Shown here: positions 1 to 64,000 of the stretch, piece by piece
Position numbering within the stretch: position 1 is the first letter of the stretch
Layout of the letters: the number at the start of each line of letters is the position of its first letter
Origin: Saccharopolyspora gregorii
GTDB lineage: Bacteria > Actinomycetota > Actinomycetes > Mycobacteriales > Pseudonocardiaceae
Length of the DNA: 64,000 bases
Direction: 5' to 3'
Assembly: GCF_024734405.1 (NCBI RefSeq)
Contig: NZ_CP059556.1
Span: 3,844,001 to 3,908,000, forward strand
Made by a program: the position numbers and the translations under genes
The notes under the pieces: model-generated
Databases searched by the model: none
The model's input: only the letters and a program-made list of their open reading frames with translations
Told to the model about the DNA's origin: nothing

Positions 1-21
1 TCGGGCGCGGCACCCCTGCGA

Positions 22-49
22 GACACGGTGTCATATTAGACAGAGTGTC
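22..49. promoter_or_regulatory. Tandem GACA/TGTC palindromes, possible operator
   Basis: GACACGGTGTC at 22-32 and GACAGAGTGTC at 39-49 are two short inverted repeats 17 bp apart, centre to centre, with an AT-rich CATATTAG between them; a third half-repeat GGTGTC follows at 55-60. This looks like a regulator-binding region of the TetR/GntR size class. It lies about 200 bp upstream of the first visible gene and could equally serve a gene beyond the left edge. The palindromes are seen directly; the function is inferred. Confidence 0.35.
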
Positions 50-170
50 AATAAGGTGTCGAGCCGTCCTCCTCGACGGCACCCGACCAGCCGAGCGCGC
101 CCGCGCGGCACGCGGCGAACGACGGCCCGCTCGCCGCCCGGAGGGCCCGGGCAGCCGCCCGCCGACTTCC

Positions 171-184
171 CAGTCAGTCGACTG
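171..184. promoter_or_regulatory. Operator palindrome CAGTC-N4-GACTG, copy 1
   Basis: CAGTCAGTCGACTG is an inverted repeat with 5-bp arms and a 4-bp centre, placed 62 bp before the esterase start codon. A closely related and longer copy stands at 2333-2350 before the P450. Two such sites in front of two adjacent same-strand units suggest one repressor, probably TetR-like, controlling the esterase-SDR pair and the P450 together. No matching regulator gene is next to them in the window. Confidence 0.55.
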
Positions 185-245
185 CCTTACAGTGGGTCGT
201 GCGCCGACCGGTCCGCCGGGCGAGGCCGACGAAAGGAGCGATCCG

Positions 246-1151
246 ATGTCCGTCCTGTCCCGCCCCGCGGTGGCCGCCCTCGCCGCGAAAGCCATGCAGC
301 GCGCCGTCGCCCGGGTCCGCCCGCCGCGCGACCGGTTCCCCGAGTTCCCGGGCCGCACCGAGGAGCTCACCGTCCCCACCGCGGCGGGCCCGGCCCGCGC
401 GGTGCTGTACCGGCCGGACGCGACCGGGGGAACCGTGCCGCTGCACGTCAACTTCCACGGCGGCGGCTTCGTCATGGGGCTGACCGAACTCGACGACCCG
501 CTGTGCAGGCTCATCGCCGGGACCGCGGAGGTCGCGGTGCTCAACGTCGATTACGTCCTCGCGCCGCAGCACCCGTTCCCCGCCCCGCCGCGGCAGGCGT
601 TCGACGTGGTCCGCTGGGCCGCCGAGCACGGCGATCGGTACGGCTGGGACGGCTCCCGGCTGTCGGTCGGCGGGCAGAGCGCAGGCGGCTCGCTCGCCGC
701 CGCCGTCGCGCGCCAGGCCTTCGAGCAGGGCGGGCCGCGGATCGCGCTGCAGGCGCTGCACTACCCGTCGCTGGACCTGGTCACCCCGTTCCGGGACAAG
801 GGATCGCCGCTGCCCAAGCCGATGCTGCGCCCGTGGATGGCGGAGGTCTTCAACGCCTCCTACCTCCGGGACCCGCGCTGGGCCGACGACCGGTTGCACT
901 CCCCCGCCGCACCCGGGGACACCACCGACCTCACCGGCATCGCGCCCGCGCTGGTCGTCACCGCCGAGCACGACGTGCTGCGCGGCGAGGGCGAGCGCTA
1001 CGCGGAACGGCTGCGCGAGGCGGGAGCGCTCGTGCGGCACCACGTGGTCGCCGGGGCCGACCACGGCTACGACGTGCGGGACCCGGACCGGGCCCGCGCC
1101 GGCTACGACCTGATCGCCCACCACGTGCGGCGAGCGCTGCACGCGGACTGA
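246..1151 (+). CDS. HSL-type alpha/beta-hydrolase (esterase)
   Basis: This 301-residue protein belongs to the hormone-sensitive-lipase (family IV) carboxylesterases, which hydrolyse small ester or lactone substrates in the cytoplasm. The oxyanion-hole HGGG is at residues 71-74, the nucleophile Ser145 sits in GQSAG (143-147), and Asp243 (after TAEH) and His273 (ADHGYD) complete the triad. Length is normal for the family. The ATG at 246 is chosen because AAAGGAGCG lies just upstream; a longer frame exists but lacks a ribosome site. It precedes the SDR gene by 116 bp and probably shares its promoter, downstream of the CAGTC-N4-GACTG site. The substrate is unknown; a role in degrading an esterified or lactonised compound with the SDR and P450 is inference. 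Confidence 0.85.
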   Translation: MSVLSRPAVAALAAKAMQRAVARVRPPRDRFPEFPGRTEELTVPTAAGPARAVLYRPDATGGTVPLHVNFHGGGFVMGLTELDDPLCRLIAGTAEVAVLNVDYVLAPQHPFPAPPRQAFDVVRWAAEHGDRYGWDGSRLSVGGQSAGGSLAAAVARQAFEQGGPRIALQALHYPSLDLVTPFRDKGSPLPKPMLRPWMAEVFNASYLRDPRWADDRLHSPAAPGDTTDLTGIAPALVVTAEHDVLRGEGERYAERLREAGALVRHHVVAGADHGYDVRDPDRARAGYDLIAHHVRRALHAD

Positions 1152-1267
1152 CACCGCCCACCGGCTCCCGCAGCACGGGGCGCGAAGCCCGGCGCGGGAG
1201 GCGCAAAGCCGGACGGATCCCGCGCTCGGCACCGCCCCCGGGATCCGGTCGACAGGAGGGAAACCCG

Positions 1268-2293
1268 ATGACCGCCACCCCGCTGTCCCCCGAGTCCACA
1301 GTGGCCGAATGGCTCGACCACCCCGCGGGCGGCCCGATCCTGCGCCGGATGCTGGCGGAGAACGGGCAGAGCGCCGCGGCGCTGCGCTCGGTGCGCCGGT
1401 TCCGGATGAGCAGGCTCGTCGCGCTCAGCGGCGGGCGGCTCAGCACCGAGGAGGTGGACCGGCTGGCCGCCGAGGCCAACGCCACCGCCGTCCCCGACGC
1501 GGCAGACGCTCCCACCCCGCCGCCGCGCCCGGAGTGGCGAGAGCGCACCACGCCCGGCCGCTTCACCGGCAGCACCGCCATCATCACCGGCGCGGGCTCC
1601 GGCATCGGCCGGGCCACCGCCTCCCGCGTCGCCCGCGAGGGCGGCCGGGTCGTGGCGGCCGACGTCGACCCGGGCCGCCTCGACGCGCTGGTCGCCGAGC
1701 ACGCCGAGCACGAGGTGGTGCCGGTCCGCGCCGACATCACCGACCCGGACGGGATCGCCGCGATCGTGGCCGCCGCGGACGGCAGGGTCGACGCGCTCGC
1801 CAACGTCGCCGGGATCACCGACGGGATGGTGCCGCTGCACGAGGTGGACGACGAGCTGTGGCACCGGGTCTTCGAGGTCAACCTGCACGGCATGTTCCGG
1901 CTGACCCGCGCGGTGCTGCCGCTGATGCGCGCCGCCGGGCGGGGTTCGATCGTCAACGTGTCCTCGGAGGCGGCGCTGCGCGGCTCGACGGCGGGCACCG
2001 CCTACACCGCGTCGAAGCACGCGGTGGTCGGGCTGACCCGCAGCGCGGCGTTCATGTACGGACCGGACGGGATCCGGGTGAACTCGGTGGCGCCGGGCGG
2101 GGTGGCGACGGGCATCGAGGGCGCGATGAACTCGGCGCTGGGCCGGGAGCGGATCGAGCCGACGCTGGCGGCGCTGCCGGACATCGCCGAACCGGAGCAC
2201 GTGGCCGCGTCGATCGCGTTCCTGCTCAGCGAGGATTCGGTGAACCTCAACGGCGTGCTGCTCCCCTCCGACGGAGGCTGGTCCGTCCAATGA
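1268..2293 (+). CDS. SDR-family oxidoreductase with N-terminal helical extension
   Basis: This 341-residue protein is a classical short-chain dehydrogenase/reductase acting on an alcohol or ketone with NAD(P). The Rossmann motif TGAGSGIG is at 107-114, NVAG at 179-182, Ser233, Tyr246 and Lys250 (YTASK) form the catalytic site, and the C-terminus ends in the usual SDGGW region. About 90 extra residues precede the SDR core; they are helical-looking and resemble the small helical domain that some actinobacterial SDRs carry, of unknown function. The ATG is preceded by CAGGAGGG at 1253-1260. It lies downstream of the esterase on the same strand and is probably cotranscribed. The substrate cannot be read from sequence. 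Confidence 0.87.
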   Translation: MTATPLSPESTVAEWLDHPAGGPILRRMLAENGQSAAALRSVRRFRMSRLVALSGGRLSTEEVDRLAAEANATAVPDAADAPTPPPRPEWRERTTPGRFTGSTAIITGAGSGIGRATASRVAREGGRVVAADVDPGRLDALVAEHAEHEVVPVRADITDPDGIAAIVAAADGRVDALANVAGITDGMVPLHEVDDELWHRVFEVNLHGMFRLTRAVLPLMRAAGRGSIVNVSSEAALRGSTAGTAYTASKHAVVGLTRSAAFMYGPDGIRVNSVAPGGVATGIEGAMNSALGRERIEPTLAALPDIAEPEHVAASIAFLLSEDSVNLNGVLLPSDGGWSVQ

Positions 2294-2332
2294 GGACACC
2301 CGTTCGCGGCGGAGTGGCGTGGGGCGCTTGCT

Positions 2333-2350
2333 TTCAGTCAATCGACTGAA
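2333..2350. promoter_or_regulatory. Operator palindrome TTCAGTC-N4-GACTGAA, copy 2
   Basis: TTCAGTCAATCGACTGAA is a perfect inverted repeat with 7-bp arms around AATC, 44 bp before the P450 start. Its core matches the site at 171-184 (CAGTC-A[AG]TC-GACTG). It lies in the 101-bp gap between the SDR gene and the P450, so the P450 probably has its own promoter controlled by the same repressor as the esterase-SDR unit. Confidence 0.6.
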
Positions 2351-2394
2351 TTAGTCTCGTGGGCGCCACCACACCGCCACCACCAGGAGCCCGC

Positions 2395-3600
2395 GTGAGC
2401 CAGCCAGCCCCGCCGAATGACCAGCCGATCTCCACGCGCCGCACCGGTTTCGACCCGGCACCGGACGTCGCCGCGCTGCGCTCACGCGACGGGATCACCC
2501 GGATCCGCACCCCGTTCGGCCCGTCCGCCTGGCTGCTCACCCGGCACGCCGACGTGCGGCGCATGCTCGGCGACGCCGACGCCTTCCGCAACGGCTGGGG
2601 TCCGGAGGACCTGGACGGCGCGCGGCGCGACCCGCGGCAGCTCTCCGGGGAGCGCAGCGGCAACCTGCTCGCGCTCGACCCGCCGGACCACACCCGGCTG
2701 CGCCGGATGCTCACCCCCGAGTTCACCGTCCGCCGGATGCGTCGCCTCGAACCGCGCATCGTCGAGATCGTCGACGAGCACCTGGACGCGCTCGAACGGC
2801 ACGGCCCGCCCGCCGACCTCGTCGCCGAGTACGCGCTGCCGATCCCCTCGCTGGTCATCTGCGAACTGCTCGGCGTGCCGCCCACCGACCGGCCCGAGTT
2901 CCAGGAACGCACCAACCGCCAGCTCGACACCACCCTCCCGGAGGAGGAGAAGGTCGAGCTGTCCCGGCAGTCCCTCGCGTACATGACCGAGCTCGTCGCC
3001 CGGGCGCGGCAGGACCCGGGCGAGGACCTGCTCGGCATGCTCATCCGGGACCACGACGCGGAGCTGAGCAACGCCGAGCTGATCGGCATCGGGAACCTGC
3101 TGCTCGTCGCCGGGCACGAGACCACCTCGAACATGCTCGGCCTCGGCACGCTCGCGCTGCTGCGCCATCCCGAGCAGCTGCGCATCGTGCGCGACGAACC
3201 GGACCGCGTCCCGGGCGCCGTCGAAGAACTGCTGCGGTGGCTCAGCGTCGTCGGCAGCGGGTCGCCGCGGATGGCGACCCGGGACGTGGAGCTGGCGGGC
3301 GCCACGATCCGCCGCGGTGACCTCGTGTCGTTCAACCTGCCCGCCGCCAACCGGGACCCGGAACTGCTCGACGACCCTGAGCTGCTGGACGTGACGCGGT
3401 CCGCGAGCCCGCACGTCGGCTTCGGGCACGGCATCCACCACTGCATCGGCGCGCCGCTGGCGCGGATGGAGATGCGCATCGCGTTCCCCGCGCTGCTGCG
3501 GCGATTCCCGCAGCTGCGGCTGGCGATCCCGGAGGACGAGGTGGCGTTCGCCAGCGACCACGCCATCTACGGCCTCAAGGAACTCCCGATCACCTGGTGA
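2395..3600 (+). CDS. Cytochrome P450 monooxygenase (bacterial class I)
   Basis: This 401-residue soluble P450 resembles the actinomycete CYP105/107-type enzymes, which hydroxylate or epoxidise small molecules with a ferredoxin partner. The I-helix oxygen-binding motif AGHETT is at about 238-243, the K-helix EELLR follows, and the heme ligand Cys350 lies in FGHGIHHCIG. The GTG at 2395 is preferred because AGGAG lies 5 bases upstream; an in-frame GTG at 2359 would add 12 Pro/Thr-rich residues and has no ribosome site. No ferredoxin gene is adjacent. It shares an operator-like palindrome with the esterase-SDR unit, suggesting a joint catabolic or detoxifying role. The substrate is unknown. Confidence 0.92.
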   Translation: MSQPAPPNDQPISTRRTGFDPAPDVAALRSRDGITRIRTPFGPSAWLLTRHADVRRMLGDADAFRNGWGPEDLDGARRDPRQLSGERSGNLLALDPPDHTRLRRMLTPEFTVRRMRRLEPRIVEIVDEHLDALERHGPPADLVAEYALPIPSLVICELLGVPPTDRPEFQERTNRQLDTTLPEEEKVELSRQSLAYMTELVARARQDPGEDLLGMLIRDHDAELSNAELIGIGNLLLVAGHETTSNMLGLGTLALLRHPEQLRIVRDEPDRVPGAVEELLRWLSVVGSGSPRMATRDVELAGATIRRGDLVSFNLPAANRDPELLDDPELLDVTRSASPHVGFGHGIHHCIGAPLARMEMRIAFPALLRRFPQLRLAIPEDEVAFASDHAIYGLKELPITW

Positions 3601-3647
3601 ACCGGAGCGCCGAGCTGGGGCGGCCGGGGCCCGCGGCGGCCGGCCGC

Positions 3648-4448
3648 TCAGCGGGCCGACCTGGCGGCGCCCACCAGCTCGGTGACCGCGACCTCCAGAT
3701 CGGGCGGGCGCAACGGGTTGACGCTCACCCAGCCGCCCGCGGTGCCGATCCGCAGCCGCCCGGCCGGACCGTCCACCCAGGACAGTTCGGTGCCGTCCCG
3801 GACCACGCCGCCCCGGCCGCGCCGGGTGGCGCCGAGCTGTCCGCGCCCGGTCACCACCGGCAGCACCCGGACGAGCTGGTCGAGCTGCGCGGGATCGCCG
3901 CCGCAGTCGCGCACCAGCTCCCGGAGCCGCCGCTGCCGTTCGGCGTCCCGGTCCACCTCGTCGAGCACCCCGGCCGCCCCGTGCACCGCCCGCGCGGGCA
4001 GGGTGATCGGCATCGTGCGGGCCCCGCCGAGCCTCGGCAGCATCGCCAGCACGGCGCGGACCAGGTCGTCCTGCCCGATCCAGCGCACCTCCACCTGGTC
4101 GGACAGCGCATCGCCGAGCGGGCGGAGGCAGAGCACCGCCCACGACCGGTGCAGCAGCACCGCGACCGCGGTGGTCCCGTCCGGCCCGGTGAGCAGCAGG
4201 TCGATCGCCGCCCGGTGCGCCCCCAGCGCGTCCGCCAGGTCCGCCGCCGCCCCGGTGGGACCGGAACCGTCGGCGAGGCCGCGCAGCTCCAGCGTCTGAC
4301 CGGCCGTGCGCAGCAGCACCTCCCGCTCGCCCGCGATCCGGCCGAACGACGGCACCTGCAGCGGGAACGGGCAGGCCACCCCGGCGTGCGTGGCGAGCAG
4401 GTCCAGCTCGACCAGCCCGAACCGGACGCCCTCGGCGGTGGCGATCAC
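3648..4448 (-). CDS. EspG-family ESX secretion-associated protein
   Basis: This 266-residue protein has the composition and layout of the EspG family (PF14011): mixed beta strands, no catalytic motif and no signal peptide. EspG proteins are cytoplasmic chaperones that bind PE/PPE-type or WXG-type substrates before export by type VII (ESX) secretion. It overlaps the upstream EspC-like gene by 4 bases (ATGA), so the two are translationally coupled. No ESX core gene (EccC ATPase, EccD, mycosin) is in the window, so export must rely on machinery elsewhere. The family call rests on overall resemblance and context. Confidence 0.72.
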   Translation of the reverse strand: MIATAEGVRFGLVELDLLATHAGVACPFPLQVPSFGRIAGEREVLLRTAGQTLELRGLADGSGPTGAAADLADALGAHRAAIDLLLTGPDGTTAVAVLLHRSWAVLCLRPLGDALSDQVEVRWIGQDDLVRAVLAMLPRLGGARTMPITLPARAVHGAAGVLDEVDRDAERQRRLRELVRDCGGDPAQLDQLVRVLPVVTGRGQLGATRRGRGGVVRDGTELSWVDGPAGRLRIGTAGGWVSVNPLRPPDLEVAVTELVGAARSAR

Positions 4449-4792
4449 GATTCGCCCCCGGCCGCCGCGCGCAGCGCCCGGCTGGCCTCCGCCTCGCGGT
4501 CCCGGTAGCCGGTCACGGTCCGGCGCAGCGCGGTGTGGAACTCGTTGACGCCGGTGTCGGTGGCACCGACCTCCCCGGTCAGGCCGGTCGCGCCCGCTTC
4601 CGCGCGCAACCGCATCGCCAGGTGCAGCGCCGGTGGCGCCGTGCCGCGCAGCGGCAGCCGCTGCGCCAGTTCACCCGCGGTGCGCACCAGGCCCGCGGTG
4701 TCCTCGCCGATCGCGGCGAGCGCGGCGACCTGCGCGTCCAATTCTTCCGGTGTCAGCTGGAAACCGCCGCCCGGAACGTCCCCAGTGGTCAT
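4445..4792 (-). CDS. EspC/WXG100-like small ESX-associated protein
   Basis: This 115-residue, Ala/Leu-rich, helical protein has no transmembrane segment. Two predicted helices (about residues 15-50 and 80-110) flank a short loop, the layout of EspC-type and WXG100-like helical hairpins, although a clear WXG turn is missing. The start ATG at 4792 leaves 9 bp to the preceding gene, and its stop overlaps the EspG-like start. It is probably an exported partner or chaperone client of the neighbouring EspG-like protein. Function is inferred from size, fold pattern and context. Confidence 0.6.
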   Translation of the reverse strand: MTTGDVPGGGFQLTPEELDAQVAALAAIGEDTAGLVRTAGELAQRLPLRGTAPPALHLAMRLRAEAGATGLTGEVGATDTGVNEFHTALRRTVTGYRDREAEASRALRAAAGGES

Positions 4793-4801
4793 GCTCGATC
4801 C

Positions 4802-5986
4802 TCACTCCCCGATCACCGGGGGCATCACCGGCTCGTCGACGTCGAAGAGCCGCTGGTCGACGACGGGCAACCGGTTGCGGTGCTCGCCGGATTCCTCGTC
4901 CCGGCCCCGGGTGCCCGCCCCGGCCGGGGCCATGCCGCCGCGTCCACCGGACCGGCCCGCCGGGGACGCGCCCAGCGCGGCACCGCCGAACCGCCCGGCC
5001 GCACCGCCGATCCCCGCACGCCCACCGGGTGCCAGCGCCGCGTCGAGCGGTCCGCCGCCGACGAGCTTCCCCCACGGCACCCCGCCACCGGACGCACCGC
5101 CGAACCCGCCACCGGTGCCCGCCGCCGAGCTCGCGCCGAACCCCGCCGCGGTCGTCGCTGCGGGCTCCTCCCCCGCCTCGGCCGCACCCCCGGCACCGGC
5201 CGAGGCGGAGGTGATGTTCCGGCTGCTGCCCGCGAGGCACTGCTCGTAGCGCTGCATCACGTGCACCGCCTGCGCCTTCTGCTCGGCGGCGGCCACGCTG
5301 GCCAGGAACGCGCTGCCCGCGCCACCCGCGATGCCGCCGACGGCGGCGCCCATCATCGCGCCCGGGCCGGCGCCGACCCCCGCGGCACCCGCGCCGAGCG
5401 CCCCGCCGACGACGGTGCCGACCGCGGTGCCCGCGGCGGACCCGGCCGACCCGGCCGCCACCGGATCGACGCCCGGCGGCGGCATCTCGTTGCGCGCCGA
5501 TTCGAGCGCGTCCCCCGCTTCCCGGGTCGCGCGCCCCACCGCGCCCGCGCGGGAGCCCGCGGCTCCGGTCCGCTCACCGAGGTCGCCGAGCGCACCGGAG
5601 GCCTGCCGGGCCGCCTGCCCGTCCCAGTTCCGCTCCAGCGCCCCCCGCTGGCCGCGGAGCCCGTCGGCGTGGCCGGTGAGCTCGGTGCCGTGGCGCTGCC
5701 ACTCGTCGGCGACCCGGCCGACGTCACCGACGTCGGCGCCCTGCCACAGCATGTCGTAGAGCTGCTGGTGCGAGTACGCGTTCCAGTTCGTCCCGCCCTC
5801 CGCGAGCGGTGAGCCGAAGTAACCCTCCCAGGCGTTGCGCAGCGCCTCGACCACCGGCTGGGCCAGCACACCCGCCGGTCCGGCCTGCGCGAGCACCGCC
5901 ACGGCCGCGTCGGCGAGGTCCTGCACCCCGTCCGAGGCCGTGCTGATCAGTTCATCGGCACCGTCGTCCGCCATGTCCCGTTCCAT
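4802..5986 (-). CDS. WXG/PPE-like ESX substrate protein with Gly/Ala-rich tail
   Basis: This protein of 394 residues (390 if ATG 5974 is used) has a helical N-terminal domain with a WDG turn at 121-123, matching the WXG-type helical hairpin of type VII secretion substrates. It is followed by a hydrophobic Gly/Ala stretch at about 185-250 and a low-complexity Gly/Ala tail to an acidic C-terminus. PPE-like proteins of non-mycobacterial actinomycetes share this layout. It heads the unit whose next genes encode the EspC-like and EspG-like proteins, so it is the likely exported cargo. The two candidate starts both have only weak purine-rich upstream sequence. Confidence 0.65.
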   Translation of the reverse strand: MERDMADDGADELISTASDGVQDLADAAVAVLAQAGPAGVLAQPVVEALRNAWEGYFGSPLAEGGTNWNAYSHQQLYDMLWQGADVGDVGRVADEWQRHGTELTGHADGLRGQRGALERNWDGQAARQASGALGDLGERTGAAGSRAGAVGRATREAGDALESARNEMPPPGVDPVAAGSAGSAAGTAVGTVVGGALGAGAAGVGAGPGAMMGAAVGGIAGGAGSAFLASVAAAEQKAQAVHVMQRYEQCLAGSSRNITSASAGAGGAAEAGEEPAATTAAGFGASSAAGTGGGFGGASGGGVPWGKLVGGGPLDAALAPGGRAGIGGAAGRFGGAALGASPAGRSGGRGGMAPAGAGTRGRDEESGEHRNRLPVVDQRLFDVDEPVMPPVIGE

Positions 5987-6070
5987 CTCCCCCAGGCGTG
6001 CGTGGAAAGCGACGAGGGAAAGCTATGGGGTGGCGATGAATTTTCGATGAAGCGCCCGGCGGCGGGGTGC

Positions 6071-8953
6071 TCAGCAGGAGCGGAGCGCCTCGCGGGCGGC
6101 GGCCAGCTCGTCCGGGCGCCCGGCGAGCTCGGCGAGCGCCACCGCCGCCTCGAAGTGCTCGCGCGCCTCGTCGCGCAGCCCCGCCAGCAGGCAGGTCCGG
6201 CCGAGCCGGTCGCGGAGCTCCACCTCCATCGACGCGTGCCCGCGCGCCGGGAACAGCTCCAGTGCGCGCCGCTGGGCGGCGAGCGCGGCGGTCAGGTCGC
6301 CGCGCGCCTGCTCGGCCGAGCCGAGCCGGGTGAGGCTGGTGGTGAGCAGCGCCGGATCGGCGGACCGCTCGGCCAGGTCGGCGGCGGCGCGCAACGCCTC
6401 GGCCGCGGCGTCGACCTCGCCGACCACGAGCCGGACGCTGCCGGTGTGGCACAGCGCCCGGCCCATCATCCCGGTGCTGCCGAGCTTCTCGCCGAGCGCG
6501 TGCAGGTCGGCGAACCACCGCAGCGCCGCCTCGTGCTCGCCGTCGAGGTGCCGCAGGTAGCCGATGACCGAACCGGCGCGCTCCACCGTCCGGTCGTCGC
6601 CGAGCTCGGTGGCGAGCCGGATCGCTTCGTCCAGCGCGGCGAGCCCTTCCGCGCGGGCACCGGCCATCGCGGTGGCCATGCCGATCCCGGTCTTCGCCCG
6701 GGCCTCCTCCCCGCGCTCGCCGCGGCGGCGCGCGGTGGCCGCGGCGTCCTCGAACAGGGTCAGCGCCTGCGGGTACCGGCAGCGGGCGATCTCCACGGCG
6801 CCGAGGCTGGAGCGCAGCGCGGCCACCATCCGCTGGTCGGTGGCCTCCGGGAGGTGGTCCAGGGCGATCCGCACCGCGTTGTGGCACTCGTGGGCCCGGC
6901 CGCGCGGCAGCAGCTGGTCGACGACGGCCTCGGCGATCCAGCAGGCGTGGTCGACGTGTCCGGTGGCCACCGCGTAGGCGACCACGTCGGACAGGTCGCC
7001 CGCCGAGTCCAGCCAGTCCGCGGCCTCCCGCACCCCGCGGAACGGGGCCGGGGCGCGCTCCGGCGGGATCACCTCGCCCGCGCAGCGCGCGGCGGACAGG
7101 TACAGGTCCAGCAGCCGCCCGGCGGCCGCGGTCGTTTCGGCGGTCTCGTCGGCGGCGAGGCGGCGGGCGAACACGGCGACCAGGTCGTGCAGCCGGTAGC
7201 GGCCCGCGACCGGCTGCTGCACGAGGTTCGCGTCGACGAGGTCCTCCAGCATCCGCAACGCCTGCGCGGGCGTGCGGTCCAGCATGGCGGCGACGGCGAT
7301 GCAGTCCAGCTCCGGCGCGGGTGCGCGGCTGAGGGCGCGGAAGGCGGCGCGTTCCGGGACGGGGATCCTGCGGTAGGACAACCGGAACGCGGCTTCGACG
7401 CTGCGGTCTCCCGCGGTGAGCTCGCCGAGCCGCGCCTCGTCGTCGGAGAGCCGCGCCACCAGGTCGCCCGCGGTCCACATCGGACGGTTCTGCAGCCGGG
7501 CGCCCGCGATGCGCAGCGCCAGCGGCAGCCTTCCGCACAGCCGCACCAGTTCCGCGACGGCGGCGCGCTCCCGCTCGTCGCGCGGTTCGCCGACGACGCC
7601 GCCGAGCAGCCCGCGCGCCGCCGCGTCGTCCAGCGGGCCCAGCGAGACCCGGTGCGCCGCGTCGAGCCCGGCCAGCCTGCGGCGGCTGGTCACCAGCACG
7701 CGGCTGCCGGGCCCCGCGGGCAGCAGCGGGCGCACCTGCGCGGCGCTCGTCGCGTCGTCCAGCACCACCAGCAGCCGCAACCGGTTCGTCGCCGCGCGCC
7801 AGGAGGCCGCGAGCTCGTCCACGTCGTCCGGGATCGCGCTGTCGTCGACGCCGACGGCGCGCAGCAACCGCCGCAGCACCCGTTCCGGCGGCAGCGCCTC
7901 GCGGTCCTCGCGGTGGCCGTGCAGGTCCACGAACAGGCAGCCGGCCGGGCAGTGCGCGCGCAGCGCCCGGGCGGCGGTGACGGCGAGCGCCGTCTTGCCC
8001 GAACCGGCGACGCCGTCCACGGCGGCGACCGACACCGCACCGGGATCGGCCGCGCCGGTCAGCAGCGCCAGCTCCTGCTCCCGGCCGGCCAGCGGGCCCA
8101 CGTCGGCGGGCAGTTCGTCGCGGGTGGCGGGACGGGCCGCGACCGCCCGGCGGCGCGGGGCGAGCGCCGCCTCGTCGCCGAGCAGCACGGCCCGCTGCAC
8201 CCGCTGCGCCGCCGCTCCCGGTTCGACGCCGAGGTCTGCCACCATCCGCTCGCGCAGGTCGGTGAACACCGCGAGCGCGTCCGCCCGCCTGCCGCTGCCG
8301 TGCAGGGCGCGCATCAGCAGCACCGCGAGCGCCTCGTCGTCGGGGTGGGCGACGGCGAGCGCCGAGAGCTCGCCCACCGCTTCGGCGTGCCGCCCCAGCT
8401 CCAGCAGGCAGTCCGCCTGCTGCCGGGCGAGCGCGAGGCGGCGCTCGACCCACTCGCGCCGCCGGGCCGCCGCGCACGGACCGGGCAACCCGGCCAGGGG
8501 TTCGCCGCCGAACAGGGCGAGCGCGTCGGAGCAGTTCCGCACCGCGGTCTCCGGATCGCCCGCCCGCCGGGCGCGGTCCGCCGCGGCGGCGAGCTCGTCC
8601 AGCCGCGCCGAATCCAGCCCCACCCCGGCGCCGTGGAACCGGTAGCCACCCCGGTCGGCGCTGATCACCGGGTCCTGCTCGGTGCCCCCGAGGCTCTTGC
8701 GCAGCCGGTACACGTAACCGGGCACGACCTTCACGCCCGTCCCCGGCGGTTCGTCGCCCCAGACCTCGTCGAGCAACCGCTGCCTGCTGGTGGTCACGTC
8801 CGGCCGCAGCAGCAGGCTCACCAGGAACGCCTGTTGCCGCACCGGACCGAGGTCCAGCTCCGTCGTCCCGCGCCACGCGCGCAGCGGGCCGAGGACGGTG
8901 AACCCGAGTCCGGCGCCGGGCACCGGACGGCCGCCCTCCCGCTCCGCCGACAT
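6071..8953 (-). CDS. AfsR/SARP-family transcriptional regulator with NB-ARC and TPR domains
   Basis: This protein of about 960 residues is a large SARP regulator. Domains in order are an OmpR-like winged helix (about 15-105, including GGYRF), a bacterial transcriptional activator domain (110-260), an NB-ARC-type ATPase with P-loop GVAGSGKTA near 317 (290-560), and tetratricopeptide-like repeats (about 620-950). AfsR-type proteins activate secondary-metabolite or stress genes by binding direct repeats near -35. The ATG at 8953 is preferred over upstream starts that would add basic residues. It is transcribed away from the iron-box acetyltransferase. It could act on the polyketide cluster 23 kb away, but nothing here shows that. 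Confidence 0.9.
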   Translation of the reverse strand: MSAEREGGRPVPGAGLGFTVLGPLRAWRGTTELDLGPVRQQAFLVSLLLRPDVTTSRQRLLDEVWGDEPPGTGVKVVPGYVYRLRKSLGGTEQDPVISADRGGYRFHGAGVGLDSARLDELAAAADRARRAGDPETAVRNCSDALALFGGEPLAGLPGPCAAARRREWVERRLALARQQADCLLELGRHAEAVGELSALAVAHPDDEALAVLLMRALHGSGRRADALAVFTDLRERMVADLGVEPGAAAQRVQRAVLLGDEAALAPRRRAVAARPATRDELPADVGPLAGREQELALLTGAADPGAVSVAAVDGVAGSGKTALAVTAARALRAHCPAGCLFVDLHGHREDREALPPERVLRRLLRAVGVDDSAIPDDVDELAASWRAATNRLRLLVVLDDATSAAQVRPLLPAGPGSRVLVTSRRRLAGLDAAHRVSLGPLDDAAARGLLGGVVGEPRDERERAAVAELVRLCGRLPLALRIAGARLQNRPMWTAGDLVARLSDDEARLGELTAGDRSVEAAFRLSYRRIPVPERAAFRALSRAPAPELDCIAVAAMLDRTPAQALRMLEDLVDANLVQQPVAGRYRLHDLVAVFARRLAADETAETTAAAGRLLDLYLSAARCAGEVIPPERAPAPFRGVREAADWLDSAGDLSDVVAYAVATGHVDHACWIAEAVVDQLLPRGRAHECHNAVRIALDHLPEATDQRMVAALRSSLGAVEIARCRYPQALTLFEDAAATARRRGERGEEARAKTGIGMATAMAGARAEGLAALDEAIRLATELGDDRTVERAGSVIGYLRHLDGEHEAALRWFADLHALGEKLGSTGMMGRALCHTGSVRLVVGEVDAAAEALRAAADLAERSADPALLTTSLTRLGSAEQARGDLTAALAAQRRALELFPARGHASMEVELRDRLGRTCLLAGLRDEAREHFEAAVALAELAGRPDELAAAREALRSC

Positions 8954-9132
8954 GATCCGGAGCTTACGGGGCCGCCGCCCGCCGGAGGCGCGGTTCGCCC
9001 GCACGGCCCCGGATTCACGCGGTCAGCGGGCCTCGTCCAGCCGCCGCGCCCGCACGGCTCGCTCGAACGGGGTGTCACCGCGCACCCGCTGCCCGGCGAG
9101 CTCGCGCCGGGGCATTGCCAGCCGAACGGAAC

Positions 9133-9151
9133 AATGGTTAGGCTAACCTAA
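9133..9151. promoter_or_regulatory. IdeR/DtxR iron box
   Basis: The 19 bases from 9133 match the consensus iron box TTAGGTTAGGCTAACCTAA at 16 of 19 positions; only the first three bases differ. A TAATAC at 9153-9158 directly after it could be the -10 element, so bound Fe-IdeR would block the promoter. The box is 53 bp before the acetyltransferase start and about 180 bp from the divergent SARP gene. Repression of the acetyltransferase under iron-replete conditions is expected. Confidence 0.8.
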
Positions 9152-9204
9152 CTAATACGGCGCGGTCGATCGAGCAGGCCCGCTCGCAACCCGACGGAGG
9201 CACC

Positions 9205-9774
9205 ATGGCGTGGAGCAGGACCCCGCAGGACATCTCGTTCAGCACCTTCGACCTGAACTGGGGCTTTCTCGCCATCCGGCCCATCGACGTGCGCAACGAC
9301 GTGACGCTGCTGCACCGGTGGCTGATCGACCCGCGCACCACGCCGCGCTCTCCGGGCCGGGTCTCCCGGGTGCGGCGGCTGCTCGAAGCGATGCTGGTGG
9401 AGCCGGAACGCCGCCTGTACCTCGGATTCCGGGACGACATCCCGGCTTTCCTGTTCGAGACCTTCCGCCCCGAGCACGATCCGCAGGCCCCGCGACCGGG
9501 CGCGGTGGGCGTGCGGATGCTGTCCGCGCCCGGCGAGGAGGACACCCCGGGGTTCTCCACCGCGATCCTGCGCACCATCGTGAAGCTGGTCCTCGACGAC
9601 CCGGTCCACGACCGCGTCGTGCTGGAGTCCGATGTGGCCGAAGCCCGGCTGACCCGGCTCGCCGCCGGGTTCCACACCGAGCAGCGGATCACCGCGCACG
9701 GCAGTGAGATCTTCGTCAGCACCTGCTCCCGCGCGGACGTGCGCACCGAGTTCGGGCTGGAGGCCGCGGGCTGA
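9205..9774 (+). CDS. Siderophore-type N-acetyltransferase (GNAT, IucB/MbtK-like)
   Basis: This 189-residue protein of the Acetyltransf_8 subgroup of GNAT enzymes resembles IucB and the mycobactin acylase MbtK, which acylate hydroxylysine or hydroxyornithine nitrogens during siderophore assembly. The conserved FRPIDVRNDVTLLHRW-like N-terminal region and the central acyl-CoA-binding segment containing GVRML are present. The ATG has GGAGG at 9196-9200. An IdeR box overlaps the promoter, supporting an iron-acquisition role. No siderophore synthetase or hydroxylase is in the window, so its partners are encoded elsewhere. It ends exactly where the convergent CDF gene ends. Confidence 0.8.
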   Translation: MAWSRTPQDISFSTFDLNWGFLAIRPIDVRNDVTLLHRWLIDPRTTPRSPGRVSRVRRLLEAMLVEPERRLYLGFRDDIPAFLFETFRPEHDPQAPRPGAVGVRMLSAPGEEDTPGFSTAILRTIVKLVLDDPVHDRVVLESDVAEARLTRLAAGFHTEQRITAHGSEIFVSTCSRADVRTEFGLEAAG

Positions 9775-10752
9775 TCAGCCCCCGTCGAGGCCGTAGCGGG
9801 CGAGCCTGCGGGCGCGCACGTGCGGGTCCTCGCGCGGCACCGGCTCCAGGAAGATCTCGTCCAGGTCCGGGAACCGCGCGCGCAGCTCGTCGTCCAGCCG
9901 CACGCACAACCGCTCCACGTCCCCCGCGCTGAGGCTGTCCCGGAAGTCGAGGCGGGCGCACAGCAGCACCCGGTCGGTGCCGGTCATCATCGTCATCAGG
10001 TCCACGACGGCGCTGATCCCCTCGTGCCCGGCCAGGTGCTCGCGCACACCGCGCACCAGCGCCGGGCCCGCCGAGCGGCCGATCAGCAGCCCCATGTTGG
10101 CGCGTCCGAGCGCGTAGGCGACCCCCGCCAGCAGCACGCCGATCAGCAGCGACGCCACGCCGTCCCACACCCCGGAGCCAGTCAGCTGGTGCAGGCCGAC
10201 CCCGGCGAACGCCAGCAACAGCCCGATCAGCGCCGCCCCGTCCTCGAAGAACACGGTGACCACCGTCGGGTCGTCGCTGCCGCGCATCCAGCGCACGAAG
10301 GTGGTGCCCTCGGCCTTCGCCTCGGCGCGGACCTGGAGCACGGCCCGCAGCCACGAGGTGCCCTCCAGCAGGAACGCGCCGCCGAGCACCGCGTAGGCGA
10401 CCCACGGCAGGGTCTGCTCGGACTCGCCGCTCGCGACGGTGCGCACCCCTTCGATGATGGCGAACACCCCGCCGGAGACGAAGATCGACACGGCGGCGAT
10501 CAGCGCCCAGAAGTAGCGGGCCTTGCCGTAGCCGAACGGGTGGCGCCGGTCGGCCGGCCGGGACGAGCGCCGCAGCCCCGTCAGCAGCAGGCCCTGCGTG
10601 GTGGTGTCGGCCGCCGAGTGCGCCGCCTCCGCCAGCATCGCCCCGGATCCGGTGATCAGGCCCGCCACCAGCTTGAGCAGCCCGATCGCCAGGTTCGCGC
10701 CCAGCGCGAGCAGCACCGTCGCCGTGCTCTCGCCGCTCTCCTCCTCGGCCAT
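9775..10752 (-). CDS. Cation diffusion facilitator (ZnT9-like) transporter
   Basis: This 325-residue membrane protein has about six predicted transmembrane helices followed by a cytoplasmic domain from about residue 230. Helix 2 carries the metal-site motif HSAAD (His45, Asp49). In the second metal-binding helix the usual HxxxD is replaced by Glu170-Asp171 (FFEDGAALIG), as in the ZnT9-like branch. It probably exports or compartmentalises Zn2+ or a similar divalent cation. It is divergent from corA with an 83-bp shared upstream region. The non-canonical second site makes the metal specificity uncertain. Confidence 0.85.
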   Translation of the reverse strand: MAEEESGESTATVLLALGANLAIGLLKLVAGLITGSGAMLAEAAHSAADTTTQGLLLTGLRRSSRPADRRHPFGYGKARYFWALIAAVSIFVSGGVFAIIEGVRTVASGESEQTLPWVAYAVLGGAFLLEGTSWLRAVLQVRAEAKAEGTTFVRWMRGSDDPTVVTVFFEDGAALIGLLLAFAGVGLHQLTGSGVWDGVASLLIGVLLAGVAYALGRANMGLLIGRSAGPALVRGVREHLAGHEGISAVVDLMTMMTGTDRVLLCARLDFRDSLSAGDVERLCVRLDDELRARFPDLDEIFLEPVPREDPHVRARRLARYGLDGG

Positions 10753-10835
10753 CGGCCGATCGTAGAGCAGCCGACCGCCCGGAGGCGGTCCTCGCGCGGG
10801 GGCCGGCCCGAGCCGCGCGCTGCTAGCGTCGGCGG

Positions 10836-11774
10836 ATGGACATCCTGCGGTCGGTCGACGTCGAACGGATGCGGGCGCTGCGCGAGCGCGGCGAGTTCTT
10901 CTGGCTCGACCTGACGGACCCGAACGGCGACGAGCTCGCCACCGTCAGCTCCCTGTTCGACGTGCACGCGCTGGCCATCGAGGACAGCCACGAGTTCGGC
11001 CAGCGCGCCAAGATCGACGAGTACGAGCACGGTTCGCTGCTGGTGTTCTTCGGCGCCGAACCCGGCGAGCACGGGCACCCCGCGCTGGTCGAGGTCCACC
11101 TCCACCTGTCCGAGCAGGCGCTGATCACCGTCCGGCGCGTGCGGCTGACCGCGGTGGACGACGCGGCCCGCCACCTGTCCGAGAACCCGCCCGCGCACTT
11201 GGGCGAGGCGGTGCACGCCGTGCTGGACGCGCTCACCGACAGCCTGCTGACCGCGCTGGAGGGGTACGACGACGACATCGACGAACTGCACGACGCGGTC
11301 GCGCTGCAACCCACTCCGGCCACCCGCAGGCGGATCTTCGCGTTGCGCCGCCAGCTGTCCCGGCTGCGGCAGGTCGTGGTGCCGCAGCGGGACCTGCTCG
11401 CGCCGGGCGGCACCGTCCTCGACGCGGTGCCCGCGCTGCGGGGGAAGGGTTCGGCGGTCTCGATCCGGGACGTGCACGACCACCTGGACCAGGCGACGCG
11501 GCTGCTCGGCTCCTACCGGGAGCAGCTGGCGAGCCTGCTGGACCTGTACCTGGCGGAGGTCTCCACCCGGCTCAACGAGTTCATGCGGCGGCTGTCGGTG
11601 ATCGCCACCGTGTTCCTGCCGCTGTCGTTCTTCGTCGGTTTCTTCGGGATGAACTTCGGGTGGATGCAGGACAAGATCACGCCCGCGTGGACGTTCTTCG
11701 TGTTCGGCATCGGGCTGCTGGTCGCCTCCGGCGCAGTCGTCGCCTGGTACCTGCGGCGCACCGGCGCCCGTTGA
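10836..11774 (+). CDS. corA: CorA-family Mg2+/Co2+ channel
   Basis: This 312-residue protein has a large soluble N-terminal domain, a long helix and two C-terminal transmembrane helices. The diagnostic GMN signature is at residues 271-273 at the end of the first membrane helix (FFGMNFGWM), forming the selectivity filter of the pentameric channel. Length and layout are typical of CorA. It is divergent from the CDF gene, giving a pair of metal-ion transport genes. The start ATG gives the conserved N-terminal strand; upstream there is only weak ribosome-site complementarity. Confidence 0.93.
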   Translation: MDILRSVDVERMRALRERGEFFWLDLTDPNGDELATVSSLFDVHALAIEDSHEFGQRAKIDEYEHGSLLVFFGAEPGEHGHPALVEVHLHLSEQALITVRRVRLTAVDDAARHLSENPPAHLGEAVHAVLDALTDSLLTALEGYDDDIDELHDAVALQPTPATRRRIFALRRQLSRLRQVVVPQRDLLAPGGTVLDAVPALRGKGSAVSIRDVHDHLDQATRLLGSYREQLASLLDLYLAEVSTRLNEFMRRLSVIATVFLPLSFFVGFFGMNFGWMQDKITPAWTFFVFGIGLLVASGAVVAWYLRRTGAR

Positions 11775-11843
11775 CGTTCCGCCCCACCACCCGGCACGGC
11801 CGGTGCCCGGCGCGGGTGCCGAGCCCGGCGGTAGCGTCGAGCG

Positions 11844-12770
11844 GTGCGATTCGACGGGATCCGGTTCGACCCGCGGCTGGCCCCGCTGATCGACGAGACA
11901 CGAGCCTTCTACGCCCGGCGCTCCCCCGGCCGCGGCCCGCGCGGTGCGGACGAACTCCGGTCGATGCGTGCCGCCGCACCCGTTCCCGCACCGTCGGATC
12001 CGCCCGCGAGGTGCGAACTCGCCGAGAGCGGCGGGCGTTCGGTTCCGGTCCGGGTGCAGCTGCCCCGCGCGGGTTCGCCCGCGGGGGTGCTGCTCGACCT
12101 CCACGGCGGCGGCTTCTACCTGGGTTCGGCCGCCGACCACGACGTCCGCAACCAGGACCTGGCCGACGCGCTCGGCATCACCGTCCTCCAGTTCGGGACC
12201 TACGGCCTGACTGCCTGACGCTGAACCTGCCCGGCGGGTCGGTTTCCTGTCAGCGGCGAAGCCGCTGAGCCGACGACCACCTGAGACACCGGCACCGCCG
12301 CGGGTTCTCAGCGGCTTCCTCGCGAGGACAGCGATGTCGCCGTGTGTCGGACACACATCAGACATCGATCCCGCAGCGAGGAAGTCGCTGAGGTTCCGCC
12401 ACCCGAGCACTACGCGACAGAAGTAGCGAGACAGGCAGTGAGCGGGCGGACGCCGAGCGGGCGGTTGATCGCCGACGAGTACTTCATCGAGGCCTACGCG
12501 GGGCACGTGCCCGACCGCGCCCACCCGGACGTGTCACCGATCTACGCCGACCTGTCCGGCCTGCCGCCGGTGCGGCTGGTCGTCGGCGCGGAGGACGTGC
12601 TGCTCGGCGACAACCGCGCGATGGCCGCGCGGCTGGCCGCGGCCGGTGTCGACGTGGACCTGCGGGTCTACCCCGCCGCACCGCACGGTTTCACCGCCCA
12701 CCCGACCCCGATGGCGGACGCCGCGCGGGCCGACGTGCGGCAGTGGCTCGCCGGACATCTCGGCGCGTGA
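11844..12770 (+). pseudogene. Broken alpha/beta-hydrolase (esterase) pseudogene
   Basis: Two pieces of one HSL-type hydrolase lie in the same frame. The first piece (11844 to about 12190) encodes the N-terminal domain with the oxyanion motif HGGG and reads out of homology into a TGA stop at 12216-12218. The second piece (about 12425-12770) encodes the end of the family, with the acid region VVGAEDVLLGD and the His in APHGFTAH. The middle, which should hold the GxSxG nucleophile and roughly 100 residues, is gone and replaced by about 230 bp of palindromic non-coding sequence. A functional product is therefore very unlikely. Confidence 0.8.
12250..12397. repeat. Palindromic repeat DNA inside the broken esterase gene
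   Basis: This is a composite of hairpins. TCAGCGGC/GCCGCTGA form an 8-bp stem with a 3-base loop at 12250-12268. Next comes a large imperfect palindrome (12303-12397): a 17-bp arm at 307-323 (offset 12000) matches 376-392 with one wobble, CGATGTC at 332-338 matches GACATCG at 361-367, and GTGTGT/ACACAC close the centre. The first hairpin and the arm share the 12-mer GAAGCCGCTGAG. The region looks like a mobile or REP-like non-coding element that disrupted the gene. Family membership is inferred. Confidence 0.7.
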
Positions 12771-12773
12771 CGT

Positions 12774-12805
12774 GCGGGCGGGGGGCGCCGTTCGTCCCCG
12801 CCCGC
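12774..12805. terminator. Probable bidirectional terminator hairpin
   Basis: GCGGGCGGGG at 12774-12783 pairs perfectly with CCCCGCCCGC at 12796-12805, leaving a 12-base loop. It sits in the 109-bp gap between the end of the esterase pseudogene and the convergent end of the FAD monooxygenase. It has no U-tract, as is common for actinomycete terminators. Confidence 0.55.
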
Positions 12806-12879
12806 TCCTCGCCGGTCGAGCGGCATCGCACGAGTTCCCGGCACCCGGCGTTGACCTGCCGCCGGGCGGCCGGTGCGCG

Positions 12880-14046
12880 CTACGGGCGGGTGGCGGCGGC
12901 TCGGGCGTCGTGCGAGTGGATCCAGTGCAGCGTGGTGCCGATGCCGGTGAGCTGGTGGTCGCGCCGCTCCGCTTCCGCACCGTCGGGCAGGTGCAGCAGG
13001 TCGGAGGCGATCCAGGAGCTGCGCTGCACCGCGCGGGTGCGGGCGCGCCGCAGCCGGGCGTAGCGCCGCAGCGCGGTGCCGCGGTCGCCGTCGCGGAGGC
13101 ATTCGGCGAGGGTCACGGCGTCCTCGATGGTCTGGTTCGCGCCCTGCCCGTGGTGCGGCAGCATCGCGTGCGCCGCGTCGCCGAGCAGCACCGCGCCGCC
13201 GCGGTACCAGCGGTTCAGCGCCCGCTGCCCGAACAGCGCCCAGCGCTGCGGCAGCGAGGTGCGCTCGACCAGTTCCCGCACGCCGGGGTGCCAGTCCGCG
13301 AAGCGGTCCCGGATCCGCTCCACCGGCACGTCCTCGGTCCAGCCCGGCGCGGACCACCGCTCGGGTTCGTGCACGACGGCCAGGAAGTTCACGATCGAGC
13401 CATCGCCGATCGGGTAGTGCAGCAGGTGCGCGCCCGGACCCATCCAGAACTGGATCGCCTGCGGGTCCGGCAGCGACGGCAGCTGCTCGACCGGCACCAG
13501 CCCGCGGAATCCGCTGGTGCCCGAGTAGGTGGCGGGGTCCTCGCCGGTCACCCAGCGCCGCACGGCGGAGTGCACGCCGTCGGCGCCGACGACCACCTCG
13601 GCCTCGGTGACCGAGCCGTCGGCGAATTCGAGCCGGTGGCCGGAACCGGCCGCAGAGATCCCGACCAGCCTGCGGCCGAGCCGGACCCGGTCCCCGCACT
13701 CCGCCGCGAGCAGCCGTTGCAGGTCGGCGCGGTGCACGCCGTAGTAGGGGGCGCCGAAGCGGCGTTCGTAGTCGGCGGCGACCGGGTGGTCGTGCACCCG
13801 GGCGCCGCTGTCCCAGCGCCGGTAGATCAGCTCGGTGGGCACCGCACCGCAGCGGGCGAGCCCTTCGCCCAGGCCGAGTTCGCGCAGCACCCGGGTGCCG
13901 TTCGCGGACAGCGCCACGGCCGCGCCGACCTCCCGCAGCTCGGGAGCCTGCTCGTGCACCTCCGCGTCCACCCCGCGCCGCCGCAGCGCCAGCGCGAGCG
14001 TGAGCCCGCCGATCCCGCCGCCGATGATCGCCACCGGTGCCGCCAT
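12880..14046 (-). CDS. FAD-dependent aromatic hydroxylase (salicylate hydroxylase-like)
   Basis: This 388-residue class A flavoprotein monooxygenase resembles salicylate 1-hydroxylase and 3-hydroxybenzoate 6-hydroxylase. The N-terminal dinucleotide fold has GGGIGG near residues 9-14, and the second FAD motif GDAAHAMLPHHGQGANQTIED lies near 280-300. Such enzymes use NAD(P)H and O2 to hydroxylate phenolic acids. The ATG at 14046 starts the protein right at the FAD fold; the frame is open further upstream, but that sequence does not belong to the family. A near-perfect palindrome stands 34 bp upstream. The substrate is not determined. Confidence 0.88.
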   Translation of the reverse strand: MAAPVAIIGGGIGGLTLALALRRRGVDAEVHEQAPELREVGAAVALSANGTRVLRELGLGEGLARCGAVPTELIYRRWDSGARVHDHPVAADYERRFGAPYYGVHRADLQRLLAAECGDRVRLGRRLVGISAAGSGHRLEFADGSVTEAEVVVGADGVHSAVRRWVTGEDPATYSGTSGFRGLVPVEQLPSLPDPQAIQFWMGPGAHLLHYPIGDGSIVNFLAVVHEPERWSAPGWTEDVPVERIRDRFADWHPGVRELVERTSLPQRWALFGQRALNRWYRGGAVLLGDAAHAMLPHHGQGANQTIEDAVTLAECLRDGDRGTALRRYARLRRARTRAVQRSSWIASDLLHLPDGAEAERRDHQLTGIGTTLHWIHSHDARAAATRP

Positions 14047-14079
14047 CGCCCTGCCACCCCGATTCCCACAACATCGTTC

Positions 14080-14095
14080 GTGTACGTACGGACAC
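14080..14095. promoter_or_regulatory. Palindromic operator before FAD monooxygenase
   Basis: GTGTACGTACGGACAC is a 16-bp palindrome with one mismatched pair and GTACGTAC at its heart. It lies 34 bp before the monooxygenase start, where a repressor would block transcription. Its sequence differs from the GTTC-N7-GAAC boxes nearby, so a different regulator (TetR or MarR type) is expected. Confidence 0.5.
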
Positions 14096-14273
14096 TGCGG
14101 AGGATCTGCCCGATCGCCCGTCCGGTCAAGACCTCTTGGACGCCCGTCGCAACGCGCACCGCGTCGCACTCGTCGCCCGTCCCGGCCTGCGGCGACGGCC
14201 CACCAGTCCCCTCCGGCGCGGCACCGCCCGGCGATCCCCCGCGAGTCCGTCCCGGCACCGGACGGCCGAGCGG

Positions 14274-15086
14274 TCACCGCACCCAGCGGTACGGGGTGGT
14301 GGTCGAGACGGCGCGCAGGCCGGAACGTTCCAGGATCGAGCGCGAGTACTCCGTGCAGTCGCTGTGCACCAACGACTTCCCGAGCTCCAGCGCGGCCCGC
14401 GCCCGCGCGGCGGTGAGCGCCCGGTAGATCCCGCGGCCGCGCCACTCCGGCCGGGTGGCGCCGCCCCAGATCCCGGCGAAGTCGGTGCCGGGCACGGGTT
14501 CGAGCCGTCCGGTGCACACGACGACCCCGGCAGCCTCGGCGAGCCACAGCTGCATGCCGTCGTCGAGCGCGAGCCTGCGCAGCACCGCATCGACCGCGGC
14601 GGCGGAGACGGGCTCGCCGAACACCTCGTCCTCCATCGCGCACATCGCCCGCACGTCGGGCTCGTCCACCACCCGGCGCAGCGCGACGCCCGCGGGCAGC
14701 GGCACGTCGGCGACGAGCGCCCGGACGGGGCCGATCATGATGGTCTCCGGCTCATCCGGCGCGAATCCGGCGGCGAGCAGGGCGTCGTGCAGGCCGGGGG
14801 CGCGGTCGTGGCCGCGGGTCTTCCACTCGACGCGCTCGATCGCCGGGTCCGCGCGGTAGTGCTCGACGACGTCGGCGACCAGCCGCCGGACCTGCCCGGC
14901 GCCGGCGCCACCGAGGTCCCGGTAGGTGACGAACCCGCGCCCGCCCGCGTAGGTCGCCAGGCGCAGCGGGCCGCACCTGGCCACCGACAGGGCGCCGGGG
15001 ATCTCCGCATCGGTGCGCAGTTGGTCGTCGTAGGCCGCCAGCAGGCTCGTCGAGTCGTCCACGCGGATCATCTTCAGCGGCACCAT
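14274..15086 (-). CDS. GNAT-family N-acetyltransferase
   Basis: This protein of about 270 residues has a C-terminal GNAT domain. The acetyl-CoA pyrophosphate-binding motif is RPEWRGRGIYRAL, near residue 228, preceded by the WGGAT strand. The N-terminal half looks like a degenerate second GNAT-like domain. Start choice is uncertain: ATG 15086, ATG 15071 and TTG 15098 are in frame and none has a good ribosome site. It is divergent from the amine-oxidase operon, and a GTTC-N7-GAAC box lies 98 bp upstream, so it may belong to the same regulon. The substrate is unknown. Confidence 0.75.
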   Translation of the reverse strand: MVPLKMIRVDDSTSLLAAYDDQLRTDAEIPGALSVARCGPLRLATYAGGRGFVTYRDLGGAGAGQVRRLVADVVEHYRADPAIERVEWKTRGHDRAPGLHDALLAAGFAPDEPETIMIGPVRALVADVPLPAGVALRRVVDEPDVRAMCAMEDEVFGEPVSAAAVDAVLRRLALDDGMQLWLAEAAGVVVCTGRLEPVPGTDFAGIWGGATRPEWRGRGIYRALTAARARAALELGKSLVHSDCTEYSRSILERSGLRAVSTTTPYRWVR

Positions 15087-15183
15087 CGGCGCGGACAACC
15101 GGTTTTCCGGGCGCGGCCCGGCTCCCCCGAGCGGACGAGCACTCGCGCGACGCGGTCACTCCTCCCGCACATCTGGACCGTTC

Positions 15184-15198
15184 GTTCACTTACCGAAC
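15184..15198. promoter_or_regulatory. Putative IclR box 1 (GTTC-N7-GAAC)
   Basis: GTTCACTTACCGAAC matches the 15-bp pattern GTTC-N7-GAAC found before three promoters of this region. It lies 98 bp upstream of the GNAT gene and 286 bp before the amine oxidase. Confidence 0.5.
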
Positions 15199-15288
15199 AC
15201 CCCATTCGGAGTAGTTCGCATCCGGCTCCGGATCGTGTCAAGTCTCGGTTTCCCGATACATCCTCCGAAAAACCCCTCGACGCGAGTC

Positions 15289-15318
15289 TTGACGCGGCGA
15301 AATCCGCGGGTCCACAAT
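15289..15318 (+). promoter_or_regulatory. Possible promoter of amine-oxidase operon
   Basis: TTGACG at 15289-15294 followed after 18 bp by CACAAT at 15313-15318 resembles a -35/-10 pair. It is directly upstream of the paired boxes at 15330-15364, which would then sit over the transcript start and act as repressor sites. The -10 match is only four of six. Confidence 0.35.
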
Positions 15319-15329
15319 ACGCTCGTTCC

Positions 15330-15364
15330 GTTCATATATTGAACGTTCTGTTCCTAGAACGAAC
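15330..15364. promoter_or_regulatory. Putative IclR boxes 2 and 3, 20 bp apart
   Basis: GTTCATATATTGAAC (15330-15344, arms extending to CGTTCA/TGAACG) and GTTCCTAGAACGAAC (15350-15364) both fit GTTC-N7-GAAC and are spaced 20 bp start to start, close to two helical turns. Such pairing is usual for tetrameric IclR-type regulators. They lie 120-155 bp before the amine-oxidase start. Confidence 0.6.
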
Positions 15365-15484
15365 ACTCGAAGTCCGTCCCGCGGTGCGCACCCCGGTGCC
15401 GCCATCGCAGCTCCGTCCCACCCACCGGCAGCACAGCGCTCGGCCCACCGAGCGCGGCACCGACGACGAATGGAGTGCACAACC

Positions 15485-16777
15485 GTGACCGAAGAAACCG
15501 ACGTCATCGTGGTCGGTGGCGGCGTCTCCGGCCTCATCGCGGCCCGCGAGCTCAGCGGACGCGGACTGCGGGTCACCGTGCTGGAAGCCAGGGACCGGCT
15601 GGGCGGCCGGGTGTGGACCGACCACCGGCTGGGCCGCGACCTGGAGATCGGCGGCACCTGGCTGCACTGGGTGCAGCCGCACGCGTGGGCCGAGGTCAGC
15701 CGGTACGGGCTGGAGGTCACCCGCGGACCGCGTCCGGAGGAGGCCTACTGGCTGGCGGGCGACGAGGTGCGCACCGGCGACCTCGACGAGTTCATGCGGC
15801 TCATCGACCCGGGCATGCGGCGGCTGCTGGACGAGACCATGCGGCGCATCCCCCGGCCCGACCAGCCCGCCGCGGGCGCCGAGATCGCCGACGTCGACGG
15901 GTTCAGCGTCCAGGACAAGCTCGACGAGCTCGACCTGCCCGTCGAGGAGTACCGGGCCAACGAAGCCGCCTGGGTCGGGCACTTCAACGCCCCGCTGCAG
16001 GACGGCGCGTTCACCGCCGCGCTGCGCTGGACGGCCGCCACCGCCGGGTCCTGGCACCTGATGCACGAGGCCTCCGCCGTGTTCCGGCTCGCCGCCGGGA
16101 CCAAGGCGCTGGTCTCCGCGATCGCCGCCGACGGCGACGCCGACATCCGCACCTCCACCGAGGTCCGGCGGATCGAGCACGACGCCGACGGCGCCACCGT
16201 CACCACCGCCGCCGGCGACCGGCTCCGGGCCCGCCGGGTGGTGCTGACGCTGCCGCAGAACATCCTCGGCGAACTGGACGTCTCCCCCGCGCTGTGCGCC
16301 GAGAAGCGCGCCGCGACCGAGGAGCGGACCGCGTCGCGGGGCGTGAAGGCCTGGATCCGGGTCCGCGGCCCGATCCGCCCGTTCTTCGCCTACTCCTCGG
16401 CCGAGCACCCGCTGTCGGTGGTGCGCACCGAGTTCAACGGCGAGGAGGACGCGGTGCTGGTGGCCTTCGGCGCCGACTCGGAGCGCATCTCCCCGAACGA
16501 CGTCGAGGCCGTGCGCGCCGCGCTGCGCGCGTGGCGCGACGACCTCGACGTGCTCGAAGTCTCCGGGCACGACTGGATGGCCGACCCGCATTCCAGGGAG
16601 ACCTGGCTGATGCAGCGGCCGAACCAGCTCACCCAGTACTTCGAAGCCCAGCGGCGCCCCGAGGGCGTCCTTCACTTCGCGGGCGGCGACGTCGCCTCGC
16701 TGTGGGCGGGCTTCATCGACGGGGCCGTCGAGAGCGGCCTTCGCGTGGCACGTGAGATCAGCGACGACCTGCGCTGA
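15485..16777 (+). CDS. Flavin-containing amine oxidase
   Basis: This 430-residue monoamine-oxidase-type flavoenzyme oxidises an amine to an imine or aldehyde using FAD and O2. The N-terminal fold has GGGVSG at 11-16 followed by the LEARDRLGGRVWT region that binds FAD, and the C-terminal FAD segment reads FAGGDVASLWAGFIDGAVESG. Length matches the family. GTG 15485 is preferred because GGAG lies 9 bases upstream; the ATG at 15470 has no ribosome site. It starts a four-gene plus-strand unit (oxidase, flavin reductase, FMN monooxygenase, hydratase), so it probably performs an early nitrogen-removing or dehydrogenating step. The actual amine is unknown. Confidence 0.9.
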   Translation: MTEETDVIVVGGGVSGLIAARELSGRGLRVTVLEARDRLGGRVWTDHRLGRDLEIGGTWLHWVQPHAWAEVSRYGLEVTRGPRPEEAYWLAGDEVRTGDLDEFMRLIDPGMRRLLDETMRRIPRPDQPAAGAEIADVDGFSVQDKLDELDLPVEEYRANEAAWVGHFNAPLQDGAFTAALRWTAATAGSWHLMHEASAVFRLAAGTKALVSAIAADGDADIRTSTEVRRIEHDADGATVTTAAGDRLRARRVVLTLPQNILGELDVSPALCAEKRAATEERTASRGVKAWIRVRGPIRPFFAYSSAEHPLSVVRTEFNGEEDAVLVAFGADSERISPNDVEAVRAALRAWRDDLDVLEVSGHDWMADPHSRETWLMQRPNQLTQYFEAQRRPEGVLHFAGGDVASLWAGFIDGAVESGLRVAREISDDLR

Positions 16778-16814
16778 CGCACCCCTGACCAGAACCGGAC
16801 GAGGAGGCACCACC

Positions 16815-17321
16815 ATGACAACGTCGACTTCGATCATCGAGCCGCGCCAGTTCCGCGACGTGATGGGACATCTGCCCACCGGCGTCGTCGTCGTGGCCGG
16901 GCGCGACCACGAACGCGGGACGCCCGCCGGGCTCGTGGTCGGCACCTTCCAGTCCCTCTCGCTGGACCCGCCGCTGGTGTGCTTCAGCGTCGCCACCAGC
17001 TCCCGCAGCTGGCCGAAGATCCGCCCGAGCGGCTTCTTCAGCGCCAGCGTGCTCACCGACGGGCAGGACGCGGTGTGCCGCGCGATGTCCGGCAAGCAGG
17101 AGGACAAGTTCGCCGAGGTCGACTGGCACGAGTCGGCCGACGGCTGCCCGCAGATCATCGGCGCGCACGCCTGGATCGACTGCCGGACCGTGCAGGAGCT
17201 CGAAGGCGGCGACCACCTCATCGTGATCGGCGAGGTCCGCGGCATGGCCACCGGCAGCGGTGATCCGCTGGTGTTCCACCGCGGCAGGCTCGGCGGCTAC
17301 CGCGAGCCCCTGCACGCCTGA
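16815..17321 (+). CDS. NAD(P)H:flavin oxidoreductase (reductase component)
   Basis: This 168-residue FMN-binding split-barrel protein belongs to the flavin-reductase family of HpaC/HsaB/NtaB type. The conserved N-terminal region FRDVMGHLPTGVVVV and the central LSLDPPLVCFSV segment are visible. It supplies reduced FMN to a partner monooxygenase, here almost certainly the NtaA-like protein encoded 131 bp downstream. The ATG follows a strong GAGGAGG at 16801-16807. It lies 37 bp after the amine oxidase and is presumably cotranscribed with it. Confidence 0.9.
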   Translation: MTTSTSIIEPRQFRDVMGHLPTGVVVVAGRDHERGTPAGLVVGTFQSLSLDPPLVCFSVATSSRSWPKIRPSGFFSASVLTDGQDAVCRAMSGKQEDKFAEVDWHESADGCPQIIGAHAWIDCRTVQELEGGDHLIVIGEVRGMATGSGDPLVFHRGRLGGYREPLHA

Positions 17322-17452
17322 TCGCACGTCCCCGGCGCCGCGGCCTTCGGCAGCCGGATTCCCGCACCGCAGCACGCACTTCCCGGGGTGGGCCGTCGCG
17401 CGACGGCCCGCTCCGGTCCCCGGCACGCCCCGCTACCGAACTGGAGCCGATG

Positions 17453-18838
17453 ATGTCTCGCCGCATTCGACTGTTCGCTTTCGACTTCCAAGGCCCGGCG
17501 CACCTGTCCGCGGGGCTCTGGCGGCACCCCGAGGACCAGGGCTCGCGCTACAAGGACGTCCGCTACTGGACCGAGTACGCGAAGATGCTGGAGGAGGCCC
17601 GCTTCGACGGCGTGTTCTTCGCCGACAACGCCGGGTACCACGACATCTACGAGGGCAGCGCCGCCGGCGCGCTCGCCGACGCCGCGCAGCTGCCGGCGAA
17701 CGACCCGTCGCTGGTGATCTCGGCGATGGCCGCCGCCACCGAGCACCTCGGGTTCGGGCTCACCGGCTCCACCACCTACGAGCACCCGTACGCGCTGGCC
17801 CGGAAGTTCGCGACCCTCGACCACCTCACCGACGGGCGCATCGGCTGGAACCTGGTGACCTCCTACGCGGGCAGCGCCGCGCGCAACCTCGGCAACGGGC
17901 TGCTCACCCCGCACGACGAGCGCTACGACGTGGCGGCCGAGCACCTGGAGGTCTGCTACAAGCTGTGGGAGGACTCCTGGGAGGACGGCGCCGTGGTCCG
18001 CGACGCCGAGCGCGGGATGTGGGCCGACCCGTCGCGGGTGCACGACATCGACCACCGCGGCAAGTACTTCACCGTGCCCGGTTTCGCCCTGTGCGAGCCG
18101 TCCCCGCAGCGCACCCCGGTGCTGTTCCAGGCGGGCGGGTCCTCGAAGGGCCGCGCGCTGGCGGCCGCGCACGCCGAGGGCGTGTTCGTGAACTCGCTGT
18201 CCAAGACCTCGCTGCGGCGGCAGGTCGACGCGCTGCGCACCGAGGCCGCCGCGTTCGGCCGGGACCCGCGATCGCTGCGGGTGCTGCAGATGCTCAACGT
18301 CGTCGTCGCCCCCACCGACGCGCAGGCGCACGCCAAGCACGAGGAGTACCGCAAGCTGGTCAGCTACGCCGGCGCGATGGCCCGCTACAGCGGCTGGACC
18401 GCGCTGGACATGTCCCGCTTCGACCCGGACGTGCCGCTGCGCCACGTCAAGACCGACGCCGGGCAGACCATGGTCGACCTGTTCTCGAAGCTGGACCCGG
18501 ACAAGGAGTGGACGCCGCGCGACATCGCCGAGTTCATCGGCATCGGCGGCAGCGGACCCACCATCGTCGGCTCCCCGCAGACCGTCGCCGACGAGCTGCA
18601 GAGCTGGATCGACGAGGCCGACATCGACGGCTTCAACCTCGGCCACGCCGTGAAGTACCGGGACATAGCGGACTTCGCCGAACTCGTCGTGCCCGAGCTG
18701 CAGCGCCGCGAGGTGATGTGGACCGAGTACGAGGGCCGCACCCTGCGCGAGAAGCTCCACGGCCCCGGCACCGTCCGCCTGCCCGCCGACCACCCGGCCC
18801 GCAAGACCGGCCGCACCCAGCTCGCCGCCGCGATCTGA
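17453..18838 (+). CDS. FMN-dependent monooxygenase, NtaA/SnaA/DmoA family
   Basis: This 461-residue luciferase-like TIM-barrel monooxygenase belongs to the group containing nitrilotriacetate monooxygenase A, pristinamycin synthase SnaA and dimethylsulfide monooxygenase. Signature stretches include YWTEYAKMLEEARFD, LTDGRIGWNLVTSY and VLFQAGGSSKGR. These enzymes use FMNH2 from a separate reductase (the preceding gene) to hydroxylate or cleave C-N or C-S bonds. ATGATG at 17450 offers two starts; the second is better spaced from GGAG at 17443. The hydratase gene follows after 19 bp. The substrate is unknown, but the amine oxidase suggests a nitrogenous compound. Confidence 0.9.
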   Translation: MSRRIRLFAFDFQGPAHLSAGLWRHPEDQGSRYKDVRYWTEYAKMLEEARFDGVFFADNAGYHDIYEGSAAGALADAAQLPANDPSLVISAMAAATEHLGFGLTGSTTYEHPYALARKFATLDHLTDGRIGWNLVTSYAGSAARNLGNGLLTPHDERYDVAAEHLEVCYKLWEDSWEDGAVVRDAERGMWADPSRVHDIDHRGKYFTVPGFALCEPSPQRTPVLFQAGGSSKGRALAAAHAEGVFVNSLSKTSLRRQVDALRTEAAAFGRDPRSLRVLQMLNVVVAPTDAQAHAKHEEYRKLVSYAGAMARYSGWTALDMSRFDPDVPLRHVKTDAGQTMVDLFSKLDPDKEWTPRDIAEFIGIGGSGPTIVGSPQTVADELQSWIDEADIDGFNLGHAVKYRDIADFAELVVPELQRREVMWTEYEGRTLREKLHGPGTVRLPADHPARKTGRTQLAAAI

Positions 18839-18857
18839 CCACCGGAGGAGGCTTCCC

Positions 18858-19643
18858 GTGCAGGACCAGGACATCCGCGACGTCGCCACGCTGCTGCGCG
18901 ACGCACGCGCCAACCGGACCCCGGTGCCCGCGCCGACCACCAAGTGGCCGGAGCTGGACGCCGACGCCGCCTTCGCGGTGCAGCGGCACAACGCCGAGCT
19001 GGCCGTCGCGGGCGGCGACCGGATCGTCGGCTACAAGCTCGGCAACATCGCCAAGGCCATGCAGGCCGCGTTCGGGCTGGACCGGCCCGACTACGGGTAC
19101 CTGCTGGCGAGCGGATTCGCGCCCGAGGGCGTGCCGATCGCGCGGGACCGGTTCATCGCCCCGTTCGTCGAGTTGGAACCGGCGTTCCTGCTGGCGGCAC
19201 CGCTGCGCGGGCCGAACGTGACGGTCGCCGACGTGATCGGCGCCGTGGACTGCGCGATGCCGGCCATCGAGATCATCGACTCCCGGGTGCAGGACTGGGC
19301 GATCTCGCTGCCGGACACCGTGGCGGACAACGGTTCCACCGGGGCGGTGCTGCTCGGCGGGACGCCGCGGCGGCTCACCGAGCTGCGGCTGAGCGACACC
19401 AGGGGCGCGCTGCGGCTCGACGGCCGGGAGGTGGTGGCGGGCAACACCCGCAACGTGCTGGGCAACCCGCTGGCCGCGACGGCGTGGCTGTGCAACCGGC
19501 TCGCCGACTACGGCATCGGGTTCGAGGCCGGGCAGGTCGTGCTGCCGGGCAGCTGCCTGGAAGCGGTGCCGGTGGACCGGGCCGGGCACTGGTCCGGTGA
19601 GTTCACCGGCTGGGGTTCGGTCGAGTTCGAGGTCACCGAGTGA
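18858..19643 (+). CDS. 2-keto-4-pentenoate hydratase family (MhpD-like)
   Basis: This 261-residue protein of the fumarylacetoacetase-like superfamily is closest in layout to MhpD/DmpE hydratases and oxalocrotonate decarboxylases, which act late in meta-cleavage pathways. The metal-site acids are visible in FVELEPAFLL and in AMPAIEIIDSR. The GTG start is preceded by GGAGGAGG at 18844-18851. As last gene of the unit it probably processes a ring-opened or unsaturated 2-oxo acid made by the upstream oxygenase and oxidase. A strong hairpin terminator follows. Confidence 0.85.
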   Translation: MQDQDIRDVATLLRDARANRTPVPAPTTKWPELDADAAFAVQRHNAELAVAGGDRIVGYKLGNIAKAMQAAFGLDRPDYGYLLASGFAPEGVPIARDRFIAPFVELEPAFLLAAPLRGPNVTVADVIGAVDCAMPAIEIIDSRVQDWAISLPDTVADNGSTGAVLLGGTPRRLTELRLSDTRGALRLDGREVVAGNTRNVLGNPLAATAWLCNRLADYGIGFEAGQVVLPGSCLEAVPVDRAGHWSGEFTGWGSVEFEVTE

Positions 19644-19659
19644 CCTCCGCGCAAGTGAC

Positions 19660-19692
19660 GGCGGGGTTCCGGGGCGCACCCGGAACCCCGCC
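19660..19692. terminator. Bidirectional terminator hairpin
   Basis: A perfect 14-bp stem, GGCGGGGTTCCGGG (19660-19673) with CCCGGAACCCCGCC (19679-19692), closes a 5-base loop. It sits between the convergent ends of the hydratase (+) and MFS transporter (-) genes and would stop transcription from both sides. Confidence 0.85.
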
Positions 19693-19699
19693 GCGCGCG

Positions 19700-21028
19700 C
19701 TAGTCCTGGTCCGCGGTGGAGATCCCGGTCAGGGCGCGCCCGGTGGTCTCCGGCGCCAGCACCTGCGAGACGACGGCACCGACCACGCAGATCCCGGCCG
19801 CGACGAGCATCGTGGTGGCGGGCCCGAGGTCCTGCATCGACCACGGGAACAGGAAGGTGCCGATCGCGGCGCCGACCCGGCTGACCGCGGTGGCGAACCC
19901 GGTGCCGATGCCGCGCAGCTCGGTCGGCAGCACCTCGCCCGGGTAGACGCCGGTCAACCCGGTGCACATCGCGTTGGCGAAGGCGAACACCAGGAAGCAG
20001 GCCAGCACCAGCACCGGCGGTGCCGAGGACCACAGCGCGATGATCACCAGCACCACCGCGCAGACCCACTGCTGCGGGATGGTGAGCATCCGCCGCCCGA
20101 CCCGCTCGATGAGCAGGCAGGAGACCACGACACCCGCCAGCGCGACCCCGTTGACGCCGATCGCGCCGACCAGGCCGTCCTCGCCGAGCCCGTAGCGGGC
20201 GAGCACGCTCGCGGAGAAGGTGGCGATGGCGAAGTACGGGGTCACGGTGCAGAACCAGAACACCGAGATGAACGTGGTGGAGCGCCAGTGCTCGCGGGAG
20301 AACAGCATGCCGAACCGGCCGGGCCGCTGCTGCTCCTCGGTGATGTCCGCGCGGTCGGCGCGGTCGGCGATCCAGGTGGTGGCGATCCGCTCGGCTTCCT
20401 CGGTGCGCCCCTTGCTCATCAGCCACCGCGGCGATTCGGGCACGCCGAGCCTGCCGAGGAACAGGATCACGGCGGGCACGGTGCTGGTGCCGAGCACGAG
20501 CCGCCAGTCCGCGTCGACCGCGGTGAGGGCGAAACCGACGATGAAGGCGCCGACGAACCCGATGTACCAGGCCACTTCGGCGAACGACAGGCACCGGCCG
20601 CGCAGCCGCGCCGGGGCGAACTCCGTCATCAGCGGCCAGCTGATCGAGTACTCGGCGCCGATCGCCACGCCCATCAGCAGCCGCACGAGGAACAGCTGCC
20701 AGCTGGAATCGACGAAGAACTGCAGCACCGAACCGACCACGAACAGCGCCAGGTCGAGGGTGAACATGGGTTTGCGCCCGAACCGGTCGGCGAGCCAGCC
20801 GCCGAGCGGCCCGCCCGCAAAGATGCCGATCAGCGCGGCGGCGCCGATCAGGCCTTCGCCGTAGACCGACATGTGCAGGTCGGTGGTGATGGCGCCGATC
20901 ACGGTCCCGACGATGCCGAGCACGTAGCCGTCGATGAACATGCCGCCGGCGACGACGAGGGTCAGCCGGAGCAGGAACCGCTTCCGCTCCTCCGGCGTGC
21001 GGGTGGCGGCGACTGCGGTGGTGGTCAC
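19700..21028 (-). CDS. MFS transporter, sugar-porter/aromatic-acid type
   Basis: This 442-residue membrane protein has about 12 predicted helices. The MFS loop motif GGWLADRFGRKP follows helix 2, PESPRWL lies before the central loop, and PTELRGIG lies in the second half; these mark the sugar-porter and aromatic-acid:H+ symporter branches. GTG 21028 is chosen for AGGAAGGAAA upstream and because it gives the usual short cytoplasmic N-terminus before helix 1. It probably imports the substrate of the neighbouring catabolic operon. A perfect GTTCAC-N3-GTGAAC palindrome lies upstream, matching boxes at the oxidase and iclR promoters. Confidence 0.9.
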   Translation of the reverse strand: MTTTAVAATRTPEERKRFLLRLTLVVAGGMFIDGYVLGIVGTVIGAITTDLHMSVYGEGLIGAAALIGIFAGGPLGGWLADRFGRKPMFTLDLALFVVGSVLQFFVDSSWQLFLVRLLMGVAIGAEYSISWPLMTEFAPARLRGRCLSFAEVAWYIGFVGAFIVGFALTAVDADWRLVLGTSTVPAVILFLGRLGVPESPRWLMSKGRTEEAERIATTWIADRADRADITEEQQRPGRFGMLFSREHWRSTTFISVFWFCTVTPYFAIATFSASVLARYGLGEDGLVGAIGVNGVALAGVVVSCLLIERVGRRMLTIPQQWVCAVVLVIIALWSSAPPVLVLACFLVFAFANAMCTGLTGVYPGEVLPTELRGIGTGFATAVSRVGAAIGTFLFPWSMQDLGPATTMLVAAGICVVGAVVSQVLAPETTGRALTGISTADQD

Positions 21029-21153
21029 CAGTGCGTTTCCTTCCTGGTGGAGCACCCGCGAGCGCGGTCGGTGCGCGGCGGCGGGTGCGCGGAGGTGCGG
21101 CGGCGGGCCGCACGGTCGGGGGTGAACGCGCGGCACCGACCAGTCCCTAGCGC

Positions 21154-21168
21154 GTTCACCATGTGAAC
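21154..21168. promoter_or_regulatory. Putative IclR box 4, perfect palindrome
   Basis: GTTCACCATGTGAAC is a perfect 6-3-6 inverted repeat fitting GTTC-N7-GAAC. It is 126 bp upstream of the MFS transporter start on the minus strand. Confidence 0.6.
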
Positions 21169-21452
21169 ACAACGGCCGAGAATCCTTCGGGAAATCGGCG
21201 GCGGAGTCAAGGATCCACCGCACATCTCCGGATTCCGCCCAGGCCGGCGAACCGAACGAGCCGACACCGGAACCGGACACGACGTCCACCATGCGACCAC
21301 GGAGGGTGCCGAGCCGAACACCGACAGCAGCGGCACCTCGTCGTGCCTCGCCCCCGTGCCCGGAACGCCGCGCCGGACCGTACCGGTCGCCGCGCACCCG
21401 GCCGCGCCCTCCCCCGGGCCCACCAGGAGGGACACCCCCACCACGCCACCGC

Positions 21453-21467
21453 GTCCACGAAGTGAAC
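21453..21467. promoter_or_regulatory. Putative IclR box 5
   Basis: GTCCACGAAGTGAAC differs from the perfect box before the MFS gene by one arm base (GTCCAC for GTTCAC) and by its 3-base centre. It is 74 bp upstream of the IclR gene start and suggests autoregulation. Confidence 0.55.
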
Positions 21468-21540
21468 GCGGCTGTTAGGGTGGCCGCACGGCTCGGGCCG
21501 CGCGGCCCGGGAACGGGCCGGAGCGGGAGGCGGAAGCGGT

Positions 21541-22341
21541 ATGGGCGACGACGACACGCCCGAACAGACCGGCATGGTCAACAAATCGGTGACCAAGGCC
21601 GTGCGCCTGCTCCGCGAGATCGCCGCCCAGCCGCGCAACGGCGCCACCGTCACCACCCTCGCGAAGGCCGCCGGGCTCAGCAGGCCCACCGCGTTCCGGC
21701 TGCTCTACAGCCTCGAGCAGGGCGGGCTGGTGGACCGGATCGACACCCACTACGTCCTCGGCTGGGAACTCGCCCGGCTCGGCCGCTCCGCCGACCCGTA
21801 CGCGGGCCTGGTCGCGCACGCCCAGCCGCTGCTGGACGAACTGGCCGACTCGTTCAACGAGACCGTCACGCTGTCCATCCCGAACGCGCAGGACGGGCTC
21901 GACCTGGTCGCCGAAGCCGCCGGATCGCACGTCGTGGGCGTGCTCACCAGCAACCTCGTCGGGCAGCACTACCCGGTGCACGCCAGCTCCACCGGCAAGG
22001 TGCTGCTGGCCGACCTGCCCGCCGAGAAGCTGCGCGCGATGCTGCCCGAGAAGCTCGAAGCCTTCACCCCGGACACCATCACCGACCGCACCGCGCTGAT
22101 CAAGGAACTGGAGCAGGTGCGGGAGCAGGGCTTCGCCATCATCGACAACGAGCTGGAGCACGAGCTGCTCTCGCTGTCGCGCCCCATCCGGGACAGCGCG
22201 GGAACGCTGGTGGCGATCCTCACCCTCAACGGGCCGCGCAGCCGCTTCGGCCGGGCCCGGATCCCCGAGGCGCTGCAGCACATGCAGCGGATCGCCGACC
22301 GGCTCACCGAGCTGTTCTGGCGCGACTCCCTCGCGGGCTGA
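21541..22341 (+). CDS. IclR-family transcriptional regulator
   Basis: This 266-residue protein has an N-terminal winged helix (about 15-75, including TTLAKAAGLSRPTAFRLL) and a C-terminal ligand-binding IclR domain (about 90-260) with the HVVGVLTSN and HASSTGKVLLA segments. The family binds short palindromes as dimers or tetramers and responds to small catabolic metabolites. ATG 21541 has a GGGAGGCGGAAGCGGT purine-rich leader. It is divergent from the MFS transporter and is the best candidate to bind the five GTTC-N7-GAAC boxes around the catabolic genes. Confidence 0.92.
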   Translation: MGDDDTPEQTGMVNKSVTKAVRLLREIAAQPRNGATVTTLAKAAGLSRPTAFRLLYSLEQGGLVDRIDTHYVLGWELARLGRSADPYAGLVAHAQPLLDELADSFNETVTLSIPNAQDGLDLVAEAAGSHVVGVLTSNLVGQHYPVHASSTGKVLLADLPAEKLRAMLPEKLEAFTPDTITDRTALIKELEQVREQGFAIIDNELEHELLSLSRPIRDSAGTLVAILTLNGPRSRFGRARIPEALQHMQRIADRLTELFWRDSLAG

Positions 22342-22450
22342 GACCGGTTGCCCCCTTGTGGAGGTAGGGCGAATACCGCACCCGCGCATAGACTTGCCCG
22401 CGCTCGAGTTGTGATCGTTCTTCACTTTCACCGAACTCAGGGGGGCGCGC

Positions 22451-24313
22451 GTGCGGTACGGCGTGGGGATCGATCTCGGAACGTCCTTCACCTCGGCCGC
22501 GATCAGCGGCCCCGACGGCACCCGCATGGTGCCGATGTCCCCCGCGGTGATCGTGCCCTCGGTGGCGCGGCGCGGCGACGGCGGCATCCTGCTCACCGGC
22601 GAAGCGGCGGCGGACTCCGCGGGCGACCCCGCCTCGACCAGCCGGAACTTCAAGCGCCGCCTGGGTGATCCGACGCCGCTGGTGCTCGGCGGGTCGACCT
22701 ACTCCCCCGCGGCGCTGATGGCGGCGCAGCTGCGGGACGTGCTGGCCACCGTCACCCGGATCTCCGGCGAGCCGCCGCACTCGGTGGTGCTGACCTACCC
22801 GGCGATCTGGGGGCCGTACCGGCGCGAGCACTTCACCGAGGTGCCCCGGCTGGCGCGCGTCCCGGACTTCCGGCTGATCACCGAGCCGGAGGCCGCGGCG
22901 ACGCACTACTCCAGCGAACGGCGGCTCGGCGACGGCGAGATCATCGCCGTCTACGACCTCGGCGGCGGCACCTTCGACTCCACCGTGCTGCGGATGCGCG
23001 GCGGGGAGGTGGAGATCCTCGGCACCCCGGAGGGGATCGAGCACCTCGGCGGCATCGACTTCGACGAGGCGCTGTTCGCGCACGTGGACCAGCGGCTGGA
23101 CGGGGCGGTGGGCGCGCTCGACCCGGCCGACCCGGAATCCGCGGCGGCGATCGCGGCCGTCCAGGCGGCGTGCGTGCGCGCCAAGGAGGAGCTCTCCACC
23201 GAACCCGACGTGCGGCTGAGCCTCCCGCTGCCCGCCGGGACCCGGGAGATCACCATCACCCGCCTGGAGTTCAACGAGATGATCAGGCCGTCGGTGCGGC
23301 TGACCATCGAGGCGCTGCACCGCACCACCGCCTCCGCCGGGCTGCGCACCGAGGACCTCTCGGCGGTGCTGCTCGCGGGCGGCTCGTCGCGGGTCCCGCT
23401 GATCTCGCAGCTCGTGGCGCAGGAGTTCGGGAAGCCGCTGCGGGTGACGCTGCACCCGAAGTACACCGTCGCGCTCGGCGCGGCGCTCGTGTCCGCCCGG
23501 CCGGCCCCGCGGCCCGAGCCCGTCCCCGCACCCGCCGCGACGCCGGGCCTGGCGGACGCTCCGACGACGCGCACGCCGCTCCCGCCTCCCCCGCCCCGCG
23601 CGGCGCCCGAGGAACCGACGGTCCGGGTCGCGGCCCCTCCCGGGCCGCCGTCCCGCCGGAAGTGGTGGTGGCCCGCGATCGCGGCGGCCGCGGTGGTCGT
23701 CGTCGGTCTCGTCGCCGTCCTCGCCGTCGCCACGCGATCCACCGCTCCCGGCGGACCGCTGCCGCTGTATGAGGGCGGCGCGGTCGCCGAGTCCTTCGCC
23801 GGGTACCTCGGGTCCGACAGCAACTGGAGCGGCACCGCCATCCCGCCGGAGGGGGTCGCGCACCCCGGCGAGATCGCGGCCACGCCCGACGGGGACGGGA
23901 TGCGGGTGGTGTGGAGCGGGGACTCCACCGCGCAGGTCTACCTGCAGACCACGAACCCGGAGGGCTCGCTCGACCTGACGCCCTACGTCGACGGCGGTGG
24001 CGCGCTGGTCTTCGACGCGCGGCTCAACGCGGAACCGGGCGAGGGCACCGCGGAGATCGCCGAGCACTGCCACTACCCGTGCGCCGGCGCGCTGCCCGCC
24101 GCGAAGCTGTTCGGGGAGCTGCCGGTGGGGCGGACGACGACGGTGAAGATCCCGCTGACCTGCTTCACCGCGGCGGGCCTGGATCCGGAGCGGGTGAACA
24201 CGCCGTTCCTGGTCTCCGCCCAACGACGCCTGGACGTCACCTTCTCCGACGTGCGCCTGGAACCCGACACGGCGGAGGACCCGGACACCAGACCCTGCAC
24301 GTCGATCCGCTGA
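22451..24313 (+). CDS. Membrane-anchored Hsp70-like protein with ExoP-type C-terminal domain
   Basis: This 620-residue protein starts with an Hsp70/DnaK-type ATPase domain (1-350), including IDLGTSFTS, the phosphate loop VYDLGGGTFDSTVL and LAGGSSRVPL. There is no substrate-binding domain. Instead come a Pro-rich linker (350-400), one transmembrane helix (about 405-428) and an outer domain (435-610). The outer domain resembles the galactose-binding-like ExoP C-terminal domain of some GH3 beta-glucosidases, with conserved Cys pairs and the IPLTCFTAAG...VNTPFL pattern. GTG 22451 follows AGGGGGC. An ATP-driven sensor or chaperone linking the cytoplasm to cell-surface glycans is a guess; the chimera is what the sequence shows. 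Confidence 0.8.
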   Translation: MRYGVGIDLGTSFTSAAISGPDGTRMVPMSPAVIVPSVARRGDGGILLTGEAAADSAGDPASTSRNFKRRLGDPTPLVLGGSTYSPAALMAAQLRDVLATVTRISGEPPHSVVLTYPAIWGPYRREHFTEVPRLARVPDFRLITEPEAAATHYSSERRLGDGEIIAVYDLGGGTFDSTVLRMRGGEVEILGTPEGIEHLGGIDFDEALFAHVDQRLDGAVGALDPADPESAAAIAAVQAACVRAKEELSTEPDVRLSLPLPAGTREITITRLEFNEMIRPSVRLTIEALHRTTASAGLRTEDLSAVLLAGGSSRVPLISQLVAQEFGKPLRVTLHPKYTVALGAALVSARPAPRPEPVPAPAATPGLADAPTTRTPLPPPPPRAAPEEPTVRVAAPPGPPSRRKWWWPAIAAAAVVVVGLVAVLAVATRSTAPGGPLPLYEGGAVAESFAGYLGSDSNWSGTAIPPEGVAHPGEIAATPDGDGMRVVWSGDSTAQVYLQTTNPEGSLDLTPYVDGGGALVFDARLNAEPGEGTAEIAEHCHYPCAGALPAAKLFGELPVGRTTTVKIPLTCFTAAGLDPERVNTPFLVSAQRRLDVTFSDVRLEPDTAEDPDTRPCTSIR

Positions 24314-24318
24314 CACCC

Positions 24319-24369
24319 AGGTGAACGCCCCACCCACCCAACCTCCCCAGGCAAGTGGCCCACTCACCC
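24319..24369. repeat. 51-bp palindromic repeat, degenerate copy
   Basis: It begins AGGTGAACGCCCC and ends GGCCCACTCACCC, the same length and end pattern as the two strong copies that follow. The stem is degraded. It lies directly after the Hsp70-like gene and may terminate it. Confidence 0.55.
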
Positions 24370-24382
24370 CACCAGGCTCACC

Positions 24383-24433
24383 AGGTGAGTGGCCCCTTCG
24401 ACCAACCACGCTGGGCAAGCGGGCCACTCACCT
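24383..24433. repeat. 51-bp palindromic repeat, copy A
   Basis: AGGTGAGTGGCCC (24383-24395) and GGGCCACTCACCT (24421-24433) form a perfect 13-bp stem around a 25-base loop. It is 48/51 identical to copy B at 24478. Confidence 0.85.
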
Positions 24434-24477
24434 CGGGTGGTCGCGGAACACGAGCCGGGTGACCCCGCGTAGCCGCT

Positions 24478-24528
24478 AGGTGAGTGGGCCATTCGACCAA
24501 CCACGCTGGGCAAGCGGGTCACTCACCT
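24478..24528. repeat. 51-bp palindromic repeat, copy B
   Basis: It differs from copy A at three positions, two in the left arm region and one in the right, which shortens the perfect stem to 9 bp. The loop from TTCGACC to AAGCGGG is identical. It lies 57 bp before the end of the convergent TetR gene. Confidence 0.85.
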
Positions 24529-24584
24529 CCGCAGGTTGCGCGCGGAGTGGGCGTTGGGTCGGGTCGGCTGGTGGGTGTTCGGGG

Positions 24585-25163
24585 TCAGGGCGCGGTGCGG
24601 AGGCCCGCGACGAGGACGTCGACGAGGCGGCGCGCGTCGTAGCGCGGGTCGTCTTCCGCGCCGATGCAGAGGTTCCCGACGCCGCGCATCAGCTCGATGG
24701 CCTCCAGGTCGGCGCGGATCTCCCCCGAGCGCGCGGCGGCGGCGAGCAATTCCGCGCACACCGGCAGCAGCCGGTCCAGGAAGTAGGCGTGCAGCGCCTC
24801 GAACCCGTCCTCGTCGGAGCGCAGCACCTTCGCCAGCCCGTGCTTGGTGACCAGGAAGTCGACGAACAGGTTGATCCACCGCCGCAACGCGGCGTACGGG
24901 GTCGCGCAGCCCTCCAGCAGCACCGGCCCGGCTTCGGCGCAGGCTTCGATCTGGTGCCGGTAGACGGCGATGATGAGATCGGACCGCGTCGGGAAGTGCC
25001 GGTAGATCGTGCCGGTTCCGACCCCGGCCTGCGCGGCGATGTCGCGCACCGGGGCTTCCACGCCGGAGCGGACGAACACCGCGGCGGCGGCGTCCAGCAG
25101 CGTCCTCTCGTTGCGCTGGGCGTCCGCCCGCTTGGGCCGCGCCGCGCCGTCGTCTCCGCCCAC
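24585..25163 (-). CDS. TetR-family transcriptional regulator
   Basis: This 192-residue protein has an N-terminal helix-turn-helix (about 15-62, with VRDIAAQAGVGTGTIYRHFPTR) and a helical ligand-binding half typical of the SBT-type TetR C-terminal domain. GTG 25163 is chosen because GGGAGGGGA lies about 6 bases upstream; ATG 25193 would overlap the region near the operator. It is divergent from a luciferase-like oxidoreductase. Perfect CGGAAC-N3-GTTCCG palindromes stand at both promoters, so it probably represses itself and the oxidoreductase. Confidence 0.9.
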   Translation of the reverse strand: MGGDDGAARPKRADAQRNERTLLDAAAAVFVRSGVEAPVRDIAAQAGVGTGTIYRHFPTRSDLIIAVYRHQIEACAEAGPVLLEGCATPYAALRRWINLFVDFLVTKHGLAKVLRSDEDGFEALHAYFLDRLLPVCAELLAAAARSGEIRADLEAIELMRGVGNLCIGAEDDPRYDARRLVDVLVAGLRTAP

Positions 25164-25194
25164 CGTGCTCCCCTCCCGATGCGGACTTGCCATG

Positions 25195-25209
25195 CGGAAC
25201 GCTGTTCCG
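25195..25209. promoter_or_regulatory. TetR operator CGGAAC-N3-GTTCCG, copy 1
   Basis: CGGAACGCTGTTCCG is a perfect 15-bp palindrome 32 bp upstream of the TetR gene, next to TATAGT, which could be part of its promoter. Confidence 0.75.
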
Positions 25210-25510
25210 TATAGTTTCCGGAGTGCGGTTCCGGTTGTTCCATGATGCCAGAGCGGGGCGGCCACCGGAACGCCTCGCCCGACCGCGGCGCCGGCGCGAG
25301 CGGGAGCGCTCCACCGGCGCGGCTCCCCGCCCCGAGCGGACCCGGTGCGATCGAGCGACCACCGTGCGACGAACCTGAGGAGAACGGCACTTCCGCGACT
25401 CCTCGCCGGGGAAGCCGCGGCACGGCGACCGCGGATGCCGCCACCGCCGACCGGCCGACCCGCGCCGCACCCGTCCTGCCCACCACGATCCCACATCTGC
25501 ACCAATTAAA

Positions 25511-25525
25511 CGGAACTTTGTTCCG
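25511..25525. promoter_or_regulatory. TetR operator CGGAAC-N3-GTTCCG, copy 2
   Basis: CGGAACTTTGTTCCG has the same arms as copy 1 and lies 31 bp before the oxidoreductase start, just after AT-rich AATTAAA. Confidence 0.75.
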
Positions 25526-25555
25526 ATTGCACTCGACAACACTGGAGGATCCCTC

Positions 25556-26422
25556 GTGACGCACTCCACCCGCCCCAGCTTCGGGATCGCGACCGCCCCG
25601 CAGAACCTGCACCACCGCGACCTCCTGGAGGTCTGGCGCGAGGCCGACGCGATCCCCGAGATCGAGCACGCCTGGCTGTTCGACCACCTGATGCCCATCG
25701 GCGGTGACCTGGACGGCCCCGTCTACGAGGGCTGGACGATGCTCGCCGCGCTCGCCGCCGCCACCCGCCGGTTGCGCGTCGGCGTGCTGGTGACCAGCAA
25801 CCGGTTCCGGCCGCCGGCGGTGCTCGCGAAGATCGCCACCACGGTGGACGTCATCTCGGACGGACGGCTCGACTTCGGCATCGGCGTCGGCTCCCGGCCG
25901 GACCACCCGCTGGCCCACCGCGAGTACGCCGCGCACGGGATGCCGTTCCACGACACCGCCCGCGCGGTCGGCGCGCTCGACGAGGCGTGCACGGTGATCC
26001 GGCGGCTGTGGACCGAGGACGAGCCGTTCGACTTCGACGGCGAGCACGTGCAGCTCACCGGCGCGTTCGGCAACCCGAAGCCGGTGCAGCGCCCGCACCC
26101 GCCGATCCTCATCGGCGGGCGGGCCGCAGCGACGCTGCGGATCGTCGCCGCCCACGCGGACGTGTGGAACATCCCCGGCGGCGACATCGAGGACGCGAAG
26201 TCCCGCAGCGCCATGCTGGACCGCCGCTGCGCCGAGATCGGCCGCGACCCGGCGGAGATCACCCGCTCGATCCACCTGGCGGTGGACTACGAGCGGCCCG
26301 CCGAGACCCGTGAAGCGATCGGCGCGGCGGTCGAGGCCGGGTTCACCCACGTCGTGCTGGGCCTGCCCGCGCCGTTCCCGCCCGAGGTCGCCCGCTGGGT
26401 CGCCGACGAGCTCATCCGCTGA
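25556..26422 (+). CDS. LLM-class (F420- or FMN-dependent) oxidoreductase
   Basis: This 288-residue luciferase-like TIM-barrel protein resembles actinobacterial F420-dependent oxidoreductases. Typical segments are AWLFDHLMPIGGD, RLRVGVLVTSN, DVISDGRLDFGIGVGSRPDH and HPPILIGGRAAATLRIVAAHADVWN. It probably performs a hydride transfer or oxygenation on a small substrate in the cytoplasm. GTG 25556 follows GGAGG at 25544. Control by the divergent TetR is indicated by the shared operator. Its end overlaps the convergent btuD-like gene by 11 bases. Confidence 0.88.
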   Translation: MTHSTRPSFGIATAPQNLHHRDLLEVWREADAIPEIEHAWLFDHLMPIGGDLDGPVYEGWTMLAALAAATRRLRVGVLVTSNRFRPPAVLAKIATTVDVISDGRLDFGIGVGSRPDHPLAHREYAAHGMPFHDTARAVGALDEACTVIRRLWTEDEPFDFDGEHVQLTGAFGNPKPVQRPHPPILIGGRAAATLRIVAAHADVWNIPGGDIEDAKSRSAMLDRRCAEIGRDPAEITRSIHLAVDYERPAETREAIGAAVEAGFTHVVLGLPAPFPPEVARWVADELIR

Positions 26423-27185
26423 CCGGCAGCTCCGGCAGGAACCGGACGTGCGGGTGGCCGTCCACTTCGGACACCTCGCAGCGGACGCCGTAGACCTCGG
26501 CGATGGTCCGCTCGGTCAGCACCTCCCGCGGGGTGCCCGCAGCCACCACCCGGCCGCCGGAGAGCACCGCCAGCTCGTCGCAGAACATCCCCGCCAGGTT
26601 CAGGTCGTGCAGCGCGATCACGCTGGTCACCGGCAGCCGCCGCACCAGCGCCAGCAGGTCCAGCTGGTGGGCGATGTCCAGGTGGTTCGTCGGCTCGTCC
26701 AGCACCAGCTCCACCGGTTCCTGCGCCAGCGCCCGCGCGATCTGCGCGCGCTGGCGCTCCCCGCCGGAGAGCCCGTGCCAGCGCCGGTGCGCCAGCCCGT
26801 CCAGGCCGGTCTGCGCCAGGGCGCGGCGGATGATCTCCTCGTCCGCCGCGCTCCGCCCGCCCCAGCCGCTGCGGTGCGGGGTGCGGCCGAGGGCGACGAC
26901 CTCGGCGACGGTGAGGTCCACGTCCGTGCCGACCTGCTGCTCGACCACCGCCACCCGCCGGGCCAGCTCGCGGCGCGGCCAGCGGTCGGTGGTCCGGTCA
27001 CCGACCGCCACCGTCCCGCTCGCCGGGCGGCGCAGGCCCGCGAGCAGCCGCAGCAGCGAGGACTTCCCGGACCCGTTCGGCCCGAGCAGACCCACGGTCC
27101 GGCCGGGTTCCACGCGCAGCCGCACCCCGTCGAGGATCAGCGCTCCCCCGGCCGACCAGGACACGTCGTTCGCGGTCAGGCTCAC
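26412..27185 (-). CDS. btuD: ABC transporter ATPase, cobalamin-type (BtuD-like)
   Basis: This 257-residue FecE/BtuD-type ATPase has Walker A GPNGSGKS, signature LSGGERQRA, Walker B LVLDEP and a switch His in ALHDLN. It energises import of an iron-chelate or corrinoid through the permease encoded just upstream. The GTG at 27185 overlaps the permease stop (GTGA), showing translational coupling. Assignment to cobalamin rather than a siderophore rests on the riboswitch before the operon. Confidence 0.85.
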   Translation of the reverse strand: MSLTANDVSWSAGGALILDGVRLRVEPGRTVGLLGPNGSGKSSLLRLLAGLRRPASGTVAVGDRTTDRWPRRELARRVAVVEQQVGTDVDLTVAEVVALGRTPHRSGWGGRSAADEEIIRRALAQTGLDGLAHRRWHGLSGGERQRAQIARALAQEPVELVLDEPTNHLDIAHQLDLLALVRRLPVTSVIALHDLNLAGMFCDELAVLSGGRVVAAGTPREVLTERTIAEVYGVRCEVSEVDGHPHVRFLPELPVSG

Positions 27186-28204
27186 GAGACCCTCCCCCGC
27201 TTGGCCAGCAGCACGGCGAACGCGGGCACCCCGACGAGCGCGGTGACCACGCCGACCGGCACCTCCTGCGGCGCGGCGATCGTGGTGGCCAGCACGTCCA
27301 CCCACACCAGCAGCACCGCGCCCAGCACCGCCGTCACCGGCAGCAGCGCGCGGTGCCGCGGCCCCACCAGCAGCCGCGCCGCCTGCGGCAGCACCAGGCC
27401 GACGAACCCGATCGCGCCCGCGGCGGCCACGAGCGTCGCCGCCAGCAGCGCCGTCGCCACCAGCAGCACGATCCGCAACCGCTGCACGTGCACCCCGAGG
27501 GAGGCCGCCGCGTCCTGGCCGAACGCGAACGCGTCCAGCGCCCCGGCCCGGGCCAGGCACAGCACCAGGCACGCCGCGCACACGATCCCGGCCAGCACCA
27601 CGTCGTTCCACCGCGCCCCCGACAGCGACCCCAGCAGCCAGAACAGCACCCCGCGGGTCTGCTCCGCGTCCGCCGACGTGATCACGATGTAGGAGGTCAG
27701 CGCGGAGAACAGCTGGGTGCCCGCGACTCCGGCCAGCACGGTGTGCCCGGCGGCGCCACCCGCGACCGACGCCAGCAGCAGCACCAGCGCGAACGCCACC
27801 AGCGCTCCCGCGAACGCCCCCGCGGTCAACCCGATCGCCCCGGCCCCGAGCCCCAGCACCACCACCGACACCGCGCCCGTGGAGGCCCCGGCCGACACCC
27901 CGAGCAGGAACGGGTCGGCGAGCGGATTCCGCAGCAGCGACTGCAGGACCGCCCCGCACACCCCCAGCCCGGCACCGCAGATCGCCGCCAGCAGCGCCCG
28001 CGGCAACCGCAGCTGCAGCACGATGCCCTGCCCGATGCGGGACACCTCGGTGTCCACCAGCCCGAGCCGGTGCCCCACCACGCTGCCCACGTCGGCGACC
28101 GACAGGTCCGCGGGCCCGAGGGTGACCGCGGCGGCGATCGACAGCAGCAGCGCCGGGATCCCGGCCAGCACGATGGCGGAGGCGGGCAGCCGCCCCGCCG
28201 TCAC
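27182..28204 (-). CDS. btuC: FecCD-family permease, cobalamin-type (BtuC-like)
   Basis: This 340-residue membrane protein of the FecCD/BtuC family has about ten helices. RLPRALLAAICGAGLGVCGAVLQSLLRNPLADPFLLGVSAGA and the later GAIGFVGLVLPQAARLL coupling region are diagnostic; two copies form the channel. GTG 28204 overlaps the stop of the binding-protein gene (GTGA), and the frame upstream of it has no membrane character. It is the middle gene of the binding protein-permease-ATPase operon. Confidence 0.9.
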   Translation of the reverse strand: MTAGRLPASAIVLAGIPALLLSIAAAVTLGPADLSVADVGSVVGHRLGLVDTEVSRIGQGIVLQLRLPRALLAAICGAGLGVCGAVLQSLLRNPLADPFLLGVSAGASTGAVSVVVLGLGAGAIGLTAGAFAGALVAFALVLLLASVAGGAAGHTVLAGVAGTQLFSALTSYIVITSADAEQTRGVLFWLLGSLSGARWNDVVLAGIVCAACLVLCLARAGALDAFAFGQDAAASLGVHVQRLRIVLLVATALLAATLVAAAGAIGFVGLVLPQAARLLVGPRHRALLPVTAVLGAVLLVWVDVLATTIAAPQEVPVGVVTALVGVPAFAVLLAKRGRVS

Positions 28205-29217
28205 CGCTGCCGGTCCAGCTCGACGAGCCGGTCCGCGAGCCGCTCGATGCCCTGCACGGTGCGGAGGCTGATGTTCAGCTCGGTGCCGGTCATGCTCAGC
28301 AGGTGGTCGTCGCGGACCGCGGCGAGCCGGGACACCGCCGGGTCCTCGTGCAGGAACCGCTCCTTCGCCGCGAGCCCGTCGCCTTCGCCGTCGCGGGTGA
28401 GGTCGCCGAGCACCAGCAGGTCCGGGTCGCGGGCCAGCACGTCCTCCCAGGACACCTGCGGCCACATCGAGGTGACGTCGTCGTAGGCGTTGCGCACGCC
28501 CAGCTCCCTGGCCATGATCGCCGGAGACCCGGTGGAGCCCGCCACGTACGGGGATTCGGTGCGGGCGAACCAGAACAGCACCGAGGTCTCGCCGCGCGAG
28601 TCCAGCCCGGCGACCTTCTGCCGCGCCGCCTCCACCCGGCCGCGCAGCTGCTCGTTGAGCGCCCGGCCCCGCTCGGGGACGCCGAACAGGTCGGCGATGT
28701 CCTGCACCTCCTGGTGGATGTCGGCCAGCTGCACCGGTTCCGGCAGCGGCGCCTCCTCCGGCAGGCAGTTGCTCGGCGACAGGTAGGTGGGCACGCCGAG
28801 CTCGGTGAACCGCTCGCGGTCGGCGACGCGCTCGTCGGTGAACATGGCCTGGTAGGCGCCGAGCACGATGTCCGGTTCGGTGTCCAGCACGGACTCGAAC
28901 GACGGGGTGTTCTCGGCGAGCTTCGGCACCCGCGCGTTCGCCGCGGCCAGCGGCGGGTCGACCGGCTCCGTCCAGGTCGCGGTGCCCACCATCCGGTCGG
29001 CCAGTCCCAGCGAGAGCATGATCTCGGTGGTCGACTGGTTCAACGACACCGCCCGGCGCGGCGGTTCCGCGACGGTGACCTCGGTGCCGCAGTTGTGCAG
29101 CGTCGTCGCCCCGGCCACGGGTGCGGTGTCGTCGGCGGGGGCGGCGCAGGAGACCAGCACGGTCGCGGTCAACGCCACCAGTCCGGCCCGGAACGCGCGG
29201 GGGCGCGAGAACGGCAT
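28201..29217 (-). CDS. btuF: Corrinoid/iron-chelate binding lipoprotein (BtuF-like)
   Basis: This 338-residue periplasmic-type (class III) binding protein is anchored as a lipoprotein. A signal peptide ends in the lipobox LVSC near residue 24, then come two lobes containing RRAVSLNQSTTEIMLSLGL and EPDIVLGAYQAM. It captures substrate outside the membrane for the BtuC-like permease. The ATG at 29217 has GAGGAACC upstream. It is the first gene behind a cobalamin riboswitch, supporting vitamin B12 or corrinoid as ligand. Confidence 0.87.
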   Translation of the reverse strand: MPFSRPRAFRAGLVALTATVLVSCAAPADDTAPVAGATTLHNCGTEVTVAEPPRRAVSLNQSTTEIMLSLGLADRMVGTATWTEPVDPPLAAANARVPKLAENTPSFESVLDTEPDIVLGAYQAMFTDERVADRERFTELGVPTYLSPSNCLPEEAPLPEPVQLADIHQEVQDIADLFGVPERGRALNEQLRGRVEAARQKVAGLDSRGETSVLFWFARTESPYVAGSTGSPAIMARELGVRNAYDDVTSMWPQVSWEDVLARDPDLLVLGDLTRDGEGDGLAAKERFLHEDPAVSRLAAVRDDHLLSMTGTELNISLRTVQGIERLADRLVELDRQR

Positions 29218-29284
29218 GTCACGTGGTTCCTCACCCCGGACCCATGCGCGGGGCCCGGCAGGCTGCGACCCGGCACCGAGTGCG

Positions 29285-29476
29285 GTCCGGGGAGCCAGCC
29301 AGGTCTTCGGGCTCGGGTTCGCCGGGCGAGGTCCCTTCCCGGACCCGGTGGTCCAGTGGTCGCGGCCGTGCGGCCGTTCCTCGCCCATCGCCCCTACCGC
29401 TGCGCGTCAGCTCCGGATTCCGACCGGATTCCCTGCCCTCGCGGGCGCGACTGGCTCCCGAGCACCCTAACCGGAC
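29285..29476 (-). promoter_or_regulatory. Cobalamin (adenosylcobalamin) riboswitch
   Basis: Read on the minus strand, closing stem P1 forms between GTCCGG (29471-29476) and CCGGAC (29285-29290). Inside are the expected blocks in order: GGGAATCCGGTCGGAATCC, GCTGACGCGCAGCGGTAG, GACCACTGG, GGGAAGG, and the B12-box-like GAGCCCGAAGACCTGGC. It ends 68 bases before the binding-protein start and should reduce expression of the transporter when cobalamin is plentiful. Confidence 0.9.
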
Positions 29477-29760
29477 ATACCACTACCCCATCAAGGTGAT
29501 GTTCCTCGCTGGAAGCACCGCCACTCGTTCTGCTTTCGGGGATGGGTGGCGGAACCTCAGCGCCCGGCGTGCGGCGGATGTTCTCCGTCGACGGGGGTAT
29601 GTGCAGCTGTTCGCATTCGGTGACCGGCCGGACGGGCGGGCCCTGCGGAGCCTGCCTCGGGTGATCCGTCAAGCTGGAGCCGGGGCCGCACCACCCGCTC
29701 GGCGGCTGCCCGCGCGCCGGTGGTGCGGTACTGACGAGCAGGGATTCCTGGGGAGGAAGC

Positions 29761-31938
29761 ATGGGGCTCGACGACGGGCCGGGTGCGGTGCGGGCGGGTC
29801 GCGCGGCGCGCGCCGTGCTGGCGGGCGCGCGGTCGTTCCGCGCCGCCGCGCACGGGCTGCTCGCCGAACCGGACCGGCTGCGCGAGCAGGCCCGGCAGCA
29901 GTACGACGCGTTCCGGCAGCGGGAGGCGTGGGAGCGGCTGCGCGGGATGCCGGTCGGCAGGCTCCGCGACGCCGCGCGGACCAGGTTGCGGCTCGGCGAG
30001 CTGGAGCGCGCCGGGTACCGCACCGCCGCCGACGTGGCCGCCGCGACCCCGGAACTGCTGCAGGCCGTGCCCGGCGTCGGCCCGGCCACCGCGCAGGAGG
30101 CCGCGGCCGCCGCCGCGCGGCTCGCGCGGGCGAGCGCGCAGGACGTGGTGCTGCGCATCGACCCGGACCGGCGCGACCCCGAGCACGCCGCGCTGCTGGC
30201 GACCGTGCGGGCCTGGGAACTCGCCGGCGAGCGGATCTCGGCGCAGCAGCAGGAGATCCGGCGCGGCCTCGACGCGCTGGACGAGCTGGAACCGGTGGCG
30301 CAGCGAGCGGGCAGCAGGCTGCGGATGTGGTTCACCGGGGCCGCCCGCCGCACCACCGCGCTCGACGCGCTGGCGCGGGTGGACGAGCTGCTCGCCGAAC
30401 CCGGCATCCGGCGGATCGCCGCAGCGCAGCCGACTCCCGACGTCGAACGGCCCGATGAGCTGTGGCAGGACTACGAACGCCGCGCCGCCACCTACAACAC
30501 GCTGCTCGCCGAGCTCACCGGCCACGCCGGGACCGCCGCCGGAGCCACCACCGGGCAGCTGCCGCCGGAGCAGGAGCGGCAGGTCACCGCGACCGGGCTC
30601 GACACCGGCCTGATGCGGGTCGCGCTGCGCGGCTACCAGGCGTTCGGCGCGAAGTTCGCGCTGGCGCGGCGGAAGTCGATCCTCGGCGACGAGATGGGCC
30701 TGGGCAAGACGGTGGAGGCGCTGGCCGCGATGGCGCACCTCACCGCGCGCGGCGGCACCCACTTCCTGGTGGTGTGCCCGGCCGGAGTGCTGATCAACTG
30801 GGTGCACGAGACGTCCCGGCGCAGCGCCCTCGTCCCGCACCCGCTGCACGGCCCGCACCGGGACGCCGCCACCCGCGAGTGGCTGCGCGACGGCGGGATC
30901 GCCGTCACCTCCTTCGACACCCTGCAACGGCTGCGCGGGGTGGCGGACGCGCCGCTGTCGATGGTCGTGGTGGACGAGGCGCACTACGTGAAGAACCCGC
31001 AGGCGCAGCGCTCCCGCGCGGTGGTGTCCCTGGTGGGCCGGGCGGACCGCGCGCTGCTGCTCACCGGCACCCCGATGGAGAACCGCGTCGACGAGTTCCG
31101 CACCCTCGTCGGCTACCTGCAACCGGAGGTGGCCGCGCGGCTCGACGCGCGGGACGCGCTGGCGCCGGGCCGGTTCCGGCGGGCGGTGGCACCGGTGTAC
31201 CTGCGGCGCAACCAGGAGGACGTGCTCACCGAACTGCCCGAGCTCATCGAGCTGGAGGACTGGGTCGAGCTCACCGGCGCCGACGACACCGCCTACCGGA
31301 ACGCGGTGGCGTCGGGGAACTTGATGGCGATGCGGCGCACCGCCTACGAGCAGGCCGGTTCGGCGAAGCTGGCGCGGCTGCGGGAGATCGTCGAGGAAGC
31401 CGCGCAGCAGCGGTGGAAGGTCGTCGTGTTCACCTTCTTCCGGCCGGTGCTCGCCGCCGTCCGCGAGGCCGTCGGGCCCGCCGCGATGCCGAAGGACCTG
31501 GACGGCGACCTCACCGACAAGCAAGGGCTCGTCGACGAGTTCTCCGAACGGGACGGGCACGCCGTGCTGCTCGCGCAGATCGACGCGGGCGGCACCGGGC
31601 TCAACATCCAGGCCGCGAACGTGGTGGTGCTCGCCGAACCGCAGCTGAAACCCAGCGCGGAGGAGCAGGCCATCGCCCGCTGCCACCGGATGGGCCAGAC
31701 CCGCAAGGTCCACGTGCACCGCATCCTCGCCAAGGACACCGTGGACCAGCGGCTCCGCGAACTCCTCGAGGGCAAGTCGCGCCTGTTCGACGCCTACGCC
31801 CGGGAGAGCGCCGCGAAGCTCACCGACCCCGAGGCGCTCAACACCCGGCCTCTGGACGAACGCCGCCTGCACGACGCCACCGTCCCCGTCGAACGCCGCA
31901 TCGTCGAGGTGGAACGCGACCGCCTCGGCCTCGGCTGA
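29761..31938 (+). CDS. SNF2-family DEAH helicase with N-terminal helix-hairpin-helix
   Basis: This 725-residue protein starts with a helical region and a helix-hairpin-helix-like segment (about 75-125, VPGVGPATAQEAA). A SNF2 ATPase follows: motif I GDEMGLGKT near 310, motif II DEAH near 407, LLTGTPMENR, and the C-terminal helicase lobe with GGTGLNIQAANVVVLAEP and a final QAIARCHRMGQTRKVHVHRI motif. It probably translocates on DNA to remodel protein-DNA complexes. ATG 29761 follows GGGGAGGAAGC. It stands alone between the cobalamin importer and the P450, in the opposite direction to both. The cellular role is unknown. Confidence 0.9.
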   Translation: MGLDDGPGAVRAGRAARAVLAGARSFRAAAHGLLAEPDRLREQARQQYDAFRQREAWERLRGMPVGRLRDAARTRLRLGELERAGYRTAADVAAATPELLQAVPGVGPATAQEAAAAAARLARASAQDVVLRIDPDRRDPEHAALLATVRAWELAGERISAQQQEIRRGLDALDELEPVAQRAGSRLRMWFTGAARRTTALDALARVDELLAEPGIRRIAAAQPTPDVERPDELWQDYERRAATYNTLLAELTGHAGTAAGATTGQLPPEQERQVTATGLDTGLMRVALRGYQAFGAKFALARRKSILGDEMGLGKTVEALAAMAHLTARGGTHFLVVCPAGVLINWVHETSRRSALVPHPLHGPHRDAATREWLRDGGIAVTSFDTLQRLRGVADAPLSMVVVDEAHYVKNPQAQRSRAVVSLVGRADRALLLTGTPMENRVDEFRTLVGYLQPEVAARLDARDALAPGRFRRAVAPVYLRRNQEDVLTELPELIELEDWVELTGADDTAYRNAVASGNLMAMRRTAYEQAGSAKLARLREIVEEAAQQRWKVVVFTFFRPVLAAVREAVGPAAMPKDLDGDLTDKQGLVDEFSERDGHAVLLAQIDAGGTGLNIQAANVVVLAEPQLKPSAEEQAIARCHRMGQTRKVHVHRILAKDTVDQRLRELLEGKSRLFDAYARESAAKLTDPEALNTRPLDERRLHDATVPVERRIVEVERDRLGLG

Positions 31939-31941
31939 TCC

Positions 31942-33156
31942 TCACCAGGTGACGGGGAGGGCGTGCAGGCCGAAGATGGCCGCGTCGTTCTTCAGGGGGA
32001 GGTCGTCGAGGGAGGCGTCGGGGCGCAGGCCGGGGATCTTGCGGAACAGGGTGTTGTAGACGATCTCCAGCTCCATCCGGGCCAGGTTCTGGCCGAGGCA
32101 CTGGTGCGGGCCGTAGCCGAACGCGACGTGCTGGCGGGCGCCGCGCTCCACGTCGATCTCCTCGGGGCGCTCGAACGCGGCCGGGTCGCGGTTGGCGGAG
32201 CCGCCGAGCGCGAACACGCCCTCCCCCGCCTTGATGGGCTGGCCGCCGATCTCCAGGTCGTCCTTGGCGATCCGCACCGTGATCAGGTCGGTGATGCTGA
32301 AGTAGCGCAGCAGCTCGTCCACGACGTCGAGGGTGCGTCCCGGTTCGGCGATGACCCGGTCCCGCAGCCGCGGGTTCTGCATCAGCGCCAGCGAGCCCAG
32401 CGAGATCATGTTGCCGGTGGTGTCGTGCCCGGCGGTCAGCAGCAGGAACGCGAGGTCCACGAGCTCGGCGTGGTCGTAGGAGCGCTCCTCGGCCGGTTTC
32501 GCGGCCTGTCGGCTGAGCAGGTCGTCGCCGGGCTCCGCCTCCTTCGCCGTCACCAGTTCGTCCAAGTAGGACTGGAGGTCGAAGAAGGCGCGCTGCCGGG
32601 CCAGCGGCGGCTCGGTGGTGTTGAGCATCGTCGAGGTGCGGTCCTCGAAGAACTCGTGGTCGGCGTAGGACACGCCGAGCAGTTCGCAGATCACCAACGA
32701 CGGCACCGGGAACGACAGCGCGCGCACCAGGTCGGCGGGCTTCGGCCCGGCCAGCATAGCGTCCACCGCCTCGTCGACGATCTGCTGGACGCGGGGGCGC
32801 AGCGCCTCGGTCTTGCGCACGGTGAACTCGCCGACGACGGCGCGGCGGGCGCGGGTGTGCACCGGCGGATCCATCCCGGCCAGCGACAGGGTGGAGTCGT
32901 TGTCGCTCTTGGCGAGCTCCACCATGTGCGGGAAGTCCGGGTCGCCGCGGTCGGAGCTCAGCCGCGGGTCGATGAGCGCCTTGCGCACGTCCTCGTAGCG
33001 GGTGACGATCCACGCGTGCCTGCCGGTGGGCAGCAGCACCCGCTGCACCGGCGAGTTCTCCCGCAGCTCCGGGTACTCGTCCGGTAGCCGGTACGGGCAC
33101 CTCCGCGGCGGCGGGAACGCCAAGGCGGTGTCGTCGTGTTCGACCATCTCGGTCAC
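31942..33156 (-). CDS. Cytochrome P450, probable polyketide tailoring enzyme
   Basis: This 404-residue CYP107/CYP105-type enzyme has I-helix AGHDTT, K-helix DELLR and heme segment FGYGPHQCLGQNLARMELEI with its Cys ligand. GTG 33156 is chosen for the AAGGGATGG leader; an ATG at 33147 is possible. It is the last gene of the minus-strand run from the polyketide synthase and lies 100 bp after the methyltransferase, so late hydroxylation or epoxidation of the polyketide is likely but inferred. It is clearly different from the P450 at 2395-3600. Confidence 0.9.
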   Translation of the reverse strand: MTEMVEHDDTALAFPPPRRCPYRLPDEYPELRENSPVQRVLLPTGRHAWIVTRYEDVRKALIDPRLSSDRGDPDFPHMVELAKSDNDSTLSLAGMDPPVHTRARRAVVGEFTVRKTEALRPRVQQIVDEAVDAMLAGPKPADLVRALSFPVPSLVICELLGVSYADHEFFEDRTSTMLNTTEPPLARQRAFFDLQSYLDELVTAKEAEPGDDLLSRQAAKPAEERSYDHAELVDLAFLLLTAGHDTTGNMISLGSLALMQNPRLRDRVIAEPGRTLDVVDELLRYFSITDLITVRIAKDDLEIGGQPIKAGEGVFALGGSANRDPAAFERPEEIDVERGARQHVAFGYGPHQCLGQNLARMELEIVYNTLFRKIPGLRPDASLDDLPLKNDAAIFGLHALPVTW

Positions 33157-33188
33157 AGCAGACCATCCCTTATCAACGATCGGCGGGG

Positions 33189-33239
33189 AGGTGAACGGCC
33201 CACCGGCCCGCGTTCCCGGGACGGATGGGCCATTCACCT
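33189..33239. repeat. 51-bp palindromic repeat, copy between methyltransferase and P450
   Basis: AGGTGAACGGCCCA and TGGGCCATTCACCT at the two ends form a 14-bp stem with one mismatch. The length is 51 bp and the arms match those of the repeats at 24319-24528, while the loop differs. It could form a hairpin in the transcript between the two genes. Confidence 0.75.
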
Positions 33240-33256
33240 GGGGGGACCCGCGGAGA

Positions 33257-34078
33257 TCAGGCGGGCTTCTCGGCGGTCAGCAGGACCGAGCCGAACTCGT
33301 CCACGTCCACCATGTCGGCGGGGCTGAACTTCGTGTCCGCCTCCTCCTGGAAAACCGGGTCGAGCTGGTCGTTGGCGGCGCTCATCTGCTGGAAGGTGGG
33401 GCGCACGCTCTGCTCGGTGATGTCGAGCAGTTCGGCGAACCGCAGCCCGGCGCGGCGCAGCATCGGCAGGTAGTCGTCCCCGTCGGCGAGGGTCATGATG
33501 AAGTCGCGCAGGCAGCGGTCCACGTGCTCCTGCTTGTCCGCGGGAATGGGGCCGCGGGCGAAGAAGTCGGTGAGGGTGAGCCGGCCGCCGGGCTTGAGCA
33601 CGCGCTGGATCTCGCTCAGCACCTGCTCGCGGTCGGGCATGTGGAAGATCGACTCGATGGCGATGGCCGCGTCGAAGGACGCGTCGGGGAACGGCAGGTT
33701 CATCGCGTCGGCGTGCTGGAACTCGACCTGGCCGGCGAGCCCGGCGTCCTGCGCGAGCTCGGTGGCGCGGCTGATCTGGTCCCGGCTGATGGACACGCCG
33801 GTGACGTGGGCGCCGGTGCGGGCGGCGATGCGGCTCGCGGGCTGGCCGAGTCCGCAGCCGACGTCGAGCACGCGGTGCCCGGCCCGCAACCGCAACCGCT
33901 CGGTCATCATGTCGGTGAGCCGGTCGGCGGCCTCCACCAGCGGCACCTCGGTGTCGTCGAGGTCCCAGAATCCTAGGTGCAGGCTGCCGCCGGTGCCTTC
34001 GGTGTCGAGCGCGGTGAGGCGGTCGTAGAGCAGACCGACCTCTTCGGGGACGGACAGGGTGGCGTTCTGGGCGGACAT
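33257..34078 (-). CDS. SAM-dependent methyltransferase, natural-product tailoring type
   Basis: This 273-residue class I methyltransferase has motif I VLDVGCGLGQPA near residue 70, followed by TGVSISRDQI, DAMNLPF and LKPGGRLTLTDFF. The family includes enzymes that O- or C-methylate macrolides, rifamycins and terpenes. ATG 34078 follows AGAAGGAAGG. With the P450 it forms a small unit at the end of the polyketide cluster, so methylation of the released product is the likely role. Confidence 0.87.
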   Translation of the reverse strand: MSAQNATLSVPEEVGLLYDRLTALDTEGTGGSLHLGFWDLDDTEVPLVEAADRLTDMMTERLRLRAGHRVLDVGCGLGQPASRIAARTGAHVTGVSISRDQISRATELAQDAGLAGQVEFQHADAMNLPFPDASFDAAIAIESIFHMPDREQVLSEIQRVLKPGGRLTLTDFFARGPIPADKQEHVDRCLRDFIMTLADGDDYLPMLRRAGLRFAELLDITEQSVRPTFQQMSAANDQLDPVFQEEADTKFSPADMVDVDEFGSVLLTAEKPA

Positions 34079-34476
34079 GGTGGCCTTCCTTCTGTTCTCA
34101 CTGGACCGGAGCGGTTCGGTGGCGTCCGCGCGATCGGCGGCGACCTGGCGCCCGGAGGTCGTTGCTGTGCCGGGGAAGCTGCGTCGGGGATTCCGTGCTG
34201 TCGTGGGGAGACCGGGCCGCGTCGGAGGTTGTCGGAGAAACGGCGCCGCAGCGGAGTTCCGCCGCCGCACGGGGAAACCGCCCTGCCCCGGACGATCGGG
34301 GCACACCGGAGATCGGCCGCGTCAATCGAAAACCCTTGCTGCGCCGAGGAATCGCGGCGTGATCGACGAACCGCCCCCCTCCCGGAAACTACACCGGCCG
34401 CGGGCCGACGTGGGACGCTTTCGCGGATTCTGCCGGAACCACTGGGGAATTCACTGGTCTTGATCTCCTGATCGGA
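34079..34476. other. Non-coding gap upstream of methyltransferase-P450 unit
   Basis: This 398-bp region without a credible gene is less GC-biased than its neighbours. It presumably holds the minus-strand promoter of the methyltransferase and the leader after the CurA-type gene. CTGATC-G-GATCAG (34468-34480) is a small palindrome over the stop codon of the reductase gene. I found no convincing -35/-10 pair. Confidence 0.5.
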
Positions 34477-35490
34477 TCAGCCGACGCGCACGAGGGTCTT
34501 GCCGGTGTTCTTCCCGCCGAGCATGTCCAGGAAGGCCTGCGGGGTGTTCTCGACGCCCTGCACCACGGTCTCCCGGCACCGCACGTCGCCGCGGGCTAGC
34601 CAGCCGCCCATCTCCGCGAGGAACCGGTCCTTGACGTGCTCGTAGTGGCCCACCAGGAATCCGCGCAGCGTGATGCCCTTGCCGATGGCCTGCACCAGGT
34701 TCCGCGGCCCCACCACCTCCCCGCGCTCGTTGTACTGGGAAATGGCGCCGCACAGCGCGAATCGGGCGCCGGGCCTCGCCAGCAGCAGGGCGGCGTCCAG
34801 GTGGTCGCCGCCGACGTTGTCGAAGTAGACGTCGAACCCGTCCGGGGAGGCCTTGACCAGTTGCTGCCAGATCGGCCCGTCCCGGTAGTCGAAGGCGCGG
34901 TCGAACCCGAGTTCCTCGGTCAGGTAGCGCACCTTCGCCGGGCCGCCCGCCGAGCCGATGACCTTGGCGGCGCCGCGCAGCTTCGCGATCTGACCGACGA
35001 TCGAGCCGACGGTGCCCGCCGCGCCGGAGACGAACACCGTGTCGCCGGGCCGGAACTCGGCGGCTTCGAGCAGTCCGGCGTAGGCGGCGTGGCCGGGCAT
35101 GCCGAGCGCGCCCAGGTACGCCTCGGGCGGGGTGGCGGTGGTGTCCACCCGGGTCGCGCCGGCGGCGCCGACCACGGCGTACTCGCGCCAGCCGAGCCCG
35201 TGCAGCACCACGTCACCGGCCGCGAGCTGCGGGGACCGCGACACGAGGACTTCGCCGACCGCACCACCTTCGAGGGGTTTGCCGATCTGGAACGGCGGCA
35301 CGTAGGTGCGCACGTTGTTCATCCGCCCCCGCATGTACGGGTCGACGCTGAGCACCAGGTTGCGCACCAGCACCTGGCCGGGCCCGACGTCGGGCAGGTC
35401 GGCCCGGGCGACGGTGAAGTTCTCGGGGACCGGCATCCCGTCCGGCCGGGAGGCCAGCCGGATCTCGGTTCCCGCGGTCGGCGCGGTCAT
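34477..35490 (-). CDS. NADPH-dependent MDR reductase (CurA/leukotriene-B4 dehydrogenase type)
   Basis: This 337-residue medium-chain reductase lacks the zinc ligands and belongs to the family of bacterial CurA and leukotriene B4 12-hydroxydehydrogenase, which reduce alpha,beta-unsaturated ketones. The N-terminal barrel holds VLVRNLVLSVDPYMRGRM, and the Rossmann motif is SGAAGTVGS. ATG 35490 follows GAGGAGG and lies 15 bp after the AT-PfaD gene, so it is in the polyketide operon. It may saturate one double bond of the product or a precursor. Confidence 0.88.
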   Translation of the reverse strand: MTAPTAGTEIRLASRPDGMPVPENFTVARADLPDVGPGQVLVRNLVLSVDPYMRGRMNNVRTYVPPFQIGKPLEGGAVGEVLVSRSPQLAAGDVVLHGLGWREYAVVGAAGATRVDTTATPPEAYLGALGMPGHAAYAGLLEAAEFRPGDTVFVSGAAGTVGSIVGQIAKLRGAAKVIGSAGGPAKVRYLTEELGFDRAFDYRDGPIWQQLVKASPDGFDVYFDNVGGDHLDAALLLARPGARFALCGAISQYNERGEVVGPRNLVQAIGKGITLRGFLVGHYEHVKDRFLAEMGGWLARGDVRCRETVVQGVENTPQAFLDMLGGKNTGKTLVRVG

Positions 35491-35505
35491 CAGGACCTCC
35501 TCGTA

Positions 35506-37950
35506 TCAGCCGACGGGTTCGGGCCGGGGGCCCAGGGTGGCCTGCCAGTGCTCGACGGCCGCGCCGATGGTCTCGACGGCACCGTCCAGCAGCAGGCGGC
35601 CGATCTCGTCCACGTGCCGGTGCTGCCACGGGTGCAGCTCGGTGCCCCGCACCCAGTCGTTGAAGGCGCCGAGCGCGGGACCGGTGTGCACCTGGCGGTT
35701 GACCTTGTCGTGCTCGTCGCCGCTCATCGCGAGCGTGGTGCTGTAGTGGAAGTACCAGCGGAACAGCCGCGCCAGCTTCAGCTTCGGCTGCTGCTCGGCC
35801 TGCGCGATCTGCGCTTCGCGGCCGCGGGAGCGCAGGTGGGCGCACACCTCGTCCCACACCTCCTCGGCGCTGCGGCGGAAGTAGGTGCGTTCGACGAGTT
35901 TCCTGGTGCGCAGCGGGATCTGCTCCCAGCCGTCGTAGTGCGCGTGCAGCGCGAACAGCTTGTTCGCCCGCGTCGGGAAGAACACGCCCTTGCGCAGCAC
36001 CTGCACCTGGGCGCCCATCTCGAACATGTCGCCCGCCGGGGCGTAGCCGGTGTCGTCGACGCCGATGTCCTGCAGCACGTCCTTCACGGGTGCGCTCATC
36101 GCCGATTCGGCGGTGCACTGGTTGATCGAGCCGGTGAGCACGTAGTCGGCGCCGAGCAGGAACGCGGCGGCCACCGCCGACGGCGTGCCGATACCACCGG
36201 CGAGGCCGAGGCAGATCGGTTCGGCGTAGCCGTGCTCGCGCACCGCGCGCTGCCGCAGCCCCAGCATCGCGGGCATCAGCACCGCCGCGATGCCGCCGTC
36301 GGTGTGCCCGCCGGAGTCGGCCTCGACGGTGAGGTCGTGGCTCATCGGCACCTGGGCCGCCAGCCGCACCTGTTCGTCGGTGAGCGAGCCCTCCGCGCGC
36401 AGGCCGTCCAAGATGGACCGCGGTGGTGGCGCCAGGAACTCGGCGGCGATCTCGGGACGGGACACCTTCGCGAGGATCCGGTGCTCGCACAACGGCTTCC
36501 CGTCCGGACCGGCGCGCAGCCCGCTGGCGCGGAACCGCACCAGCGCCGGGGTGATCCGGACGAACGCGGAGGCCTCGACGGTGCGCACGCCGAGCCGCAG
36601 CAGCAGCTCCACCTGCTCGCGCTCGGCCGCGGGATCGTCGTGGTCGGCCAGCAGGTTCACCCCGTAGGCCCGGCCGTGCGGCAGGCCGCGCTGGATCTCG
36701 CGGACGCCGTGCTCGACCTCGGCGGGCGGGAGCCCACCGGTGCCGAGCACGCCGAGCATGCCCGCACGGCCGAAGCGCACCACCATCTCCGGGGAGGCGA
36801 CCCCGCGGTAGAGCCCGCCACCGGCGTAGGCGTAGCGCAGGCCGTGGCGGCGGCGGAACACCTCGCTGCCGAGGTGGGTGGCGCGCTCGTCGGCGGCGGG
36901 AGGCTCGGTCGGCACCACCGGCGGTGCGGAACTCCCGTCGACCGGCGCGGTTCGCTCCGGAGCGCGGGGCCGCGCCGGTTCCGGGCTCGGGGCCGGTTCC
37001 GGGTGCGGCACGGCCTCGGCCACGGGTTCCGGACGGGATGCCGGTTCTGGTCGCAGCGCCGGTTCGGCCACCGATCCCGGACGCGGTCCCGGTTCCGCCA
37101 CCGGCTCCGGTCGCGGCGCGGCGCGAATCTGCTCGACGAGCTTGCCGACGACGCGCCCGCCGAGCTCCACGAACTCGGTGACACCCGCGTCCAGCAGGTG
37201 CCGCACGCCTTCCGTCCACCGCACCGGGCTGACCACCTGCTCGGCCAGCAGCCGCGCGGTCTCCCCCGGCGGGTACGGCAGCGCGGTGGCGTTCGCGATC
37301 ACCGGCACCAGCGGATCGCCGAGCCGGAATTCCGCCAGGTAGCGGGAGAATTCCTCCTTCGCGGCCGCCATCAGCGGGGAGTGGAACGCGCCGGAGACGT
37401 TCAGCCGGGCGCAGCGGACCTCGCGCGCCTCCAGGTACGGCACCAGGTCGCCGATCACCTCGACCGCGCCGGAGACGACCTGCTGCGCGGGCGCGTTGTC
37501 GTTGGCCACGACCAGCGAACCGAACCCGCCCTCGGCGAGCAGTTCCCGCAGCCGCGGCGGTTCCAGCCCGAGCACGGCGACCATGCCGCCACCGCGCGCC
37601 TGCGCCATCAGCTCCCCGCGGCGCCGCACCAGCCGCAGCCCGGTGGCGAAGTCGAAGGCGCCCGCCGCGTGCAACGCGCAGTACTCGCCGAGGCTGTGCC
37701 CGGCGTACCGGTCGGCCGCGCCGCCGTCCTCGCGCCACCGCCGGTGCGCCAGGGTGCCGACGACGTACAGCGCGGGCTGCGTGCAGCGGGTGTCGCCCAG
37801 CTCCTTGTCCGGGTCCTCCAGGCACAACCGCCGGATCGAGCGGCCGAGGATCTCGGAGGCCTCCTGCTCGGCGTCCGGGTAGGCGTCGAACAGCTCCGCA
37901 CCCATGCCGCGCCGCTGCGCGCCCTGCCCGGGGAAGATCACCGCCCGCAC
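35506..37950 (-). CDS. Trans-acyltransferase / PfaD-type enoyl reductase fusion
   Basis: This 814-residue protein has two catalytic parts. Residues 1-285 are a malonyl-CoA:ACP acyltransferase with GQGAQ, nucleophile Ser in GHSLGE near 87 and GAFHSPLM, the sequence expected for malonate. Residues 285-370 are a Pro/Glu-rich linker of EP repeats. Residues 375-805 are a PfaD-type FMN enoyl reductase with GLAGGIGTPSAVAAAFLLGADYVLTGS and the C-terminal helical part. It loads all AT-less modules of the adjacent synthase in trans and can reduce selected double bonds. GTG 37950 starts one base after the synthase stop, indicating tight coupling. Confidence 0.95.
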   Translation of the reverse strand: MRAVIFPGQGAQRRGMGAELFDAYPDAEQEASEILGRSIRRLCLEDPDKELGDTRCTQPALYVVGTLAHRRWREDGGAADRYAGHSLGEYCALHAAGAFDFATGLRLVRRRGELMAQARGGGMVAVLGLEPPRLRELLAEGGFGSLVVANDNAPAQQVVSGAVEVIGDLVPYLEAREVRCARLNVSGAFHSPLMAAAKEEFSRYLAEFRLGDPLVPVIANATALPYPPGETARLLAEQVVSPVRWTEGVRHLLDAGVTEFVELGGRVVGKLVEQIRAAPRPEPVAEPGPRPGSVAEPALRPEPASRPEPVAEAVPHPEPAPSPEPARPRAPERTAPVDGSSAPPVVPTEPPAADERATHLGSEVFRRRHGLRYAYAGGGLYRGVASPEMVVRFGRAGMLGVLGTGGLPPAEVEHGVREIQRGLPHGRAYGVNLLADHDDPAAEREQVELLLRLGVRTVEASAFVRITPALVRFRASGLRAGPDGKPLCEHRILAKVSRPEIAAEFLAPPPRSILDGLRAEGSLTDEQVRLAAQVPMSHDLTVEADSGGHTDGGIAAVLMPAMLGLRQRAVREHGYAEPICLGLAGGIGTPSAVAAAFLLGADYVLTGSINQCTAESAMSAPVKDVLQDIGVDDTGYAPAGDMFEMGAQVQVLRKGVFFPTRANKLFALHAHYDGWEQIPLRTRKLVERTYFRRSAEEVWDEVCAHLRSRGREAQIAQAEQQPKLKLARLFRWYFHYSTTLAMSGDEHDKVNRQVHTGPALGAFNDWVRGTELHPWQHRHVDEIGRLLLDGAVETIGAAVEHWQATLGPRPEPVG

Positions 37951-37951
37951 G

Positions 37952-40900
37952 TCAGCGGCCTCCTTCCGGACCGTACAGCCGGTCGCAGAGCCGCAGCAGC
38001 TTCTCCAGCGAGGCCGGCGCGGTCATCACCTCGGAGTGCATCGAGGTGTCCACGTCGATGGTGAAGAAGTCGTCCAGCCGCTCCGGCCAGCCCAGCCAGT
38101 AGTCCGTTCCGTCCACTGTGGGCAGCGCGTCGTTGGGGAACAGCACCATGTAGTCGCGGAAGGCGCCGAAGAACTCCCGGCTGGCGTTGCGCAGGTAGTA
38201 GCAGCTCAGCCCGTCGGGCTTCGGCAGCGGGTGCAGCTCGTACCGCTCGGCCTGGGTGGCCTCCAGGTAGCGGGACAGCTGGCGCACCCGGGACCGCAGC
38301 TGCGACTCGGTCTTCTTCACTCCGCGCTCCAGCGCCTTCGCGATCAGCGAGTCCAGGAACGCCGGGCCGTCGAGCGTCGTGTCCACCTCGTCCCGGCGCA
38401 GGATCGGCATCCCGCCGCTGTGCGATTCGAAGCTGTTGTTGCCGAGGATCAGGTTCACCGCGCGGAAATCGCTGACCTTCGACACCACCTCGGGGCTGAA
38501 GTCACCGCCGACGATGATCTCGTTGGCCCGGTTGGTGGAGTCCGCGTCGAGGGTGTCGAGCATGACCAGCGTGCGCACCTCGGCGTCGCGCAGCTGCAGC
38601 TGCCGCACCACCTCGTAGGCGAACAGGCCGCCGAGGGAGAAACCGCCGATGTCGTACGGGCCTTCGGGCTGCACCGACATGATCAGGCCCGCGTAGAACT
38701 CGGCCATCGGGATCTGCCCGGTGAGGATCTCGGTGTCGTCGATCCACCCCTTCGGCTGGATCCCGTAGAAGGGGCGCCGGGCGCGGGCGGCGACCGGGGC
38801 GTACGACTCGACGCCACCGTTGCCGTGGTGCACCCAGAAGACCGGACGGCCTGCGGTGACGCCGTTCATCCGGACCAGTTCGGGGAAGTGCGCCGCCGGG
38901 ACCGCTTCGGTGCGCGGGGCCGGGATCAGCGGCGGCGCGGGTTCGGCTTGCGCGGGTTCGACGACCGGGGGTTCGGCCGGCGCGGATTCGGCCTGCGCAC
39001 CGGTGGCGGCGGCGATCGCGGCGGTGACGTCCTCCAGGGTGTCGCAGTCAGCGATCACGTCCAGGGTCAGGCCGGCGTCGATGTGCGTCTGCGCCTGGGT
39101 GAGGAACTGCATCATGAAGATCGAGTCGAAGCCGTAGTCCCGCAGCGGGGCGTCCGGCGGCAGTTCGGCGAAATCGATCTCCAGCAGCGAGGACATCAGG
39201 TCGGCGACGACGGGCGCCAGGTCGGCGGCCGTCGCTCCGGCACCGGTGTCCGGTTCGGGAGCCGTGCCGGGCCCGGAGCCCGCGTCGGGTGCCGGTTCGA
39301 CGGCCCGCGCGGCGGAGGCGTCCTCGGCGGGAACGGCGGTGGAGGCGGGCGCGAACCGCTCCCGCAGCCGCCCGAGGTCCCCGTCCAGCGCGATGACCTG
39401 CGGTACCCGCGCCGCCCACGCGCGGTGCAGCGCGTCGATGCCGACCCGGGCGCGCATCGGGCGCATGCCGACCGATTCGAGCAACGTCACCGTGGAGGCG
39501 TCGCCGCCCATGCCGCCCTTGTCCCACAGCGGCCAGTTCACCACCAGCGTCCGCCCGGACCGCTCGCCGTCGGCCACCAGCCCTTCGCGGTGCGCGGCGT
39601 AGCCGTCCATGAACGCGTTCGCGGCGGCGTAGTCGGCCTGCCCGACGTTGCCGAACGCGGCCATCGAGGAGTAGCCGATGAAGCAGTCCAGTGCGGAGTG
39701 CGCGGTGGCCTCGTCGAGGTGGCGCAGCCCGGTGACCTTCGCGGCGAACACGTCGCGCACGTCGGCGGCGGACTTGCGGGCCAGGAAACCGTCCCGCAGC
39801 ACCCCGGCCGCGTGCAGCACGCCGTGCAGCGCACCGTGCTGGGCTTCGACCTCGCGGACCGCCTGGCGCACCGCGTCCCGGTCGGTGACGTCGAGGGTGC
39901 GGTAGTCGGCCTTCGCCCCGGCCGCGCGCAGCCGCGCCAGCAGGTCCTCCTGGTCGGGCCCGGCGGGGCTGCGGCCGCAGAGCACCAGCGCCGGGGACTG
40001 CACCCGCGCGGCGATCTCCTCGGCGACCAGCGCGCCCAGCCCACCGGCGCCCCCGGTGATCAGGTAGACCCCGCCGTCGCGCCACGGCAGCTCCGGCGCT
40101 GGTTCGGGGATCTCCCGCCACCGCGAGGTGCGGCGGTCGCCGTCGCGATGGCGCACGGCCTCCTGCTCGGTGTCGGCGGCGTCCCGGCGCAGCCGGTCGG
40201 CGAGGTCGGCGGTGCCGGGCCGGTCGCCGAGCTCGATCCACTGGGTGCGCAGCTTCGGGTGCTCCAGGTGCGCGGTGCGCAGCATCCCGCTGAGCCCGCC
40301 GAGCCACGGCGCCTCGGCCGGGGTGACCACCTGGACCAGCCGCGGCGCGGGCTGGCGGGCCTGGTCGCGGATCAGCTCCAGCAGCCGCTGCGCGTAACCG
40401 GTGTAGCGGTCCTCGATGCTCCCGGTGCCCTGCCAGTGCTCGCAGCCGCCGCCGAGCAGCCCGCCGAGCGCGGTGGCGTCGACGTCGGGCAGTTCGCACA
40501 GCACCACGTGGTGGTTGAGCTGATCGGGCGCGTCCGCGGGCGCGGGCGCGCTCCGCCAGGCGGGTTCGAGCAGCAGCGCGGCGTCGGCGGCGGGCTCGAG
40601 CGGCAGCGCGGCGTCGGCGGCAGGCTCGGGCGTCCGCGGCGGCGCCCCGCCCTGCTGCGGCCGGGTGCTGAAGCCGAGCACGCGCACCCGCACCGCGCCG
40701 TCCTCGTCGCACAGGTCGACGTCCAGCCGCCGCACCCCGGAGTCGCGGCGGTCATCGGCGGCGCGGCGCACCACCGCCCACCCGGAGCTCGGAGTGTGGC
40801 CGAGCAGCTGCACCTCGCGCACCGCGAACGGCAGCGCCGCCGCGCCGGGCTCCCCGCTCTGCTCCCCGAGCACCAGGCCGAGCGTCGTCTGCAGCGCCCC

Positions 40901-43900
40901 GTCCAGCATGCTCGGGTTCAGCGGGAACGAGCCGGTGGCCGCCGCCGGCAGCCGCAGCCGGGCCACGGCGAGGTCCTCGCCGCGGTGCAGCTCCTCGATG
41001 GGCTGGAACGCGGGGCCGTAGCCCATGCCCATCCGGTCGAACAGCGCGTAGATCTCCGCTCCGGCGTGCCGGGCGGGGCAGATCGCGCGCAGCGCTTCGA
41101 CGTCGTGCACCTCGGCGTCGCCGGTCAGCGCGGGGTCGACGAGCGCGGTGCCCTGGGCGTGCACGGCGCCGGATTCGTCGGCGCGCACCTCGAACCGGTC
41201 GGTCGCCGGGTCCAGTTCGACCCGCACCGAACGCGGGTCGGTGACGGCGAGCGGCCGCAGCCAGGTCACGTCCCGCAGCCGCACCCCGCGGTCGGCGCCG
41301 AGCGCGTCGCGGGCGAACTCCAGGTAGGCGGCACCGGGGAGGGTGGGGGTGCCCCCGACGCGGTGGTCGCGCAGGTAGAAGTCCTCGGCGTGCAGCTCGC
41401 GGCGGTGCGGCCCGCCGGAGCGCCGCGGTGCCGCGGCGGGTTCCGGCGCGGCCTCCGGCAGCGCGGACGGTTCGTCGGGAACAGGCACCCCGTCGGCGAT
41501 CCAGTAGCGCTGCAAGCGGAACGGGTAGGTCGGCAGCGGCAGCCGTCGCATCGACCGGCCGGTGTGCAGCCGCCGCCAGTCGAAGTCGAAACCGGTGACC
41601 CACAGCTTCAGCAGCCGTCCCAGCTTGCCCTTCGCCACCCAGCTGTCGATGGCGACGGCGATGTCGTCGTCGCCGACCAGCTCGCTCCACGGGCCGCGGC
41701 GTTCGGCGCGCGCCCGGTGCAGGCCGTGCGCCTTCTCCCCGGCGAGGTGGGTGGCGAGCCGCTTGCGCACCTCCGCCACCGAGTGCGCCAGGAACGCGAT
41801 CCGCTCCGGCATCGCCACCCGGCCCACCTGCAGGGTGTAGGCGAGGTTCGGCAGGTCCTGCTCGGCGACGCGGCCGGCATCGAGGTGCTCGGCGAGGCGA
41901 CGCACCCGCGCTTCCAGCGTCTCCGGGGTCGCGGCGGAGAGCACGATCGCCACCGGGCCCGCCGCGGGTGCGGGCTGCTCGGCGCGCGGCACGTGCTCCT
42001 CCAGCACGACGTGCGCGTTGACGCCGCCGAAGCCGAACGAGCTCACCCCGGCGCGGCGCGGCAGCTCCCGGCCGTCGCCGCCGCGCGGGGCCGCCCACTC
42101 CTGGTTCTCCCGCACCAGGTGGAACGGGCTGCCGTCCAGGTCGATGTACGGGTTGACCTCCTCCGCGTGCAGGCTGCGCACCAAGGTGCGGTGGCGCAGC
42201 TGCAGCAGCACCTTCAGGACGCCGGCGATCCCGGCCGCGAGCTCCAGGTGCCCGATGTTGGTCTTCACCGAGCCGAGGCCGCAGTGCGCCGCGGTGACCG
42301 GTTCCCCGGCGTAGAGCTCGGTGAACGCCTCCTTGAGCCCGTTGATCTCGATGGGGTCGCCGAGCTCGGTGCCGGTGCCGTGCGCCTCGATGTAGCCGAC
42401 GGTGCGCGGATCGATGCCGGCCTTCGCGTAGGCGCGGCGGATCACCGCGGCCTGCGCCTTCGGGTTCGGCGAGGTCAGCGAATTGGCCCGGCCGCCGTGG
42501 TTCTCGGCGGTGGCGCGCACCAGGCCGTGCACGTGGTCGCCGTCGCGCTCGGCGGCGGACAGGCGCTTGAGCACCAGCATCCCGACGCCCTCACCTCGGC
42601 CGTAGCCGTCGGCGCCGGCGGAGAACGTCTTGCAGCGCCCGTCCTCGCTGAGCATCCCGGAGCGGCTGAAGCTCACGTGCCCGTCCGGCACCACGATGGT
42701 GTTGATGCCGCCGACGACGGCCATCGCGCACTCGCCGCGCTGGATGGCCGCGACACCGCGGTGGAGGGCGACGAGCGAGCTGGAGCAGGCGGTCTCCACC
42801 GGTTCGCTCGGCCCGTGCACGTCGAGGAAGTAGCTCATCCGGTTCGGCCCCACCGAGGGCACGCTGCCGGTGGGGGTGACGCCGCGCCCGCGGGCGGCGC
42901 TGCGGTCCGACAGCAGCCCGTAGCCGGTGTCGTTGGTGCCGACGAACAGGCCGAGATCGGATCCGGCGAGGTCGTCGGCGGCGTACCCGGCGTCCTCGAT
43001 GGCCTGCCACACGTACAGCATCAGCAGCCGCTGCTGCGGGTCCATGTGCACCGCGTCCTTGGGGGCGATGCCGAAGAACAGCGGATCGAAGTCGGCGACG
43101 CCGTCCATGAAGCCGCCGTGCTTGACGTTGGTGCGGCCCGGTTCCTGGCGCGGATCTCCCCAGTGGGCGCGCCAGTCCCAGCGGTCGGCGGGGACCTCGC
43201 CGATGCAGTCGCGGCCGTCGCGCAGGTTCTCCCAGTACTCGTCGAGGTCGTCGGCCTGCGGGAAGCGGCCGCTGATGCCGACGATGGCGATGGGGTCGTC
43301 GGCCGGCTCCGGGACGGCCCGGGCGGGTCGAGGGGCCGGGCCGGGGCCGGTCGCTGGAGCGGATCCGGTCGGTGCGGCGGGCACGGTCGGGACGGTCGCT
43401 GGAGCGGGCCGGGCCGGTGGGGCGGCGGCCGGTGGTGGTCGCCGATCGACCTGCGGCGCCGGTGAGGTCACCGCATCCAGGTCCTGTTGCGGTGCAACGG
43501 GTTCCGGTTCCGCCGCCGTGCCGAAGACCGCCGCCAGGCTCGGTCCGTGCTCGGCGGCGACGAAGGCGCTGAACGCGCGCAGCGTCGGGTGCTCGAACAG
43601 CACGGTCGGCACCAGGTCCAGTCCCAGCGACTCGTTCACCATGTTCACCAGCTGGCTGATGATCAGGGAGTCGAGCCCGTACTCGCTGAGCTCCACGTCC
43701 ACGTCGAGGTCGGTGGGGTCCACCTTCAGCAGGCCGCAGACCTTCTCCACCACGACCTCGCACACCTGCTCCGCGAGGTCACCGGAGTCCGCGGCGGCGG
43801 TGCCGCGATCTTCTCCGGTGGCACCGGGATCCTCTGCGGTGGCCGGGATCGCGGGCGCGCCGTTCTTCCAGGCGCGGAGCAAGCGGAGCGCCTCGTCTTG

Positions 43901-43963
43901 ACCGACTCGGCCCTCGCTGATCAGCAGGTGCAGTTCGTCGAGCGATTCGATCGGGGTGCTCAT
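37952..43963 (-). CDS. Trans-AT polyketide synthase, terminal modules with thioesterase
   Basis: Domain order of this 2003-residue protein is: N-terminal docking helix (1-35), ACP5 (60-140, GLDSL), KS6 (224-655, Cys in ETACSSSL near 392, EAHGTGT, NIGHLE), DH6 (858-1098, DHRVGGTPTLPG and DGALQ intact), KR6 (structural part from about 1110; GGAGGLG near 1300; Ser/Tyr/Asn present), ACP6 (1575-1655, GFDSI) and TE (1695-2003, nucleophile in GFSLGG near 1779). No AT domain is present. ACP5 completes the module begun by KS5-DH5 of the preceding protein. The TE releases the finished chain as acid or lactone. Its ATG overlaps the previous stop (ATGA). Confidence 0.95.
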   Translation of the reverse strand: MSTPIESLDELHLLISEGRVGQDEALRLLRAWKNGAPAIPATAEDPGATGEDRGTAAADSGDLAEQVCEVVVEKVCGLLKVDPTDLDVDVELSEYGLDSLIISQLVNMVNESLGLDLVPTVLFEHPTLRAFSAFVAAEHGPSLAAVFGTAAEPEPVAPQQDLDAVTSPAPQVDRRPPPAAAPPARPAPATVPTVPAAPTGSAPATGPGPAPRPARAVPEPADDPIAIVGISGRFPQADDLDEYWENLRDGRDCIGEVPADRWDWRAHWGDPRQEPGRTNVKHGGFMDGVADFDPLFFGIAPKDAVHMDPQQRLLMLYVWQAIEDAGYAADDLAGSDLGLFVGTNDTGYGLLSDRSAARGRGVTPTGSVPSVGPNRMSYFLDVHGPSEPVETACSSSLVALHRGVAAIQRGECAMAVVGGINTIVVPDGHVSFSRSGMLSEDGRCKTFSAGADGYGRGEGVGMLVLKRLSAAERDGDHVHGLVRATAENHGGRANSLTSPNPKAQAAVIRRAYAKAGIDPRTVGYIEAHGTGTELGDPIEINGLKEAFTELYAGEPVTAAHCGLGSVKTNIGHLELAAGIAGVLKVLLQLRHRTLVRSLHAEEVNPYIDLDGSPFHLVRENQEWAAPRGGDGRELPRRAGVSSFGFGGVNAHVVLEEHVPRAEQPAPAAGPVAIVLSAATPETLEARVRRLAEHLDAGRVAEQDLPNLAYTLQVGRVAMPERIAFLAHSVAEVRKRLATHLAGEKAHGLHRARAERRGPWSELVGDDDIAVAIDSWVAKGKLGRLLKLWVTGFDFDWRRLHTGRSMRRLPLPTYPFRLQRYWIADGVPVPDEPSALPEAAPEPAAAPRRSGGPHRRELHAEDFYLRDHRVGGTPTLPGAAYLEFARDALGADRGVRLRDVTWLRPLAVTDPRSVRVELDPATDRFEVRADESGAVHAQGTALVDPALTGDAEVHDVEALRAICPARHAGAEIYALFDRMGMGYGPAFQPIEELHRGEDLAVARLRLPAAATGSFPLNPSMLDGALQTTLGLVLGEQSGEPGAAALPFAVREVQLLGHTPSSGWAVVRRAADDRRDSGVRRLDVDLCDEDGAVRVRVLGFSTRPQQGGAPPRTPEPAADAALPLEPAADAALLLEPAWRSAPAPADAPDQLNHHVVLCELPDVDATALGGLLGGGCEHWQGTGSIEDRYTGYAQRLLELIRDQARQPAPRLVQVVTPAEAPWLGGLSGMLRTAHLEHPKLRTQWIELGDRPGTADLADRLRRDAADTEQEAVRHRDGDRRTSRWREIPEPAPELPWRDGGVYLITGGAGGLGALVAEEIAARVQSPALVLCGRSPAGPDQEDLLARLRAAGAKADYRTLDVTDRDAVRQAVREVEAQHGALHGVLHAAGVLRDGFLARKSAADVRDVFAAKVTGLRHLDEATAHSALDCFIGYSSMAAFGNVGQADYAAANAFMDGYAAHREGLVADGERSGRTLVVNWPLWDKGGMGGDASTVTLLESVGMRPMRARVGIDALHRAWAARVPQVIALDGDLGRLRERFAPASTAVPAEDASAARAVEPAPDAGSGPGTAPEPDTGAGATAADLAPVVADLMSSLLEIDFAELPPDAPLRDYGFDSIFMMQFLTQAQTHIDAGLTLDVIADCDTLEDVTAAIAAATGAQAESAPAEPPVVEPAQAEPAPPLIPAPRTEAVPAAHFPELVRMNGVTAGRPVFWVHHGNGGVESYAPVAARARRPFYGIQPKGWIDDTEILTGQIPMAEFYAGLIMSVQPEGPYDIGGFSLGGLFAYEVVRQLQLRDAEVRTLVMLDTLDADSTNRANEIIVGGDFSPEVVSKVSDFRAVNLILGNNSFESHSGGMPILRRDEVDTTLDGPAFLDSLIAKALERGVKKTESQLRSRVRQLSRYLEATQAERYELHPLPKPDGLSCYYLRNASREFFGAFRDYMVLFPNDALPTVDGTDYWLGWPERLDDFFTIDVDTSMHSEVMTAPASLEKLLRLCDRLYGPEGGR

Positions 43964-46900
43964 GCGAGGCTCCTCTTGAACTCGTCGGCGCTCAGCGAAC
44001 GCCTGCCGATGGCTTCGATCAGGTCCAGCAGGTGCGCGTCCTCGTCCTGCGGCACCTCCGCGGTGCCGGTGTCCGGGGTGCCGGCGTCCGGGGTGCCGAC
44101 GTCCGAGGTCGCGGCGTCCGAGGTCGCGGCGCCGACCCGGCGGACGCTGAACCCGCGCAGGCGCACGCAGACCTCGCCGTCGTCGTCGCACACGTCGAGG
44201 TCGATGCGGCGGACCTCGCCGCCGTGGTCGTCCTCGGCGAACCGGACCACCGCCCAGCCGGTCTCCGGCGTGGGGCGCAGCACCTCCAGCTCGCGCAGCG
44301 CGTAGGGCAGCGCGGCGCCCGCCGCATCGCCCTGGTCGAGGAACAGGCCGGCGGTGGCCTGCAGCGCGCAGTCGAGCAGGCTCGGGTTGAGCACGAACGC
44401 GGCGTCGCGGGCCGCGGCGGGCAGCACCAGCCGGGCCACCGCCCGGCGCGAACCGGTGTGCAGCGACTCGACGGCGCGCAGCGCGGGGCCGTAGTCCATG
44501 CCGAACCCGTGGTAGCGCTGGTAGCAGGCGTCGGCGTCGAGCACCGGCCCGTCGCAGTCCGCGCGCAGCGCCACCAGGTCCAGCCGCTGCGCCGGGTCCT
44601 GCGGGCGGCGGCGGAGCTGTCCGCGGGCGAACGTGGTGCGCTCCCCCGCTCCGTCGGCCGCGTACACCTCGTAGTCGGCGCCGTCGTCGGCGCGGGCGGT
44701 GAGCGCGACGTGCACCTCGGTCTCGTCCCGGACGGTCAGCGGGCGCAGCCAGGACGCCAGCCGGACCGTCCAGCCCAGCTCCTCGCCGGTGGAGCGGGCC
44801 GCGGCGGCGCGGGCCAGCTCCAGGTGCGCCACCGCCGGCAGCACCGGCACCGCGGCCGCGCCGCCTGCGGCGGCGTCGGTGCCGGGCCGCCAGCCGGACA
44901 CCACCGCCATCACCTCGTCGCGGACCCGGTGGTCGTCGAGGAAGAACTCGCGGCCGGTGAAGCGCGAGGTGTAGCGGTGCTCGGCGAGGTCGGAGGTGTT
45001 CGCGTGCACCAGCGGGTGCAGCCGTCGCGGGGCGCCGGCGGCGGGCCGGGTGGTGTCCATCCAGTAGCGCCGCAGCCGGAACGGGTAGGTCGGCAGCGGC
45101 GTCCGGCGCGGCCGCGGACCGGTGTGCAGCCGTGCCCAGTCGATCTCGGCGCCTTCGACCCACAGCCGGACCAGCCGGTCCAAGTCCACTTCGGACATCG
45201 TCGTGGGATCGCCGGATTCCACCGGCGCCTCGGGCGGTTCCGCACCGCGCGCGACCTGTCCGGTGTGGACGTTCGGACGGGTTTCTCCGCGCAGCCAGGC
45301 GGCGATCCCGTCGCGGAGCTCGGCGACGGTGCTCGCCAGCACCGCCAGCCGATCCCGCATCGGGGTGCGCCCGGTCTGCGAGGTGAACGCGACCGAGGGC
45401 AGTTCCGCGTCGGTGCGCCCGTCCAGCGCGGCCAGCCAGTCGGCGGCGTAGCGGCGCAGCACCTCGGGGTGGCTCGCGGAGAGCACCACCGGCAGCGGGC
45501 CGGTCGGCGGCTGCTCGGCGGCCGGGCGCGGCACGTACTCCTCCAGCACCACGTGCGCGTTCACGCCGCCGAAGCCGAACGAGCTCACCCCGGCGCGGCG
45601 CGGCAGGTCCCGGCCGTCGGCGTCGCGCGGCGCGACCCAGTCCTGCCCCTCGCGCACCAGGTAGAACGGGCTGCCGTCCAGGTCCACGTACGGGTTGGCC
45701 TCGGCGCAGCGCACGCCCTGCACGAGCCTGCGGTGCCGCAGCTGGAGCAGCACCTTGATGACCCCGGCCGCGCCCGCGGCGAGCTCCAGGTGCCCGATGT
45801 TCGTCTTCACCGAGCCGACGCCGCAGTGCGGCTCGGCGACCTCGGCGCCCGCGTCGGCGTAGAGCGTGCGGAACGCGGCCTTCAGCCCGTTGACCTCCAC
45901 CGGATCGCCGAGCTTGGTGCCGGTGCCGTGCGCCTCGATGTAACCGACGGTGCGCGGGTCGATCCCGGCCTCGGTGTAGGCGGCGCGCAGCAGCGCGGCC
46001 TGCGCCTTCGGGTTCGGCGCGGTGAGCGAGTTGCCGCGGCCGCCGTGGTTCTCCGCGGTGGCCCTGATCAGCCCGTGGATGTGGTCGCCGTCGCGCTCGG
46101 CGTCGGAGAGCCGCTTAAGCACCAGGAACCCGACGCCCTCACCGCGGGCGTAGCCGTCGGCGTCCGCGCCGAACGTCTTGCACTTGCCGTCGGGGCTGAG
46201 CATCCCGGCCTTGGAGATGCTGATGTGCCCGTCGACGCTGACCATCGTGTTCACGCCGCCCGCGATGGCCAGCGCGGACTTCCCGTCCCGCAGCGCCTGC
46301 ACCGCGCGGTGCATCGCGACCAGCGCGCTGGAGCAGGCGGTGTCCACCGGCTCGCTCGGCCCGTTCAGGTCCAGGAAGTAGCTCATCCGGTTCGGGCCCA
46401 TCGAGGGGGCGGCACCGGTGATGTCGTAGCCCTCGATCATCGGCTGGTAGCGGGTGACCAGCGTGCTGTAGCCGGTGCTGGTGGTGCCTGCGATCAGCGC
46501 GGTGTCGGTGCCCGCCACGTCCGCGGCCGAATATCCGGCGTCCTCCAGCGCCTTCCACACGTGCAGCAGCAGCAGCCGCTGCTGCGGGTCCATCAGCTCC
46601 GCTTCCTTCGGCGAGATGTCGAAGAAGAACGGGTCGAAGTCGCCGACCCCGTCCATGAAGCCGCCTGCGAGGACGTTCGTGCTGTTCGGGTCCTTGATCG
46701 GGTCGCCGTAGTGCTCGCGCCAGTCCCAGCGGTCGGCGGGGACCTCGCCGGTGCAGTCGCGGCCGTCGCGCAGGTTCTCCCAGTACCGGTCGAGGTCGTC
46801 GGCCATCGGGAACCGGCCGCTCATGCCGATGACGGCGATCGGCTCGGGCACCGGGCGCGCGGTGGCGGCGGATTCGGCGAGCGGTGCCGGTTCCGGTTCC

Positions 46901-49900
46901 GGCGCTGGAGCCGGTTCCCGTGCTGGTTCCGGTTCCGGTCTTGGTGCGGGTGCCGGTTCCGGTGCGGGCGCGACCTGCTCGGCGTGCTCGGCGAGCAGAT
47001 GGTCGGCCACCTCGCCGAGCGTCGGGTGCTCGAAGAACAGCGTCGGCGCCAGCGACAGGCCGTACGCGGCGTTGAGCTCGTCGGCGAAGCCGGTCAGCGT
47101 CAACGAGTCGAAGCCGAACCGGGTGAGCTCGGCGTCGGCGGTGATCCGCTTCGCCGGCACGTCCAGCAGCACCGCGACCCGCTCGATCAGCTCCCAGACC
47201 AGTGCCTTGCGCACGGTCCCCCCGGTGTCGGCGGGGGCGTCGGGCTCGCGCCGGGCCGGTGGGTTCAGCGACCCGAACTCGTGGTCTTCGAGGAGGTGAT
47301 CCACGACCGCTCCCAGGGTTGGACGTTCGATGAAGGACTTGGGGGCGACGGTGCCGCCGTGCGCCGCTTCGACCCGCCCGGCGAGCGCGGTCAGCGACAC
47401 CCGGTCGAAGCCGTAGTCGGCGAGTTCGACGTCCGGGTCGATCTCGTCGGCGCGCACGCCCAGCACCGCCGCGGCGTGCCCGACGAGCTCGGCGAGCAGG
47501 CTCGCGCGGTCCGGATCCCTCTCCGCCGCAACGGTTTCCGGTCCGGAGAGCAGCGTGGCCTCGATCCGCGCCCGATCCCCGCAGATCGCCAGCACGTGCG
47601 GTTCACCGCTGCCCCACGCCCGGTGCAGCGCGGTCACGCCTTGCTCGGGACGCATCGGGACCATGCCGACCTCGGCGCGCATCCGGGCGGCGGTGGCGTC
47701 GTCCACGCCCATCCCGCCGGTCGCCCACAGCGGCCAGCCGACCACGAGGGTCCGGCCGCGCCGCGCCCCCCGGGCCCGCAGCTCCTCGCGATGCCCGGCG
47801 TAGGCGTCCAGGAACGCGTTGGCGGCCGCGTAGTCGCCCTGCCCGGCGTTGCCGAACGCGGACAGCGAGGAGAACCCGCAGAACACCTCCAGATCCACCT
47901 CGGCGGTGGCGGCGTCCAGGTTGGCGAAACCGGTGGCCTTGGCGGCGAGCACCTCGCGTACCTCGGCGGGGTCCTTCCGCGCGAGGTAGCCGTCCCGCAG
48001 CACCCCGGCCAGGTGCAGCACGCCGTGCAGCGCGCCGTGCTCGGCCAGCACCCCCCGCACGCAGCGCTCGACCTGCGCGCGGTCGGCGACGTCGAGCGGG
48101 CGGTAGCTCGGGTGCGCGCCGGCGTCGGCGAGTTCGCGCAGCAGCTCCGCAGGCCCCTGCGCGGACCGCCCGGCCAGCACCAGCCGCGCGCCAGGTGCGC
48201 GGGCCGCGATCGCGCGGGCGAAGGTGGCGCCGAGCCCGCCGGCACCACCGGTGATCAGGTAGGTGCCACCGGCCCGCCACGGCGCGACCTCCGGTGCGTC
48301 GTCCAGCGCGCTCCAGCGCGGCACCTCGCGGTGCTCGCCGTCGCGGCGCACCACCACCGCGTCGGTCGCGGCTTCGGCGCGCAGCAGCGCGGCCAGGTCC
48401 GCGACGCCGAGCGGGGTGGCGACCTCGACGAGCTGGGTGCGCAGCTTCGGGTGCTCCAGGCGGGCGGTGCGCAGCAGTCCGGCGAGCGCGGCGGAGATCC
48501 GTCCGGCACCGGCGGCGGGCACCACGACCTGCAGCAGCACCGGGCCGTCGCGCAGCGCGGAGATCGCCGCGCGCAGCCGGGCCAGCACCGACTCGGCCTG
48601 CGCGGTGAAGCGTTCCGCGAGGTCGTCGGCGTGCGGGAGCGCCGCGCAGCGAACGCCGAGCTGGTCCTGCAGCGCCCGCGGGTCGACGCCCGCCCCGGCC
48701 AGCAGCACTTCGCGGCGGGCCGGTGCCCCGGTGGTGGCGGTCGCCGGTTCGGGGCGCCAGCCGACGTGCACCAGGGTCGGTTCGGGGGTCGCGGCGGGGT
48801 TCCCGCGCTCCGCCGGGTCGGCGGAATCCCCGATTCCGGAGGCACCGGCGATTCCGGTGGCCTCGGCCATCCCCGTGGCGTCGTCCATCCCCGTGGCGTC
48901 GGCCATCCCCGTGGCGTCGGTGGTTCCGGAATTCTCGGCGGCTCCGGCGGTTCCAGCGTCCTCGGCCGGCAGCACCCGGGCGGTGAACCCGAGCAGCCGC
49001 ACGCACACCGCGCCGTCCTCGTCGCACAGCTCGACGTCCATCCGCCGCACCGCGCCACCGCCGTCCGCCGCGGCCGGGCGCACCACGGCGTACCCGGCGC
49101 TCGGGCTCGGCGCGTGGACGCGCACGTCCTCCAGCACGAACGGCAGCGCGGCGGCGACCTCGCCGGACCCGGTCAGCGACAGCCCGAGGGTGGCCTGCAC
49201 GGCCGCGTCCAGCATCGCCGGGTGCAGCGCCCAGCCCGCCCCGTCTCGGGCCGCGTGCGGCAGCCGCAGCCGGGCGACCACGAGCCCGTCGCCGACGTGC
49301 AGCTCCTGCACGCCGCGGAAGGCGGGGCCGTAACCGATGCCCATCCGGTCGAAGTGCGCGTAGAACTCGGTGTGCTCGACGCGCCGCGCGCACGCCGCGC
49401 GCAGCGCCGCCACGTCCAGGTGCCCGCCCGGCTCCGCCGGACCGGCCTCCACGAGCCCCTGGCCGTGCTTCCCGGCGGCGGTGCTGATCTCGAAGGTGTG
49501 GCCGCCGCCCTGCTCGCGCAGCGCGGTGCGCAACCGCACCGGTTCGGCGACCTGCAACGGCCGGGACCACACGACGTTGCGCAGTCTCGGGTGCTCGACG
49601 CCCGCGGCACGGGCCGCCTGCACCGCCGACTCCAGGTAGGCCACGCCGGGCAGCACCGGCACCGAGCGCACCCGGTGGTCGGCGAGGAAGAACTCGCGTC
49701 CGGTCAGCTCGACCGCGTCCCCGGCCAGCGGGGAGCGCGCGACCCGGCTCGTGCCGGGCCAGTACCGCTCCCCGGCGAACGGGTAGGGCGGCAGCGGCGT
49801 GATCCGGAACCCGCCGTCGGCGAACAGCGGCGCGAAGCGGAAGTCCAGCCCCTGTGCGAAGAACTCGGCGAGTTCGATCAGCGCGGGCCGGGAACCGTCG

Positions 49901-52900
49901 CGGAGCAGCCCGTCGACGCGCGCCGGCCCGGCCGGGTCCCGGCGGCGGTGGCCGTCGGCCGTGGTGCCGGTGACGACCTGTTCGGCGGTACCCGCGCGCA
50001 GCCACTCCCGCAGCGCGGAGATCAGCTGCGCGCGGTCGGCGACCACCGCGGCCCACCGGTGCGCGCAGTGCCTGCGCCCGGTGGCCAGCGAGTACGACAC
50101 GTCCCCGAGATCCAGCTCCGGGTGCTGCTCGGCGTGCGCGAGCAGCCGTTCGACCTGGCTGCGGCGCACCTCCTCGTCCTGCCCGGACAGCACGACCAGC
50201 CACGCGGGCCGTTCGGCGTGCCCGGCCGGCCGGGGCGGGGCCTGCTCCAGCACGGCGTGCACGTTGGTGCCCGCGGCGCCGAACGAGCTCACCGCCGCCC
50301 GGCGCGGCCCGGTCGCGGGTTTCAGCCAGGGACGCAGCTCGGTGTTCACGTAGAACGGGCCGCCGTCCAGCCGGATCTCCGGGTTGACCTCGTCGAAGTG
50401 CAGCGTCGGCGGCAGCTTCTCGTGCTCCAGCGCGAGCAGCGCCTTGAGCACCCCGGCGACCCCGGCGGCGAACTGGGTGTGGCCCACGTTCGTCTTGATC
50501 GACCCCAGCGCGGTCCCGGCCGCGGGCGCGTCGCCGAAAACGGCGCGCAGCGCGGCGAACTCGATCGGGTCGCCGAGCGGGGTGCCGGTGCCGTGCGCCT
50601 CGACGAGCTGCACGCTCGCCGGGTCGATGCCGGTGCGCTCGTACACGCGGCGCAGCAACCGTTCCTGCGATCCGGCGCTGGGCGCGGTCAGCCCGTTGGT
50701 GGTGCCGTCCTGGTTCACCCCGGAGCCGCGGATCACGCCGCGCACGTGGTCGCCGTCGCGCAGCGCGTCGGACAGCCGCTTGAGCACCACCACCCCGGCG
50801 CCCTCACCGGGTACGAAACCGTCGGCGCGGGAGTCGAAGGTGTGGCAGCGCCCGCGGGTGGAGAGCATGTTCGCCCGCACCGCGGACCGGTAGAAGATCG
50901 GCGTGGACTGGACGAACACGCCCCCGGCCAGCGCCATCGAGGTGTTCCGCTGCCGCAGGTCCTGGCAGGCCTGGTGGATGGCCACCAGCGAGCTGGAGCA
51001 GGCCGTGTCCACCGAGATCGCCGGTCCCTGCAGGTCCAGGAAGTAGGAGATGCGGGAGGCGATGACCGAGGAGATGTTGCCCCACAGCGCCTGCGGCGGC
51101 GCGTCGTCGCCGAGCAGCTGCTGGTAGTCGCTGGGCGGCCCGCCGACGTAGACGCCGCAGCCGCTGCCGTCGAGGCGTTCCCCGGCGTGGCCGGCGTCTT
51201 CGAGGGCGTGCCAGCACTCCTCCAGGAACAGGCGCTGCTGCGGGTCGGTGCAGGCGGCCTCCTTGCCGGACATGCGGAAGAACCAGGCGTCGAAGCGGTC
51301 GGCGTCCTCGACGAAGCTGCCCTGCTGCCGCGCCCCGTCCGGGCCGAGCTCGGCGGTGAGGTCCCAGCGGGTGACGTCGCCGACGAGGTCGTCGCCCGCG
51401 GCGAGGTGCCGCCACAGCGCCTCGGCGTCCGGGGACTGGGCGAAGCGGGCGGCGAGGCCGATCACGGCGATCGGTTCGTCCTGCTGGGGATTCCCCGCGG
51501 AGTCCGATGTGGACTTCGCGGGGCGCGGACCATCAGCCGCCCCGTTCTCGACGACACCGCCCGCGTCGTGGCCGTTCGGGCTCGTTCCGCTCGGTGCGGC
51601 ACCGTTCGTGCCGTGGCCGTTCGAGCACGTCCCGTTCCCCGCGAAGCCGCCGGTCCCGTGGCCGTTCGAGCTCGACCCGTTCCCCGCGGAACCGTTCGTG
51701 CGGCCGGCGACCTCGGACTCGGCGGCCGACACGTCGAACCCGTTGGCGGGCAGCGAGTTCAGCGCGTGCTCCTCGGATTCGGCGAGCGAGTCCCGCAGTG
51801 CGACGGCGTGCGCGTCCAGCAGGTGCGCCACCAGCCGTTCCAGCGAACTGTGCTCGAACAGCGCCGTGCTCGGCAGGTCCACGCCGAGCGCCGCGTTGAC
51901 CGCCCGCACCAGCTTCACGCTGAGGATCGAGTCCACGCCGAAGTCGGAGAAGGACGCCTGCGGGTCGATCTCGTCGGGTTCCATCATGAGCACCCGGGAC
52001 AGCTCGCCGAGCACCCGCTCGCCGACCAGGTAGCGCAGCGACGCCTCGTCCAGCGCGGGCCGGGCGGTCGCCGGAGTCGGCGCCGCGGCGGCGGTTCCGC
52101 GGCTCGCCCGCTTCGGCGGCTCGCCCGACGCCCAGTAGCTCTTGCGCTGGAACGGGTAGGCGGGCAGCGGCGTGCGCCGCACGTCCAGCCCGGCGAACAG
52201 CGGCGCGAAGTCCACCGCCGCACCGGACAGGTAGCGCTCCCGCACCGCCTCGTGCCCGGGATCGCCCGCGACGGGCGCGCCGTTCAGCCACGCGGCCAGC
52301 TGCCGCAGCAACGATTCCCGGTCGGCGGCGACGAACGCGACCCGGTGCGCGAAGTGGTCGCGGCCCTGCGCGAGGGTGCGGGCCACGTCGCCGAGCACCG
52401 CCTCCGGCGCGAGCTCCAGGTGCGCCCGCAGGTCCGCGACGCGCTGCCGCAGCGGGGCCTGCTGCGGGGCGGAGAGCACGAACAGGTGGGTGCCGCCCGC
52501 ATCACCGCGCGTCGGGGCCGGGACGTCCTCGACGACCAGGTGCCCGTTGGTGCCGCTGAACCCGAACCCGCTGAGCCCGGCGGTGCGGCGCCCGCGGGAG
52601 TTCGGGAGCCACGGCCGCAGCTCGGTGTTCACCCGGAACGGTCCGCCGTCCAGCCGGATCGCCGGGTTCAGCTCGTGGAAGTGCAGCGAAGCCGGGATCT
52701 GCCGGTGCCGCAGCGACAGCACCAGCTTGAGCAGCCCGGCGACGCCGGCGGCCGAGGTGGTGTGCCCGAGGTTCGTCTTGATCGAGCCGAGCGCGATCGG
52801 GCCGGGCGCCCCGGCGAACGCGGCGGACAGCGCCTGGCACTCCAGCGGATCGCCGAGCTGGGTGCCGGTGCCGTGCGCCTCGATGACGCCGATCTCCGCC

Positions 52901-55900
52901 GGGTCGATGCCGAAGTCCTCGTGCACCTGCCGGATCAGCCGCTCCTGGGACAGCGCGCTGGGCGCGGTGATGCCGTTGGTGGCGCCGTCCTGGTTGACCG
53001 CCGAGCCGCGGATCACGGCGTGCACGTGGTCGCCGTCGGCGAGCGCGTCGGACAACCGGCGCAGCACCACCACGCCGACGCCCTCACCGGGCACGAACCC
53101 GTCGGCGGCCGCGTCGAAGGTGTGGCAGCGCCCGGTCGGCGACAGCATGCCGCCGCGCCCGGCGGCGAGCTGGGTGCCGGGGGTGGTGGTGACGCTGACC
53201 CCGCCGGCGAGGGCCAGCTCCGTCTCCCCCGCCCACAGCCCCTGGCAGGCCAGGTGCACCGCGACCAGCGAGCTGGAGCAGGCGGTGTCCACCGCGATCG
53301 CCGGGCCGTGCAGGTTCAGGTGGTAGGCGACGCGGCCCGGCACCACCGACGGCGCGTTGCCCCACGCCGCCTGCGCGGGCGGGGCCTCGTCGAACCGGTC
53401 GGCGTAGTCGCCGCCGGTGCAGCCGACGTACACGCCGCAGCGGCGGCCGCTGAGCTCGGCGCTCGCGTGCCCGGCGTTCTCCAGCGCCGCCCACGCCTGC
53501 TCCAGCAGCAGCCGCTGCTGCGGGTCGGTGTAGGTGGCTTCGATGCCGGTGAGGTTGAAGAAGCTCGCGTCGAACTCGTCGATGCCGTCCAGGAAGCTGC
53601 CCGCCCGGCAGTCCAGGTCGTCCACATCGGACAGGTCCCAGCGCTCGATCGGCCCGACCAGGTCGTCCCCGGCGGCGAGGTGCCCCCACAGGGCGTCGAG
53701 GTCGGGGGATCCGGCGAACCGGCCGCTGATGCCGACGATGGCGATCGGTTCCCGGGCGCCGCCGGACCTCGGCGCGGGCGCGGCGCGGATCGTCTCCGGT
53801 GCGGCGGCGTGCGGTGCGGAAGCGGGCGTTGTGGCGGCGTGCGGTGCGGAAGCGGCCGCCGCAGCGGATCCGGCCGCCCGGGCGGCGAGGTCCGCCGCCG
53901 CAGCGGGTTCCGCCGCCCGCACCGCGGGTTCGGGTGCCGAGGCAGCGGGTTCGGATCGCGCGGGCAGCTCCGGTGCGTGCTCGGCGGCGATGTGCTCGGC
54001 GAGCTGCGACACGCTGCGGTGGTCGAAGATGACCGTGGTCAGCAGGTCCACGCCCAGTTCCTCGTTGAGCCGCTGCACGAACTTGGCGCCGACGATGGAG
54101 TCCAGCCCGTAGTCGGCGAACGCCTGCTCCAGTCCGATCCGCTCGGCGGGCATCCGCAGCGCCTCGGCGAGCGCGGCCAGCACCACGTCGATGACCGTGG
54201 TGGCCGACCGTTCGACGACCGGCGGGGCCGCGGCGGCGGGCGCGGGCACCGCGGGTCGCACCTCGCGCGGCCCGCGGGCGAGCCCGTCGCTGTGCGCGAC
54301 CACGATCTGCTGCCCCAGCGCCAGCGCGTCCGCCGCGGGGTGCGCGAGCCCGGTGAAGCCCTCCTGGTGCAGCACCCGCCGCCAGCTCTCCGGCGACAGC
54401 GCGGGGCTGCCGGGCGCGCGGAGTTCGGCGTCGTCGTAGAGCCACCAGCCGTCCAGCAGCCCGAACGTGAGGTGGTTGACCAGGTAGAACCCGCTGATCT
54501 CGTTGAGCGCCAGCAGCCCGCCGCCGCGCAGCAGCGCCTTCGCGTGCCGCAGCGCGGGCCGGATGTTCTCCGTCGCGTGCAGCACGTTCGCGGCGATCAC
54601 CACGTCGTAGGCACCGGTGTCCAGCCCCTGCTCCTGCGGCGCGGTGGCCGCGTCGAACAGCCGGTAGCCGAGGAAGTCCCGGCCGGGCCCGAAGGTGTCC
54701 TGCGCGTTGTGCAGGAACGCCTGCGAGAGGTCGGTGTAGCAGTACTCGGCGAGCCGGATGCCGCTCCGCTCCACCGCGTCGAGCACCGGTCCGGTGGTGC
54801 CGCCGGTGCCCGCGCCGATCTCCAGCACCCGCAGCGGGGTGGCCGGGTCGGCGGCGAGCCGGGCGCGCAGGTGCGCCACGACCTGCTCGGCGAGGACCGC
54901 GTTGAAGTGCTCGGCGACCCGGTTGTCCCGGTACACCCCGGCGACCAGGTCGAACGAGCCCTGCGGGAACAGCACGTCGGTGGCGGTGGTGCGCCCGCGC
55001 AGCACGTCGCCCAGCGCGGGCAGGGTGCGCTCCAGCAACCGCAGCGGGGCCCGCAGGTCCGCGTTCAGCTCGGCCCACCGCGGCGCTTCCCGCTGCCAGT
55101 CGGCGCGGGCCGCGGCCGCGTCCTCGGTGCCCGGTACCCAGTTCCCGGCGGCGTCGATCAGCCCGTGCTCGGTGAGGGTGCGCAGCGTCGCGGTCAGCCA
55201 GCCGTCGAAGCGGGCGTCGAGGGCCTGCCGTGCCACCAGGTCACCGGCCGGGTCCAGCCCGGCCGCGCGCAGTTCGGCGGCGACGCACCGGCTCAGCGCC
55301 GCGTCGACCTCGCCCGGCACCGGTCCGGCGTGGTGCTCGGCGAGCGCGGCGGGCAGCGCCACCGGCGCGGGCTCGACGGTCCCGATCGGCGAGGCGGGGT
55401 GCTGTTCCAGGACTTCCCCGGTCAGCGCGCCCTCGACCGGCAGCGGCCTGCCGAGGCGCATGAACCCGATCTGGTCCAGCGGCCCGGCCAGCAGCCGCTC
55501 GATGGCCCCCATCGCGGTGGCCGCGTCGATCGGCGCCAGCCCCATCGCGGTCACGTCGCGCAGCAGCTCGTCCGGCACGTTGCCCCAGTAGCCCCAGTTC
55601 ACCACCTTCACCGGGAACCCGAGGGCCTTGCGCAGCTCGGCGGCGCGGGCGTCTTCGAACGCGCAGGCCGCCGAGTAGTGCGCCTGGTTCGCGTTGCGGA
55701 TGAAGCTCACCAGCGAGGAGATCAGCAGCAGGAAGTCCAGCCGGTGACCCGCGAACACGTCCGCGAAGTGCACGCACGGATCGACCTTCGCGCCGAGCGT
55801 CGCGTCCAGTTCGGACTCGGTCATCTCGGCCAGCGGCGTGTGGCTGAACACCATCGCCAGGTGCACCACGCCGTCGATGCGGCCGTGGCGGCGCAGCACC

Positions 55901-58900
55901 TCGTCCCGCATCCCGGCCAGCGCGGCCGGGTCGGCGGCGTCCGCGGACAGGTACTCGGGGGCGCGGCCACCGGCGGCGACCTGCGCGGCCTTCGCCCGGA
56001 TCGAGTCGTCCTCGGCGCGGCGCCCCACCCACACGACGCGGGCGTCGTGGGTGCGCAGCAGGTACTCGGTGAGCATGACCCCGAGGTCGCCGGCGCCGCC
56101 GATGAGCACGTACACGCCGCCCCGGCGCAGCACCGGCTCCGCCGGTGCCGGGACGTCCGCCACCGGCAGCAGCTGCCTGCGCAGGTACTGGCCGCCGCGG
56201 CGGGCGAACGGGTGGGCCCGGCGGTCGGCGGGCAGCGCGAACACCTCGGCCGGGACGAACGGTTCGCCGTCGGCGAGGTCCACGGCGCGCAGCCGCCAGT
56301 GCGGCTGCTCCTTCGCCAGCCCGCCGAGCAGCCCGTGCAGCCCGGCCTGCGCCGGGTCGGCCGTGCCGGTGCCCTCCGGGTCGAAGGCGTCGCGGGTGAG
56401 CAGGGTGAGCCCGAGCGGCTCGTCGTCCAGGCCGAGCGCGGTGATCGCGCGCAGCACCCGGAACAGCCGCCGGGTCGCGGTGCGCTGCTCGGCGATCTGC
56501 CCGGCCGCGTCCGCCGCGATCCGGGTAGGGAACCGCATGATCACGTGGTCGACGGGGGTGCTGATCCGGTCCGCGTCGTCGGCCGCGAGCTCCACCAGCC
56601 GGGGGTGCTGCTCGCGCAGCGCGGCGAGTTCGGCGGCGTCGAGGCCGATGGCGATCAGCCGCGCGTCCCGGGCCGGGAACGGCTTGCCGCGCAGCAGGCG
56701 GGCCGGTTCCCACGCGGGGTGCAGGGTGAGGTCGCCCGCGGGGATCTCGTGGGGTTTCGCGGGCGGGATGGCCGAGCTCGGGGTGGCGGAGTTCGGGGTG
56801 GCCGAGCTCGGAGTGGCGGAGTTCGGGGTGGCGGAGTTCGGGGCGGCGGAGTTCGGGGCGGCGGAGTTCGGGGCGGTCACCTCGGCACCGGTGGCCGCAG
56901 CGGGCAGCGCCCGGCTCCGGCTCTGGCTCTGGTTCTGGGCCGAGCCGACCTCCGCGCGCACCACCGGGTTCGCGGGCAGTTCCCCGAGCCCGTCGGTGTA
57001 CCAGTACTTCTCCCGCGCGAACGGGTAGCCGGGCAGCCCGACCTTGCGCGGACGGGGCCCGTCGGCGTGCAGCCGCGCCCAGTCCACGGGCAGCCCACCG
57101 GCCCACGCCTCGGCCAGCGGTGCGAGCTTCCCGCGCCGCACCCAGCGCAGCACGGTCTCCTGGAAGTCCTCGTCGGCGAGGAAGCCCTGCGCGGCACCGG
57201 TCTCGCCGTCGCGCACGTGCCCGCCCGGGGGCATCCCGCCGCGCGCGCAGGTGTCCAACGCCTCGATCAGCGAGTGCAGGTCCCGCACCACCACGGCGAA
57301 CCGGGCGCGCATCGTCTCCCGGCCGACCTGCAAGGTGTAGGCGAGGTCGGCGAGGTCGGCGTCGGACCACTCCCCCGCGCGCAGCGCGTCCCGCAACCGG
57401 CCGGCGGATTCCCGCAGCCGCTCCGGGTCGGCGGCCGAGAGGACCACCACGACCGGTTCCACGGCACGCGGCGCCGGCTCGGGAGCGAGGTGTTCTTCGA
57501 CGATCAGGTGCGCGTTGGCGCCGCCCGCGCCGAACGCGGAGAGCCCGGCCAGCCGCGGTGCGTCGCCGTCGCGCTCCCACGGTGCGGCCTCGCGCTGCAG
57601 CACGAACGGGGTCCGCGGGAAGTCGATGTCCGGGTTGGTGCGCTCGGCGTGCAGCGAGGGCACCAGGGTGCCGTGGCGCAGCTGCAGCAGCAGCTTGCTC
57701 AGGCCCGCGATCCCGGCGGCCGACTCCAGGTGCCCGATGTTGGACTTGGCGGAGCCGATGGCGCAGAACTCGCGGTCGTCGGTGAACTCGGCGAACGCGG
57801 CGGAGAGCCCGGCGATCTCGATCGGGTCGCCCAGCGAGGTGCCGGTGCCGTGCGCCTCCAGGTAACCGATGCGGCGCGGGTCCACATCGGACTCGCGCCA
57901 GGCGCGGCGGATCACCGCGGCCTGCGCGTTCGGGTTCGGCACGGTGAAGCCGTGGGTGTGCCCGCCGTGGTTGACGGCGCTGCCGCGGATCACGCCGAGC
58001 ACCCGGTCCCCGTCGGCGAGCGCGTCGGCCAGCGGCCGCAGCAGCACGGCACCGACGCCCTCGCCGGGCACGTAGCCGTCACCGCCTTCGCCGAAGCTGC
58101 GGCAGCGCCCGTCGCTCGCCGCGAACCGGCTCTCGCCGATCATCAGGTACTTGCTCGGGTGCAGCGACAGGTTCACGCCCCCGGCCAGCGCCACCCCGCA
58201 CTCCCCGCGTTCCAGCGCGGCGATGGCCAGGTGGATCGCGGTGAGCGACGAGGCGCACATGGTGTCGACGGCGATGCTCGGGCCGCCCGCGTCGAAGAAG
58301 TACGAGACGTGGTTGGCGATGGAGGCGAGGCTGCCGGGCACCACCACCGGGTCGCCCAGCGCGGTCCGCTCGGCGCCGTGCAGCTGGTACTCGGAGTACA
58401 TGGCACCGACGAACACGCCCACGTCCCCGGCGTCGGCGCCCACCCGCGCCCGGGCCGCGGCGCGCAGCGCGTCGCGGGTGTAGCCGGCGTCCTCCAGCGC
58501 CGAGTACGCGGTCTGCAGGAACAGCCGCTCCTGCGGGTCCATCGTGGACGCCGCCTTCGGGGAGATGCCGAAGAACAGCGGGTCGAACTCGTCGACGCCG
58601 TCCAGGAAACCGCCCCACTTGGCGTAGGTCTTGCCGGGCACGCCGGGCCGCTCGTCGAAGTAGCGGTCGTGGTCCCAGCGGTCCACCGGGATCTCGGTGA
58701 TGCCGTCCCGGCCGGCGAGCAGGTTCGCCCAGAACTCGTCGAGGTCGCGGGCTCCCGGGTAGCGCCCGGCCATGCCGACGACGGCGATGGCGGTGCCGTG
58801 CTCGGCGGGCACCGGCTCGGCGGCGGCCGGAGCGGCGGCGAGCGAGGTGACGACGGGCGACGTGGCGGTGGCCGGGCTCGCGGTGCCCGAAGTCGCAGCG

Positions 58901-61900
58901 GCCGGACTCACGGTGGCCGGGCTCGTGGTGGCCGGGCTCGTGGTGGCCGGGCTCGTGGTGGCCGGGCTCGCAGCGGCCGGACTCGCGGTGTCGGCCGGTG
59001 CCTGGACGGCCGCGGCCGCCGGTTCCTCCTCCGCGGACACCCCGACGAGCGCGGCCAGCGCCGCCGGCTGGGTGCGCAGGAAGTGCGCCACCAGCCCGTC
59101 CACGTCGCGGACCTCGAAGAACAGCGTGCTGCCCACCCCGTCGAGCACCCGCCGCACCGCGTCGGTCAACTGCACCACCAGGATGGAGTCGATGCCGTAG
59201 CGGTCGAAGGACACGTCGGAGCGGATGTCGGAGACGGGCAGCTGCAGCGTCTCGGCGACCAGTCCCCGGAAGTAGTCGGCGGCGGCATCCCGCACTCTCC
59301 GCTCACCATCCACATCGGACGAACGAGTTTCCGCCGCCACTGCGGGGTTTTCGACCGGTTCGGGCGCGGCTGCCGAGCGCCCCGGTGCCGCGTCGGCCAG
59401 CACCCCGCGGAACGCGGAGCTCTCGCGCGGCTGGCGCACCACGCCGTCGCTCTCCGCCACGATCACCTGCTGGCCGAGGTCGTCGGCCCCCTCGGCGCCG
59501 ACGAACGCGCCGCGGAACCCGACCTCGGCCAGCAGCCGCGTCCAGTTCCGCGGGGACAGCCCGGGGGATCCGGCGATGCGCGGCGCCGGGTCGTCGTAGA
59601 GCCACCAGCCGTCCAGCAGCCCGAACGTGAGGTGGCTGAACACGATGTTGTCGGACAGCTCGTTGAGCAGCAGCACCCCGTTCGGCCGGGCCGCGGCCTT
59701 CGCGTTGCGCAGCGTGTTCCGGATGTTGCGGGTCGCGTGCAGCACGTTGGTGGCGATGACCACGTCGAACTGGCCGGGGTCGGTGTCCTGGCCGGCGAGC
59801 GGCTGCTCCGCGTTGAAGATCCGGCCGTCCAGGTAGGGCGCGATCGGGCCGTAGGTCTTCTTGGCGTGCAGCAGGAACGCCTTCGAGATGTCGGTGTAGC
59901 GGTAGGTCTCGACGTGCTCGGCCCACGGCCGCAACCGGCGGAACACGACGGCGCTGGTGCCGCCGGTACCGGCCCCGATCTCCAGGATGCGCAGCCGCGC
60001 GCCGGGGTCCTGCTCCAGCCGCCGCCGCAGGTAGTCGACGAGGGTGTCGGCGAGCACGTCGTTGAAGTGGTCGGCGACCGGGTTGTTCTTGTACACGGCC
60101 TCGACGAGGTGCAGCGAGGTGCCGGGGAACATCACGTCGGTGGCGGGGCGGCGCCCGGTGAGGACGTCCGGCAGCGCCCGCAGCGTGGTGTCCACCAGCA
60201 CCGCCTGGGCGCGCTTGGCGTCCTCGGCGAGCCAGCGGTCCTTGTCCCGGTCCCAGTTCGCCCAGGCCGCGTCCAGGTCGACGGGGCGGCCGTCGGTGCG
60301 GGCGTAGCGGCCGTCGCCGTCGTGGCGCAGGTGCCCGGATTCGGTGAGCACGGTGAGGCTGTGCTCCATCCACCGCTGGTAGCGGTCCTGCACGCCGCCG
60401 ACAGCGCGCCATTCGGCGGCGGTGGCGGCGCGGTCCTCGGCGAACAGCCCGAGCGAGCGCAGCAGCGCCCAGGTGATCCGCACCAGCGCGTCGTGCATCG
60501 ACCCGGCGTGCCCGTCGGCGCCCGCCCGCAGCCGCGCCACCTCGTCGCGCCGGTCGGGCCTGTCCTCGCGCAGGGCCTCGATCAGCGACGGGGTGGTGGC
60601 GGGCAGGTGGGTCAGCGCGTCCGCGGAGTAGCGGCCGTCGATGCTGCGGGTGTCGGTGGCCTTGAGCAGCGCCAGCTGCGGGTGCGGGGAGGCCAGCAGC
60701 GCGTCGAACGCGGCCATCCCCTCCTCGGGTTCGATGGAGCCGAGCCCGAGCTGCGCCATCCGCTGCCGGTAGCCGTCGGCGGTGACGATGCCGACGCCCG
60801 CCCAGTAGCCCCAGTTCAGCACCTTCACCGGGCAGCCCAGGCGCTCCTGGAGCGTTTCGGCGCAGGCGTCGGCGAAGGTGCAGCCCGCCGCGTAGTTCGC
60901 CTGGCCGGGCGCCTTGAAGAACGCCTGCATCGAGGAGAAGAACGCGGCGAACCGCAGCGGCTGACCCGCGAACACCTCGGCGAGGTTGACCGTCACGTCG
61001 GCCTTGGCGGCGAAGGTGGTGCGGAACCGCTCCTCGTCCATCCGGGCGAGGGTCTGGTCGCCGAGGACGATCGCCGAGTGCAGCACCCCGGTGATGGGGC
61101 CGTGCCTGCGCACGATCTCGTCGCGGGCGCGGGCGAGCGCGTCCCGGTCGGTGGCGTCGGCCCGCACGTAGTCGGGGCGCGGGCCGTGCGCGGCGAGTTC
61201 GTCCTGCTTGGCGGTGATCTCGGCGTCCTGCGGGCGGCGGCCGAGCCACACGACCTGCGTGCCGTGGTGGCGCAGCAGGTGCTCGGTCCACACCTGGCCG
61301 ATGCCGCCCGCGCCGCCGATGGCGACGACGACGCCGCCGGGCCGCGGGGGCGCGGCGGTGGTGCCGGGCGCGGGAACTTCGAGCAGGCGCTGGCGGTACC
61401 ACTCGCCGTGCCGGTGCGCGAGGGTTTCGCCGTTCGGGTCGGCAGGCAGCGCGCGCACCTCCGACCACGGCACCGGTCCGTCGAGGTCGGCGCCCCGGAC
61501 CTGCCAGTGCGGGTACTCCTTGGCGAGGGTGCCGAGGAGCCCGTGCACCCCGGCCTGCGCCGGATCGGATCCGGTGTCGCCGGGCAGCAGCCGCGCACGC
61601 CGGGTGAGCGCGGTGAGGCCGAGCCCTCGGGCGTCGGCGCCTCCGGCCAGCAGCGCCTTGACCAGGCGGAACAGCGCTACCGGTGCCTCCTCGGGCCGGT
61701 CGGTCGCCGGGGCGGTCCAGTACACGTGCTCGACCTCGGCGGGCAGCAGTCCGGTGAGCTGCTCGACGGTCGCGTCGGCGGGGACGTCGAGGACGGTGGC
61801 GCCCGGGTGGTGGCGGCGCAGCTCCGCCTGCTCCTCGGGGGTGCCACCGGCGAGCACCACCCGGGCCTGCGGCGCCGGCCAGAGCGGCGCGTCCTCGTCC

Positions 61901-64000
61901 GCGGGCAGCGCGTCCCAGGCCGGGGCGAGCAGCGTGGCGAGGGGTTCCTCCGCACCGGTCACCTGGCGGGAGGCGTAGCCGCGCAGGCTGGCGCTGAGCC
62001 GGCCGCCGTCGTCGTAGAGATCGATGTCCACTTTGGTCACGTCCCGGTCGGGGGCGGGCTCGTAGCCCGCGGTGTGGCGCAGGTGTGCCCACATGCGCGC
62101 GGTGGTGGGGGTGAAGAGGTCGACGTGCTCCAGCGCGAACGGCAGCGCGGGGGCGCCGCGGCGTTCGGCAAGCGCGCCGGTGGCGTCGCCGTGCAGGCCG
62201 ACGACGGCTTGGACGGCGCCGTCCAGCATCGCCGGGTGCAGCGCGAACTCGCCGGGATCACCGGTGTCCGCGGGCAGTTCCAGCCGGGCCAGCACCTCAC
62301 CGTCCCCTATGGACAGACCTTGCACGGCGCGCAGCCGGTCGCCGTGCCGGATGCCGACGGCCTCCAGCGCGTCGTGGCACTGCTGCCGGGTGAGGGTGCG
62401 GCGGGAGCAGCGGGCGCGCAGCACGTCGAGGGATTCCGGTTGCGCGGCGGCGGGTTCCGCGATGCGCCCCTGGGCGTGCACCTCGGTGCCGTCGCGCAGC
62501 ACCCGGAACGCGTCGCCGTCGAGGCGCACCGCCAGTTCCGCGCCGCCGTCGGCGACGGGGAACGGCGCGGGCCACACCACGTCGCGCAGCCGCAGCGGGG
62601 CGGTGCGGTCGCCGGTGATGGCGCGGTGCGCGAACTCCAGCGAGAGCACACCCGGCAGCACGGCCCGGCCGTTGACGTGGTGGTCGGCGAGGAAGAACTC
62701 GTCGCCGGTGAGCCGGGTGCAGTAGGCGGGGTTCACCGGGGCGGTGACCTCCGCGGTCCGGGCGGTGGCCTGCGCGCTCCGCGGTGCCACGGGCACGGCG
62801 ACGGCCCGCTCCGCCGGGGCGGTGGCGGCGGGTGCGCCGAAGCCCGTCGCGGCCGGCCGTTCGATCCAGTACCGCTGCCGCTCGAACGGGTAGGTCGGCA
62901 GCGGCATCTGGCGGCGCGCGGCGGACGGGAAGCTCGCGGAGAACCGGTCCACCTCGCCGCGCACGTACGCCCACGCGAGCCCCTGCGGGGCGAGCGCGCG
63001 GTCCCCGTCGGCGGGCCGCGGATCGGCGGCGGTCTCCCCCACCAGCACCTCGGTCCCGGCGGTCCCGTCGAGCCAGCCGCGCAACCGCTCGGCCAGCGCG
63101 GGCAGGTCGGCGGCGGTCGTGGCCAGCCGGTGCGGGAAGTGCGCGCGCCCGGCGGCGAGGCTGTGCGCGACGGCTCCGGCCGGCAGGCCCGGCTCCCGGT
63201 CGAGGTGTGCGAGCAGCCGCCGCACCACCTCGCGCAGCGCGGTCGGAGTGCGCGCCGAGAGCAGGAACGCGTGCTCGCCGGGGGTGACGGCGACCGGTGC
63301 GCCGCGGTGCTCCTCCAGCACCACGTGCGCGTTGGTGCCGCTGGCGCCGAACGAGCTCACCGCGGCGCGGCGCGGCCCTGACGGGGGTTCCGGCCAGTCG
63401 CGGGTGTGCCGGTCGATGCGGAACGGGCCGCCGTCGAGGGCGAGCGCCGCGTTCGGCTCGCCGAAGCCGGGCCAGCCGGGGATCCGCCGGTGCCGCAGCG
63501 CCAGCAGCGACTTCAGCACCCCGGCGATCCCGGCGGCGAACTGGGTGTGGCCCAGGTTGTTCTTGATGGTGCCCAGCGAGGCCGATCCGGCGGGGGCGCC
63601 GGCGAAGGCGCGGGTGAGCGCGCGGAACTCGATGGGGTCGCCGAGCTGGGTGCCGGTACCGTGCGCCTCCACCAGCTGGATGCCGCCGGGTTCGATCCCG
63701 GCCTCGGCGTGCACCTCGCGCAGCAGCCGCTCCTGGGAGGCGGCGCTGGGCGCGGTGAGGCCGTTGGTGGTGCCGTCCTGGTTGATGCCGGTGGCGCGGA
63801 TCAGCCCGTACACGTGGTCGCCGTCGCGTTCGGCGTCGGCGAGCCGCTTCAGCAGCACCGCGCCCGCGCCCTCCCCGGGCACGAACCCGTCGGCGCGGGC
63901 GTCGAAGCCGTGGCAGCGCCCGGTCGGCGACAGCATCCCGGCGCGGCTCGCCGAGCGGTACAGCCGCGGCGTCGTCTGCACGAACACGCCACCGGAGATC
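43960..64000 (-). CDS. Trans-AT polyketide synthase megasynthase (5' partial)
   Basis: This frame is open to the right edge, which cuts inside KS1; at least 6,675 residues are visible. Approximate residues counted from 63987: KS1 (to 228), DH1 420-675, KR1 760-1110, cMT1 1180-1505, ACP1 1565-1640; KS2 1730-2167, KR2 2480-2840, cMT2 2880-3235, ACP2 3265-3340; KS3 3410-3827, ACP3 3985-4065; KS4 4172-4583, DH4 4755-5008, KR4 5050-5480, ACP4a 5490-5575, ACP4b 5595-5670; KS5 5715-6150, DH5 6340-6620, C-terminal docking helix. KS2-KS5 have intact Cys-His-His sets. Both methyltransferases show LEIGAGTGGT. No AT lies after any KS. ACP4a lacks its carrier Ser and DH4/DH5 are atypical. Confidence 0.95.
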   Translation of the reverse strand, partial: ISGGVFVQTTPRLYRSASRAGMLSPTGRCHGFDARADGFVPGEGAGAVLLKRLADAERDGDHVYGLIRATGINQDGTTNGLTAPSAASQERLLREVHAEAGIEPGGIQLVEAHGTGTQLGDPIEFRALTRAFAGAPAGSASLGTIKNNLGHTQFAAGIAGVLKSLLALRHRRIPGWPGFGEPNAALALDGGPFRIDRHTRDWPEPPSGPRRAAVSSFGASGTNAHVVLEEHRGAPVAVTPGEHAFLLSARTPTALREVVRRLLAHLDREPGLPAGAVAHSLAAGRAHFPHRLATTAADLPALAERLRGWLDGTAGTEVLVGETAADPRPADGDRALAPQGLAWAYVRGEVDRFSASFPSAARRQMPLPTYPFERQRYWIERPAATGFGAPAATAPAERAVAVPVAPRSAQATARTAEVTAPVNPAYCTRLTGDEFFLADHHVNGRAVLPGVLSLEFAHRAITGDRTAPLRLRDVVWPAPFPVADGGAELAVRLDGDAFRVLRDGTEVHAQGRIAEPAAAQPESLDVLRARCSRRTLTRQQCHDALEAVGIRHGDRLRAVQGLSIGDGEVLARLELPADTGDPGEFALHPAMLDGAVQAVVGLHGDATGALAERRGAPALPFALEHVDLFTPTTARMWAHLRHTAGYEPAPDRDVTKVDIDLYDDGGRLSASLRGYASRQVTGAEEPLATLLAPAWDALPADEDAPLWPAPQARVVLAGGTPEEQAELRRHHPGATVLDVPADATVEQLTGLLPAEVEHVYWTAPATDRPEEAPVALFRLVKALLAGGADARGLGLTALTRRARLLPGDTGSDPAQAGVHGLLGTLAKEYPHWQVRGADLDGPVPWSEVRALPADPNGETLAHRHGEWYRQRLLEVPAPGTTAAPPRPGGVVVAIGGAGGIGQVWTEHLLRHHGTQVVWLGRRPQDAEITAKQDELAAHGPRPDYVRADATDRDALARARDEIVRRHGPITGVLHSAIVLGDQTLARMDEERFRTTFAAKADVTVNLAEVFAGQPLRFAAFFSSMQAFFKAPGQANYAAGCTFADACAETLQERLGCPVKVLNWGYWAGVGIVTADGYRQRMAQLGLGSIEPEEGMAAFDALLASPHPQLALLKATDTRSIDGRYSADALTHLPATTPSLIEALREDRPDRRDEVARLRAGADGHAGSMHDALVRITWALLRSLGLFAEDRAATAAEWRAVGGVQDRYQRWMEHSLTVLTESGHLRHDGDGRYARTDGRPVDLDAAWANWDRDKDRWLAEDAKRAQAVLVDTTLRALPDVLTGRRPATDVMFPGTSLHLVEAVYKNNPVADHFNDVLADTLVDYLRRRLEQDPGARLRILEIGAGTGGTSAVVFRRLRPWAEHVETYRYTDISKAFLLHAKKTYGPIAPYLDGRIFNAEQPLAGQDTDPGQFDVVIATNVLHATRNIRNTLRNAKAAARPNGVLLLNELSDNIVFSHLTFGLLDGWWLYDDPAPRIAGSPGLSPRNWTRLLAEVGFRGAFVGAEGADDLGQQVIVAESDGVVRQPRESSAFRGVLADAAPGRSAAAPEPVENPAVAAETRSSDVDGERRVRDAAADYFRGLVAETLQLPVSDIRSDVSFDRYGIDSILVVQLTDAVRRVLDGVGSTLFFEVRDVDGLVAHFLRTQPAALAALVGVSAEEEPAAAAVQAPADTASPAAASPATTSPATTSPATTSPATVSPAAATSGTASPATATSPVVTSLAAAPAAAEPVPAEHGTAIAVVGMAGRYPGARDLDEFWANLLAGRDGITEIPVDRWDHDRYFDERPGVPGKTYAKWGGFLDGVDEFDPLFFGISPKAASTMDPQERLFLQTAYSALEDAGYTRDALRAAARARVGADAGDVGVFVGAMYSEYQLHGAERTALGDPVVVPGSLASIANHVSYFFDAGGPSIAVDTMCASSLTAIHLAIAALERGECGVALAGGVNLSLHPSKYLMIGESRFAASDGRCRSFGEGGDGYVPGEGVGAVLLRPLADALADGDRVLGVIRGSAVNHGGHTHGFTVPNPNAQAAVIRRAWRESDVDPRRIGYLEAHGTGTSLGDPIEIAGLSAAFAEFTDDREFCAIGSAKSNIGHLESAAGIAGLSKLLLQLRHGTLVPSLHAERTNPDIDFPRTPFVLQREAAPWERDGDAPRLAGLSAFGAGGANAHLIVEEHLAPEPAPRAVEPVVVVLSAADPERLRESAGRLRDALRAGEWSDADLADLAYTLQVGRETMRARFAVVVRDLHSLIEALDTCARGGMPPGGHVRDGETGAAQGFLADEDFQETVLRWVRRGKLAPLAEAWAGGLPVDWARLHADGPRPRKVGLPGYPFAREKYWYTDGLGELPANPVVRAEVGSAQNQSQSRSRALPAAATGAEVTAPNSAAPNSAAPNSATPNSATPSSATPNSATPSSAIPPAKPHEIPAGDLTLHPAWEPARLLRGKPFPARDARLIAIGLDAAELAALREQHPRLVELAADDADRISTPVDHVIMRFPTRIAADAAGQIAEQRTATRRLFRVLRAITALGLDDEPLGLTLLTRDAFDPEGTGTADPAQAGLHGLLGGLAKEQPHWRLRAVDLADGEPFVPAEVFALPADRRAHPFARRGGQYLRRQLLPVADVPAPAEPVLRRGGVYVLIGGAGDLGVMLTEYLLRTHDARVVWVGRRAEDDSIRAKAAQVAAGGRAPEYLSADAADPAALAGMRDEVLRRHGRIDGVVHLAMVFSHTPLAEMTESELDATLGAKVDPCVHFADVFAGHRLDFLLLISSLVSFIRNANQAHYSAACAFEDARAAELRKALGFPVKVVNWGYWGNVPDELLRDVTAMGLAPIDAATAMGAIERLLAGPLDQIGFMRLGRPLPVEGALTGEVLEQHPASPIGTVEPAPVALPAALAEHHAGPVPGEVDAALSRCVAAELRAAGLDPAGDLVARQALDARFDGWLTATLRTLTEHGLIDAAGNWVPGTEDAAAARADWQREAPRWAELNADLRAPLRLLERTLPALGDVLRGRTTATDVLFPQGSFDLVAGVYRDNRVAEHFNAVLAEQVVAHLRARLAADPATPLRVLEIGAGTGGTTGPVLDAVERSGIRLAEYCYTDLSQAFLHNAQDTFGPGRDFLGYRLFDAATAPQEQGLDTGAYDVVIAANVLHATENIRPALRHAKALLRGGGLLALNEISGFYLVNHLTFGLLDGWWLYDDAELRAPGSPALSPESWRRVLHQEGFTGLAHPAADALALGQQIVVAHSDGLARGPREVRPAVPAPAAAAPPVVERSATTVIDVVLAALAEALRMPAERIGLEQAFADYGLDSIVGAKFVQRLNEELGVDLLTTVIFDHRSVSQLAEHIAAEHAPELPARSEPAASAPEPAVRAAEPAAAADLAARAAGSAAAAASAPHAATTPASAPHAAAPETIRAAPAPRSGGAREPIAIVGISGRFAGSPDLDALWGHLAAGDDLVGPIERWDLSDVDDLDCRAGSFLDGIDEFDASFFNLTGIEATYTDPQQRLLLEQAWAALENAGHASAELSGRRCGVYVGCTGGDYADRFDEAPPAQAAWGNAPSVVPGRVAYHLNLHGPAIAVDTACSSSLVAVHLACQGLWAGETELALAGGVSVTTTPGTQLAAGRGGMLSPTGRCHTFDAAADGFVPGEGVGVVVLRRLSDALADGDHVHAVIRGSAVNQDGATNGITAPSALSQERLIRQVHEDFGIDPAEIGVIEAHGTGTQLGDPLECQALSAAFAGAPGPIALGSIKTNLGHTTSAAGVAGLLKLVLSLRHRQIPASLHFHELNPAIRLDGGPFRVNTELRPWLPNSRGRRTAGLSGFGFSGTNGHLVVEDVPAPTRGDAGGTHLFVLSAPQQAPLRQRVADLRAHLELAPEAVLGDVARTLAQGRDHFAHRVAFVAADRESLLRQLAAWLNGAPVAGDPGHEAVRERYLSGAAVDFAPLFAGLDVRRTPLPAYPFQRKSYWASGEPPKRASRGTAAAAPTPATARPALDEASLRYLVGERVLGELSRVLMMEPDEIDPQASFSDFGVDSILSVKLVRAVNAALGVDLPSTALFEHSSLERLVAHLLDAHAVALRDSLAESEEHALNSLPANGFDVSAAESEVAGRTNGSAGNGSSSNGHGTGGFAGNGTCSNGHGTNGAAPSGTSPNGHDAGGVVENGAADGPRPAKSTSDSAGNPQQDEPIAVIGLAARFAQSPDAEALWRHLAAGDDLVGDVTRWDLTAELGPDGARQQGSFVEDADRFDAWFFRMSGKEAACTDPQQRLFLEECWHALEDAGHAGERLDGSGCGVYVGGPPSDYQQLLGDDAPPQALWGNISSVIASRISYFLDLQGPAISVDTACSSSLVAIHQACQDLRQRNTSMALAGGVFVQSTPIFYRSAVRANMLSTRGRCHTFDSRADGFVPGEGAGVVVLKRLSDALRDGDHVRGVIRGSGVNQDGTTNGLTAPSAGSQERLLRRVYERTGIDPASVQLVEAHGTGTPLGDPIEFAALRAVFGDAPAAGTALGSIKTNVGHTQFAAGVAGVLKALLALEHEKLPPTLHFDEVNPEIRLDGGPFYVNTELRPWLKPATGPRRAAVSSFGAAGTNVHAVLEQAPPRPAGHAERPAWLVVLSGQDEEVRRSQVERLLAHAEQHPELDLGDVSYSLATGRRHCAHRWAAVVADRAQLISALREWLRAGTAEQVVTGTTADGHRRRDPAGPARVDGLLRDGSRPALIELAEFFAQGLDFRFAPLFADGGFRITPLPPYPFAGERYWPGTSRVARSPLAGDAVELTGREFFLADHRVRSVPVLPGVAYLESAVQAARAAGVEHPRLRNVVWSRPLQVAEPVRLRTALREQGGGHTFEISTAAGKHGQGLVEAGPAEPGGHLDVAALRAACARRVEHTEFYAHFDRMGIGYGPAFRGVQELHVGDGLVVARLRLPHAARDGAGWALHPAMLDAAVQATLGLSLTGSGEVAAALPFVLEDVRVHAPSPSAGYAVVRPAAADGGGAVRRMDVELCDEDGAVCVRLLGFTARVLPAEDAGTAGAAENSGTTDATGMADATGMDDATGMAEATGIAGASGIGDSADPAERGNPAATPEPTLVHVGWRPEPATATTGAPARREVLLAGAGVDPRALQDQLGVRCAALPHADDLAERFTAQAESVLARLRAAISALRDGPVLLQVVVPAAGAGRISAALAGLLRTARLEHPKLRTQLVEVATPLGVADLAALLRAEAATDAVVVRRDGEHREVPRWSALDDAPEVAPWRAGGTYLITGGAGGLGATFARAIAARAPGARLVLAGRSAQGPAELLRELADAGAHPSYRPLDVADRAQVERCVRGVLAEHGALHGVLHLAGVLRDGYLARKDPAEVREVLAAKATGFANLDAATAEVDLEVFCGFSSLSAFGNAGQGDYAAANAFLDAYAGHREELRARGARRGRTLVVGWPLWATGGMGVDDATAARMRAEVGMVPMRPEQGVTALHRAWGSGEPHVLAICGDRARIEATLLSGPETVAAERDPDRASLLAELVGHAAAVLGVRADEIDPDVELADYGFDRVSLTALAGRVEAAHGGTVAPKSFIERPTLGAVVDHLLEDHEFGSLNPPARREPDAPADTGGTVRKALVWELIERVAVLLDVPAKRITADAELTRFGFDSLTLTGFADELNAAYGLSLAPTLFFEHPTLGEVADHLLAEHAEQVAPAPEPAPAPRPEPEPAREPAPAPEPEPAPLAESAATARPVPEPIAVIGMSGRFPMADDLDRYWENLRDGRDCTGEVPADRWDWREHYGDPIKDPNSTNVLAGGFMDGVGDFDPFFFDISPKEAELMDPQQRLLLLHVWKALEDAGYSAADVAGTDTALIAGTTSTGYSTLVTRYQPMIEGYDITGAAPSMGPNRMSYFLDLNGPSEPVDTACSSALVAMHRAVQALRDGKSALAIAGGVNTMVSVDGHISISKAGMLSPDGKCKTFGADADGYARGEGVGFLVLKRLSDAERDGDHIHGLIRATAENHGGRGNSLTAPNPKAQAALLRAAYTEAGIDPRTVGYIEAHGTGTKLGDPVEVNGLKAAFRTLYADAGAEVAEPHCGVGSVKTNIGHLELAAGAAGVIKVLLQLRHRRLVQGVRCAEANPYVDLDGSPFYLVREGQDWVAPRDADGRDLPRRAGVSSFGFGGVNAHVVLEEYVPRPAAEQPPTGPLPVVLSASHPEVLRRYAADWLAALDGRTDAELPSVAFTSQTGRTPMRDRLAVLASTVAELRDGIAAWLRGETRPNVHTGQVARGAEPPEAPVESGDPTTMSEVDLDRLVRLWVEGAEIDWARLHTGPRPRRTPLPTYPFRLRRYWMDTTRPAAGAPRRLHPLVHANTSDLAEHRYTSRFTGREFFLDDHRVRDEVMAVVSGWRPGTDAAAGGAAAVPVLPAVAHLELARAAAARSTGEELGWTVRLASWLRPLTVRDETEVHVALTARADDGADYEVYAADGAGERTTFARGQLRRRPQDPAQRLDLVALRADCDGPVLDADACYQRYHGFGMDYGPALRAVESLHTGSRRAVARLVLPAAARDAAFVLNPSLLDCALQATAGLFLDQGDAAGAALPYALRELEVLRPTPETGWAVVRFAEDDHGGEVRRIDLDVCDDDGEVCVRLRGFSVRRVGAATSDAATSDVGTPDAGTPDTGTAEVPQDEDAHLLDLIEAIGRRSLSADEFKRSLA
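44070..44135. repeat. 15-bp tandem repeat in PKS C-terminal linker
   Basis: About four in-frame units of 5 codons encode TSDAA/TSDVG/TPDAG/TPDTG between DH5 and the C-terminal docking helix. The region is low-complexity and acidic, probably flexible. Confidence 0.7.
48832..48930. repeat. 18-bp tandem repeat between DH4 and KR4
   Basis: Units of six codons encode ATGMAD, ATGMDD, ATGMAE, ATGIAG and ASGIGD, based on a GTGGCGTCGGCCATCCCC-like DNA unit on the plus strand. It lies in the linker before the KR structural subdomain. Confidence 0.7.
56768..56880. repeat. 15-bp tandem repeat after KS2
   Basis: About seven in-frame units, nearly identical in DNA (GAGTTCGGGGTGGCG-like on the plus strand), encode repeats of SAAPN, SATPN and SATPS. 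They form a flexible linker between the post-KS2 region and KR2. Confidence 0.8.
58870..58985. repeat. 15-bp tandem repeat between ACP1 and KS2
   Basis: Three perfect copies and further degenerate copies of GCCGGGCTCGTGGTG (plus strand) encode SPATT, SPATV and SPAAA repeats. It is the inter-module linker of the polyketide synthase. Confidence 0.8.

Follow-up and report, generated by a model that had tools for sequence, protein, structure and literature searches.

A gene cluster in Saccharopolyspora gregorii predicted to encode an iso-migrastatin-type glutarimide macrolide

INTRODUCTION

Iso-migrastatin-type glutarimide macrolides block eukaryotic protein synthesis. The tailoring set that defines the iso-migrastatin cluster (mgs) of Streptomyces platensis NRRL 18993 consists of a reductase, an O-methyltransferase, and a P450 (MgsI, MgsJ, and MgsK), and the lactimidomycin cluster (ltm) of Streptomyces amphibiosporus has a P450 (LtmK) as its only known tailoring gene. 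In the lactimidomycin branch, the C-17 hydroxyl is kept and the P450 is a desaturase.

The literature excerpts cited here define glutarimide clusters by an acyltransferase (AT), an acyl carrier protein (ACP), and an asparagine synthetase homolog for the malonamyl starter, with a seven-domain block, KS-DH-KR-ACP-KS-B-ACP, as their hallmark (PMC10574677, PMC7756379). Starter loading is assigned to the MgsH-type AT, Streptomyces lines seem to use a single methyltransferase domain for two positions, and non-linear programming is common in the family (PMC7756379). An AT-TEII didomain protein, LtmB/MgsB, is called "the only known example" (PMC11775670). As excerpted, the migrastatin polyketide synthase (PKS) has its first six modules in common with that of secimide, followed by four more (PMC7930024). 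A cycloheximide-like cluster is mentioned for Saccharopolyspora flava (PMC4853412).

RESULTS

Location and boundaries of the cluster

The window, a 64,000-nucleotide stretch of S. gregorii DNA, corresponds to G000:C1:3844001-3908000 of a single 6.34 Mb contig. The cluster spans G000:C1:3875942-3926108, about 50 kb, starting at window position 31942 and running past the window end. Its genes are transcribed in the order AT-TE, ACP, amidotransferase, PKS1, PKS2, PKS3, AT-ER, MDR reductase, methyltransferase, and P450, so that the window carries only the downstream part of the line, with the starter genes upstream, beyond position 64000. Start codons were picked by codon score, and they may be in error by some residues. 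The original prediction, a trans-AT assembly line in an actinomycete, was right about the synthase genes; it left out the AT-ER, reductase, methyltransferase, and P450 genes, with which the cluster continues to 31942. The actinomycete host agrees with a GC content of 71-78% in 4 kb steps and with the 19 plasmid records that matched a flanking 24 kb (13 from Streptomyces, 2 from Pseudonocardia, and 1 from Nonomuraea, besides 2 from Rhizobium and 1 from Paracoccus).

Between an SNF2-helicase gene and a PNPOx gene lie 53.3 kb in S. gregorii and 56.5 kb in its sister species G003, but only 1.5 kb in congener G004 and 3.9 kb in G005, where the ~50 kb block is absent. The nearly empty site in these two congeners indicates that the cluster is a discrete block, present in two of the six genus members. 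No helicase match was found in congeners G001 and G002 at an E-value cut-off of 1e-100.

Several other features were noted around the cluster and elsewhere in the genome. A Cas7-like (Cas_CT1975) gene adjoins the cluster (G000 3927360-3928469; L002:1360-2469), with a 67% match in G003 and a weak match containing one stop in G005; no CRISPR array was found beside it in the first 9 kb of stretch L002. At window positions 22451-24313, a 620 aa protein combines an Hsp70 domain with a C-terminal Exop_C galactose-binding-like domain; we know of no precedent for this combination. ABC importer genes at window positions 25556-29217, adjoined by an LLM-type oxidoreductase gene, had F420-0 transporter subunits as their best NCBIfam models, all below the cut-offs. 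A very large cis-AT PKS region, with many KS and AT matches and open frames of up to 7356 aa, lies at G000:C1:1832072-1908833.

Architecture of the synthase

The complete line has 10 KS domains, four of which lie entirely beyond position 64000. Within the window, profile searches recovered the domain counts and order originally read from the sequence: 6 KS, 4 DH, 4 KR, 2 C-methyltransferase (cMT), 7 ACP, and 1 TE, with the first of these KS domains (KS5) truncated by the window end. None of the 21 PF00698 AT matches in the genome falls within the synthase (3881952-3922181), and the trans-AT assignment therefore holds; two matches adjoin the synthase, one at each end (3881162-3881938 and 3925392-3926096).

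PKS1 (3217 aa) has the order KS1-DH-KR-ACP-KS2-B-ACP-KS3. The MgsF-like PKS2 (8175 aa in full; minus strand, window 43960..64000 and on to window position 68487, G000 3912487) reads KR-ACP-KS4-ACP-KS5-DH-KR-cMT-ACP-KS6-KR-cMT-ACP-KS7-ACP-KS8-DH-KR-ACP-ACP-KS9-DH in profile searches, the window holding the part from the partial KS5 to the end. Its modules in the window, all on the minus strand and placed by profile search, are those of KS5 (KS-DH-KR-cMT-ACP, its KS cut by the window end, 58795..64000), KS6 (KS-KR-cMT-ACP, 53755..58794), KS7 (KS-ACP only, 51481..53754), and KS8 (KS-DH-KR-ACP-ACP, 46849..51480), followed by a KS9 half-module (KS-DH, 43960..46848) that is completed by the ACP opening PKS3. 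The MgsG-like PKS3 (2003 aa, minus strand, 37952..43963) was resolved by profile search as ACP-KS10-DH-KR-ACP-TE, and its gene overlaps that of PKS2, also on the minus strand, by 4 bases at 43960-43963. The line is not fully collinear: KS7 and KS9 lack a KR, and there is no ER in cis. Each of the three PKS genes forms one open frame, and the KS cysteine is kept in 10 of 10 KS domains.

Motif reading revealed departures from consensus late in the line. The first ACP of the tandem in the KS8 module has GFDRV in place of GxDS, without the phosphopantetheine serine, in both S. gregorii and G003. DH motifs are altered in the KS8 and KS9 modules, and in the latter an insertion lies inside the HxxxGxxxxP motif in the same two species.

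Starter genes and branching module

Following the sequence past 64000, as the original prediction had proposed, led to the loading genes and then to PKS1. Directly upstream of the synthase are genes for an AT-TE protein of 514 aa, an ACP of 84 aa, and an asparagine-synthase-type amidotransferase of 655 aa (PF00733, 1.1e-70). S. gregorii thus has the trans-AT, the discrete ACP, and the asparagine synthetase homolog that define glutarimide clusters, with both AT-TE and AT-ER present. The AT-TE combines PF00698 and PF00975 in one protein with two GHSLG motifs and resembles MgsB/LtmB by domain make-up.

The first seven domains of the line, KS-DH-KR-ACP-KS-B-ACP, are those of the glutarimide hallmark. 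The KS2 module matched the RhiE chains 4kc5 and 8oii, the latter titled as the KSB domain of RhiE, across residues 3-674. No Pfam match was found over the B region in the profile search, and "B" was assigned from its position and its similarity to RhiE. This region is 57-71% conserved in six other clusters.

Two further motif variants were seen in the first ketosynthases. In KS2 (L006:6508-9597), HGSAT and N(V/I)AH replace HGTGT and NIGH in all seven glutarimide clusters counted (S. gregorii, G003, G151, G156, G257, G133, and G1076), possibly a mark of Michael-branching ketosynthases. KS1 carries the motif ETHGPGT in S. gregorii and G003.

Positional match to solved iso-migrastatin ketosynthases

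KS3 had MgsE KS3 of S. platensis (4qyr) as its best solved match by sequence, with 456 of 601 positions identical. KS4 matched MgsF KS4 (4zdn) at 391 of 520 positions in the first of two aligned stretches, and KS6 matched MgsF KS6 (4tkt) at 479 of 614 alignment columns, giving 75-78% identity for the three pairs. The chains 4zdn and 4tkt were the best single-KS chains for KS4 and KS6; the two-KS chain 7zma gathered more total bits but less per domain. A structure model of KS6 built from 30 sequences (pLDDT 90.8) returned 4tkt at rank 1 in Foldseek with 77% identity, with titles naming S. platensis isomigrastatin MgsF KS6, MgsF KS4, and MgsE KS3. An earlier model from 5 sequences (pLDDT 50.4) was discarded.

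KS position thus agrees with Mgs at three of three comparable positions out of 10 KS, and in both lines the break between the first and second subunits falls between KS3 and KS4. With modules counted per KS, the 10 KS fit the ten-module migrastatin line. The original prediction had left the product unassigned and the domain order unrecognized; this did not survive, as mgs of S. platensis proved a near-identical characterized cluster at the three comparable KS positions and, by domain make-up, in the AT-TEII didomain.

The tailoring block

Downstream of PKS3, four minus-strand genes occupy window positions 31942-37950. The AT-ER (814 aa, 35506..37950) joins a trans-acting AT (PF00698, 4.7e-35) to a PfaD-type enoyl reductase (TIGR02814 pfaD_fam, 593 bits against a cut-off of 449). 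It is followed by an MDR-type NAD(P)H reductase (337 aa, 34477..35490, PF16884/PF00107), whose best NCBIfam model was a CurA-type reductase with a score below the model cut-off, then by a SAM-dependent methyltransferase (273 aa, 33257..34078, PF08241 2.8e-28, DVGCGLG motif) and a cytochrome P450 (404 aa, 31942..33156, PF00067 1.7e-30, heme motif FGYGPHQCLG). We take these four to be MgsH/MgsI/MgsJ/MgsK-like. The block is common to S. gregorii, G003, and G1076, three of the seven clusters examined, with identities to G003 and G1076, respectively, of 85% and 68% for the reductase, 92% and 76% for the methyltransferase, and 90% and 73% for the P450. The set of reductase, methyltransferase, and P450 is that of mgs, and the P450-only pattern of lactimidomycin type was not seen. 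On the tailoring roles that we take these enzymes to have, their presence fits iso-migrastatin rather than lactimidomycin.

Relatives in other genomes

Relatives were sought by searching with the B region, and in the family, order, and Streptomyces sets the scoring covered five first-look candidates per genome. Matches occurred in three of six genomes of the genus and in 11 of 390 of the family (six at 57% or more, S. gregorii included). A sample of 397 genomes from the order gave six matches, and the two that reached at least 57% were already among the family ones. A sample of 392 Streptomyces genomes gave 24, with G1076 reaching 60% and the others 29-44%. The amidotransferase was 86% identical in G003, 78% in G1076, and 72-73% in G133, G151, G156, and G257, and in each of the five family clusters it precedes the B region by ~6-7 kb. 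A contig scan added six relatives at only 41-45% identity, including three Streptomyces genomes (G708-G710). The G708-G710 loci were set aside as other trans-AT loci, since their amidotransferase matches did not exceed 41% identity, compared with 72-86% for the five family clusters. All six contig-scan loci served solely as alignment rows.

Each of the 10 S. gregorii KS domains best matched its positional counterpart in all four uncut clusters, and the cut clusters agreed where comparable. Gene and domain order in G003 is identical, tailoring genes included, with PKS1-3 each 76-77% identical. The G1076 cluster, in the Streptomyces group, is on two contigs that cover the line apart from KS7-KS9; it agrees wherever sequence is available and has the reductase, methyltransferase, and P450 in the same order as S. 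gregorii. Its KS3 and KS4 scored 1074.8 and 1058.2 bits against 4qyr and 4zdn, compared with 963 and 928.9 bits for S. gregorii, which places G1076 nearer to mgs.

As far as KS9-DH, the lines of G151, G156, G133 (two contigs), and G257 follow that of S. gregorii with one difference, the lack of a detected ACP after KS7. Their last module has an extra C-methyltransferase domain, which is weak and split in G257. The available stretches beside these lines gave no reductase match, G257 extending only ~2.4 kb past the end of its PKS genes. Methyltransferase matches at 40-45% and P450 matches at about 30% occurred in G151, G156, and G133. The ACPs matched in the four clusters have the serine lacking in S. 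gregorii, some of these matches possibly being to the second ACP, and none has the insertion in the KS9-module DH. These four lines probably represent a different product branch, judging from their domains and flanking genes.

DISCUSSION

The gene and domain order, the positional identity of KS3, KS4, and KS6, the AT-TE didomain, and the tailoring block common with two other clusters are observed, and from them we infer every chemical step and the product. Taken together, they make it highly probable that the locus is a complete cluster for an iso-migrastatin-type glutarimide macrolide, a pathway type already characterized. That the product is iso-migrastatin itself, rather than another congener, is favored with more modest confidence. 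We first considered that the locus might make some other kind of orphan trans-AT product, a reading given up on finding the amidotransferase, the RhiE-like branching module, and the AT-TE didomain.

In the proposed pathway, a trans-AT would load malonyl onto the discrete ACP, and the amidotransferase would convert it to malonamyl-ACP. The PKS1 module KS1-DH-KR-ACP would extend this starter, after which the branching module KS2-B-ACP would add a malonyl unit by vinylogous Michael addition and close the glutarimide ring, with B-domain catalysis putative. KS3 at the end of PKS1, together with KR-ACP at the start of PKS2, is predicted to yield a beta-hydroxyl, KS4-ACP a retained ketone, and the KS5 module a trisubstituted alkene; the methyltransferase of this module probably acts on the preceding unit as well. 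The KS6 module would set an alpha-methyl beta-hydroxyl that becomes the lactone oxygen, KS7-ACP would rely on trans enzymes, KS8 would give an alkene, and KS9-DH with the ACP of PKS3 would give a reduced unit, aided by the AT-ER protein. The KS10 module would form the terminal enoyl and the TE would macrolactonize the chain, and the reductase, methyltransferase, and P450 may then tailor the released product. This module logic fits the 12-membered iso-migrastatin/lactimidomycin core; the carbon-by-carbon assignment presumes the structures of these two compounds as we take them to be.

The three alternatives we weighed all keep some of this framework. The same synthase could serve a cluster of the lactimidomycin branch, and mgs and ltm are indeed excerpted as close relatives with the AT-TEII didomain in common, the likeness to ltm being one of description (PMC11775670, PMC4853412). 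The S. gregorii cluster nevertheless has a reductase and a methyltransferase gene between those for AT-ER and the P450, where ltm would presumably have the P450 only, and we consider a lactimidomycin-type product unlikely. A product on the iso-migrastatin scaffold with another oxidation or methylation pattern is possible, if doubtful. Such a congener would accord with the limited identity to mgs at the three KS domains compared, and with a serine-less ACP and an interrupted KS9-module DH that G003 has too and that are unseen in the G151, G156, G133, and G257 matches; yet G003 has the same order of domains and the same tailoring genes, and the G1076 fragments fit both.

The serine-less ACP and the altered DH motifs of the KS8 and KS9 modules could also be read as signs of a silent or decayed cluster with no product. 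Against this stand the intact reading frames of the three PKS genes and the full set of KS cysteines, and the same oddities recur in the sister species despite its divergence at the protein level, which suggests selection rather than decay; a cluster without a product seems quite improbable. A bolder reading, less likely than not, is that the genus Saccharopolyspora produces a novel congener of iso-migrastatin whose form reflects the KS8-module ACP without a serine and the interrupted KS9-module DH. On the same reading, the products of G151, G156, G133, and G257 would form another branch, possibly not yet described, with a 2-methyl macrolide core: in these lines the last module carries one more C-methyltransferase domain, and no reductase gene was found.

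In the excerpted descriptions, mgs has in common with this cluster the glutarimide starter genes, AT-TEII, the seven-domain first block, and TE release, and to these we add the KS3, KS4, and KS6 positions and, presumably for mgs, the AT-ER with the reductase, methyltransferase, and P450. The two differ in genus and family, and about one quarter of residues differ at the three KS domains compared. The cycloheximide and 9-methylstreptimidone clusters (chx and smd) have starter genes and five modules that are described as conserved family-wide (PMC4853412), but they have five modules against ten KS here. Gladiostatin/gladiofungin of Burkholderia gladioli is excerpted as sharing the starter genes and opening with the same seven domains (PMC7756379); an AfsA-like domain releases the chain there, whereas a TE would do so here, and later modules differ. 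An iso-migrastatin cluster of the same predicted class outside Streptomyces, likened by description and as a prediction only, has been mentioned for the Lentzea type strain BCCO 10_0061 (PMC11092160). The S. gregorii locus is an iso-migrastatin-type cluster in a bacterium outside Streptomyces, where such clusters have already been mentioned in print. Among the literature matches listed for migrastatin in Pseudonocardiaceae, isomigrastatin in four genera (the first 15 of 44), and glutarimides in Amycolatopsis, titles and abstract openings name no characterized product from such clusters.

The cluster leaves the known mechanism unchanged. What it would give is a product class for an orphan assembly line, placing eukaryotic translation inhibitors in another bacterial family and in a single-contig genome. 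The sister species with the cluster and the two congeners with a nearly empty site form a clean natural comparison, and the family relatives with an extra methyltransferase domain offer a ready set on last-module editing of a ten-KS line.
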